Source: Bacteroidota bacterium
GTDB taxonomy: Bacteria; Bacteroidota; Bacteroidia; Palsa-948
Assembly: GCA_023251625.1 (NCBI GenBank)
Contig: JAHEYK010000009.1
Span: forward strand, 1-46,039
Direction of reading: 5' to 3'
DNA: 46,039 nt
The notes beneath the pieces were generated by a model, which saw nothing but the letters and a program-made list of their open reading frames with translations, did no database searches and was not told the DNA's origin. How positions within the stretch are numbered: the stretch's first letter is position 1; each line of letters starts with the position of its first letter. The translations under genes were made by a program, and so were the position numbers. Below, piece by piece: positions 1-46,039 of this stretch.

Positions 1-243
1 GGCTTTATCGCACAGGATCTGGAAAAAATTTATCCCGAACTGGTACTAACGGATAAAGAAGGATATAAATCCGTGGATTATCCCAAACTAACTCCCATTT
101 TAGTTGAAGCTATCAAAGAGCAGCAAAGGATCATTAACTCACAGAAAGCAGAAATTCAAAATTTGAATAATAAATTTGAGGGGCTCGAATCGATCGTAAA
201 GACATTGCAGCTGCAGATCAGCATAGAAGCAAAAAATAAATGA
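1..243 (+). CDS. Tail fiber domain-containing protein (peptidase S74 / intramolecular chaperone C-terminus), 5'-truncated by window edge
   Basis: Frame 1 reads GFIAQDLEKIYPELVLTDKEGYKSVDYPKLTPILVEAIKEQQ...EAKNK*, closely matching the C-terminus of the next CDS. Stop TGA overlaps the next ATG (ATGA). Confidence 0.85.
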   Translation, partial: GFIAQDLEKIYPELVLTDKEGYKSVDYPKLTPILVEAIKEQQRIINSQKAEIQNLNNKFEGLESIVKTLQLQISIEAKNK

Positions 244-2600
244 AGAGAAAAACATTACTTATTGCTACATTATTAGGCTGGACATTGATTTCGGTTCGTT
301 CACAGAACATCGCTGTTAATACGGATGGTACCGCAGCCGAATCCCCGTTGCTACTGGATGTAAAAGGAACCAATTCTATAGTCACCAACGGCACGCAGAA
401 TATTTTCCAGATAAAATCATTTGATGCCAGCACTGCTGCGCTTAAACTCCGGCTTGGGCTGAGCACTGGCGCTTCACTTTACGGAACCATTGATGTATAC
501 GATGCCAACTCAAGCACAGCCCGTGGGCTCGTGCTGCAACAGAATGGCGGTAACCTCCTGATCAAAACCGTTACACCACTTGCCGATATGACTCTGAACG
601 GCAGTTTTACCAGCACTTCCGTAAGCGGCTCTAGCCTTCATCCCGGAATATGGATGAATGCAAGTCTGCTGGGTGCTGCGGGCGGATGTTATGGAATACT
701 CAGTCGCGGAACGCTAAATGCTGTTGCCAACAACGATGAATTGATCCCTTTCATAACCAGCATAGGAACTGTGACTCCGGGAGCATTTACGGGCGTAAAT
801 TTCTATGGCGCAAAACTGGATGGGTCTACCTGGTCAAAATCCGGTGGAACCATTTCCACCGCAACCGGATTATATGTGCTGGCACCTACCTTCGGCACAA
901 GCAATTATGCTGGTATTTTCACGGGTGGAAATGTGGGAGTGGGTATGATGGCTCCTTCCTGGCTAGTGGATGCAAAAAAGGACCAGAACGGATACACACT
1001 GTATGGGATCCGGAATAGCACAGCCGGCACGGGAGCTTTGTCAGGAATGATCATGTATAACGATAATGCTGCATCTGCAGGCATAATCGGACTCACTTCC
1101 ACCGCCTGGAATTTAGCGGGAGCATATCCAACCCTCGGCCAGAACAAGGTTTTCATTGATGCAAATACATCCATGAACGGAATAGTACTGAATACGGAAG
1201 GCGCACAGCCTCTTTTCTTTGCCACCAACATGGCCGAAAGAATGAGAGTGGATGGAGCCGGAAATGTTGGAATCGGTACCACTACTCCCGGAACTATTAC
1301 AGGATGGGCTCAGCCCGCTAACATGCGGGTACTCGAAGTGTCAGGCGATGGAACTACTGCCGGAACATTTACAGATGGAACTATAATCCTCTCTAATAAC
1401 CGAGCTACTGCTACTGTAGCAGATCAGGCAGGATCTCTTTGCTTTGGACATAAAAATAATGCCGGAAATTTTTTATCAGTGATCGCCACGAACCTAACCG
1501 GGGCAGGAGGGGCGAACGGTTTCGGTGGTGAACTCCGATTTTACACAAAAGCCGATAATGTTGCAGGCCACCAGCAGCGTATGGTAATAGATAATGCAGG
1601 GAAAGTAGGCATTGGAACCGGAGCTCCGGGATATCGCCTTCATGTATTGAATACTGACCCCAGCATAATTGTGAATTCATTTTCACAGTTCCAGCCAACT
1701 CTTGCTGCAAACCAGCCAACCAACCTTCATGCCAGCTGGAATGAATTTTATGCAGGTTCAGCATTTAATTTTAACTGCGCCCTTTACGGTGCTGTGAACA
1801 GGGTCACCGTGATGTCAACCCAGGCAGGAACGGTGTCCACCACCATGGGTTCAACAAACGATCTTTGGTATTATGGCTCCGGAAATTTAAGCACCGCCTA
1901 TGGAGCACAGAATGTTATCAATAATGCCACTGCGCTGGGTGGTATAGTTTCTACCGCTTATGGTATGTATTCACAGCTCTTGAATCTGGGCAACGGAAGT
2001 ATTACCACCGGTTACGGAATGTATACCGGGCCCATACAGGCTACGAATAAATGGAGTCTTTATGTTTCGGATGCCACAGCACCAAGTTATTTCGCCGGAA
2101 AGGTGGGTATTGCGAATGCAGCACCAACTTATCCGTTAGATGTTACAGGAAATATGCGTGTAACAGGCGATATCTACTTTGGGTCCTGGGGAAACTGGCT
2201 TTCAACCATTTTAGGGAACATGAACTGCGGCGGCTGCTATTCAGACATCCGGTTCAAAAAAAATATTACCTCACTTAACTCCTCTTTGGATAATGTTTTA
2301 AAGCTTCAGGGAGTAAATTATCTATGGAAAACAAAAGAATTTCCGGATAAACATTTCACAGATGATAAGCAGATAGGGTTTATTGCCCAGGAGTTAGAAA
2401 AAATTTATCCTGAATTGGTAAAAACTGACAAAGACGGTTATAAAATGGTAGATTATTCTCATCTTACACCCATCCTTGTAGAAGCCATAAAAGAACAACA
2501 AAAACAGATCGATGAGTTGAATAAGAAAGTGGATCAGATGCAATCACAGATATCAAATTCTCCTGCCAAAACAAATGAAAATCGTTTCGATAAAAAATGA
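240..2600 (+). CDS. Tail fiber domain-containing surface protein with C-terminal peptidase S74 chaperone domain
   Basis: Long ORF with signal peptide; C-terminus SDIRFKKNITSL...GFIAQELEKIYPELV...YSHLTPILVEAIKEQQKQIDELNKKVDQMQ (S74 motif plus coiled coil). Confidence 0.88.
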   Translation: MKRKTLLIATLLGWTLISVRSQNIAVNTDGTAAESPLLLDVKGTNSIVTNGTQNIFQIKSFDASTAALKLRLGLSTGASLYGTIDVYDANSSTARGLVLQQNGGNLLIKTVTPLADMTLNGSFTSTSVSGSSLHPGIWMNASLLGAAGGCYGILSRGTLNAVANNDELIPFITSIGTVTPGAFTGVNFYGAKLDGSTWSKSGGTISTATGLYVLAPTFGTSNYAGIFTGGNVGVGMMAPSWLVDAKKDQNGYTLYGIRNSTAGTGALSGMIMYNDNAASAGIIGLTSTAWNLAGAYPTLGQNKVFIDANTSMNGIVLNTEGAQPLFFATNMAERMRVDGAGNVGIGTTTPGTITGWAQPANMRVLEVSGDGTTAGTFTDGTIILSNNRATATVADQAGSLCFGHKNNAGNFLSVIATNLTGAGGANGFGGELRFYTKADNVAGHQQRMVIDNAGKVGIGTGAPGYRLHVLNTDPSIIVNSFSQFQPTLAANQPTNLHASWNEFYAGSAFNFNCALYGAVNRVTVMSTQAGTVSTTMGSTNDLWYYGSGNLSTAYGAQNVINNATALGGIVSTAYGMYSQLLNLGNGSITTGYGMYTGPIQATNKWSLYVSDATAPSYFAGKVGIANAAPTYPLDVTGNMRVTGDIYFGSWGNWLSTILGNMNCGGCYSDIRFKKNITSLNSSLDNVLKLQGVNYLWKTKEFPDKHFTDDKQIGFIAQELEKIYPELVKTDKDGYKMVDYSHLTPILVEAIKEQQKQIDELNKKVDQMQSQISNSPAKTNENRFDKK

Positions 2601-2619
2601 TCTGAGATTATTTTTTATC
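2589..2619. terminator. Bidirectional hairpin terminator between convergent genes, overlapping both stop codons
   Basis: GATAAAAAATGATC-TGA-GATTATTTTTTATC: 14-bp stem with one G.U, 3-nt loop, A/T-rich flanks. Confidence 0.6.
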
Positions 2620-4563
2620 CCTTTTCACCCTCACCTTTCCATACTGAACTACGGGCTTGCTTCCCTTCGGGCAATTAGGCGTATATTGTAATGACCAAAA
2701 ATATTCTGCAGCATCCACTATATCTCCTTTGGGATTTCTACCGTTCCATTTTTTTTTCGTATTGGTGGTCTGAAAAAGCACATTTTTCCTCTTATCATAT
2801 ACTTTCAGTTCAAACCCGCTCACATCGTCAATTTCGTAGTAAAACTCGCCATTTAAAAACTCTGTTTCCGGATTAAAAGAAGGGAGAAATGTAAAAACCG
2901 CTTCGTCTTTTCTGAAATGGATCTTAACGCTGTCTGTTACCACACAGCCCTCTTTCGTGATGGCAACCCGGTAAATATCCGAAACCTTTACTTTGATCTT
3001 TTGCGTTGTCTCCAGCGTTGACCAGTTGAATGAACCACCAAAATTTTTTGCGGTCAGATAATATTCATTTTCACAAACATCGATTGTGGTCATCACCATC
3101 TGGTTCATCTGCGTGAATGGCCTTTCTATGGCCTTACTGCAATCATAAATAATTTCAGCGGGGGCAGCGCGTGATGCGGAATAAGAACCGGGTATCGTAG
3201 ACACAGGCGCAGACATAGAAGAGGATTTCGCAGGTAATACTGCAGATGCAGCAACGCCAGAGGACGCATTTCCCGGCTGCACAGCACCCACCGGGAGGGA
3301 AGATGTATTGGGAACCGCAGGTGGAAGTGTAGTTGAAGAAGAAATTTTTCTGGCTAAGGCAGTAGGGGATGCGCTTGCCGCTGAGGTAGGGCCCGAAGAT
3401 CCAGTAATTGCTGACTTTAAAGGCAAAGCAGACGAAGCTTGCATATTGGCAGACGCAACAGGCAATGCAAAACAAACAGCCGGAAGCCCAAAATTACTTG
3501 TTGCAGGAGAAAGATCAACCTCCCCATGTTTATACTTACAAAGAGAACCGGAATTATTGGGTTCCATGATCACATCCAAAAAATCCTCTGACCTTGCCAC
3601 ATAGATCTTACCATCCGGGCCAAGTTTCAGTGTTCCGTAAGAATTATCCTTTTTGCTGGCCTCAATTTCAACGATCGATCTGTCATTCAAAGAGTATTGT
3701 ACAACTCCCGATTTTCCCTTCAAGAATGATACATACAACTTTGAATTGTCAGGAGAAAAAGCAAGACCGTAAGGAGAGCCGATCAATGTGACCGATACAG
3801 CATTGGTCAGTTTTCCTGTTACATTATTAAAATCAAACAGCTCGATATTATTTTTGAGGCGATAGCAAATTGCAACGGCAATTTTTTTTTCATTCATGGA
3901 CATGGACATGCAGCCTATTGCTTCGCGGTTCTCTCCGGCACCGGTTTCCGCATGTGCAGATCCAATAGAAGAAATGACAGGTTTCCCTACCCCATCCGTA
4001 GTAACGGGGAACACATGAAAATTATTTGAACTCCATTGATGAGCGATCACCCAAAAACCATTTCCAGCCGCATTTTGTGCCATCGTTATTTTTTCTGTCG
4101 ATAAGGTAAGCAGTGGAATATTTTTTTTCAGAACAGTCCCCTCCCCTAACGACATATTGACAATTGAATAACTCAATCCTTTTGCTCCGCCCTTTTCATC
4201 CATCACAAATACAAAATAAGTTCCTTTTGCGCCCGGTTGCAGCACAATGAGAGCAGCTTGCGTAGAAGACCGTGAACCATTCAAGCCATTTCCATTTTGC
4301 ATTTCGTTATGGTATTTATTCCACACTGTGATCCCATCGGTATAAAAAAGAAGCTGCCCGTTCTCATCACAAGCTGTAGCACACCCCTCCAGGGTAAATA
4401 TTTTACCTCCATATACCGATCGTGCTTCACCTGCAATAAAATGTAATCCGGCACCATTACCAAAATACCAAAACTGTTCAGAAGGATTTAAATTGGACTG
4501 GGCAGGAAGGAGAAAACTAATAAAAAGGAATAAAAAAAGGACGAGCTGAGATCTCTTCATCAC
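2608..4563 (-). CDS. Secreted beta-propeller protein with gliding-motility/T9SS type B-like C-terminal domain
   Basis: Signal peptide; N-terminal EQFWYFGNGAGLHF...CDENGQLLFYTDGITVWN propeller typical of Bacteroidota; C-terminal FNPETEFLNGEFYYEIDDVSGFELKVYDKRKNVLFQTTNTKKKWNGRNPKGDIVDAAEYFW resembles gliding-motility CTD. Confidence 0.7.
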   Translation of the reverse strand: MMKRSQLVLFLFLFISFLLPAQSNLNPSEQFWYFGNGAGLHFIAGEARSVYGGKIFTLEGCATACDENGQLLFYTDGITVWNKYHNEMQNGNGLNGSRSSTQAALIVLQPGAKGTYFVFVMDEKGGAKGLSYSIVNMSLGEGTVLKKNIPLLTLSTEKITMAQNAAGNGFWVIAHQWSSNNFHVFPVTTDGVGKPVISSIGSAHAETGAGENREAIGCMSMSMNEKKIAVAICYRLKNNIELFDFNNVTGKLTNAVSVTLIGSPYGLAFSPDNSKLYVSFLKGKSGVVQYSLNDRSIVEIEASKKDNSYGTLKLGPDGKIYVARSEDFLDVIMEPNNSGSLCKYKHGEVDLSPATSNFGLPAVCFALPVASANMQASSALPLKSAITGSSGPTSAASASPTALARKISSSTTLPPAVPNTSSLPVGAVQPGNASSGVAASAVLPAKSSSMSAPVSTIPGSYSASRAAPAEIIYDCSKAIERPFTQMNQMVMTTIDVCENEYYLTAKNFGGSFNWSTLETTQKIKVKVSDIYRVAITKEGCVVTDSVKIHFRKDEAVFTFLPSFNPETEFLNGEFYYEIDDVSGFELKVYDKRKNVLFQTTNTKKKWNGRNPKGDIVDAAEYFWSLQYTPNCPKGSKPVVQYGKVRVKRDKK

Positions 4564-6878
4564 TACTGGATCACAGTAATCTCTGTTCTTCTGTTTTTAG
4601 CTCTGCCTTCAGGATTATCAGAACCATCCGGATTTTCGTTGGCAGCAATAGGCTTGGATTCACCATACCCGGTTGTTTTGAGCCTGCTTCTACTGATACC
4701 TTTTGAAGCCAGGTACGCTGCTACAGCGTCAGCCCTGCGTTTGGAAAGAGCCAGGTTGTATGCATCAGACCCTTTCGCATCTGTATATCCGGAAATATCG
4801 ATCTTGGCATTTTTAGCTTTCTTTAAAAACTCTGCTGCTTTATCAAGTTCAGCTGTAAATTCAGGATTCAAAGTAGATCTGTCATAATCGAACAGAACAT
4901 TATTGACAGAAATTGTCGTTACAGTTGCAGCTGTACTCGTTGCTGTGGTGGTGGTGGTAGTAGCTGTAGTTGTAGTTGTAGTTGTGGTTGTGGTTGCAAT
5001 GGTTGTATGCGTTGAAGCAGTTGAGGTTGTAGTAGATGCCGTTACAGTTGAGGTTGCTGAAGTTGTTGTGGAAGGAGAGGTGGTATCCACTTTGGCAACA
5101 AAGAAAGTAGTGGGCACTGACATTTCACTATACAAAGCTGTATTTTTATCTACTTTGCTCAGGTAATCCGAATAGCTGCCTTTTCCGGCAGCAGTTTTCA
5201 TATCAAAAAAAGCGTTCTTAACAACAAGGGGCTGGCCTGGTTTGGTAAAGGTGAGTTCTTGATACATGTCATATACTTTACATAATTTGGGAATAGAAAC
5301 ATCTATAGGAACAGGATCAACCACAGAACCATAATTCAAAGTGAAACGGTAATCTGCACCATGCTTTAGGCGAACCGCATATCTTCCGTTCTCAATCTTT
5401 ATATCTGCCACCTTAGCGCCTGTTGTTTTTTCAGTTACGGTAATATTTGCATACGGGATGCCTACTGTTATACCCGAGAGCATTGTTTCAGGAATATCAT
5501 CACAAAGATCGATGAGATATATATCCATATCTTTTGTACCATCAGGCGCAAGTGAAGAAGAAGAGTAATACGCTCTGTCGCTCTTGTTGGCAACAACGAA
5601 ATAAATATCGTTCCCGGGTGTGTTAAAAGGGCGTCCGATATTTACAGGCTCAGACCAAATACCTTTTTCTTTTTCCGATTTGAAAATATCAAAACCACCC
5701 ATGCTGTTATGTCCGGTGGAAGAAAAATACATGGTCTTTCCATCTGGAGTAATGAACGGAGCATCTTCATCATACTTTGTATTGATAGGAGGTCCAATAT
5801 CATACAAAGCGCCCCAGGAACCATCCGATTGTTTTTGAGAAACATAAATATCCCGCCCACCTGTACCTCCTTCACGGTCGCTAACCACATATAATTCGTT
5901 TGTAGTAAGTGTAAATCCGAAAAAGCTGGTTTCCCAGGCTTTGGTGTTCATATCAGACTTCTCATACAGGACTTTTGGCTCAGACCAAACATTACCACCT
6001 TGCTGCGTACTGTAATAAAACGTTCCTTGTTTTACCCCTCTATAAAAGTAAATTGTCTTTCCATCCGGAGCCATGTTGATGATCGCTTCGTGTTTTTTCG
6101 TATTGACAGGAGCCCCCATCGGAAAACTTTTCTCCCATCCTGCTTTTCCAAGGTTCGATATATAAATATCTTCAAAGAATTTATCATCCCAATCGATCTT
6201 TCCACCGGTAGTCCCTTCCCTACGGGTAGTAAAATACATCACTGAGTCATTGGCAGATAATACTGCATCGTAATCATCATAGTCACTGTTAACATCTTTG
6301 CCAACATTTAATATCTGAAAAGGTCTGGTTTTTCCGTTCAATGTAAATTTATCGGCAGGGGGTGTTGTGTAAATAAGTTTTCCGTTGTCGCACATCTCTA
6401 TCTTATGAAGCACCTCATTTTTCAGATCAGCTTCCTCATCAGTTGAAAGAGCAGTTCCGTGATAATTGAGCATATCAAGATATATCTTGTAGTTTTTCTG
6501 AGCCTGATCAAATTTCGCATCTAAGTGATAGGCATTGGCAAGAAAATAATACGCTTCTCCGATCGAGTCCTTGCTGTATTTGAGCATGGTCTCAAAATAG
6601 GGGATCGATTGTGTCTGATGAAAATTATTATACAAGTTTTGCGCCTGCTCGAAATTGTACATCGGATTGGTAGAATCCAATTTTAACAATTCAACATATT
6701 TTTCTGTAGCACCCGAGTAATTGCCGTAATCAACCTCGTTTCGGGCAGCACGCAATATCTTTTTCTCGGTCTTTTTTGTGGCGGTATTCGAGAACCCCCC
6801 ATAGGGCTTTTGGCCTTGAGAAAAGGCTTGAAATACGATGGATGAAAGTAGTACGGTTATTACAAGATTGGCTCTCAT
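4563..6878 (-). CDS. OmpA family protein with TPR-like N-terminus, PD40/WD40-like repeats and Thr-rich linker (PorE-like architecture)
   Basis: N-terminal TPR-like repeats; YFTTRREGTTGG, GGFDIFKSE PD40 repeats; C-terminal VLFDYDRSTLNPE...ISGYTDAKGSDAYNLALSKRRADAVAAYLASKGIS...NRRTEI OmpA domain. Confidence 0.85.
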   Translation of the reverse strand: MRANLVITVLLSSIVFQAFSQGQKPYGGFSNTATKKTEKKILRAARNEVDYGNYSGATEKYVELLKLDSTNPMYNFEQAQNLYNNFHQTQSIPYFETMLKYSKDSIGEAYYFLANAYHLDAKFDQAQKNYKIYLDMLNYHGTALSTDEEADLKNEVLHKIEMCDNGKLIYTTPPADKFTLNGKTRPFQILNVGKDVNSDYDDYDAVLSANDSVMYFTTRREGTTGGKIDWDDKFFEDIYISNLGKAGWEKSFPMGAPVNTKKHEAIINMAPDGKTIYFYRGVKQGTFYYSTQQGGNVWSEPKVLYEKSDMNTKAWETSFFGFTLTTNELYVVSDREGGTGGRDIYVSQKQSDGSWGALYDIGPPINTKYDEDAPFITPDGKTMYFSSTGHNSMGGFDIFKSEKEKGIWSEPVNIGRPFNTPGNDIYFVVANKSDRAYYSSSSLAPDGTKDMDIYLIDLCDDIPETMLSGITVGIPYANITVTEKTTGAKVADIKIENGRYAVRLKHGADYRFTLNYGSVVDPVPIDVSIPKLCKVYDMYQELTFTKPGQPLVVKNAFFDMKTAAGKGSYSDYLSKVDKNTALYSEMSVPTTFFVAKVDTTSPSTTTSATSTVTASTTTSTASTHTTIATTTTTTTTTTATTTTTTATSTAATVTTISVNNVLFDYDRSTLNPEFTAELDKAAEFLKKAKNAKIDISGYTDAKGSDAYNLALSKRRADAVAAYLASKGISRSRLKTTGYGESKPIAANENPDGSDNPEGRAKNRRTEITVIQ

Positions 6879-6896
6879 GTGGGTACCGTTGAACTA

Positions 6897-6904
6897 CAAA
6901 GGTA
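6897..6904 (-). promoter_or_regulatory. Bacteroidota-type -7 box (TACCTTTG) upstream of the OmpA/PD40 gene
   Basis: CAAAGGTA on + (TACCTTTG on -), just upstream of the start at 6878. Confidence 0.45.
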
Positions 6905-6938
6905 AACAAAATAATATAACTTGCAGAAAACTAGCATA

Positions 6939-8114
6939 TTAGTCAATTTTGAAGAAATCCAACTGTGAAAACCGGATAAGGTGAATATTGGCGTAATAGT
7001 AGTTGATGATCTTGGTATAGGAGTAACCCTTTTCGGCCATTCTCATAGCACCTTCCTGGCATAGGCCTACTCCATGCCCGAATCCCTTCCCACAAAAAAC
7101 AACGTTATCTCCCTCTTCCTTAATGGTGAAAAAAGTAGATTTCAGCTTCATGTCTTCGCGCACAAATTTTAAAGGAATAAAATAATTATCGTTCATTAAA
7201 TAGACCTGGCGGCGAGGTTGGTTATAACTCAATACTCTTTTAACTAAAACACTGTCACGAACAGGGAATCCGTATTTCGTTTGAATATAGTCGAGCCACA
7301 GATCTTTGGGGATCTTCTTTTCCCAGACTGCATTTGTTTTATGCAGGCAAAACGTATCATTAACAGACCTCAACGAAGAAACAGATTTAGACCACACATC
7401 TTCTGAGTTCATAGTTTGTCCGCCACAATTGGAGAAAAAAGCGGCTGTGATAATGCGGGCGCTATCATCTACTAAAATATATTCTGCGGTTTCAAAGGCT
7501 GCATTCTGAATATTCTGACTGAATGTTTTTCCTTTAAAGACCTGGCAATGCACTTCATCACATAACTGAAAACCTTCGTCTTCATGCCTGCGCCAGTTGC
7601 CAAGCGCATAGGTTCGACAAACAATTGTTTTTACTTTATTGAACTCCTGGGGATTATTAAGGCCTACCTCCCACTGAACAACACCGGCAACATATTTTTC
7701 TATATCGGCCTTGTTTATGATCCTTAAGGTCTTTGATTGTGCTGATATCTGCAGTTCATCGTCATAGGTCCTTACTTTATAATCCGGCTGGATAGATTTT
7801 AACTTAAAACTTGAAAGAGAACTTTGTGGCACAAACCGAACAGAGCGGGACTTTTTCTGATAAGCAGGCGTCTGCACCAGCACGGAATCTCCGGAAAGCG
7901 AGACGGTTATAAAAGATATTTTATCCGCCTCAAAAAGTCTTACACTATCCGCATAGATGCTATAATCGCCGGAAACAGGCAAAAAATTTACCGAAGTAAC
8001 ATTATAGCTATTGAAAAGCCTTATTAAAATAGTCTGCTGCTTGCCATTATTTGTTTGTGCATTCACCAAACAAATAATCAATAAAAAAACAGAAATAGAA
8101 AAAAATCTTTTCAT
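6939..8114 (-). CDS. SpoIID/LytB domain-containing protein
   Basis: KYVAGVVQWEVG...VKTIVCRTYALGN and GKGFGHGVGLCQEGAMRMAEKGYSYTKIINYYY motifs. Start MKRFFSISVFLLI at 8114 preferred over the track start 8147 (signal peptide; -7 box at 8125-8132). Confidence 0.88.
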   Translation of the reverse strand: MKRFFSISVFLLIICLVNAQTNNGKQQTILIRLFNSYNVTSVNFLPVSGDYSIYADSVRLFEADKISFITVSLSGDSVLVQTPAYQKKSRSVRFVPQSSLSSFKLKSIQPDYKVRTYDDELQISAQSKTLRIINKADIEKYVAGVVQWEVGLNNPQEFNKVKTIVCRTYALGNWRRHEDEGFQLCDEVHCQVFKGKTFSQNIQNAAFETAEYILVDDSARIITAAFFSNCGGQTMNSEDVWSKSVSSLRSVNDTFCLHKTNAVWEKKIPKDLWLDYIQTKYGFPVRDSVLVKRVLSYNQPRRQVYLMNDNYFIPLKFVREDMKLKSTFFTIKEEGDNVVFCGKGFGHGVGLCQEGAMRMAEKGYSYTKIINYYYANIHLIRFSQLDFFKID

Positions 8115-8124
8115 AAAATGAGTA

Positions 8125-8132
8125 CAAAGATA
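8125..8132 (-). promoter_or_regulatory. -7 box TATCTTTG for the SpoIID gene
   Basis: CAAAGATA on +; 10 bp gap to the ATG at 8114. Confidence 0.45.
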
Positions 8133-8136
8133 GGAA

Positions 8137-10116
8137 TCACTTGGCAATGACCTTAAACTCGGTCCTTCGGTTCATCTGGCGGTGTTCATCTGAATCATTG
8201 AGCACAACGGGTTTTGTATCTCCATAGCCTTTGAATGTGAGACGTTCTTTTGCTATTCCATGTGCGGCAAGATATTCAGAAACAGATTTAGCACGATTTT
8301 CGGAAAGCACCTGGTTTGATTTTTTATCCCCAACATTATCTGTATGTCCGCTGAGTTCAATTTTAAGGGATGGGTTTCCGGTTAAAAATTCCACGAGCTT
8401 GTTTAATTCAACTTTTGATTCATCTTTCAGGTCATATTTATTGGTCTCAAAAAAAACATTTTTAAGAATAACTGGAGCGCCTGTTATAGAAATAGGTGAC
8501 AAAGGGATTTCTATGGCAAAAGGTTGATAATCTTTACTTTCATTTAATGCAAAATTTTCTGACTTTGGAAGATATCCTGCTTTGGTGACTTCGAATGCAT
8601 AGTTCCTGTTCACGGGCAGGCATATAAAAAATTCTCCGGTTGTTTTATTCGACACCCATTTTACCATCGAACTTCCTGTTTGGAGGTCCACTACATCTAT
8701 ATCCGATTGAAGGGGTGTTTTTGTATCCGCATCATATACTTTCCCTTTTACATAAATTGTTTTTCCGGGTTGAATGGATTCGTCCAGTTCAAAGGAATAA
8801 ATATCAAGGCCTCCAAATCCTCCAGGACGGTCAGAAGCCATGTAGGCCAGTTTACCGCTTCGCGAAACCAACAAGCTGTTCTCGTCACTGGAAGTATTGA
8901 TCGGGTAACCTAAATTCATAGGTCTACCCCATTGCCCATTTGATTGCCTGCGTGACATAAAAATATCCTGTCCGCCCATACCGGGGTGCCCATTCGATGA
9001 AAAATACAAGGTCTGATTATCCGGATGAATAAATACAGATTCTTCTTCTCTTGGAGTATTGATCACATCGCTCAGTTTTACCGCGGGGCCAAATCTTCCG
9101 TTGCTGCCGATCTCTGACATATATATATCCGGATTGTGTATGGAATGAGAACGTATCTGCCCCCGAATGAAGTACAATGTTTTTCCATCCGAAGAAAAGC
9201 TAGGTTGAGTTTCCCAATTGGAGGAATTTACTCCGGGGCCCGCATTTTGAGGCTTGCTCCATTCATTGCCCTCTTTGACAGAATAAAAAATATCACAGCT
9301 TCCATATCCCTTTCTTCCTAAACCGTAATCATGCCCGTTGGGATCATCAGACATTTCTTCTGAAACCACAAAAAATAAAATATTTCCATCAGCAGAAAGA
9401 GCAGGAGCCCCTTCATTTCGTTCTGTATTTATTTTATTTCCGATGCTGAATGCCGTCCCCCACTTGCCATCTGTTTTGTTACTCACATAAAAATCTTCCT
9501 GCAAGCCATACGGATTCGCTTTGGTTGGAAGATTGCGGGTAAACAAGAACATTTGCTCATCGGCAGTCATGCTCGGGAAATATTCATCGTTCTTGGAATT
9601 CAATCCCGCACCTGCATTCACCGGCTTAAATGGAACCGGATGCTCAAGAGCATTGATCGAAAAATCACAATTGATAAGCCATTGCTGTGCTTCTATATTT
9701 ATTTCCCGGTTCTCTGATGGTTTTCGCAAGAAGCGTTCAAAATTCTGCCTGGCTTCTTTGTAATTGTTAAGTGCTACCAAATATTTTCCAAGGGTGTAAT
9801 AAGCCATAGGAAAAAAATCCGGATTGACAGCAAGTGCTTTCTTGATTTCAGCAACAGCCGTTTCAAACTGCTTCATGTCAGCATAAATATCAGCAAGCAT
9901 CAAATGTGCCTCTATGAACAACTCATCCTTCTCAATCGCCTTCAGTAAAGATTGCTTTGCATTTTCTTCGTTACGGGCATACATGTACTTGATCGCTTCT
10001 TCGTATAATGAGATTGCTTTTTTATTCTTGGTAGTGTATTGTTGCTGCGCATGGCAGATGGCAGATGGCAAAAGGCAGATGGCAGAAACAAAAAATATTT
10101 TTAAAACACTCTTCAT
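8137..10116 (-). CDS. OmpA family protein with TPR, PD40 repeats and carboxypeptidase-regulatory-like domain (PorE-like paralog)
   Basis: TPR repeats (FIEAHLMLADIYADMKQFETAVAEIKKALAVNPDF), PD40 repeats (TLYFSSNGHPGMGGQDIFMSRR), GKVYDADTKTPLQSDIDVVDL CRD, C-terminal OmpA (IELSGHTDNVGDKKSNQVLSENRAKSVSEYL). Confidence 0.88.
   Translation of the reverse strand: MKSVLKIFFVSAICLLPSAICHAQQQYTTKNKKAISLYEEAIKYMYARNEENAKQSLLKAIEKDELFIEAHLMLADIYADMKQFETAVAEIKKALAVNPDFFPMAYYTLGKYLVALNNYKEARQNFERFLRKPSENREINIEAQQWLINCDFSINALEHPVPFKPVNAGAGLNSKNDEYFPSMTADEQMFLFTRNLPTKANPYGLQEDFYVSNKTDGKWGTAFSIGNKINTERNEGAPALSADGNILFFVVSEEMSDDPNGHDYGLGRKGYGSCDIFYSVKEGNEWSKPQNAGPGVNSSNWETQPSFSSDGKTLYFIRGQIRSHSIHNPDIYMSEIGSNGRFGPAVKLSDVINTPREEESVFIHPDNQTLYFSSNGHPGMGGQDIFMSRRQSNGQWGRPMNLGYPINTSSDENSLLVSRSGKLAYMASDRPGGFGGLDIYSFELDESIQPGKTIYVKGKVYDADTKTPLQSDIDVVDLQTGSSMVKWVSNKTTGEFFICLPVNRNYAFEVTKAGYLPKSENFALNESKDYQPFAIEIPLSPISITGAPVILKNVFFETNKYDLKDESKVELNKLVEFLTGNPSLKIELSGHTDNVGDKKSNQVLSENRAKSVSEYLAAHGIAKERLTFKGYGDTKPVVLNDSDEHRQMNRRTEFKVIAK
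10051..10086. repeat. GGCAGAT heptamer-based tandem repeat inside the signal-peptide coding region
   Basis: ATGGCAGATGGCAGATGGCAAAAGGCAGATGGCAGA. Confidence 0.85.
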
Positions 10117-10141
10117 ATAGTCTTATAATCAAGAACCGTTC

Positions 10142-10831
10142 CTAAGGAATTCCGATGTATTTATGCGTTTGTAAAGATATCATCCATTGTGGATGCTGCT
10201 GAACATAATTGATTATCAATGGCATCATTTCATTTCGTTTGCTCCACTCGGGCTGCAAAAAAAGAATGGCTAATGGTTGATGGCTAATGGTTGATGTATT
10301 CTTTCCATTAGACATTAACCCTTTTCCATTAACCATCATCTCCACTTGTTCTTCCGCAAAGCGAAAATCATCTTTATTATGAATGATCACTTTCAGCTCA
10401 TTAGCCTTTGGAAAATTTTCTTTGAGCACAGCCATATTTTTTTTGGGAGAAAGGCAGATCCAGTCCCAGTCACCGGTAATTTTATATGCACCGGAGGTTT
10501 CCAGAAAAGTTTGAATACCTCTTTTCTTAAAGCCTTTGGTGAGGTATGAAAGCTCGCTCATGCAGGGCTCTCCTCCTGTAACAACGACCGCCTTAGCAGG
10601 AAATTTTGAAGCGTTCTCTATAATTATATCCGCTTCGGTAAGAGGATGAATACTTGCGTCCCAGCTCTCTTTTACATCGCACCAGTGGCAGCCCACATCG
10701 CACCCTCCTATGCGTACAAAATAAGCAGCCTTGCCGGTATTAAACCCTTCGCCCTGAATGGTGTAGAATTCTTCCATAAGAGGAAGAAGAGTACCTTTTA
10801 AGATCTCGGGCTTTGTAGCAGCTAATGACAT
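10142..10831 (-). CDS. queE: 7-carboxy-7-deazaguanine synthase QueE (radical SAM)
   Basis: MEEFYTIQGEGFNTGKAAYFVRIGGCDVGCHWCDVKESWD (CX3CX2C), VVTGGEPCM, FLQPEWSKRNEMMPLIINYVQQHPQWMISLQTHKYIGIP. Confidence 0.93.
   Translation of the reverse strand: MSLAATKPEILKGTLLPLMEEFYTIQGEGFNTGKAAYFVRIGGCDVGCHWCDVKESWDASIHPLTEADIIIENASKFPAKAVVVTGGEPCMSELSYLTKGFKKRGIQTFLETSGAYKITGDWDWICLSPKKNMAVLKENFPKANELKVIIHNKDDFRFAEEQVEMMVNGKGLMSNGKNTSTISHQPLAILFLQPEWSKRNEMMPLIINYVQQHPQWMISLQTHKYIGIP
10268..10340. repeat. GGCTAATGGTTGAT tandem x2 with inverted partner words, inside queE
   Basis: Exact 14-mer tandem at 10268-10281/10282-10295, followed by CCATTAGACATTAACCCTTTTCCATTAACCATCATC in opposite orientation. 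Confidence 0.85.
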
Positions 10832-10939
10832 AATATTAGTAAAAATACAGAAATAGTTTGCTTAGCGTAAAATACCCTGTTTAAAGCTGTTCCCGGTGTT
10901 AAACACACAAAATTTATTATTTCGATACCGCCCAACCTT

Positions 10940-10947
10940 TATCTTTG
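10940..10947 (+). promoter_or_regulatory. -7 box TATCTTTG upstream of the choice-of-anchor V protein
   Basis: TATCTTTG match to TAnnTTTG; lies within the longest ORF, supporting the downstream start at 11014. Confidence 0.4.
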
Positions 10948-11013
10948 TTATTCCGTGTAAGTATTGTAGATTGGCCAATAAGAACACAAATAATTCTTAA
11001 TATCTTTATTTTT

Positions 11014-12567
11014 ATGAAAAAAAAATCACTACTTATCATCTCCCTGGCAATCATTATTCTGATCGTTATTCATAATGCGGCTTTTTCCGACAGCAACGGC
11101 ATGAACAGGCATTCAGGCACGCTGGATGAAAATACCTGTTCAGAAGCCGGTTGTCATGGTGCCGGAAATGGGAATGGTAGCACAGGCGGACTCCCCGATA
11201 ACGGAGGGCCCGGATCGATCGCTCTTACTTCTAATATACCCGCCAACATATATACTCCCGGAACTACGTACAGCATGACCATCACATTGACCGAAGCAGG
11301 ATGCCAGCACTTTGGTTTCAGCGGAGTTGCCGTAAACAGTGGAATGTCTAATTCAGGCACCATGACCGCTACAGATGCAGCACATACTCAAGTACAAAAC
11401 TATAGCCGCCTGTATATAACCCACCAGGCTCCGCCACAGGGAGTTTTTTTAACCACAAACCCTGCTGTGATCAATTTTAACTGGAAAGCTCCGACTACCA
11501 ATGAGGGCCCGGTTACATTTTATTATGACGGTATTGCCGCCAACAATAATCAACTGAATGATGCAGGAGATAATGTATACAAAGGCAGCATGACCTTCAA
11601 TCCAAATACGCCTGTATCAGCACCGCTCATTTTATCTTCTATCAGTGCGCAAACATTCAGAGCGACAACAAGCATCCCGTCAGTACCTAAACGTTTTTAT
11701 GTTTCGGGGCAAGCACTTTCTAATAATATTTCCATTTCCATTCCTTCTCCTTATGAACTCTCTTTAAGCCCTACCGGCGGTTTTAGTACGAGTGCGATCA
11801 CCTTGACCCAGGCAAGCGGAAATGTGAACACTACTCCATTCTATGTGCGATACAATGCATCTTTAAGCGGAGCGTCCAACCAAACAGTCACTCTCAGCAG
11901 CAGTGGAGCCACTTCCAAAACTGCGGCATTCACCGGGCAAATTGCAAACCCTGTCATTAACACACCTAACCAGACAACGATAGCACAGTTCTCAACCAGT
12001 GTTGGAACTCCTTCAAGCATTGACAGCTTCACAGTTACTTTTTCAGGTTTGATGGACAGCATCATCTGGACTGCCCCTCCACAATTTCAGATCACTACAA
12101 ATAAAACAAGAGATTGGGACCTGAAACATTACTGGACTCCCTTCAATCCGATCTGGGGGCTGAGTAATTTCAAGATGTATGTTCGCTACAACCCTGCCGT
12201 TGCAGGTCCGCACAGCGGCAATGTTGTGATATCCACTTTAGGAGGAACCTCCCAGAATGTTGCTGTGAGCGGGGTTACCATTGGCACCGGAATAGCAGAA
12301 AATATACTGAATGAAAATTCTGTAAAAGTGTATCCCAACCCATTGAGCGGAAAAGGTTTCATTCAGTTTGACATGGCACAGGCTGGAAATGTTGCTGCGA
12401 TTATTTATGATCTGAACGGAAAAAAGGTGAAAGATATCTCATCTGCTTTATTTAACAAAGGCAATAACTCTATAGCATTTGACGCAGGAGGATTATCCAA
12501 AGGCACTTACATGATCTCATTGGAAACAAAACAAGAAAAAACAGTTAAACAAATTGTGATCGAATAA
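11014..12567 (+). CDS. Choice-of-anchor V / reeler-like domain protein with T9SS type A C-terminal sorting domain
   Basis: MKKKSLLIISLAIIILIVIHNAAFS signal; SGTLDENTCSEAGCHGAG...YTPGTTYSMTITLTEAG; C-terminal VYPNPLSGKGFIQFDM...IIYDLNGKKVKDIS...GLSKGTYMISLETKQEKTVKQIVIE. Confidence 0.85.
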   Translation: MKKKSLLIISLAIIILIVIHNAAFSDSNGMNRHSGTLDENTCSEAGCHGAGNGNGSTGGLPDNGGPGSIALTSNIPANIYTPGTTYSMTITLTEAGCQHFGFSGVAVNSGMSNSGTMTATDAAHTQVQNYSRLYITHQAPPQGVFLTTNPAVINFNWKAPTTNEGPVTFYYDGIAANNNQLNDAGDNVYKGSMTFNPNTPVSAPLILSSISAQTFRATTSIPSVPKRFYVSGQALSNNISISIPSPYELSLSPTGGFSTSAITLTQASGNVNTTPFYVRYNASLSGASNQTVTLSSSGATSKTAAFTGQIANPVINTPNQTTIAQFSTSVGTPSSIDSFTVTFSGLMDSIIWTAPPQFQITTNKTRDWDLKHYWTPFNPIWGLSNFKMYVRYNPAVAGPHSGNVVISTLGGTSQNVAVSGVTIGTGIAENILNENSVKVYPNPLSGKGFIQFDMAQAGNVAAIIYDLNGKKVKDISSALFNKGNNSIAFDAGGLSKGTYMISLETKQEKTVKQIVIE

Positions 12568-12593
12568 AATACCCGGAAACTCTTTGAAGTAAT

Positions 12594-12980
12594 ATGAAAA
12601 AAACAACAAACTGGACAGTTATTTTACTGGCGGTATTTGTGGCGTGCACCAAGGACAAAGGAGAATTAGTTAAACCAAGGCCTTTGGGGCCGGGCTGTGA
12701 TACCAGTATGGTTATTTCTTATGCAACGGACATTGTACCCATTATGAACAACAGCTGTGGAGCCCAGGATAATTCGTGCCACACCTCCGCAACTGCATCC
12801 GGACAGACGATACTTGATATTCAAGTGGGTGTTAATGCTGTTGCAACGAATGGCAAATTGCTTAGCTCCATCACATGGGATGGCAATGCTTCTTTCATGC
12901 CAAAATCAGGAGTTAAACTGCCGGAGTGTGATATCAATAAAATCCGAAAGTGGATCAACGAAGGGGCACCTGATAATTAA
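12594..12980 (+). CDS. Cytochrome c-like lipoprotein (PSCyt1-like small domain with spaced CX6CH)
   Basis: Lipobox [30 protein letters not shown]...[28 protein letters not shown]. Confidence 0.7.
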
Positions 12981-13855
12981 TAGACCTCTTTTTTACTCGC
13001 CTTCAGGGAATTCAGAAGCAGAGATGTGATGGTCATTGGGCCTACCCCACCGGGAACATGGCTGATGAAAGAACATTTGGGAGCCACCTCATCATATTTT
13101 ACATCACCTAATAATTTCCAGCCGGTTTTTGTTTTGTCGGATTTAACGCGTGTGATACCGACATCAATTACCGCTGCACCTTGCTTAACATAATCAGCAG
13201 TGAGAAATTCTGCCTTACCTAAAGCGACAATTAAAATATCAGCACTGAAACAAATTTCTTTCAGATTTTTTGTTTTGCTGTGAGTTAGCGTTACCGTGCA
13301 ATTTCCCGGATACGTATTCCTGGCCATCAAAATGCTCATAGGGGAACCCACAATATGACTTCTGCCGATCACCACGCAGGTTTTTCCTGCTGTTTCAATT
13401 TTATAACGTTCGATCAGCTGCAGAATTCCATAAGGCGTTGCGGGCAAATAGGTTGGAAGGTTAAGCGCCATTCTCCCCACATTGGCCGGATGAAATCCAT
13501 CCACATCTTTTTCAGGGGCGATGGTTTCAATTACTTTCTGTTCGGAAATATGCTTAGGCAAAGGCAGTTGAACAATAAAGCCATCAATATCCTTGTCTTT
13601 ATTTAAGTCGGATATTTTTTTCAGCAGTTCACTTTCAGAAACAGTATCCGGCAATCTTACCAGAGTCGATCTGAATCCTACTCTTTCGCAGGCTTTCACT
13701 TTCCCCCCCACATATGTTTCGCTGGCACCATCATTACCAACAAGTATTGCAGCAAGATGAGGTATTTTCTTTCCCGCAGCTTTCAGCTTTTGCACTTCAG
13801 CAGCTATTTCACCCTGAATCTCTTCCGATACTTTTTTTCCGTCAATGATTGTCAT
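12977..13855 (-). CDS. folD: Bifunctional methylenetetrahydrofolate dehydrogenase/methenyltetrahydrofolate cyclohydrolase
   Basis: [92 protein letters not shown]. Confidence 0.96.
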
Positions 13856-13856
13856 A

Positions 13857-13946
13857 TAGTTACTAATAACGAATAATTACAAATGTTACTAATCAGTGCA
13901 TGCTTATTCGTAATATTCGTTGCCATTAGTTATTGGTATCCTATCG
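13857..13946. repeat. ACTAATAACGAAT/TTACAAAT dispersed palindromic repeat, copy A
   Basis: ACTAATAACGAAT (13862-13874), TTACAAATGTTACTAATCAG (13877-13896), then inverted words TTATTCGTAATATTCGTTGCCATTAGTTATTGGTATCC. Confidence 0.8.
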
Positions 13947-15281
13947 CGGCTTCTGCATGTTCTGCATATTCGACATCATTTTGCGCATCTGATCTTTATT
14001 TCCCATCATGCGCATCATCTTGCGTGTTTCTTCAAATTGCTTGAGCAGTTTATTCACATCCTGTACCTGGCGGCCACTGCCTTTTGCAATACGTTCTCTT
14101 CTGCTACCATTAATGATCTCGGGGTTGCTTCTTTCTTTTGGGGTCATGGATTGAATGATGGCTTCGATATATTTGAACGCATCGTCATTGATATCCACAT
14201 CCTTAATTGCTTTTCCGACTCCAGGAATCATCCCCATCAGGTCTTTCATGTTGCCCATCTTTTTTATCTGCTGTAGCTGGCTTACAAAATCATTGAAATC
14301 AAATTTATTCTGGGATAATTTTTTTTGAAGTTTTTTAGATTCTTCTTCACTAAATTGTTCCTGTGCACGTTCAACGAGCGTAACCACATCGCCCATGCCC
14401 AAGATTCTGTCTGCCATGCGATCCGGGTGAAAGACATCTATCGCATCCATCTTCTCTCCGGTCCCTACGAACTTAATGGGTTTGTTTACCACACTCTTAA
14501 TTGAAAGAGCTGCCCCGCCACGTGTATCGCCATCCAGTTTGGTGAGCACTACTCCACCGAAATCCAGTCGTTCGTTAAAAGTCTTTGCTGTGTTCACAGC
14601 ATCCTGCCCGGTCATGGCATCCACTACAAATAATATTTCATCGGGGGAAACAGCTTTTTTCACCGCAGCGATCTCGTTCATCATTTGCTCATCAACTGCC
14701 AAACGGCCGGCTGTATCGATGATGGCCACTGAGTGATTATTTAATTTAGCAAATTCTATTCCCTTTTTCGCAATGCTTACCGCATCTTTATTCTCACGAT
14801 CAGAAAACACCGCTACACCGATCTGTTGTCCAAGAACATGTAATTGATCAATCGCTGCAGGGCGATATATGTCACAGGCAACAAGCAACGGATTTTTTCC
14901 TTTTTTAGTTTTCAGGTAATTGGCAAGCTTTCCTGAAAAAGTTGTTTTACCGGACCCCTGCAAGCCGCTCATCAGGATGACGGTTGGATTACCGGACATT
15001 TTTAACTCCGCATTCTTCCCTCCCATCAACTCCGCAAGTTCATCGCGTGTGATCTTGGTCATCAGCTGGCCAGGGGAAAGGCTGGTAAGCACGTTCTGCC
15101 CAAGCGCTTTTGCCTTTACGTTATCGGTAAAGGTCTTAGCCACTTTAAAATTCACATCCGCATCCAGTAATGCCTTGCGGATCTCCTTGAGCGTTTCACC
15201 CACATTCACTTCGGTGATCTTGCCCTGCCCTTTCAGAACCTTAAATGCACGGTCTATTTTATCACTTAAATTCTCAAACAT
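13941..15281 (-). CDS. ffh: Signal recognition particle protein Ffh
   Basis: [55 protein letters not shown]-terminal Met-rich M domain. Confidence 0.97.
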
Positions 15282-15315
15282 ATTATTGATTCTAAAGTTG
15301 AAATAAAATGAGAGA

Positions 15316-15323
15316 CAAAGTTA
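15316..15323 (-). promoter_or_regulatory. -7 box TAACTTTG upstream of ffh
   Basis: CAAAGTTA on +. Confidence 0.45.
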
Positions 15324-15464
15324 ATTTTTTTCCCCTTTTAATAAGAGGCGTGAGTAAACAAGACCGGCTCAGCTTTCATATGTGGATAAAATCTTCCTTG
15401 CGTCATCATACGCTTAATAATTATACGTACATTTCATGACAACAAGCATAAAAACACCTATTTT

Positions 15465-16544
15465 ATGAAAATAATAAGGTTTGAAAGAGATCGCTCGCAA
15501 TTCATGGCTTCCCTTAAAAAGAACGTAAACGATTACTTCAAGGAAAGGGGCATCTCCACAAAGGGCAACTGGACGATGGGTGTGAAATCGGTTGTGATGC
15601 TTTCTCTATATATCATTCCTTTTATTCTGATGATCACAGTGTCAATGCCGGGCTGGATGATATTTCCGCTTTCTATTATAATGGGCGCTGGTATGGCAGG
15701 TACAGGCATGGCGGTGATGCACGATGCCGCTCACGGTTCACTTTCAAGAAAAGGATGGCTCAATCAATTGCTGAGCGGTTCTATATTTTTGATGGGGACA
15801 ACGATTTTCAACTGGAAAGTGCAGCACAATGTGTTGCACCATACTTTTACAAATATTGACGGCATGGACGAAGACATTGCGGGTCACGCTGCACTACGCT
15901 TCTCCAAACATGCCCCACTGAAAAAGATCCATCGCTTTCAGCATCTGTACTGGTGGTTCCTCTACAGCTTCATGACACTTTCAAAACTGATCGGAGATTT
16001 TTTTCAACTGAAGAATTATAACAAGACCGGACTTACAGAACAACAGAATGCAAAACCAGCATTAGAATATTTAAAACTATTCGGAACAAAAGCAATCTAC
16101 TTTCCTGTGGTTCTCGGATTGCCTCTTTTATTTTCTGATTTTACCTGGTGGCAGATAGCCCTTGGTTTTGTCGTGATGCATTGCACAGGCGGAATGATCA
16201 TGGCTGTTGTTTTCCAATTGGCGCACGTGGTAGAAGGTGCAGAACAGCCTTTACCTGACCAGGGCGGCAACATTGAAAACGAATGGGCCATTCACCAGCT
16301 TCAGACCACTGCAAATTTCTCCAGAAGCAATCGCTGGCTTCACTGGTATGTGGGAGGACTTAACTTTCAGATCGAACATCATCTTTTCCCGAACGTATGC
16401 CATATCCACTATCGGAAAATTTCTCATATCGTTGAAAAGACCGCGATGGAGTTCGGCCTGCCCTACAATATGAATCCCTCTATTGTAAATGCCATTGCAT
16501 CGCACATGAGGATGCTGAAGGCCCTGGGGAGAGAGGCTGCTTAA
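15465..16544 (+). CDS. Membrane fatty acid desaturase (acyl-CoA / linoleoyl-CoA desaturase family)
   Basis: Three His boxes: HDAAHG, HNVLHH, QIEHH, plus transmembrane segments. Confidence 0.93.
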   Translation: MKIIRFERDRSQFMASLKKNVNDYFKERGISTKGNWTMGVKSVVMLSLYIIPFILMITVSMPGWMIFPLSIIMGAGMAGTGMAVMHDAAHGSLSRKGWLNQLLSGSIFLMGTTIFNWKVQHNVLHHTFTNIDGMDEDIAGHAALRFSKHAPLKKIHRFQHLYWWFLYSFMTLSKLIGDFFQLKNYNKTGLTEQQNAKPALEYLKLFGTKAIYFPVVLGLPLLFSDFTWWQIALGFVVMHCTGGMIMAVVFQLAHVVEGAEQPLPDQGGNIENEWAIHQLQTTANFSRSNRWLHWYVGGLNFQIEHHLFPNVCHIHYRKISHIVEKTAMEFGLPYNMNPSIVNAIASHMRMLKALGREAA

Positions 16545-16620
16545 TTGTTACCCCGGCTCTACCTTGCTGCGCCAAGGCGAGAAGGGTGCAACAATTCCGT
16601 TCGATTAGACTAAAGTTTCA

Positions 16621-16643
16621 AAGTCCCTTTAGGGATTTAGGGG
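16621..16643. repeat. Word repeat AAGTCCCTTTAGGGATTTAGGGG with internal CCCT/AGGG symmetry
   Basis: Direct reading in the gap between desaturase and sigma factor. Confidence 0.5.
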
Positions 16644-16680
16644 AATTCCTTTACAATATCTTTTCCTGCCATTCGTCTTA

Positions 16681-17283
16681 ATGGGTATGAAGGACATTGT
16701 GCTTACATTTGATACAGCCATGACGGAGCGCCAGAACCAATCCATACAGGAGACGGTGAAGAAGGAAAGCCCGCGTTTGCTGGATTTCATCCGTAAACGC
16801 ATTCCTGATACCAATGATGCCGAAGATATTCTGCAGGATGTCTTCTATCAGCTCATTGAAAATTATCGCCTCATGAAGCCCATTGAAGAAATGACCGCAT
16901 GGCTTTTCACCGTTGCACGGAATAAGATCACCGATCGTTTTAGAAAAAAGAAACCTGAATCGCTCGAAAAGCAATTATTATATAACGGAGAAGAAGAAGG
17001 AGAAATGCTGAATCTTGCCGATATTCTTCCGGGGCAAAACGACTCGCCCGAGACAAAGATGCTGCGTTCTGCTGTGATGGAAGAACTGGAAGAGGCTTTG
17101 GGCGAATTGCCCCAGGAACAGCGTGAAGTGTTCATGCTTCATGAAATAGACGGAAAAAGCTTCAAGGAAATTTCGGAGACGACAGGCGCCAGTGTGAATA
17201 CACTTTTGTCGAGGAAAAGATATGCTGTATTGTTTCTGAGAGAACGATTAAAAGAATTATACAACGAACTATTAACTAATTAA
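16681..17283 (+). CDS. RNA polymerase sigma factor, sigma-70/ECF family
   Basis: DAEDILQDVFYQLIENY region 2; LGELPQEQREVFMLHEIDGKSFKEISETTGASVNTLLSRKRYAVLFLRERL region 4. Confidence 0.92.
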   Translation: MGMKDIVLTFDTAMTERQNQSIQETVKKESPRLLDFIRKRIPDTNDAEDILQDVFYQLIENYRLMKPIEEMTAWLFTVARNKITDRFRKKKPESLEKQLLYNGEEEGEMLNLADILPGQNDSPETKMLRSAVMEELEEALGELPQEQREVFMLHEIDGKSFKEISETTGASVNTLLSRKRYAVLFLRERLKELYNELLTN

Positions 17284-17297
17284 TCGCCTCACCCCTG

Positions 17298-17318
17298 CCC
17301 CTCTCCTCAGGAGAGGGG
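17298..17318. repeat. Perfect palindrome CCCCTCTCC-TCA-GGAGAGGGG between sigma factor and small membrane protein
   Basis: 9-bp arms, 3-nt spacer. Confidence 0.8.
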
Positions 17319-17348
17319 TTCTGGAAGAGGCATAAAAACTAAAACAAC

Positions 17349-17720
17349 ATGAGAAATCATTGGATCAAAAGAGGAATAGGGATTGGCATCGCAGCCGTTG
17401 CGGGCGCCTTCCTGCTGGGATATGTGGTCATGCATTTATGGAACTGGCTCATACCGGCAATTTTTACAGGAGCTGCAGTAATTAATTACTGGCAGGCTTT
17501 CGGCATACTGATTCTGTCAAAGATCCTTTTCGGAGGGTTCAGAGGCAGGCATGGATGCGCCTGCCTGCCGGACAGGCATGGATGCGGGCACCGCGGAGGT
17601 CACTGGCGCGGACGCTGGTGGAAAGAAAAATGGGAAGGCATGAGCGAAGAAGAAAAGGAAAAATTCCGCAAGCGCTGCGGAGACTGGTGTGAGCCGGAGG
17701 CGAAGCCAAAAGCGGAATAG
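17349..17720 (+). CDS. Small membrane protein with basic/His/Cys-rich tail, probably co-transcribed with the ECF sigma factor
   Basis: N-terminal TM segments; RGRWWKEKWEGMSEEEKEKFRKRCGDWCEPE tail; 65 bp downstream of the sigma gene on the same strand. Confidence 0.75.
   Translation: MRNHWIKRGIGIGIAAVAGAFLLGYVVMHLWNWLIPAIFTGAAVINYWQAFGILILSKILFGGFRGRHGCACLPDRHGCGHRGGHWRGRWWKEKWEGMSEEEKEKFRKRCGDWCEPEAKPKAE
17544..17586. repeat. In-gene repeat: CAGGCATGGATGCG x2 (27-nt period) around CCTGCCTGCC
   Basis: 14-mer at 17546-17559 and 17573-17586; GGCAGGC/GCCTGCC inverted words. Confidence 0.8.
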
Positions 17721-17732
17721 AAAGCGAAAGTC

Positions 17733-17825
17733 TCAAGTCACAAGCCCCAAGTCCAAAATTCCAAGGATAGTACCTTGGTAGTTTCTTTGGACTTGGGGCT
17801 TGATACTTTGGGCTTGGGACTTTTG
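17733..17825. repeat. Compound palindrome of CAAGTC/CAAGCCCCAAGTCC words
   Basis: CAAGCCCCAAGTCCAAA (17741-17757) is the exact reverse complement of TTTGGACTTGGGGCTTG (17786-17802); inner CCAAGG/CCTTGG; flanking TCAAGTCACAAG and CTTTGGGCTTGGGACTTTTG. Confidence 0.85.
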
Positions 17826-17891
17826 CTTCAAGTCGATCATTTCCACATATTTGCTATTTTCGCCTCTCATTTAAAACCCTAAAAACTATTT

Positions 17892-18308
17892 ATGAACCGT
17901 ACTTTCACCATGATCAAGCCCGACGCAGTGGCAAATAAAAATACAGGAGCTATCCTGGATGCTATCATTAAAGGAGGGTTTAGGATCATCGCGATGAAGA
18001 TGCTGCACCTCACCCCCGAAAAAGCTGGAGCATTTTATGAAGTGCACAAAGCAAGGCCTTTCTATGGCGAACTTGTAAAATACATGAGTTCAGGCCCTAT
18101 TGTAGCTGCCATTCTGGAGAAAGATAATGCTATTGAAGATTTCAGAAAACTGATAGGAGCAACAGATCCGACAAAAGCAGCTCCCGGCACCATTCGTGCC
18201 ATGTTCGCCAAATCTATTGATGCAAATGCCATCCATGGCTCTGACAGTGATGAGAACGCTAAGATAGAGGGAGACTTCTACTTTTCTATGATGGAGAGGA
18301 TTGGGTAA
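17892..18308 (+). CDS. ndk: Nucleoside diphosphate kinase
   Basis: [21 protein letters not shown]; catalytic [20 protein letters not shown]. Confidence 0.96.
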
Positions 18309-18314
18309 TTACAA

Positions 18315-18360
18315 TGCTGTCAGGTGTTACCACCACAAGTGTTCGAAAGACCTGACGGCA
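18315..18360. repeat. Palindromic word repeat TGCTGTCAGGTGTT...AAGACCTGACGGCA
   Basis: 14-nt arms, one wobble and one mismatch. Confidence 0.6.
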
Positions 18361-18379
18361 CGATAATATGCACAAAAAA

Positions 18380-18402
18380 AAAGGGGGACCATGTCCCCCT
18401 TT
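18380..18402. terminator. Bidirectional intrinsic terminator between ndk and the ABC transporter
   Basis: AAAGGGGGAC-CAT-GTCCCCCTTT perfect 10-bp stem with A run upstream and T-rich sequence downstream. Confidence 0.85.
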
Positions 18403-18422
18403 CTAATTTCAATAAACGAAGT

Positions 18423-21400
18423 TTAATCTTGCTTTTTACCTCCGGTAAGTTTGGAGAACAGGTTCTCCGCCCCATCGATCAATTTTTTGAGCAAGTCGAA
18501 GTAAAGAGCGATGATCAATGTAAGCGTCATGAACCAGATCACGCACATGTTCACCCAATAGGTGTCAAAATATTTTCCGAAGATGGCCTTCCGGGGAGCA
18601 TAAAAATGTGCGCGCAGGAATGTGTTCGGATCCGGGTCAAGGAATATCTGATCGGTGCGCTGTATCACTTCTCCATCACTTTCCAGAATTTTACTTTCAA
18701 GCGAGTTTGAATTTTTTACCAGGTTATCCAGGCTTTCGTTCTCATATTCATATTTCATTTGCAGGAACTGATCACCTCCTAAACTTTTTTGAAGCTTAGT
18801 AGTAAGCGCATCTTTTGCTTCGCTGGTAACATTATAGCTTTTCATGTACAGCTGCTGCACGGCATTCAGATAATCAGTGGCTTGCGCCCCTACCTCGTCA
18901 CTGAAACTTCCCAGGTTCAATTTGTCAACCACCGCACATTTATACTTCTTTGTCACATTCATTTCCTTCAATATCTCTGACTTAACCAGTGCAAGATCGT
19001 TGCTCACATCTTCTTTACTTTTAGGCTCCTTATAATTAGCGAGCGATTTATCGATCTTCTCTTTCAGTTTAGTGATCACAAAATCTTTGCGGAAAGAAGC
19101 GATAGACATCTTCTTGTCGAAGGAATAGAATTGCTTTTCAAAATTATTGGCCTTGAACTGGTTCACCGCTAGCGCTTCAAATGCCCAGCGGGAGGTCATC
19201 ATTTCGCCTGAGAAAGGAACATTTTTCTGGCTGGTGAGAAGCGGGTTCAGCTTATCAAACTTCACAATTACACCACTGAGAAGTAGCTGCGGGATGAGCA
19301 GGATAGGTATCAGAATGTATACCGTGATCGCAGAATTAAAGCTTGCTGAAATATTAAGTCCCAGAATATTGGCGCAACAAGCAGTAGTGAACAGCACAAA
19401 CCAGTAATCAAAATACATTCCTTTGATACTGAGAAGCGAATTACCCACTCCGATGAACATTGCCATTTGTATAGCCGAAATAACAAAAAGTATGGTCACT
19501 TTCGAGAACAGATAGCTGATGCGGCTGAGGTTCAGGAATTTTTCCCTTTTCAGGATCTTCCTGTCCTTAATAATCTCTTCTGCACTCACCATCATGCCAA
19601 TAAAGAGAGATACTACAACAGACATGAAGAGGTATGCCACCAGGTTCTCATTCTGAAAGAAAATATATCCTGTCTTGTTGGAAATATCGGTAGTATAGAA
19701 ACGAACCATGAAAGCAAGGATGAAACCAAGCAAGGGTGCTTCCAGAAAATTAATGGACATGTACTGTGTATTCGCCAGTTTTGACAACACATCCCGCGTT
19801 ACAAACACCTTGAACTGCTTGAACTTATTCGGGATACTGAGCGTGCTCATCGCTGAAGCGCTCTGCTCCTGAGGTTTTTCAAGCGTCTTCTCTATCTGAG
19901 CCACATAATGCACATTCCATTCAGAAGGAGATATTTTCCGGCTACGCGTGAGGTTTCCATACTCGTCCAGTACTTTTGATTCAATGATATTGAATATCTG
20001 TTCCGGGTTCACGTTTCCGCATTCGGCACATTCGCTCTCATCGCTCTTCACATGATTGATCAGGCGTTTGAAATAGATGATCGCATCAATTGGGTTTCCA
20101 TAATAAATAGGATAACCGCCCACATCCAGGATGATCATCTTATCGAACATCTTGTAGATATCGGATGATGGCTGGTGAATTACGACATACAGGAGCTTGC
20201 CCTTACGTGCCAACTCCTTCATCAAGTCCATAATATTTTCAGAATCGCGTGAAGAAAGTCCGGAAGTTGGCTCATCCACAAAAAGAACAGATGGTTCGCG
20301 TATCAACTCAAGTGCAATGTTCAAACGTTTACGCTGTCCGCCCGAAATTGTTTTCTCCAGCGGGCTTCCCACCTTCAAATTTCTTGCCTCGAACAATCCC
20401 AGATCAGAAAGAACCTGATTTACTCTTTCGGTGATCTCAAAATCAGTGAGGTTATCAAAACAAAGTTTTGCGTTATAGAACAAGTTCTGGAAAACGGTGA
20501 GCTCTTCGATCAAAAGGTCATCCTGAGGGATCATTCCGATGATACCTTCAGCCTTATCCCGTTCAGTATGTATGTTAATGCCGTTGATAAGAATATGGCC
20601 TTTGCTTGGCGTTTCATTGCCGTTCAGCACGTTGAGCAGTGTAGACTTTCCGGCACCGCTTCCGCCCATGATACCGATAAGCTTTCCGGATTCTTCGTAA
20701 ATATTTACATTACGTAATCCCACTTTTCCGGTAGGGAATTTATATTCTTCGATCTCCGCAACAAACGAAGTCTTGGATTTTGAAGTGTCGGCCAAAAAGC
20801 GGCTAATGATATCGCTGTAGTAGATAGGATGCACACGCGGACTGCGTATGGATGAACCTTCCGTAAGGATATTTAATTTACCCTGCGCAAGAACCTGTCC
20901 GTTGAGGTAAAGAGCATCGGTACCGAAATACTTCATTACATACATGCCTACACTCGGAATGTGAACTACTCTGATCTGGCCTTCGAGGTGCGTAGACTTT
21001 ATATGTTTTACATTAAAATTCGGCTTCGCATCTTTGTTGTCGATAACCAGCAAGAACGGGGAATCTTGAATTGCATCGGGCTGGCTCTTCACAAAATCAA
21101 CAATGCGCTTGAACTCTTCATCGCTGATGTTAAATGTTTCAGCCACGGTAGTAACAAACTCAAGTTCCTGAGGGGAAATATCGTTATTGGAATAAATGAA
21201 TTCGAGCAAACGCACGAGTACGACTACTTTCTGCTTTTGAGTAAGCTCTGTGTTGATCTGGCTGCATATTTTCAGGATCTTAACAGAACCGAGAGATGTT
21301 CTTTTTGCCGCACCTTCTTTACGTGTAGATACTTTGTGATATTCTTCGAGGTATTGATCAAAAATTTTCAGGTATTGCTCAACCATCTCCTGGTTTAGCT

Positions 21401-21509
21401 GTTGCTTCAGGAAGGACTGTACAATCAATCTTCCGGTATTGTTAATGCCATCGACCTTCGCGATGATGGCGAACATCTGCATTAGCGCTTTTAATATCCT
21501 TTCACTCAT
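18423..21509 (-). CDS. Large ABCG-type transporter: helical TerB-like N-terminus, FHA-like segment, ABC ATPase, TM domain with large soluble insert
   Basis: Walker A GGSGAGKSTLLNVL; signature ISGGQRKRLNIALELIREPSVLFVDEPTSGLSSRDS; multi-TM half; helical N-terminus EFVTTVAETFNISDEEFKRIVDFVKS. Confidence 0.88.
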   Translation of the reverse strand: MSERILKALMQMFAIIAKVDGINNTGRLIVQSFLKQQLNQEMVEQYLKIFDQYLEEYHKVSTRKEGAAKRTSLGSVKILKICSQINTELTQKQKVVVLVRLLEFIYSNNDISPQELEFVTTVAETFNISDEEFKRIVDFVKSQPDAIQDSPFLLVIDNKDAKPNFNVKHIKSTHLEGQIRVVHIPSVGMYVMKYFGTDALYLNGQVLAQGKLNILTEGSSIRSPRVHPIYYSDIISRFLADTSKSKTSFVAEIEEYKFPTGKVGLRNVNIYEESGKLIGIMGGSGAGKSTLLNVLNGNETPSKGHILINGINIHTERDKAEGIIGMIPQDDLLIEELTVFQNLFYNAKLCFDNLTDFEITERVNQVLSDLGLFEARNLKVGSPLEKTISGGQRKRLNIALELIREPSVLFVDEPTSGLSSRDSENIMDLMKELARKGKLLYVVIHQPSSDIYKMFDKMIILDVGGYPIYYGNPIDAIIYFKRLINHVKSDESECAECGNVNPEQIFNIIESKVLDEYGNLTRSRKISPSEWNVHYVAQIEKTLEKPQEQSASAMSTLSIPNKFKQFKVFVTRDVLSKLANTQYMSINFLEAPLLGFILAFMVRFYTTDISNKTGYIFFQNENLVAYLFMSVVVSLFIGMMVSAEEIIKDRKILKREKFLNLSRISYLFSKVTILFVISAIQMAMFIGVGNSLLSIKGMYFDYWFVLFTTACCANILGLNISASFNSAITVYILIPILLIPQLLLSGVIVKFDKLNPLLTSQKNVPFSGEMMTSRWAFEALAVNQFKANNFEKQFYSFDKKMSIASFRKDFVITKLKEKIDKSLANYKEPKSKEDVSNDLALVKSEILKEMNVTKKYKCAVVDKLNLGSFSDEVGAQATDYLNAVQQLYMKSYNVTSEAKDALTTKLQKSLGGDQFLQMKYEYENESLDNLVKNSNSLESKILESDGEVIQRTDQIFLDPDPNTFLRAHFYAPRKAIFGKYFDTYWVNMCVIWFMTLTLIIALYFDLLKKLIDGAENLFSKLTGGKKQD

Positions 21510-21550
21510 GAGTTAATTGCGAATTACTGATTAGGACTTACGTATTAAAA

Positions 21551-21961
21551 CTACTGCTTGAATCCAATAAGCACAACGGCACAACCGGACTGCGCACCTC
21601 CCAGAGTTGCTTCCAAAATAACATCCATGGTAGAGGTCACTTTGAAATCCCAGTAAGGAGAATTTTTAAAATCTTTATTTGAAAAAATAAGATTGCGGTC
21701 TTCATCAAATACAGAAAAGATCAGGTTGCCGTCCTTCAAACCTGTGCAGGCAGCGATGCGGTAAGTTCCCCCGCCAAAAAATGTAGCGTGAAACTCAGCA
21801 GTCTGATCTGCCAAGAGAAGCGCCCTGTATTGCTGCCCGTCTGAAATATAAGGCGACACAATATGCTTTGCACATACAGATGCGATGGTATCGCATTGCG
21901 CGCTGCAATTAAAAATCAAAAATGTACAGTTAAAAAGTAGGATCAGAAAAAACTTCTTCAT
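21551..21961 (-). CDS. Secreted hypothetical protein
   Basis: Signal peptide MKKFFLILLFNCTFLIFNCSAQC; same-strand run with the neighbouring lipoprotein and ABC genes. Confidence 0.75.
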   Translation of the reverse strand: MKKFFLILLFNCTFLIFNCSAQCDTIASVCAKHIVSPYISDGQQYRALLLADQTAEFHATFFGGGTYRIAACTGLKDGNLIFSVFDEDRNLIFSNKDFKNSPYWDFKVTSTMDVILEATLGGAQSGCAVVLIGFKQ

Positions 21962-21992
21962 GGCAGTATATATTTTTAATTTTTATATTGTT

Positions 21993-22886
21993 TTATGCAA
22001 TGATCATTCCACGAATGGCAGCGATCTTATCGCCAATAGCCTGTATGTTTTCAGGAGTGATCGTAATTTCAGACTTACTGGTGATGGTTGTGACCTTGCT
22101 AACTTCATCGGTAACAGGACGCTCATATACATATTTGTATACCACCTTGTCATATTCCGACTTAAGATCGTTGAGCTTGGTTAAAAGCTCAGCATATTCT
22201 TCATTGCCTTTAAAAGCAGAGATGAGGAATATAAGATTGGTAAGTGTACTTTTCTGTTCCGCTATTCTGCGTCTTACATCATCGTTGGCTTTGGTCTTCA
22301 TGATATTGATGGCAAACTGAAGCGTTTCGATCCATCCTCCTGCCACAATAAGAGCCGCCTCTTCATTGCGCTGATTGTTTTTCAAAAAGTCGTTGCTTGC
22401 GCGATACGCTGCAGAAACAAGCACAAGGATCGAATCCTTTTTGGAAATATTTTTTTGAAAACGTTCGATCAGGGTCTTATCAAATGCATTGGAAAGCCCT
22501 AGATCGGTAGCCAGTGTGTTGGTAGCCTTAAAATACATCAGAGCATCCTGTTGCTGATCATAAAGAGTGGTGTAACCCAGATCAGCACCGTAAATACCCA
22601 GATTCAGGCATTTCTGAAACTTGGTTGAATAGGAATTTACTTTGCCGGTCTCGTTCAGGATTTTTTTATCATACGGAGCGCCGCTTTTCTGAATGAGCAT
22701 AGCCGTTTGAATAGGAGAAGGAATGATAAACACTTTTCCTTCCACTCCAATGGTCACATTGCTTGAATCAATCATCTTCTCAAGCTTTTTATCAGCTTTA
22801 TCCTGATCACCTCCGCTTCCGCAGGATGCAAGGAAAAAAGATACAGGAACGGATAAGATCAAAAGGTTAAAAAAGTGCTTCTTCAT
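21993..22886 (-). CDS. Hypothetical lipoprotein
   Basis: Lipobox FFLASCGSGGD; single ORF upstream of secreted protein and ABC transporter. Confidence 0.78.
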   Translation of the reverse strand: MKKHFFNLLILSVPVSFFLASCGSGGDQDKADKKLEKMIDSSNVTIGVEGKVFIIPSPIQTAMLIQKSGAPYDKKILNETGKVNSYSTKFQKCLNLGIYGADLGYTTLYDQQQDALMYFKATNTLATDLGLSNAFDKTLIERFQKNISKKDSILVLVSAAYRASNDFLKNNQRNEEAALIVAGGWIETLQFAINIMKTKANDDVRRRIAEQKSTLTNLIFLISAFKGNEEYAELLTKLNDLKSEYDKVVYKYVYERPVTDEVSKVTTITSKSEITITPENIQAIGDKIAAIRGMIIA

Positions 22887-22917
22887 CTGAAGGGATTTTA
22901 ATTGTATTAAAGTGCAC

Positions 22918-22925
22918 CAAAAGTA
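22918..22925 (-). promoter_or_regulatory. -7 box TACTTTTG upstream of the lipoprotein/secreted/ABC operon
   Basis: CAAAAGTA on +. Confidence 0.4.
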
Positions 22926-23010
22926 GTATTTTTTTACAATTTAGGCACTTCACCAAAATAAATAAAGAGTTAACAATTTAGAGGAAGTTTTACCTACAGA
23001 AAAGGCCCTT

Positions 23011-23274
23011 TTACAGCTTGTCGAACCTGCCCTTTTTCTCCACGGCTTCTTTCACTTCCAGGGCTTTGCCACGGTGTTCTTTCCCGTTCATGGCTTCAAT
23101 GGCTTTTAGAGCATCCGCTTTCTTCTCAAATTCGATAAAGCCAAATCCTTTGGACGACCAATCAGCACGGTCGTAAATGATCTTGGCAGAAAGGATCTCT
23201 CCATGCACAGCAAAGATCCCTTCGAGCTCTACTTCGTTCACATCGGGGTGAATGTTCTTGACAAAGAGTTTCAT
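23011..23274 (-). CDS. RRM-domain RNA-binding protein
   Basis: RNP2 KLFVKNI; RNP1 KGFGFIEF; 87 aa single-RRM protein. Confidence 0.93.
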   Translation of the reverse strand: MKLFVKNIHPDVNEVELEGIFAVHGEILSAKIIYDRADWSSKGFGFIEFEKKADALKAIEAMNGKEHRGKALEVKEAVEKKGRFDKL

Positions 23275-23295
23275 CTTCTATTGTTATTTTTTCTG

Positions 23296-23368
23296 GTTAC
23301 AAATATAACGAATCAGACGTTTGGTATTTATTTGTAACATTCGTATCAGATTCGTTATTAGTATCCTA
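23296..23368. repeat. ACTAATAACGAAT/TTACAAAT dispersed palindromic repeat, copy C (inverted)
   Basis: ATTCGTTATTAGT (23350-23362) is the reverse complement of the 13-mer in copies A and B; GTTACAAAT (23296-23304) / ATTTGTAAC (23330-23338) inverted arms. Confidence 0.8.
23300..23307 (-). promoter_or_regulatory. -7 box TATATTTG upstream of the RRM gene, inside repeat copy C
   Basis: CAAATATA on +. Confidence 0.4.
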
Positions 23369-24637
23369 CCATTTTGAAATTTTATATCCTTTGATGCTGT
23401 AAAATAAAATGTACAAGTAGCAGGGGATCATAAGCAGGGCAAATACAATCTGAAAGTTATATTGCTCTTTCATAGCGGCAAAAATTTTAGGAATGATGGC
23501 CCCTCCTGCAATACCCATGATCAGCAAAGCAGAACCTGTTTGGGTAAACCTTCCAAGTCCGCTGATAGCCAACGGAAAAATAGCCGGCCACATCATTGCA
23601 TTTGCCAAACCAAGGGCTGCAACAAAAATAACAGAGGTATATCCGTGCGTGAAAAAAGCTATTACTGTAAAAAGAATTCCCAATATAGCTGATATCCTCA
23701 ATGCTGTTTGCTGGGAAATAACCTTCGGCACGGTGACAAGGCCGAGTACATATCCTACAAACATTGCACCCACTGTAAATGAGGTAAAGTATTTTGCTTC
23801 ATCCGAAGGAATACCAAATCCCTTCCCATAAATGCCGATCGCATCTCCGGCCATCACTTCTACACCCACGTAAACAAAAATGCAAAATGCACCCAGTAAT
23901 AAGTATGGAAATTGAAAAATGCTTGTCCTGCTTTTAGAGAGTTCACCGTCAGCAGGTGATTCATTGACCTCTGAAGCATTGATCTCAGGAAGTGTCGAGC
24001 GCATGATCCAAGCAGCAAGAACAATCAATATACCGGCCATTATCATGTAAGGAAGATATATCTTGGAGGCAAATTCATTGAGTAAAGATTCACGCGTGTT
24101 CTCATCCGCAGCAAGTTTCACACTTTCTTCAAACTTGTCAATGTTTTTGAGTGCAAAGGCGCTCAACACGAAGGGGCTGAGAAACCCTCCTATTTTATTA
24201 CAAATCCCCATGATGCTGATGCGCTGCGCACCGCTTTCGATAGGCCCCAGAATGCTGATGTATGGATTAACAGCCGTTTGCAGCAATGACAATCCCGAAG
24301 CAATGATAAAAAGTCCCATCAGCGATATGGGATAATTTCTTTGAGTAGCGAATGTGCCGAAGAGGAAGGTACCCAATGCCATCACGATGAGCCCGAATGC
24401 CATGCCTCTTTTCATGCCTGTTTTACCTAATATCCACGAAGAAGGAAGTGCCAGAAAAAAATACGCGAGAAAAAAAGCGGTGGTGACAAGAAACGCTTTT
24501 GAATCCGTATCTAGCGAGAATGCCAGCTTCACAAACAGAATCAGCGGGCCGTTAAGCCAGGTGACAAATCCGAAAACAAAAAATAAGATCCCGATGATGA
24601 CCATCGGGGATGTGGTGGATCTTGCCTGTGTTGTCAT
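23366..24637 (-). CDS. Sugar MFS transporter (FucP/GluP-like)
   Basis: 12-TM protein; FFVFGFVTWLNGPLILFVKLAFSLD, VNPYISILGPIESGAQRISIMGICNKIGGFLSP. Confidence 0.88.
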   Translation of the reverse strand: MTTQARSTTSPMVIIGILFFVFGFVTWLNGPLILFVKLAFSLDTDSKAFLVTTAFFLAYFFLALPSSWILGKTGMKRGMAFGLIVMALGTFLFGTFATQRNYPISLMGLFIIASGLSLLQTAVNPYISILGPIESGAQRISIMGICNKIGGFLSPFVLSAFALKNIDKFEESVKLAADENTRESLLNEFASKIYLPYMIMAGILIVLAAWIMRSTLPEINASEVNESPADGELSKSRTSIFQFPYLLLGAFCIFVYVGVEVMAGDAIGIYGKGFGIPSDEAKYFTSFTVGAMFVGYVLGLVTVPKVISQQTALRISAILGILFTVIAFFTHGYTSVIFVAALGLANAMMWPAIFPLAISGLGRFTQTGSALLIMGIAGGAIIPKIFAAMKEQYNFQIVFALLMIPCYLYILFYSIKGYKISKW

Positions 24638-25998
24638 TAAGAATGTTTTTCTATAAATCGGATGCCAAAATTCTCAAGCTCTGCCAAAACAGGATCATAA
24701 ATTTCTTTTACAGTCGGAATATGAACTCCTTTCAAATTTATTTTTCCATTCAGAATCATTTTTGTAGAAATTCCAAGCGGAAGCCCTACTGTTTTTGACA
24801 TCGCAGTATTCACCTGATCATCGCCAATCACCACTAAAGATGAAGTTATCCTTTTGACTTTAGACTTTTGACTTGGGTCTTTGTATTCAAACTCATGCTG
24901 CATAACAACCATATCCTTATCGTGCGGTTTAAGGCTCCATTTCTTCATCAGTAGATCAAGAAGAATTTCGGCAGGAGAAGAATCTTTCAAACCGATCTTC
25001 TGATTTTTCAGAATTCCAACCCAATCCAGTTTTTTCATGACGGGGGAATTTTCTTTCTCATGTAAAAACTTCGCGAGTTTTCTTTTTAAAGAACCCCCTT
25101 TTCCAGGGGAAGAGGGCAGAAAGGATCCGATCAATTCAGAATAGGTTGTATTCTCCGAATCTGAAACCTTGCAATTATCATCCGTTAAGCCCAGCTGAAT
25201 GAATGCATCCCACGCTCTGCAGAAACCCGGCTGTCGCAGCGTTCCGCGCAACATATTTTTCACATCGTGTAAACCATACAGTTCCATATAAGAAAGAGAA
25301 TCACGGTTTGCGTATGCTTCAAATTTTCCCAGCTTGTCAACAGTAATTGTTTCCACGTTGGAGAACAATCTTGTATAAGGAACATATTTTATTTCTCCAT
25401 TCTCTAAATATTGCGCAGTGGCTCCTGCAGAATCACCCGATTGCCCGGCCATAACGACCGCACGCGGGTTCCAGGTGAATTTATATCCCCATGGATTATC
25501 ATTTGATTCAGGAGCTACCAATCCTCCGCAATATGATTTAAATGTGACCATGGTACCACCTTTTGCTTTCACATCATCAATTACTTTCATAGCAGAAAGA
25601 TGGTCAATGCCCGGATCCAGGCCGATCTCATTCAGAAAAATAACACCCGCTTTTTTTGCTTCTGCATCAAGATCTTGCATTTGTTTGGAAACGTAGCTGG
25701 CGGTGACCAGATTTTTCTTTTGTTTCAAACATTCTTTTGCCACCGACAGATGCATAGTAGCAGGAAGCATGGAAATAACCAGATCCACTTTAGCGATCTC
25801 GCTTACTCGTTGTTGTTCACTATTTACATCAAAGGCAATGGCGTGTGCATTTGGGTGATTACCGGTCTTTTGTTTTGCGAGTTCCCGGGAAATATCTCCC
25901 ACAGTAATTTTCCAGTTCTCTTGCTGAGAATTATCCAGCAAATATTTTATAAGCGTAGATGCTGAACGGCCGGCACCTATGAGAAGGATGTTTTTCAT
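24637..25998 (-). CDS. Saccharopine dehydrogenase family protein
   Basis: NILLIGAGRSASTLIKYLLD Rossmann motif; VISMLPATMHLSVAKECLKQKKNLVTASYVS; EIGLDPGIDHLSAMKVID. ATG overlap with the MFS gene. Confidence 0.9.
   Translation of the reverse strand: MKNILLIGAGRSASTLIKYLLDNSQQENWKITVGDISRELAKQKTGNHPNAHAIAFDVNSEQQRVSEIAKVDLVISMLPATMHLSVAKECLKQKKNLVTASYVSKQMQDLDAEAKKAGVIFLNEIGLDPGIDHLSAMKVIDDVKAKGGTMVTFKSYCGGLVAPESNDNPWGYKFTWNPRAVVMAGQSGDSAGATAQYLENGEIKYVPYTRLFSNVETITVDKLGKFEAYANRDSLSYMELYGLHDVKNMLRGTLRQPGFCRAWDAFIQLGLTDDNCKVSDSENTTYSELIGSFLPSSPGKGGSLKRKLAKFLHEKENSPVMKKLDWVGILKNQKIGLKDSSPAEILLDLLMKKWSLKPHDKDMVVMQHEFEYKDPSQKSKVKRITSSLVVIGDDQVNTAMSKTVGLPLGISTKMILNGKINLKGVHIPTVKEIYDPVLAELENFGIRFIEKHS
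24851..24883. repeat. CAAGTC-type word repeat inside the saccharopine dehydrogenase gene
   Basis: CTTTTGACTTTAGACTTTTGACTTGGGTCTTTG; encodes KDPSQKSKVKR. Confidence 0.65.
25094..25116. repeat. CCCCCTTTTCCAGGGGAAGAGGG imperfect palindrome inside the saccharopine dehydrogenase gene
   Basis: GC-rich imperfect symmetry; encodes part of SSPGKGGSLK. Confidence 0.45.
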
Positions 25999-26015
25999 AT
26001 CATTATTTATCGAAG

Positions 26016-26023
26016 CGAAGATA
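26016..26023 (-). promoter_or_regulatory. -7-like box TATCTTCG upstream of saccharopine dehydrogenase
   Basis: CGAAGATA on +. Confidence 0.35.
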
Positions 26024-26032
26024 AAATTTTTA

Positions 26033-27400
26033 TCAGGAGATGTTCATTCTTCTTATTATGTAATTAAATCGCAGGAAAAGAAAAACGGCTGCGGAAGTGA
26101 GTGCGATGGTAAGCCCATACCATACGCCCTGTACACCTAAACCAAAAACAAATGCCAGCACGTAACAGCTCGGGAGCCCTATCAGCCAATAAGAAATGAA
26201 TGTGATCCACGTAGGGATGCTCACGTCTTTTATCCCCCGCAGCACGCCAAGCCCTACCACCTGCACACCATCAGATAATTGAAAGAGAGCAGCGATCAAT
26301 AATAAAGAAGAAACTATCTGCTGTACATCTTTTTCATCATTGAAAATAGCAGGCACTGAAAAACGACAAAGAACAAACATGGCTGCAAAAAGCAATTGCG
26401 CTATGATGACCATTCCAAATGCACTGAGGGCTGCCTTTCGCAGCTCAGGGATATTTTTTGTTCCCAACTGATTACCCACACGCACACTGGCTGCCGCGCT
26501 TATGCCGCTTGCGATCAAATAGGTCATGGCTGCAAGCTGTAATGCGATCTGGTGAGCAGCCTGCTCCCTCTTCCCTATCCAGCCTATCATCACCAGCGCA
26601 CAGGCAAATGCCCCAATCTCAAATACCCATTGAAGGCCGGAGCCAGCACCAATACTGAATATTTTTTTCATGCGTTCAAAAGAAAGTTCTTTGAATAAAA
26701 ATGCCTCGCGGTATTTTAAAAAATGTTTTCCGTAAAAAATGTAAAGGAACATCCCGCCCGCCATCACGAGCCTTGCCCAGAACGTTGCCCAGCAGGCACC
26801 CATCATTCCCATAGGAGAAAAACCGAATTTGCCGTAAATAAGGATGTAATTGAACAACACATTCAGCAAATTTGAACCAATGGTGATGATCATAGCAAAA
26901 CGTGTAAATGATAATCCTTCGGCAAATTGTTTCAGCGAAGCAAATATGGCCAACGGTATCATGCCAAACATCATCACGTTTAAAAAGGGGATGGCGAGTT
27001 TTACCACATCTTCAGATTGATGAATATGCCCCATCAAAGGAGAAATAGAAAAAAGTATCAGGAACAAGACCGAATTCGTCAGCAGGTTTACGATGAGTGC
27101 ATGACTGAGTAATTTTGTATTCTCATTCAAGTTACCGGAACTGTCGGCTTCGGCAGCAAGTGGAGTTACACCATACGAAACGCCCATCCCAAAGACCAGT
27201 ACTAAAAAATAAAATCCATTTGCCAGCGAAACAGCCGCCTGTGCGGTGGTGCCGCTGTAACCCATCATATCTTCTTTAATACCACCTACCATGGCGGTAT
27301 CCACAATACCCACCATCACATGCCCAAGGTTACTGATACATACTGGCCATGCCAGCAGCACGGTCTTCATAAAGTGGTCTTTGAAATTTTGTGTCAGCAT
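26033..27400 (-). CDS. MATE family efflux transporter
   Basis: 12-TM; MVGIVDTAMVGGI, ISAAASVRVGNQLGTKN. Start at 27400 (MLTQNF) preferred over the track start 27424 because a -7-like TATCTTTA lies at 27409-27416. Confidence 0.92.
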   Translation of the reverse strand: MLTQNFKDHFMKTVLLAWPVCISNLGHVMVGIVDTAMVGGIKEDMMGYSGTTAQAAVSLANGFYFLVLVFGMGVSYGVTPLAAEADSSGNLNENTKLLSHALIVNLLTNSVLFLILFSISPLMGHIHQSEDVVKLAIPFLNVMMFGMIPLAIFASLKQFAEGLSFTRFAMIITIGSNLLNVLFNYILIYGKFGFSPMGMMGACWATFWARLVMAGGMFLYIFYGKHFLKYREAFLFKELSFERMKKIFSIGAGSGLQWVFEIGAFACALVMIGWIGKREQAAHQIALQLAAMTYLIASGISAAASVRVGNQLGTKNIPELRKAALSAFGMVIIAQLLFAAMFVLCRFSVPAIFNDEKDVQQIVSSLLLIAALFQLSDGVQVVGLGVLRGIKDVSIPTWITFISYWLIGLPSCYVLAFVFGLGVQGVWYGLTIALTSAAVFLFLRFNYIIRRMNIS

Positions 27401-27426
27401 AAAGGGTGTAAAGATAGTCCGCACTG

Positions 27427-27472
27427 GTTACTAATAACGAATCTGTTACAAATATTACTAATCAGATTGTTA
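27427..27472. repeat. ACTAATAACGAAT/TTACAAAT dispersed repeat, copy B
   Basis: ACTAATAACGAAT (27430-27442) and TTACAAATATTACTAATCAG (27446-27465), 19/20 identical to copy A. Confidence 0.8.
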
Positions 27473-27505
27473 CTCTTGAGAACGCTGTTGCAATGACGAT
27501 TTATT

Positions 27506-27513
27506 TACATTTG
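27506..27513 (+). promoter_or_regulatory. -7 box TACATTTG upstream of the DUF423 gene
   Basis: Exact TAnnTTTG; implies start at 27523. Confidence 0.45.
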
Positions 27514-27522
27514 TTGCACAAA

Positions 27523-27927
27523 ATGAAGCAACGAAACACACTCATCATTGCAGGAATTTCAGGCGCATGTTGCGTTGCGCTAGGAGCCATGGGAGCACAT
27601 GCATTGAAAGAAAGAATTCCACCCGAGAATCTCCAAACATTTGAAACAGCGGTCCGCTACCAATTCTACCACACGATTGCATTAATTCTTGTCTCTATCC
27701 TTGTAGAAAAAATAGAATCCAAATTTTTAAATTACTGCTCTGCTCTGTTTATTGCAGGAATCATCCTTTTTTCTTTTTCACTATATTTCCTGGCGCTTCG
27801 TCCATTGATGGGTATTGGAAATGAAGAAATGCGATGGATCGGGGCAATTACTCCTTTCGGAGGATTGAGCTTTATTTTGGCATGGTTAATGCTTTCTTAT
27901 TCAGTAATCAGATCGACTAAATCATAA
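27523..27927 (+). CDS. DUF423 domain-containing small membrane protein
   Basis: GISGACCVALGAMGAHALKERIPPENLQTFETAVRYQFYHTIAL...TPFGGLSFILAWLML. Confidence 0.9.
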   Translation: MKQRNTLIIAGISGACCVALGAMGAHALKERIPPENLQTFETAVRYQFYHTIALILVSILVEKIESKFLNYCSALFIAGIILFSFSLYFLALRPLMGIGNEEMRWIGAITPFGGLSFILAWLMLSYSVIRSTKS

Positions 27928-27938
27928 AACCTATAATT

Positions 27939-28343
27939 ATGAAAACCATTCTTCGTTTAACAGCATCAGGCATCCTTCTTCTTCTTTTGGGAGCATGTCA
28001 CAGTAAAAAAAATGCTACAGTAGCGGCACCCCCTCCCGCACCGGCAGCCACTCAAACTGCTCCGGATGATTCGTATCGTTTAGTAGTGTCTTTTTACAGC
28101 GAAGGAGCGGGAGTTGACATGAAGGTAAAAGACGAGTTTGAAAAATTTCTCAACAGCAATGCTAAAAAGATCGCTTTTGAACCCACCCGTTGGGGAAGAG
28201 AAGGCGAAACAGATTACTGCTTAAAACTCAGCGAATTATCTGCTTCTGAGCAAGCTGACCTTGTAAAAAGAGCGAAAGAATTGCTCTCTAAAACAAAGCT
28301 GGTACATGTTGATGAAAACGCGAAGTGTGTTCATAAACATTGA
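27939..28343 (+). CDS. Hypothetical lipoprotein
   Basis: Lipobox LLLLGACHSKK, Pro/Ala linker, small C-terminal domain. Confidence 0.75.
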   Translation: MKTILRLTASGILLLLLGACHSKKNATVAAPPPAPAATQTAPDDSYRLVVSFYSEGAGVDMKVKDEFEKFLNSNAKKIAFEPTRWGREGETDYCLKLSELSASEQADLVKRAKELLSKTKLVHVDENAKCVHKH

Positions 28344-28376
28344 AGAATAATTTCTGCATTCTTTCAGCCGTTTTTT

Positions 28377-28384
28377 TAATTTCG
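28377..28384 (+). promoter_or_regulatory. -7-like box TAATTTCG upstream of pckA
   Basis: TAnnTTCG variant 54 bp before the start codon. Confidence 0.3.
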
Positions 28385-28437
28385 CGAACCTAATAACAGA
28401 TTAATATCTGTTAAGAAGGTAATCTAACTATTAAATT

Positions 28438-30051
28438 ATGAGTGAACCAACAGATAAGGGCAAACAATGGCTCAAATCAATCGGAATAAACAACTCAAAC
28501 TCTCTCTGGAACCTTTCTGCCTCTGAACTTACTGCCGAAACCCTGCGTCTGAAACAGGGTGTACTTAACGATACCGGGGCCCTTGCTGTCGATACCGGGG
28601 AATTCACCGGACGCTCTCCCAAAGACAAATTTATCGTGCTGGATGACAAAACAAAAGATGTGATCTGGTGGGGCGATGTGAACTTCAAATTTGATTCTGC
28701 TAAGTTCGATGCACTCTATAACAAAATGGTGAATTACCTTTCCGGAAAACAGATCTATGTACGTGATTCTTTTGCCTGCGCTGACAAAAAATTTCGCTTG
28801 TCCATTCGTGTGGTGACAGAATTTCCCTGGTCGAATCTTTTCGCAAACAATCTTTTTATCCGTCCAACGAAAGAGGAAACTTCTTCTTTTAACCCAGAAT
28901 GGACCATCCTCAATGCCCCCGGCTTTCATGCGGTGGCTGCTGATGATGGAACAAGGCAACACAACTTTACCATTCTTGATCTCACAAAAAAAGTGGTTCT
29001 CATCGGAGGAAGCGGCTACACAGGCGAGATCAAGAAAAGTATTTTCACATTACTGAATTATATTCTACCCCACGAAAAAGGAGTTCTCTCTATGCACTGT
29101 TCGACAAATGTGGGCAAGAAAGGCGATACAGCTATTTTTTTTGGCCTCAGCGGAACAGGAAAAACAACCCTCTCTGCGGATCCTAACCGTGGATTGATAG
29201 GTGATGATGAACATGGCTGGGCAGAAAAAACGATCTTCAATTTTGAAGGGGGCTGTTATGCAAAATGCGTGAACCTCAGTGCTGAAAAAGAACCGGAGAT
29301 CTATGGAGCGATCAAAGAAGGAGCCCTTCTGGAAAATGTCCGCTTCTTACCCGGAACAAAAAAAGTGAACTTCGATGATATATCTGTAACAGAAAATACA
29401 CGCGTTGCTTATCCGATAAACTTCATCAACAATGCGGTTGAACCATCCGTAGGCGGAATTCCAAAAAATATTTTTTTCCTCACCTGCGATGCTTTTGGAG
29501 TGCTTCCCCCTATTTCAAAACTCACCGCAGGACAAACCATGTACCATTTTATTTCCGGATACACGGCTAAAGTGGCGGGCACCGAAATGGGGATCACAGA
29601 ACCTACCCTTACATTTTCTGCTTGTTTCGGAAAAGCTTTTTTGCCGCTTCACCCTACAAAGTATGCGGAGCTGATGGGCAAAAAACTGAAAGAGGATAAA
29701 GGTGTGAACGTTTGGCTTGTTAACACCGGCTGGACAGGCGGATCTTATGGGGTTGGAAACAGAATGAAGCTTTCGCACACCCGAGCGCTCATCACAGCAG
29801 CGTTAAACGGAGAACTTGAAAAAGTAAAATTTGAAACACTTCCTGTATTCAATCTTGCATTTCCCACTTCATGCAGCGGTGGGGTTCCTTCTGAGATCCT
29901 GAACCCACGCAATACATGGAAGAACCAAGATGCATATGATGCAAAGGCGAACGAACTGGCAAAAGCGTTTGTAAAAAACTTTCAGCAGTATGCAAGCGCA
30001 GCCAATGAAGAGATCATGGCTGCCGCGCCAAAGGTGACGGTTAGCGCCTAA
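28438..30051 (+). CDS. pckA: Phosphoenolpyruvate carboxykinase (ATP)
   Basis: FTGRSPKDKFIV, GLSGTGKTTLSADPNRGLIGDDEHGW, TGWTGGSYGVGNRMKLSHTRA. Confidence 0.97.
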   Translation: MSEPTDKGKQWLKSIGINNSNSLWNLSASELTAETLRLKQGVLNDTGALAVDTGEFTGRSPKDKFIVLDDKTKDVIWWGDVNFKFDSAKFDALYNKMVNYLSGKQIYVRDSFACADKKFRLSIRVVTEFPWSNLFANNLFIRPTKEETSSFNPEWTILNAPGFHAVAADDGTRQHNFTILDLTKKVVLIGGSGYTGEIKKSIFTLLNYILPHEKGVLSMHCSTNVGKKGDTAIFFGLSGTGKTTLSADPNRGLIGDDEHGWAEKTIFNFEGGCYAKCVNLSAEKEPEIYGAIKEGALLENVRFLPGTKKVNFDDISVTENTRVAYPINFINNAVEPSVGGIPKNIFFLTCDAFGVLPPISKLTAGQTMYHFISGYTAKVAGTEMGITEPTLTFSACFGKAFLPLHPTKYAELMGKKLKEDKGVNVWLVNTGWTGGSYGVGNRMKLSHTRALITAALNGELEKVKFETLPVFNLAFPTSCSGGVPSEILNPRNTWKNQDAYDAKANELAKAFVKNFQQYASAANEEIMAAAPKVTVSA

Positions 30052-30077
30052 TATTGTTTTTGGGAAAAAGAATATTA
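30049..30077 (+). terminator. A/T-rich hairpin containing the pckA stop codon
   Basis: TAATATT-g-TTTTT-GGG-AAAAA-g-AATATTA: 12 of 13 positions paired. Confidence 0.45.
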
Positions 30078-30169
30078 AGTTTGGGAGTGAAGCTCCACCA
30101 CCAAATAGCGAGGTCCTTCAGTCGCCATTCATCCATCCGCTTATGCCCAGACGGGTACTTCTGGTGTTA

Positions 30170-30211
30170 TTATGTGCCCGGAATCCCGCTTGAAGCGGGA
30201 CATGCCGTAAG
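30170..30211 (-). pseudogene. Degenerate partial copy of the tRNA-Leu 3' half and 3' flank
   Basis: TTATGTGCCCGGAA (30170-30183) equals 30267-30280; CATGCCGTAAG (30201-30211) equals 30296-30306, same order and near-identical spacing. Confidence 0.5.
30184..30200. repeat. Perfect palindrome TCCCGCTT-G-AAGCGGGA in the tRNA-like remnant
   Basis: 8-bp arms around a single G. Confidence 0.8.
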
Positions 30212-30271
30212 ATATCCAACGCATTCAGACATATTTGTCATGCCATAAAGAAGATTCTTGAAATTTTTATG

Positions 30272-30353
30272 TGCCCGGAAGAGGACTTGAACCTCCATGC
30301 CGTAAGGCATACGCTTCTGAGACGTACGTGTCTGCCAATTCCACCATCCGGGC
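30272..30353 (-). tRNA. tRNA-Leu (anticodon CAG)
   Basis: Minus strand GCCCGGATGGTGGAATTGGCAGACACGTACGTCTCAGAAGCGTATGCCTTACGGCATGGAGGTTCAAGTCCTCTTCCGGGCA: 7-bp acceptor stem, anticodon stem TACGT/GCGTA with loop CTCAGAA, long variable arm, GGTTCAAGTCC T arm; no encoded CCA. Confidence 0.95.
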
Positions 30354-30477
30354 AAGAGAGTGCAAATGTCTAATTTTTTTTGAAAGCCAAACTAGCTATT
30401 TCCATCCTATAAAAAGGTGCCTGACAGCGATAAAAATATGTTAATTATTTTTTATTCCCCTAAAAGAAATTTTTTTT

Positions 30478-30485
30478 TATATTTG
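30478..30485 (+). promoter_or_regulatory. -7 box TATATTTG upstream of the DUF6089-like gene
   Basis: Exact TAnnTTTG 20 bp before the start codon. Confidence 0.5.
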
Positions 30486-30505
30486 CACACTTAGCGGGCA
30501 ACCTA

Positions 30506-31438
30506 ATGAATATTCGGAAGTTACTATCTTTCATATTAGCAATTAGCTTCATAGCTCCTGTAGCTCATGCCCAGTTATTTGGCGGCAAGCATCGCAGCAG
30601 ATCTCACAGCACTTTTGGCAGAAATAAACCTCCTTACCGATATGAAGTGATTGGCTCAATAGGGGCTACAAATTTCTTAGGTGATTTGGGCGGAGCAAAC
30701 CAAATAGGCACCCATGGTTTCAAAGACCTTGAGGCTAGCTGCACAAGACCTTCTTTGGGTATTTCAGGGCGTATCAAAATACAACAGTTTTTTTCGGTTA
30801 AGGCCAATTTGATCTGGGGTATGATAGCCGGTGATGACAAACTAACCACTGAGCCATTTCGCAGTTCAAGAAACCTGAATTTCAGATCCCATATCGTTGA
30901 ACTTTCTGCTCAGATAGAATTCAACTTTATAAGAGAACAAAAAGGACACGTATACCGGATCAGCGGTGTGCGCGGAATGAAACACAAGGATAAATCAGTT
31001 TACCTATTTGCAGGAGGTGGAATGCTGTATTTCAATCCACAGGGGCAAACTGCTGACGGAGAGTGGCATTATCTTGAACCGCTTCATACGGAAGGGCAAT
31101 CCGGTTATTCGCTCATCACAGGGATCATTTCTGTAGGAGGTGGTTTCAGAGTAGCTATCAACCGGTACTGGGGCGTAGGTCTTGAACTGGGCATGCGCAA
31201 AACATTTTCGGACTACCTGGATGATGTAAGCAAAAACTATCCAGACCCTGCCATATTCAACGGAAATCCTACCGCACAACAACTTTCCAATGCACAACAG
31301 CCCGGCAGCCCGGCCTATTGCTACCCATGTACTGGCGAACAGCGTGGTGATCACACGAACAATGATGCGTACATGTTCGGAGCCTTTACCGTAGGTTACA
31401 AGGTGATGCATAAAAAACGTTCTCGCTCTAAGTTCTGA
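30506..31438 (+). CDS. DUF6089-like outer membrane beta-barrel protein
   Basis: Signal peptide; YEVIGSIGATNFLGDLGGANQIG; beta-barrel-like alternation. Confidence 0.7.
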   Translation: MNIRKLLSFILAISFIAPVAHAQLFGGKHRSRSHSTFGRNKPPYRYEVIGSIGATNFLGDLGGANQIGTHGFKDLEASCTRPSLGISGRIKIQQFFSVKANLIWGMIAGDDKLTTEPFRSSRNLNFRSHIVELSAQIEFNFIREQKGHVYRISGVRGMKHKDKSVYLFAGGGMLYFNPQGQTADGEWHYLEPLHTEGQSGYSLITGIISVGGGFRVAINRYWGVGLELGMRKTFSDYLDDVSKNYPDPAIFNGNPTAQQLSNAQQPGSPAYCYPCTGEQRGDHTNNDAYMFGAFTVGYKVMHKKRSRSKF

Positions 31439-31443
31439 CCCCT

Positions 31444-32133
31444 CTACTTTTCTTCTTTTGCTGTATGATCGATCATTTTATGGGATTCTTCTGCACCTAA
31501 ATATCGATCGATCAGAAAATGGCCGAGGTATATCAACGGTGTGAGTGCAACTGCAATGATCAGCTTCCCTGTGTAATTTGTCAAACCTATATTTATGAAA
31601 TTAGCCAAAGAGATCTTTCCGGGCAAAAGAAATCCGATACCAAGTACAATAAATGAGTCTACCAACTGAGAAATGGCTGTAGAACCGGTGGCTCTAAGCC
31701 ATAAAAATCTTCCCCCTGTTCTTTGTCTGAAAAACCAAAAAACAACCACATCCAACATCTGTGAAACCAGAAAAGCCGTCATACTTCCTGCAATGATCCA
31801 CATGGATTGCCCGAATACAATATTGAATTCTTGGTCCTGAACCGGAGAAAAATCAGCTGCGGGGATATGCATACCTCCGTAAAGCAAAATAAAAGCATAC
31901 CCGATAAGACATGCAGTAATGATGGATAATCTTCGAACCCCTTTGGTTCCAAAATATTCATTAATAAGATCGGTAGAAAGAAAAACAACAGGCCAGGGCA
32001 GAATACCTATGCTGAATGCAAAAGGTCCCAGCATGATCAGCTTGCCCCCTATCATTTCGGCAACAATGGCATTGGTAATAAAAAAGCCGGCCAGGGTGAC
32101 AAACAGGACTTCTTTTTTTGATTTAAATATCAT
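31444..32133 (-). CDS. yhhQ: Queuosine precursor transporter (YhhQ/VUT family)
   Basis: Multi-TM; FLSTDLINEYFGTKGVRRLS, DVVVFWFFRQRTGGRFLWLRATGSTAISQLVDSFIVLGIGF. Confidence 0.88.
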   Translation of the reverse strand: MIFKSKKEVLFVTLAGFFITNAIVAEMIGGKLIMLGPFAFSIGILPWPVVFLSTDLINEYFGTKGVRRLSIITACLIGYAFILLYGGMHIPAADFSPVQDQEFNIVFGQSMWIIAGSMTAFLVSQMLDVVVFWFFRQRTGGRFLWLRATGSTAISQLVDSFIVLGIGFLLPGKISLANFINIGLTNYTGKLIIAVALTPLIYLGHFLIDRYLGAEESHKMIDHTAKEEK

Positions 32134-32149
32134 AGGAGGTATGTTTTAA

Positions 32150-32157
32150 TACTTTTG
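32150..32157 (+). promoter_or_regulatory. -7 box TACTTTTG for the NUDIX gene
   Basis: TAnnTTTG 16 bp before the ATG at 32174. Confidence 0.4.
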
Positions 32158-32166
32158 CTTAACACA

Positions 32167-32174
32167 CAAAGGTA
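32167..32174 (-). promoter_or_regulatory. -7 box TACCTTTG for yhhQ
   Basis: CAAAGGTA on +, overlapping the NUDIX start. Confidence 0.4.
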
Positions 32175-32617
32175 TGTCCATTTTTAATATTCGGGTATAT
32201 GCTCTTCTGATCAACGAAAAGAACGAGGTTCTGGTGACTGATGAATTTCGTTTTGGAAAAGAGATGACGAAATTCCCCGGAGGCGGGTTAAATTGGGGCG
32301 AAGGAACGATTGATTGCCTTAAACGAGAATGTCAGGAAGAATTGGGGTGTGAAATTGAAGTGATTAGGCATTTTTATACCACTGATTTCTTTCAACCCGC
32401 TGCGTTCTACGAAAAACAACAACTCATCAGTATTTATTATGTAGTAAAAAACATTTCTCCACTTTCTATTTCTATCTCTAAAAACAAAATTGATTTTGAG
32501 AAAAAGGAAGGGGCACAGGCTTTTCGTTGGATAAGTATTTCAAAATTAAAAGAAGATGAATTTACTTTTCCGATAGACAAAAAAGTAGTCGAGATGTTAT
32601 CGCTGAAAACGAAATAG
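32174..32617 (+). CDS. NUDIX hydrolase
   Basis: Perfect Nudix box GGGLNWGEGTIDCLKRECQEELG (GX5EX7REUXEEXGU). Confidence 0.93.
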   Translation: MSIFNIRVYALLINEKNEVLVTDEFRFGKEMTKFPGGGLNWGEGTIDCLKRECQEELGCEIEVIRHFYTTDFFQPAAFYEKQQLISIYYVVKNISPLSISISKNKIDFEKKEGAQAFRWISISKLKEDEFTFPIDKKVVEMLSLKTK

Positions 32618-32619
32618 AT

Positions 32620-33201
32620 TTATTCCTCCTCGCCCAGCTGCCTTGTTACAAATTTATCGACTATCTGGTACAACTGCATGGGGTTGTAGGTTCTCCAGTT
32701 AATTGCATTGACATTCTCATTTGAAATAAAGTATTTCATAATGTCGATCTTTTCAAACTCATCCAATACATGATCGCGAAAACCTATAAGAGCGATCCAA
32801 CCTCCTGAAGAATTGATATCCTCAAACCATTCATCATAATAGGATTCATCTGAATAATGGAAGTTCAGGATATTTTCACCTATAAGAATAAAACGGTTTA
32901 TCCCTTCGTCAATTAATTTGTCTATGATGTCTCGCTTCAGGAACATGATATCATTATATAGGCAATCGTTCCACTCACCCAGCATTTCGATAACAGCAAA
33001 CTGCTCATCATAATCCACGCAGAGTAATTTAATAAAAAGGGTTTGGGAGCCTATCTCATCCCATTGCGGGTGAATACAGTATCCATAAATGGAATTGGTA
33101 AAATCAAATTCGCTGTATTGCCTTTCATAAAAAGGAGAGCGCTCATCCTCTTCGGCTGAGTAATGGTGCCTCCAGCTGTAATGTGGCTCTATATCGTGCA
33201 T
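32620..33201 (-). CDS. Acidic hypothetical protein, no recognised domain
   Basis: 193-aa single ORF, strongly acidic/aromatic composition. Confidence 0.7.
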   Translation of the reverse strand: MHDIEPHYSWRHHYSAEEDERSPFYERQYSEFDFTNSIYGYCIHPQWDEIGSQTLFIKLLCVDYDEQFAVIEMLGEWNDCLYNDIMFLKRDIIDKLIDEGINRFILIGENILNFHYSDESYYDEWFEDINSSGGWIALIGFRDHVLDEFEKIDIMKYFISNENVNAINWRTYNPMQLYQIVDKFVTRQLGEEE

Positions 33202-33212
33202 GGTACGCGTCT

Positions 33213-34427
33213 CTATTCAAAATCCGGGTAGATGAGATATTTTTTTCTTTTCACTTTAAAATTGCTCAAGCCCGGCTCCCATGATTTTCGTATCTCTTCT
33301 TCGGTCTTGCCTTCTTTGATCTGCTTCTGTAAAGTTTCATTTCCTGCAAGGGAGTTAAAGTAGTTATTGAAGAATTTATCCTTCGTAGTAGAGGTGCTAT
33401 ACAAATTCATGATCCAGAACAGGTATACCTTTTTATAGTATTTGACATAAACTTCCCCATACTTTGCAACGTCAAATCCATGACAGGCTTGTCCGTTATA
33501 CATCGGGTTTTCACTCGCGTCGGTTATCGGCATTGGTGTGAACATGGTGTTTCCGCCTACTAATTGAGGATATCCGAACTGCTGAAAAGGCTTTTCTGTT
33601 CCGCGTCCAACGCTAACGATCGTTCCTTCGAACAAACAAAGTGAAGGATACATATATACAGAAGACATATTGGGCAAATTGGGCGATGGTTTTAAAGGAA
33701 GCTGGTAAAGATCATTGTGAGTATAACCATCAACCGGAATAACGGTTAGGTTACACTGCACGCCTTTTGCAAGCCATTTCTCTCCATTGATCATACGCGC
33801 ATACTCGCCAATGGTCATTCCATGCACGATGGGAACAGGATGCATGCCTGAAAATGATTTGAACTTAGATTCAAGAATAGGCCCATCCACATAATATCCG
33901 TTTGGATTGGGGCGGTCCAGAACTATAAGCAGCTTTTTATTTTCTGCGCAGGCTTCCATGATATAATGGAGGGTGGAGATATAGGTATAGAACCTCGCCC
34001 CTACGTCCTGCAAGTCAAACAAAACAACATCCACATCTTTCAGTTCTTCAGGCCTTGGTTTAAAGTGATTTCCATATAAAGAAATGACTGACAAACCTGT
34101 TTGCGCATCAATATCATTCTTGATCTTCTCCCCTGCTTGTGCAGTGCCTCTGAATCCATGCTCTGGTGCGAATATTTTTTTCACTTTCATACCTGACTTG
34201 AGAAGAGTATCAACCAGGTGAGTGTTCTTTACAAGAGAGGCCGGATGAGCAACAACAGCAATGTTCTTTCCGTTTATCATCGGAAAATATTTTTCAGTTT
34301 GCTGGGCCCCTACTTTAAGATCAGCCGGTCTTTTATCCTGCAATTTTAATGGGCTGGCAAGCTGAGAAAAAGACTCAGACGTGAAAAGCGAGGTGAGAAG
34401 CAAGCAACTTATGAAAAAGCGATACAT
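33213..34427 (-). CDS. DUF1343 / NamZ-type exo-beta-N-acetylmuramidase family protein
   Basis: Signal peptide; GKNIAVVAHPASLVKNTHLVDTLLKSGMKVKKIFAPEHGFRGTAQAGEKI; VDVVLFDLQDVGARFYTYISTLHYIMEACAENKKLLIVLDRPNPNG. Confidence 0.92.
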   Translation of the reverse strand: MYRFFISCLLLTSLFTSESFSQLASPLKLQDKRPADLKVGAQQTEKYFPMINGKNIAVVAHPASLVKNTHLVDTLLKSGMKVKKIFAPEHGFRGTAQAGEKIKNDIDAQTGLSVISLYGNHFKPRPEELKDVDVVLFDLQDVGARFYTYISTLHYIMEACAENKKLLIVLDRPNPNGYYVDGPILESKFKSFSGMHPVPIVHGMTIGEYARMINGEKWLAKGVQCNLTVIPVDGYTHNDLYQLPLKPSPNLPNMSSVYMYPSLCLFEGTIVSVGRGTEKPFQQFGYPQLVGGNTMFTPMPITDASENPMYNGQACHGFDVAKYGEVYVKYYKKVYLFWIMNLYSTSTTKDKFFNNYFNSLAGNETLQKQIKEGKTEEEIRKSWEPGLSNFKVKRKKYLIYPDFE

Positions 34428-34468
34428 ACGTGAAATTAGTAAATTCGTAAGAGATTTATAGCTGATAG

Positions 34469-35686
34469 ATGGTAGAATTTTTCATATCTAAACGCATTAT
34501 TACAAACAACAAAGGTTTTTCAAAACCTATTGTAAATATAGCGATTCTCGGAATTACCCTTGGGCTTGCAGTGATGATCCTGACTCTGGCTATCGTAACC
34601 GGATTTCAAAAAGAGATACGGGATAAAGTGATAGGCTTTGGTTCGCATATTCAGATCACTAACTATGACAATAATGAATCATTTGAAGGGACAGCAATTG
34701 ACCGCAACCAACCATTTCTTACAGATTTAAATAAGAACACATCCATCCGGCACATACAGGCTTTTGCCACCAAAGCCGGTATCATCAAAACAAAGAATGA
34801 TCTGCAGGGAGTAGTAGTAAAAGGCATAGGCAGTGATTTCGACTGGGACTTTTTCAAGAAAAACATTCTTGCCGGCGAGCCTTTCACGGTTTCTGATTCT
34901 GTTAAGTCAGATAAAATTCTGATCTCCAAATTCCATGCAGAAAAATTGAAACTAAAACTGAAAGATACCATTATCATATTTTTTATACAGGATCAAAAAC
35001 AAAGAGCAAGAAAATTTTCGGTCTGTGGTATTTATTCTACAGGCCTCGGAGATGTGTTTGACCAGGTATATGTGATCGCTGATATTGCTCATGTACAGAA
35101 ACTGAATAACTGGGAGAAGAACAGCATTGGAGGTTTTGAAGTTTTGCTGAACGATTATAAAAAATTAGATGAGGCAACAGATGCTGTGAACACAACTGTT
35201 GGCTATCAATTCCTTGCCAAAAGTATCAAGGACCTGAACCGGCAGATCTTTTCCTGGCTCGATGCGATGGATATTAATGCAGTGGTGGTAATGGCACTGA
35301 TGGCACTGGTTGCTGCTATCAATATGATCTCTGCATTGCTTATTCTCATCCTGGAACGCACGAACATGATAGGTACCATAAAAGCACTTGGAATGACAAA
35401 CTGGAGCGTTCGGAAGATTTTTCTTTACAATGCTTCGTACCTGATCGGTAGAGGGTTGCTTTGGGGAAATATAGTCGGTATTTCCATTTGTATTTTACAA
35501 AAACAATTCAACTTGATCCCTTTAGATGAAGCAACGTACTACCTTTCTTCTATCCCCATCAACTTCAACCTGCTTCACATTTTATTGTTAAATATAGGCA
35601 CGTTTGTCTTATGCTTTCTGATGCTGCTTCTCCCCTCTTATATCATTACATTTATTACTCCTGTAAAAGCGATGAGGTTTAGCTGA
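34469..35686 (+). CDS. FtsX-like / LolC-LolE-type ABC transporter permease
   Basis: Four TM segments; NIAILGITLGLAVMILTLAIVTGFQKEIRDKVIGFGSHIQI; LILILERTNMIGTIKALGMTNWSVRKIFLYNA. Confidence 0.88.
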   Translation: MVEFFISKRIITNNKGFSKPIVNIAILGITLGLAVMILTLAIVTGFQKEIRDKVIGFGSHIQITNYDNNESFEGTAIDRNQPFLTDLNKNTSIRHIQAFATKAGIIKTKNDLQGVVVKGIGSDFDWDFFKKNILAGEPFTVSDSVKSDKILISKFHAEKLKLKLKDTIIIFFIQDQKQRARKFSVCGIYSTGLGDVFDQVYVIADIAHVQKLNNWEKNSIGGFEVLLNDYKKLDEATDAVNTTVGYQFLAKSIKDLNRQIFSWLDAMDINAVVVMALMALVAAINMISALLILILERTNMIGTIKALGMTNWSVRKIFLYNASYLIGRGLLWGNIVGISICILQKQFNLIPLDEATYYLSSIPINFNLLHILLLNIGTFVLCFLMLLLPSYIITFITPVKAMRFS

Positions 35687-37111
35687 TCATCGGTCCAGTC
35701 CGGTCTCTATGGTATTTGCATCTTCCTGGTATTCGCTGTCGGTATTTATGTTCCATAGATCCTCTTTACTGCCAGTAATAATTTCTTTAGCTGCCAGAAG
35801 TCCCATGAGAATGGAATGATCCTGATTGTTGTATTTGAATGCGCCATATCGGCCTATCGCAAGGAGATTCGGAATGGAGTTTACGTAATTTTGAATAACA
35901 GACAGGTGTTCTCCATATCCGGTTTCATATACAGGATAACAACGGGGAAGGCGAAGCACAAATGAATTCAGAATATTGGCAGCCGGAGGGATGAGTTTTA
36001 ATTTTTGAACTTCCTCCTTAGCAAGGTCAGAAATATATCGATCCTCGCTGGTCCATATTTCATCTTTTTCAAAGCACCAATATTCCAGGCAAAGAATGGT
36101 TGTTCTTTTATCTCCATATAAACCGGGGCCCCAGTTGCGAAAGTTGGTAATGCGTCCATGTTTTACTTCAGGGGAATGAACATATATCCAATTATCCGGA
36201 AAAAGGTCTGTATGATCTATTTCAAGATAAACAAGGATCGTATTTCGGTAATAAAGTTTGTCACAAGCTTTCACCACTTCGTTCGGAACATTGTCAAGGC
36301 CTTTCACCATCAGTGTAAGAGGCATGGTTGACACAAGCACATCTGCAGGAATTTTCTCTCCATTCAGCAACTCCACTCCATTGGCCATTCCGGTTGCATC
36401 TTTAAGTATCCGTTTTACGGGTGTATTGAGATTTATCTTGCCACCATTTTCCAAAATACGCTCTTGCATTTTTTCATAAAGGGAACCTGTACCTCTTTTG
36501 GGATACGCAAACTGATCCACCAGAGTTTTATGCTTTTTCTGCTTATCTCCCAAAAATGCATTCTTCACTGCTTCCCAAAGAGAAAGTTTTTTAATTCTCT
36601 GTGCGGCCCACTCAGCATCGATCTTTGAACAAGGTATCCCCCAAAGCTTTTCAGAATAATTCTTGAAAAATATTTCAAAAAGTTTCTTGCCAAATCTATT
36701 GGTTACCCATTCTTCAAATGTTTTAGGTTCTTTAACAGATTTTATATGCTGAAAAAAATAACTGAGCAGGATCTCAAAAACCACCATAGGCCCCAGGTTG
36801 GCAAATGCATTTAAAGGCTTCAAAGGGTAAAGAAAAAATTTGTTGTTATAATAGATGCTGGTGAGGCGGTTCACCATGGTGTAATCATCGCCTATTATCT
36901 CCTTAAAAAAATCATTTACAATCTTGTCTTGAGAAAAAAAACGGTGCGGGCCGCAGTCAACACGTTGCTCCCACAGATCAAAGCTTCTAGCCAATCCGCC
37001 CACCTGCTGGCTGGACTCAAATATCTCGACAGAATGCTCGGCTTCTGTTAATTTATACGCACAGGATAACCCGGCTGGTCCGGCACCGATGATGATAGTT
37101 TTTTTAGGCAC
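35687..37111 (-). CDS. FAD/NAD(P)-dependent oxidoreductase (UDP-galactopyranose mutase/amine oxidase-like) of a glycan cluster
   Basis: KTIIIGAGPAGLSCAYKLTEAEHSVEIFESSQQVGGLARSF dinucleotide-binding motif; GPHRFFSQDK; C-terminal GYGEHLSVIQNYVNSIPNLLAIGRYGAFKYNNQDHSILMGLLAA. Confidence 0.85.
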   Translation of the reverse strand: MPKKTIIIGAGPAGLSCAYKLTEAEHSVEIFESSQQVGGLARSFDLWEQRVDCGPHRFFSQDKIVNDFFKEIIGDDYTMVNRLTSIYYNNKFFLYPLKPLNAFANLGPMVVFEILLSYFFQHIKSVKEPKTFEEWVTNRFGKKLFEIFFKNYSEKLWGIPCSKIDAEWAAQRIKKLSLWEAVKNAFLGDKQKKHKTLVDQFAYPKRGTGSLYEKMQERILENGGKINLNTPVKRILKDATGMANGVELLNGEKIPADVLVSTMPLTLMVKGLDNVPNEVVKACDKLYYRNTILVYLEIDHTDLFPDNWIYVHSPEVKHGRITNFRNWGPGLYGDKRTTILCLEYWCFEKDEIWTSEDRYISDLAKEEVQKLKLIPPAANILNSFVLRLPRCYPVYETGYGEHLSVIQNYVNSIPNLLAIGRYGAFKYNNQDHSILMGLLAAKEIITGSKEDLWNINTDSEYQEDANTIETGLDR

Positions 37112-37116
37112 GGGGA

Positions 37117-38829
37117 TTATTTGACTCTTAGAAAGACCTCCACCTTTTGCTGCTCTGTAGAAGCAAGTTTAGTTCTGAACTGATGTTGTGTGACAAAGTT
37201 AGAACCAAATTCAGGAATATTATTTACAAAATAATCAGCAACAGGCAGTGTAACTTTTTCATATTTCGCCTTTTGGATGAACTCATTAAAATATTTAGGG
37301 TCAGTTCCCCATGATTTTCGATAAAGAATTACATCCGGAATATGTTTTACATCATCTTCAATGTTATTATAAACATAACCAATGGTTACTTTGCTTTTGA
37401 GATAGTACATATAAGAAAATTCTTCGTAATTAGTGGCGATGGTAAGGCTGTCTGTATACGGGTATTTTTCTTTCAGGTAAGGGATGATATAATCCAGGTC
37501 ACCCTTATATTGATGTGTCATTTCGTAAAAATGCTCCTTCATGTATTCAATCTTATTCTTAGAATTGACAAAAAAAGTGATGCATAATAACGCTATAAAA
37601 GAAAACCTATATGTTGCAGACGATTTTTGACGTTGTATCTGATAGAAAATGACGAAAATATCTACCATCAAAATTAAAACCATAACCGGTTGCAATACAA
37701 TATAATGCCGGACAAAAAGCCATGGAGTACGGGCAATTATAAGTGCATATAGTATCAAAAACGAAGTGGCAAACAGAGAAAATTTTTCCATCAACTCAGT
37801 TGGGTCCTGCTTTTTAACTTTAACATTTTGAGGTGCTGACGGCACTATCCATTTAAGAAACAACCAAACGGTTTTGATGATAACAAAAGTATACGCAAAC
37901 TCCAGTGTTGTAAGATACGTGTAGATGTACCCAATATTGACCTTATAATTCTCAAAACTAAATTTTACAAATTCGGACATAGCTGCAGAAGTTTTAGCCA
38001 TTTCAAAAAAAACAAAAAATGGATATATAAGGACCAGGGATATAACTGCAGGGATAGCACCATGAAGTGCGGCCGTAAATTCATTCTTGAGATTTTTCTG
38101 ATTCTTTCTGAGATTGAGTATAAAAATAATTCCAATATTAAAAAACAAAACACCAATTAGTATCGCATAGCCAATGAAGTTAACCTGGAATGTAAAGAAA
38201 AGCAACAAGGTCATAAAAATATAATATTTCATCCTGCTCATTTGTTTATACAAAAAGTAATTGGAATATATATAAAAAAAACAAGCACTTACAAAAATTA
38301 CCAGCGAGAAGTATCGTGCCTCACGCATGTGCAGGACAAGAGATATTGAAAATAATTCAACAAAGGAAAACAGGGACATAAAAATTTTAAAATGATCCGG
38401 ATTAGAAAAAAGTCTTCTTGCAGATAATAAAAAAATAACAAGTCCCAGAAGTCCCATCAGGGTGAAGGGCAGCCGCAGCAAGGCAGTCTTTGTGTACATA
38501 TCATCTGAGAACTCTGCCAAATAGACCCCGATTGCAGCCCAGTAGTAGTTTCCCCAGGTGATAATGATGTTAGCGTCATATTTTTCTTTGTATCCCACGT
38601 TCATCCCGGGTGCAAGAGATGAGATGACCGTATTTTTACCATCATGCACCTTGGGATAGCCGTATTCAAGGATACGAACACCGGCCATCACTCCCTCCGA
38701 TTCATCATTCCAGATTAAAGGGTAAGAAATATTCTTAAAAAGACTAAAACAAAATACAAGCACTACAATGCCGAGCAGTAAATTCCAAGGAATTGCTGAA
38801 GAAGCACTTTCTTTCAACTCTTTACTCAT
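37117..38829 (-). CDS. Polytopic membrane protein, candidate GT-C/GT39-like glycosyltransferase
   Basis: About 12 hydrophobic segments; [33 protein letters not shown] acidic first loop. Start at 38829 preferred (ATGA overlap with upstream acyltransferase). Confidence 0.7.
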
Positions 38830-39380
38830 TTTTTTCTCTGAGATATTAATTTTGCGGGTACACCGCCATAGACTGAATAAGGCGGAACATCGGAAGTAAC
38901 CACAGAACCGGCAGCCAAGACACATCCGTCATGAATCGTGACTCCCATTTTAACAAACACATTGGCTCCCAGCCATACATCATTGCCAATTTTAATATGT
39001 CCGTATTGCACAGGTTGTTCTGCCATTGGAATATCGGTTGATTCTGTTCCATGGCCCGTGCTTGAGATCACGCAATTGGGCCCGATAAGGATATTGTCAC
39101 CCATGGTAATTCCACCACGGCCGTCAATGTATGTGCCTACGTTAATAGCTACCCTTTTACCCACCGATATTTTATGACAGAAAATCAGGTGAACATTCGG
39201 GTAGATGATCAACTTTTTGCCTGCTGATGAAAATATCATCCGGTAAAAGATCCCCCGAAATATCAACCCTCCCACTCCGGGGAATAATTTAAGGAACCCG
39301 CCAACGTATAACTCCACCAGGTGAACGAAAATGCTTTTCAGGCCATTTCTTTTTATAAAAGCAAATAATTCTTTAAGCAT
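38826..39380 (-). CDS. Hexapeptide (LbH) acyltransferase
   Basis: [37 protein letters not shown]...[51 protein letters not shown]. Confidence 0.93.
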
Positions 39381-40398
39381 TTGGATTATCTGTTTTTATT
39401 TTATTCCTGTAATACACATTATATTTCAAAGGTTTCCATCCGGGGATCACTTTATAAATTTTTTCGGAGACATTCCAAAATTCATTGTTGACAAGCAAAC
39501 ATGCCTGCCAAAATCTATCGTAAACGGAATGCGGGAGAATGTATTCAATGATATTTTTATGACGAGCAAAAAAACAACAAATATTCCAGAACAACGAAGG
39601 CAATCTTAACGGCCTGTATTTTATTCCATATTCCTGATGAACGATCTCGCTCATTTCTGCCATGCTAAGTGCTTCAATGGAAGGAATATAAACCTCCCAT
39701 TTTGACGGCTCGGGAGGATTTACGGAAACTCCGAATATAAAACCTGCCATGTCCAATACATTGATAAGGCTGATCTTGCCCGGCCAGTTCATCCTTGTAA
39801 GTATAGAACCTGACTTTACCAATTTCTCAATACTATCAAAAAGCCCGTTCCTTCTTGCCCCCGGACCATATACTCCGCAAACCCGTATGATGCTGAGCGA
39901 AAATTTAAAATCTGCAGCTGCCTTTTTCAGAAATTTTTCAGCTATTAGTTTTTTTCTGCCATACAAATTTGCCGGGCGAACGGGAAGTTCCATCACTTCT
40001 GTTATCGGCTTTGAAAAATCTTCTCTCATGTCATTTACACAGATCGTACTTGTATAAATAAAGTTCATGCCGGGTTTTATTGGTTGAATTGCATTGATCA
40101 GATTCCGTGTTCCAACATCATTCACCCGGTGATCCCGGGAAGCAGTGATGGTAACAGATGCCAAATGAAATATCATATCAGGAGATTTCGGGATCTTGTC
40201 CAGCCCCCTACCCGATATCAGGTCTACAGGCAGGTAAGCAACGCCTAAATCATCCAGATTTTTTCTGCCGGAACGCTCAAGTTCATTATCACAGACATCA
40301 TAGACAAGGCATAGAATATCCTTTCTGTCAACTTTTTGAGAAAGCTGACGGATAAATTCTCTGCCAATAAATCCTGTTGAACCGGTTACAAGTATCAT
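39373..40398 (-). CDS. NAD-dependent epimerase/dehydratase (SDR)
   Basis: [30 protein letters not shown] YxxxK motif. Confidence 0.9.
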
Positions 40399-40413
40399 TC
40401 TTTACAGTATAGA

Positions 40414-42015
40414 TTAGTGTTTAGCCATATAAATATAAATATTTTCATCAGACACAATACTTTTATCGAACACAGCCAGCCGGGTGAAGTAAACATTAGT
40501 AATTCCGGCAGTATCAAGCTCGGAATTTAAAACAACTAAAACGGAATCCTTTTTAGAAATATAATTTATTAAGCGATTCAACATATTGCTCTTGACCGTA
40601 GTATGATTATGGCTGGTCCAAATAGGAAATGTACTGATGGTATCTCTGTCAGGGTAATACATCGGGCGCCTGATATATGCAGTGATCGGGGCAACCGTGC
40701 AATCAATGTATCCACTGGCTGGATATTTTTCCAATTTATTGGCAAGTATGAATTTTCCTGCTTTTTCAACTGCCGAAAATGAATATTTATAGTCCTTATA
40801 ATACGCTGCCATACATGCTAAAACATTTGCTGCCAGGTAAAATAACAAGAAGTACTTTTTCAATTTGTAGACTTTGAGCTTTTCACTTAACCCTGTAAGC
40901 AGGGGAATTGAAATACTTTTCTTTTCAGGAAAACTATCCGTCAACCAAAGCGAGACAATAAAAATCAAAAATAAAAAACCATGATACCTGGAGGCGTTAC
41001 TAAAAAAAATAGATTCCTGCAAATACGAAAAAAGTAATATCCCGATGGTGCCGGACAAGTAGAACATTAGCACGCTTAATTTCCTGGAGAGGATCAGCGT
41101 ATTGATACCAAGGAACAACAAAGAAAAAAAAGTAATATAGTATTTTGCAAAGGGATGTGCATCTCCCAGTTGAACCATATTAGTATTCCAGAATTGAATG
41201 CCCGATAGTTGCGGGATCGGCACAAACCCATACCAGATCCTCCATAGAACATAGGCAAATCGGGTAGAATTAAATTGAGTAAACCATGCACTTGCGTATA
41301 CACTGTCTGCGGGAGGAAACATTGTATTCAACGCAAACCCGATTGAAAATATAATGATCATCACCGAACCGACCCAATAGCCGGCTTTTAGTTTTTGATA
41401 GGAATTATCCATCTCACCAAAAACATAATTTGCGATAAAGAAGATCAAAAGCGAAATGGACAATATGACCCCAAATCCACCGGTTGCATTAGCAAAAAGA
41501 AAAATAACGAGGGCCAGTGGAATGCCTGTTGCCCAGTATTTTTTATAGAGCGAACAAAATAAAAAAAGAAAAAAAATGGTAAGCGCATAGCCACGACTGA
41601 TGATCCCGTATTCATATAAAGTATAGTAACCAAAACAAAATAAGATCTTCTGAAGGATCGTGAAAGGTGAAAAACGCAAAAAAAGATACACAGCAACGAC
41701 CGAAAACAGGAAATGGGCTATCTGCACAACAACAGGTTCCAGTGAAACCTTGCTCAGAAAATGCAAGATGATATACCAGATATAGGGGTTTGACCCCATT
41801 CGCATGTTTTGAAAAAAATCTGACAGTGTATCGCTGCAGCTCGCAACCAGCCAGGGCTCAAGCTCATCTCTCCACATTTCGTGATGAAACATGCCTATAC
41901 CTTCAACAAAAGCAAAAAGGAAAAATACAAGAAAAAGAATGAAGGCATTTGCCCCTTTTTCGTTGGGGAAAATCTTCGTAAAAAAAAATGACGAATTCAG
42001 GGATGCAAGGGTCAT
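40414..42015 (-). CDS. Polytopic membrane protein, candidate GT-C-type glycosyltransferase
   Basis: Many TM segments; early acidic loop MFHHEMWRDELEPWLVA (DE-type GT-C signature by eye). Confidence 0.65.
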   Translation of the reverse strand: MTLASLNSSFFFTKIFPNEKGANAFILFLVFFLFAFVEGIGMFHHEMWRDELEPWLVASCSDTLSDFFQNMRMGSNPYIWYIILHFLSKVSLEPVVVQIAHFLFSVVAVYLFLRFSPFTILQKILFCFGYYTLYEYGIISRGYALTIFFLFLFCSLYKKYWATGIPLALVIFLFANATGGFGVILSISLLIFFIANYVFGEMDNSYQKLKAGYWVGSVMIIIFSIGFALNTMFPPADSVYASAWFTQFNSTRFAYVLWRIWYGFVPIPQLSGIQFWNTNMVQLGDAHPFAKYYITFFSLLFLGINTLILSRKLSVLMFYLSGTIGILLFSYLQESIFFSNASRYHGFLFLIFIVSLWLTDSFPEKKSISIPLLTGLSEKLKVYKLKKYFLLFYLAANVLACMAAYYKDYKYSFSAVEKAGKFILANKLEKYPASGYIDCTVAPITAYIRRPMYYPDRDTISTFPIWTSHNHTTVKSNMLNRLINYISKKDSVLVVLNSELDTAGITNVYFTRLAVFDKSIVSDENIYIYMAKH

Positions 42016-42022
42016 TTTCTGG

Positions 42023-42715
42023 CTACTTGTTTTCTGCTACCACAACTGCCTGTGTAAATATATCCCTGATGCCGAAATAATATTCGATCATCTTAAAACC
42101 TGCATCTTCAAACGTCTGAATAGCATGTTTGCGTGATCGCACCCGAGTGATTTCATCCGGATGCAGCTTCACGTTCATCCTAAATATTTTATTCAAAATA
42201 AAATGTGCGCTGTCCAGAATAAATACCGTAAAGCCAAAGACAGGAGGCCAAAGAACAAGTATTTTGCCTCCGGGTTTTATCACACGCTTACATTCAAGCA
42301 GTATCTGCCGGATCTCATCTTGGGTAAAATGCTCCAGCACGCCTAAATTATATAGCCCATCAAACGAATGGTCGGCAAATGGCAGGGCAAAAATATTGCC
42401 TTGAACCGTTTTACAATTTGCTCCATGAATACCTTTATAGATCTTAAGTGCATTTGCTGAAATATCCAGTGCGGTAATGTTAATATAGCCTGCAATGTCC
42501 GCATCCACCTGCCCGCTGCCGCAGCCGGCATGAAGCACATCAAGCCCTTTAGAAAAATATTTTTTTATAAAATGGTTTAGAATATTTTTGACAATAAGCC
42601 TACGGTATATACCCGCCAAAAAATCATAAACCACATTGCTGGACTTATCTTTATCCGCCCAGTAAATATCCCAGTCCTGTTCAATTTCTTTTTCTTTTCC
42701 GATAGGTGCTGTCAT
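42023..42715 (-). CDS. Class I SAM-dependent methyltransferase
   Basis: GLDVLHAGCGSGQVDADIA; ALDISANALKI; FDGLYNLGVLEHFTQDEIRQILLECKRVIKPGGKILVLWP. Confidence 0.92.
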   Translation of the reverse strand: MTAPIGKEKEIEQDWDIYWADKDKSSNVVYDFLAGIYRRLIVKNILNHFIKKYFSKGLDVLHAGCGSGQVDADIAGYINITALDISANALKIYKGIHGANCKTVQGNIFALPFADHSFDGLYNLGVLEHFTQDEIRQILLECKRVIKPGGKILVLWPPVFGFTVFILDSAHFILNKIFRMNVKLHPDEITRVRSRKHAIQTFEDAGFKMIEYYFGIRDIFTQAVVVAENK

Positions 42716-43446
42716 TTTATTTGCAAGGATTTTAGATTAAACGTTTTTCTGAAAAACAAGTGTGAAAGAAATACGAAGCTTTTCCACACATCACTAAAGG
42801 TCATCTTGGATGTTCCATACGTTCTGGCAGGCAGCTCGATGGGGATTTCAAATATATTTTTCTTATTAAAATGCAAAATGAACAAGCTTTCAAAAAAGAA
42901 TGAATAACCCGGGGACTGGATCAGCGAAAAAATATTTCGATCTATTCTTTTCAAACAATATAAACGAAATGCTCCACTTGCATCGTAAGGCATATTCAGT
43001 AAATTAACGGTCATAAAATGGCCTAAATTGGTTAGGAATTTTCGGAACAGGTTCCATGTTGCAAGACTGTGCTTTTTCATATATCTTGATCCAACCACGA
43101 TATCTGCCTTGTCGCTGTGGCGGATAAAATTAATGATATAGGATGGAGAATGTGTAAAGTCACAATCCATGGTGACCAGCAATTCATACTGCCTGTCATA
43201 CGCCCATTTAATACCTGCTTGATGAGCACTACCAATACCTAACTTACCGGTTCTGTGAATTACAAATGTGTTATCATTCTTTGCAACTAATTCATCAATG
43301 AGTTTTCCAGTTCCGTCAGGAGAATTATCATCCAGGAATAACAGATCGGCACCAAGGGCCAAAGACTGTATCTCACGGTAGATACGCTCAACGTTCTCTA
43401 CTTCGTTGTACGTAGGAATGAATATGAGTTTTTTACCTTCAGCCAT
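42712..43446 (-). CDS. Polyprenol-phosphate mannosyl/glycosyltransferase (DPM1-like GT2)
   Basis: IFIPTYNEVENVERIYREI; LLFLDDNSPDGTGKLIDEL; GSAHQAGIKWAYDRQYELLVTMDCDFTHSP; IVVGSRYM. Confidence 0.93.
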   Translation of the reverse strand: MAEGKKLIFIPTYNEVENVERIYREIQSLALGADLLFLDDNSPDGTGKLIDELVAKNDNTFVIHRTGKLGIGSAHQAGIKWAYDRQYELLVTMDCDFTHSPSYIINFIRHSDKADIVVGSRYMKKHSLATWNLFRKFLTNLGHFMTVNLLNMPYDASGAFRLYCLKRIDRNIFSLIQSPGYSFFFESLFILHFNKKNIFEIPIELPARTYGTSKMTFSDVWKSFVFLSHLFFRKTFNLKSLQIK

Positions 43447-44383
43447 GTTTTTTCATTTCTTCATCAACCAGAATTTTCGTTAACCCTTTAAAATCAACAG
43501 AAGGAAACCATCCTGTTGCATTTTTAATTTTATAGCTGCTTCCAAAAAGATTTTTCTTTTGTTTTTTAGTAATCAGAGTGGGATCCACTTTTACAAATTT
43601 AGTCCAATCCAGGTTTAGTTGTAAAAATACTTCAACTACAAAATCTTTGATCGTATGAATAGCTCCACTTGAAATAACAAAATTACCTGCTTCAGGTAAT
43701 TGCATCATAGCATACACAGCCCGCATATAATCAGGGGCATAGCCCCAATCTATCTGCGATTCAAGATCACCCAGCACAAGTTCAGTTTTTAACCCTTTCT
43801 TAATGGCCGCTGCAGTTTCCACAATCTTCTTAGAAACATACTTTGATTCGCGCAAAGGGGATTCGTGATTATAAAAGATTCCGACCGAAGCGAAGATCGA
43901 ATGATGCTCTCTGTAAAAATGACAGGTTCTTACACCCGCAGTCTTGGTAACTCCATAAATGCATTCCGGTTGAAATGGCGTTGACTCATCCTGGGGTGAA
44001 ACGGAGGGGCTTCCAAAAACATGAGACGAAGCAGCATAAAATAATTTACACCCGGGTGCAAATTTTCTAACTGTTTCTAAAAAATTAACTAAAGCAATTA
44101 AATTCAGGTCCAGGCTTTTTCGAAACAGAGTTCCATCATCCATCTGTTTGTCTGATGACGATTGATGAACTGCTGCTAAAAAATAGATCTCATCCGGCTG
44201 GATTTTCTTAACAGCATCCGACACCTGTTCTTCCCGCAATACATCCAGCTTTGTTATGCCGTAATTATTCTCCGAAATTCTTTCTCTGGAAATACCGGTC
44301 ACCTCATAATTTTTTCCTTGTAGGAGTGTTGAGAGATAGATGCCATCCTGGCCTGTATGTCCGACCACCAGGGCTTTTTTCAT
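43439..44383 (-). CDS. GDP-mannose 4,6-dehydratase-like SDR
   Basis: VVGHTGQDGIYLSTLLQGKNYEVTG; FLAAVHQSSSDKQ; YGVTKTAG; SQIDWGYAPDYMRAVYAMMQ. Confidence 0.87.
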   Translation of the reverse strand: MKKALVVGHTGQDGIYLSTLLQGKNYEVTGISRERISENNYGITKLDVLREEQVSDAVKKIQPDEIYFLAAVHQSSSDKQMDDGTLFRKSLDLNLIALVNFLETVRKFAPGCKLFYAASSHVFGSPSVSPQDESTPFQPECIYGVTKTAGVRTCHFYREHHSIFASVGIFYNHESPLRESKYVSKKIVETAAAIKKGLKTELVLGDLESQIDWGYAPDYMRAVYAMMQLPEAGNFVISSGAIHTIKDFVVEVFLQLNLDWTKFVKVDPTLITKKQKKNLFGSSYKIKNATGWFPSVDFKGLTKILVDEEMKKHG

Positions 44384-45639
44384 TCGACTACAATTTCAAT
44401 TTTAGGGAGCGGGAAAATGAATTTACCTCCTGATCCTAAAAACTCTTTTTCTTTTTCAAGTATCCCTTTACGGAAATGCCAAGGAAGAACTAAAAAATAA
44501 TCAGGCTTCATAGCTCTTGCTTCCTTTTCGGAAATGATCGGAATAAGTGTAAAGGGCGTGAAGGAGCCGAACTTATCTTCGTTAACCTCTGCGATGCAGG
44601 GAATATCAGCCGTAGTAAGATCACAATATTGCAAAAGCACATTCCCTTTTGTGGAGGCTCCATAACCAAACACTTTTTTGCCTTTCTTCTTCAGGTCAGC
44701 GATGAGCTCTTTAAGATTTTCTTTGTGCTTCTCAACATGCTTTTTAAATTCAGCGTAAGGCCTCAATGTGTCCAACTCTAATTTTTTTTCATTCGCTTCA
44801 CATTCAGAAACATTCTTACTTACAGGATGTGCTGAATTATTTTTTGCAACCGTTAGCCTGAAACTTCCGCCATTAATATCATTCAACGCAACATCAATTA
44901 TTTTAAAACCAACTTTATCCATCGTAAACTTTATCTGCTGCAACGCATAATACTCCAGGTGCTCATGGCAGATCGTATCGTACGAATTTGTTTCAAGCAT
45001 GAAAGGCAGATAACTCTGCTCAAAAATCCAGATGCCATCATCCGCCAGAACATCAAATACATTTTGCACGAATGAGATTGGATCTTCCAGGTCATAGAAC
45101 ATGGCGATGGAAGTGAGTACTTTTACTTTCTTTCCGGGAAAATTTTTATGGACATTCTCCGCAGAGAAAAAATCCGGAATAAGCCCAACATGAGAAGGAT
45201 AATATTTTTTGAATTTCACTCCAGTTGGATCAATGCCTGTCAGCACCAATCCTTTATCCACCGGATATTGCTGCAACAAAGTACTGTCGTTGCTTCCAAC
45301 ATCAACGATCAGATCGTCTTTCTTTAAATTTACAGCAGTAAGAACATATTCAACAATTGACCTCAAATGCCTGACCATTGATTGATTTAACCCGGAACGA
45401 TAACCATAATTCTGGCCATACATTTCACTGCTGTCGTACGAATGGCGCATTTGAACCAGATGACAAACCTTATCATTCTCATTTTTAGGATGGCATTTCA
45501 CCAACTCTAAAGGTCCGGAAGTAATCTTATCAGACGTATTCTTAGGAAAGACACCCGTTAAAGCCTGTTCTCCCAAATGGATCAATGACACCAGGTTTGT
45601 GTTGCCGCATATCCTGCACTTTGTGATTTGCTTATACAT
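44380..45639 (-). CDS. Sugar C-methyltransferase-type SAM-dependent methyltransferase with N-terminal zinc-binding domain
   Basis: CRICGNTNLVSLIHLGEQALTGVFPK; VDVGSNDSTLLQQYPVDKGLVLTGIDPTG; FEQSYLPFMLETNSYDTICHEHLEYYAL; FGYGASTKGNVLLQYC. Start MYKQITKCRICG at 45639 preferred over 45690. Confidence 0.9.
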   Translation of the reverse strand: MYKQITKCRICGNTNLVSLIHLGEQALTGVFPKNTSDKITSGPLELVKCHPKNENDKVCHLVQMRHSYDSSEMYGQNYGYRSGLNQSMVRHLRSIVEYVLTAVNLKKDDLIVDVGSNDSTLLQQYPVDKGLVLTGIDPTGVKFKKYYPSHVGLIPDFFSAENVHKNFPGKKVKVLTSIAMFYDLEDPISFVQNVFDVLADDGIWIFEQSYLPFMLETNSYDTICHEHLEYYALQQIKFTMDKVGFKIIDVALNDINGGSFRLTVAKNNSAHPVSKNVSECEANEKKLELDTLRPYAEFKKHVEKHKENLKELIADLKKKGKKVFGYGASTKGNVLLQYCDLTTADIPCIAEVNEDKFGSFTPFTLIPIISEKEARAMKPDYFLVLPWHFRKGILEKEKEFLGSGGKFIFPLPKIEIVVE

Positions 45640-45764
45640 TTTTTTCCAATGTAAAATAGTACCCGAAAGTACCTTAAATTCCAACATCATTTGCCGGAAA
45701 TTATCCTGTATAGCAAGATTTATTTTATCGCCTAATGATTCCTTTTTTTACCTTCGCTTTCTGT

Positions 45765-46039
45765 ATGAACATCCGTAACAACATCCTTGAAACTATTGGC
45801 AACACGCCACTCGTAAAGCTTAATAGCATTACAAAAGATATAAAAGCGACTGTACTTGCTAAAGTGGAAACATTTAATCCCGGCAATTCCATTAAAGACC
45901 GCATGGCGGTTAAGATGATCGAAGATGCGGAAAAGGCAGGATTACTAAAACCCGGCTACACAATTATTGAAGGCACATCCGGAAATACAGGAATGGGACT
46001 GGCAATTGCAGCCATTGTTAAAGGATATAAATGCGTTTT
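45765..46039 (+). CDS. Cysteine synthase / cystathionine beta-synthase family PLP enzyme, 3'-truncated by window edge
   Basis: [22 protein letters not shown]...[50 protein letters not shown]. Confidence 0.9.

Follow-up and report, generated by a model that had tools for sequence, protein, structure and literature searches.

Two classes of short repeated words, heptanucleotide arrays and REP-like palindromes, are dispersed over a Bacteroidota genome, some of them in frame within genes

Introduction

Why should one stretch of a bacterial genome carry several unrelated short repeats and palindromes, both in the gaps between genes and in frame within them? This question was raised by a 46,039-nt contig of a Bacteroidota bacterium, which was analysed at its full length and is referred to here as the window. 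A reading of its letters alone (hereafter the sequence-only reading) noted such words between positions 10051 and 30200 and suggested for them one generating process that is not tied to a fixed sequence.

Parts of this picture are already known. Over-representation of heptanucleotide repeats was reported in 2007 with slippage as its proposed origin, according to PMC4679880 and PMC4692102, which both cite that report. The published words are TAACTGA in Beggiatoaceae (PMC4679880) and GGGAATC in Xanthomonas and GGGGA(C/T)T in Nostoc (PMC4692102). Subclasses of Y1 transposases with REPs occur in Bacteroidetes, and in-frame REP insertions have been described within tnpA-REP genes (PMC6006769). Some of the CGTC-tagged palindromic repeats and Rickettsia palindromic elements lie within ORFs, and some REPs lie inside other palindromes (PMC3733652).

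Materials and Methods

The genome assembly (G000) comprises 2.73 Mb in 178 contigs and is 79% complete; the window is one of these contigs (C168). The window and 60 other stretches of this genome made up a genome sample of 762 kb in total (~28% of the genome). Enrichment was evaluated against three order-3 Markov simulations with both strands tallied, so that perfect palindromes score twice. Arrays were called using Tandem Repeats Finder (TRF), and a separate mechanical lag scan was performed. The comparison sets consisted of six genomes of the same genus (G001–G006) and loci of other phyla, the latter being fetched through one heptad word and hence chosen for a heptad match. The aligned DNA of the relatives is merely 70–82% identical to this genome, so recent events escaped detection, and intergenic alignment against them gave no usable synteny.

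Results

Every string listed in the sequence-only reading was recovered at its position (Table 1), and the genome-wide counting that it had proposed placed most words far above chance. In the 762-kb sample, a doubled GGYTRAT was found 15 times against 0 in the simulations, ACTAATAACGAAT 7 times against 0, CCCTTTAGGG[AG] 12 against 0–1, CCCCTCTCC 41 against 2–4, the GTCAGGT...ACCTGAC inverted pair 10 against 0, TCCCG..CGGGA 36 against 4–8, and GGACTTGGG 9 against 0–3. The excess of CCTGCCTGCC was weaker (13 against 3–7). ACCTGAC by itself was not enriched (52 against 46–55), its enrichment being solely that of the inverted pair, while CAGGCATGGATGCG was confined to the window and CCCTTTTCCAGGGG was seen once. 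An unsupervised list of 10-mers was headed by several of the same families, with 26 copies of CCCTAAAGGG against 0.53 expected and 22 of CCCCTCTCCC against 0.77. The words had also been described as concentrated in 20 kb, with none noticed in the flanks, which did not hold. The 10051–30200 interval contains 16 elements, compared with 10.6 ± 4.9 per 20 kb elsewhere in the genome (range 1.0–20.5), and matches were present in both the left 10 kb (5, mostly single 10-mers) and the right 16 kb (2), which is merely poor in elements. A local island was hence rejected, as the density of the window lies within the genome's own range; the repeated words are genome-wide and not restricted to the window.

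Table 1. Repeated words and palindromes located in the window.
Position	Strand	Feature	Evidence
10051..10086	-	heptad array ATGGCAG (GGCAGAT; minus strand TCTGCCATC...)	TRF period 7, translation, position
10264..10345	-	heptad hairpin in queE-like ORF 10142-10831(-), in frame	TRF, fold -26.0 kcal/mol, orthologues
13857..13941		~84-bp imperfect palindrome (TTACTAATAACGAAT...ATTAGTTATTGGTA), ACTAATAACGAAT element, intergenic	fold -19.2, complete copies elsewhere
16624..16643		CCCTTTAGGGATTTAGGGG, CCCTAAAGGG palindrome family	family enriched, top 10-mer (see text)
17286..17319		CCTCACCCC + CCCCTCTCCTCAGGAGAGGGG palindrome, intergenic	9-bp stem, -17.4 kcal/mol
17544..17587	+	CCTGCCTGCCGGACAGG palindrome inside ORF 17349-17720	direct repeat CAGGCATGGATGCG on both sides
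17728..17823		heptad hairpin CAAGTCC/GGACTTG, intergenic	inverted repeat, TRF period 7/14, fold -53.6 kcal/mol
18319..18356		GTCAGGT...ACCTGAC palindrome, intergenic	inverted pair enriched
23293..23366		second ACTAATAACGAAT copy, diverged, reverse orientation	sequence comparison
24851..24880	-	heptad array CTTTTGA/CTTTAGA, in frame in ORF 24637-25998(-)	TRF, orthologues
25092..25116	-	CCCCCTTTTCCAGGGG hairpin (the CCCCCTTTTCC hairpin of the sequence-only reading), in frame in ORF 24637-25998(-)	orthologues
27426..27475	+	third ACTAATAACGAAT copy, one arm only (truncated)	sequence comparison
30174..30211	-	partial duplicate of tRNA-Leu 3' part, T-arm replaced by palindrome TCCCGCTTGAAGCGGGA (30184-30200)	comparison with tRNA-Leu 30271-30353(-)

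The words fall into two classes, namely heptad arrays (class A) and REP-like palindromes together with one ~84-bp imperfect palindrome (class B). Class A is represented in the window by GGCAGAT, GGCTAAT/GGTTGAT, CAAGTCC, and CTTTTGA, all of them tandem repeats of imperfect 7-nt units that are often paired with an inverted copy. TRF called 50 period-7 and 38 period-14 arrays in 762 kb and at most 13 at any other period. In the lag scan, 30 loci showed lag 7, compared with 0–4 for lags not divisible by 7, and simulated DNA gave none at lag 7. Such an excess of 7-nt tandem units over other periods is that of heptanucleotide SSRs. Period-7 arrays numbered 34 in 518 kb of the genus and fewer, 5 in 343 kb, in the wider class, and 80 loci from many phyla, picked by heptad match, contained a further 115. 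An inverted partner was located within 150 nt of 21%, 18%, and 25% of the arrays, compared with 1–5% in the null, and two of the class A features in the window are heptad hairpins (Table 1). Transitions predominate among the differences between adjacent units (ts/tv of 1.54 against 0.39 for other periods), as would be expected of true copies that have decayed.

About 35 distinct heptad words were found in the sample of this genome and 132 in the pooled sets, so that no single word dominates as TAACTGA or GGGAATC does. Unlinked intergenic arrays shared words in 34 pairs, a few of which are two arms of one hairpin, against a null mean of 5.6 and maximum of 14. Shared words at unlinked loci are not predicted by purely local slippage. 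Between the genus and this genome 15 of 48 words were common (2.4 expected), and the overlap across phyla was not significant (8 against 4.7). A universal lexicon was considered, as GGACTTN occurs in at least 118 stretches across phyla, yet permuted words were equally common, and the candidate was rejected as ascertainment. Among 395 Bacteroidota genomes, GGACTTN was found in 4 and two permuted words in 13 and 3; all three words read in reverse, used as controls, matched in other genomes as well, often with many matches per genome. Amplification is thus open to any word, in one lineage after another: the heptad period is constant, and the word is arbitrary between lineages. The choice of heptad words showed no stop-codon bias. 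Carriage of heptads by phages was also rejected, as viral contigs gave the real word in 40 stretches and permuted words in 60 and at least 120, with no sign of such carriage.

Among 57 arrays, 27 are intergenic, where intergenic DNA makes up 15% of the total, 17 fall in the opening 100 nt of an ORF, for which the yardstick is the first 90 nt of ORFs (about 7% of the DNA), and 13 lie deeper in genes. Most N-terminal arrays encode signal-peptide-like segments, such as FCLLPSAFC and VYCLLFIVYCLLSSC. The GGCAGAT array forms the hydrophobic core of the signal peptide MKSVLKIFFVSAICLLPSAICHAQ of ORF 8137–10116(−), the orthologues of which have other signal sequences, with G005 retaining CATCTGCCATCTGCC-like units. 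This coincidence of array and signal peptide had been overlooked in the sequence-only reading, as had the CTTTTGA array. As 7 is not a multiple of 3, the period crosses all three frames, and amino-acid selection cannot create it at the DNA level; such selection can only retain arrays that are already present.

The words had been said to occur both in gene gaps and in frame in coding sequence, and both situations were observed. Alignment with orthologues, which had been suggested as a check, revealed that the words are insertions, some of them in frame, and that one site can carry unrelated words in different species. In ORF 10142–10831(−), queE-like as judged from its sequence, the hairpin is composed of an ATGGCTA/ATGGTTG arm (10265–10296) and an inverted arm (10305–10339) and occupies a loop preceding LFLQPEW. 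This loop holds a GGCTAAT heptad hairpin in the present genome and heptads of CCAACAT in G001, AACCATC-type in G002, and CCAAACT in G006; G005 has the CCCCTCTCC palindrome, G003 another insert, and G004 none. Similarly, the first insert site of ORF 24637–25998 (24851–24880) reads as AAAGTCA/AAAGTCT heptads here, CAAGTCT ×4 in G004, CAAGTCC/CAAGTTC in G006, and a CCCCTC-type palindrome in G003. At the site of its CCCCCTTTTCCAGGGG hairpin, G004 has CCCTCACCCCATCCCTCACCCCGAGGGAGAGGG (a longer CCCTCACCCC insert) and the others have a short loop, and the G006 orthologue contains a third insert at another position. All inserts in queE and ORF 24637–25998, here and in the orthologues, remain in frame. 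Counts at the level of composition, or the same sequence at the same positions in orthologues, had been named as outcomes contrary to the proposal, and neither was obtained.

The members of class B are all amplified in this genome. Among them, the ACTAATAACGAAT element (TTACTAATAACGAAT...ATTCGTTATTAGTAA) is species-restricted: complete copies were recovered several times from the sample, and the remaining genomes of the genus have essentially none. Considered as a candidate MITE, it has inverted ends, and by eye no target duplication was evident; in one copy, TCCCGATAGCTATCGGGA apparently stands in place of about 5 nt. CCTCACCCC recurs as a tail in the family of the palindrome at 17286, and the insert at 17544 gives its ORF residues that orthologues lack. 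Some palindrome copies start with CGTC. A literature search on the CCTGCCTGCCGG palindrome and its peptide PAGQAG gave nothing relevant. In the GATTGCTTCG...CTCGCAATG elements, the inner sequence differs in nearly every copy and is often palindromic.

Clean nested insertion was shown for one palindrome, the 19–21-nt CCTGCCTG(N)CCGGCAGGCAGG, which was found within other words. Its excision restores the host word, and target-site duplication is absent. The heptad hosts, with a slash at the site of insertion, are ACTTTGAA/CTTTGAAC, in which removal of the 21-nt filler brings back the heptad register, and ACTTGGGA/CTTGAAG. In the CACCCTGAGCYTGTCGAAGG element, CCCTGAG/CYTGTCGAAGG is empty in 9 copies and filled with a 19-nt palindrome in 1, and the other arm is empty in 6 and filled in 1, the filled copy also being one base short. 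The GTCAGGT and CCCCTC palindromes serve as hosts as well, and the junction GAG/CTTG was seen twice at nested inserts. These empty and filled sites show insertion without target-site duplication, as for REP / RAYT elements. The exception is the window's own CCTGCCTGCC (CCTGCC) copy at 17544, which has a 14-nt direct repeat around it. Strict automatic scoring assigned 4 of 11 CCTGCC copies as nested (8 by eye) against 9.8% of random intergenic positions, which corresponds to about p = 0.02 (binomial). An automatic search for inserts within heptads returned mostly low-quality matches.

The absence of a mobilising gene, as stated in the sequence-only reading, is true of the window and not of the genome, in which six Y1/REP-type transposase genes (PF01797) were detected. 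Five of the six relatives also have Y1_Tnp genes, giving 6 of 7 genus genomes; G001 lacks a Y1_Tnp match, yet heptads and inserts are present in it. Most Y1 genes are flanked by their own hairpins. Near these genes, heptads show no enrichment (4 period-7 arrays in 91 kb against 50 in 762 kb), and a Y1 transposase was hence rejected as the heptad mobiliser. Most of the palindromes of the sequence-only reading are likewise not enriched there; this applies to CCCCTCTCC, CCTGCCTGCC, and ACTAATAACGAA, while one copy of GTCAGGT...ACCTGAC adjoins the Y1 transposase gene L005 and the palindrome is also found near L006. A GT[AG]G foot was not evident by eye on the nested 19–21-nt copies of the CCTGCCTG type. 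An RVT_1 search of the 79%-complete genome gave no reverse-transcriptase match, and no heptad-dispersing enzyme was identified in this genome.

Discussion

We infer, with confidence that is about evenly balanced, that slippage-type growth of heptads and single-strand insertion of palindromes together produced these words, both being filtered by tolerance. Class A arrays would originate and lengthen by slippage, with 7 nt as the favoured step of the copying errors, and occasional strand switching would give the inverted arm. Existing words would also be re-copied to new loci, so that each lineage acquires its own vocabulary. In class B, palindromes of ~16–40 nt and the ~84-nt imperfect palindrome may move as single-stranded hairpins that leave the target unduplicated, as Y1/HUH (REP-type) transposition or hairpin-templated insertion would do. 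Under selection, inserts would then persist only between genes, in signal peptides, in protein loops that tolerate them, and within older repeats.

The proposal of one process with no fixed sequence survives in part: sequence-independence is borne out for the heptads by their constant period and by permuted words that are as common, whereas its extension to all words is not supported, heptads and palindromes being different in structure and heptads not being enriched near Y1 transposases. We regard it as unlikely that a single sequence-independent process, such as hairpin-templated or strand-switch synthesis or short single-strand insertion, makes both classes. Such a process would fit the arbitrary heptad words, the formation of hairpins by heptads, the ever-changing interior of the GATTGCTTCG...CTCGCAATG elements, and the use of the same codon-level sites by both classes, as at queE with heptads in G000, G001, G002, and G006 and the CCCCTCTCC palindrome in G005. 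The common sites are, however, also explained by protein tolerance, and the resolved palindromes insert as 16–21-nt units, whereas heptads vary in copy number and have no common ends or loops. A broader claim, that a sequence-independent process across many phyla writes and re-copies arbitrary 7-nt words and short hairpins into permissive sites and thereby repeatedly makes new signal peptides and protein loops, appears quite unlikely to us.

It is improbable that Y1 (RAYT) transposases move all of the words as REP-type elements. The six Y1_Tnp genes here and the others in the genus, most of them beside their own palindromes, and the closeness of GTCAGGT...ACCTGAC to L005 and L006 are consistent with this idea, but G001 carries heptads and inserts with no Y1_Tnp match, the nested palindrome has no evident GT[AG]G foot by eye, and the distribution of heptads around Y1 genes already disfavours it for that class. 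Ordinary conserved or functional sequence, that is, terminators, low-complexity linkers, or signal-peptide codon bias, is a very improbable source. Some hairpins could indeed be transcription terminators (18374–18402), and signal peptides are by nature hydrophobic and repetitive; a 7-nt period running through all three frames does not come from amino-acid selection, however, and inserts that are missing or different in orthologues, with counts above composition, refute this as a general account.

Mobile hairpin elements of mitochondria (GC clusters, PMC4478555; the Allomyces double-hairpin elements, cited in PMC7218506; the sponge RHE, PMC2800124) resemble the present words as tiny hairpins that have no known transposase and reside in compact genomes; they differ in being organellar and are not known to have a heptad vocabulary. 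Heptanucleotide SSRs share the 7-nt unit, a mostly intergenic location, a lineage-specific word, and the proposed slippage, and an inverted pair was noted in Xanthomonas. Unlike them, this genome has dozens of words, imperfect arrays, many hairpins, and many arrays coding for signal peptides, and unrelated words replace one another at one gene site. Short dispersed hairpins and Y1 genes flanked by their own hairpins are features of the REP / RAYT system (PMC6006769), whereas most palindromes of the sequence-only reading lack a link to any Y1 gene here, a GT[AG]G foot is not established for them, and the heptads are tandem arrays and not REPs. Like the CGTC-tagged and Rickettsia elements, the present palindromes are small, apparently without a dedicated transposase, and in some cases within ORFs; they differ in that sites are shared between several families and also with heptads, and that empty and filled host words coexist in one genome. 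In the open-licence literature searched, we found no report of heptad hairpins that are imperfect and built from many words, of signal peptides made of heptads, or of a gene site at which unrelated words alternate.

That bacteria have an excess of 7-nt repeats has been documented since 2007, with no demonstrated cause. This genus gives a handle on it, because the same gene sites carry different words, and empty sites and nested inserts mark exact boundaries. Our results suggest that recently inserted repeats often supply the sequence of signal peptides and protein loops, a point that bears on protein evolution and on the annotation of metagenome-assembled genomes.

In the window, an incomplete second copy of the 3' part of tRNA-Leu(CAG) was found, in which the palindrome TCCCGCTTGAAGCGGGA stands in place of the T-arm GAGGACTTGAACCTC, and on either side of this swap the tRNA and its partial duplicate are otherwise identical. 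The hairpin GGGGGACCATGTCCCCC, bordered by an A-run on one side and a T-run on the other and lying between convergent genes, is an ordinary feature, likely a two-way terminator. Adjoining a Y1 (REP-type) transposase gene, several ~60-bp units occur in tandem, each containing a CCCGTAGGGAC hairpin.

Positions of the repeat-related features (L-numbers, stretches with their own coordinates)
Feature	Position	Source
tRNA-Leu(CAG), full	30271-30353, minus	window
tRNA-Leu(CAG), partial copy	30174-30211	window
Hairpin GGGGGACCATGTCCCCC	18374-18402	window
Units beside Y1 gene	L003:900-1400	
21-nt tandem arrays	L088:3355-3535, L088:8462-8837, L092:799-937, L149:1421-1639, L152:17070-17208, L154:11954-12122	same-genus genomes
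7-nt-repeat signal peptides	L050:6514, L025:3134, L066:8234, L061:11154, L054:13273, plus others	G000 sample

In the same-genus genomes, 21-nt units (3 x 7) are repeated in tandem to form long arrays that reach ~230 nt, and a nucleoside diphosphate kinase gene directly precedes one of these arrays. None of this kind was seen in the window. In the sample of the window's own genome (G000), 7-nt repeats encode the signal peptides of many unrelated genes, as exemplified by FCLLPSA, VYCLLFI, and GFWLLAS.
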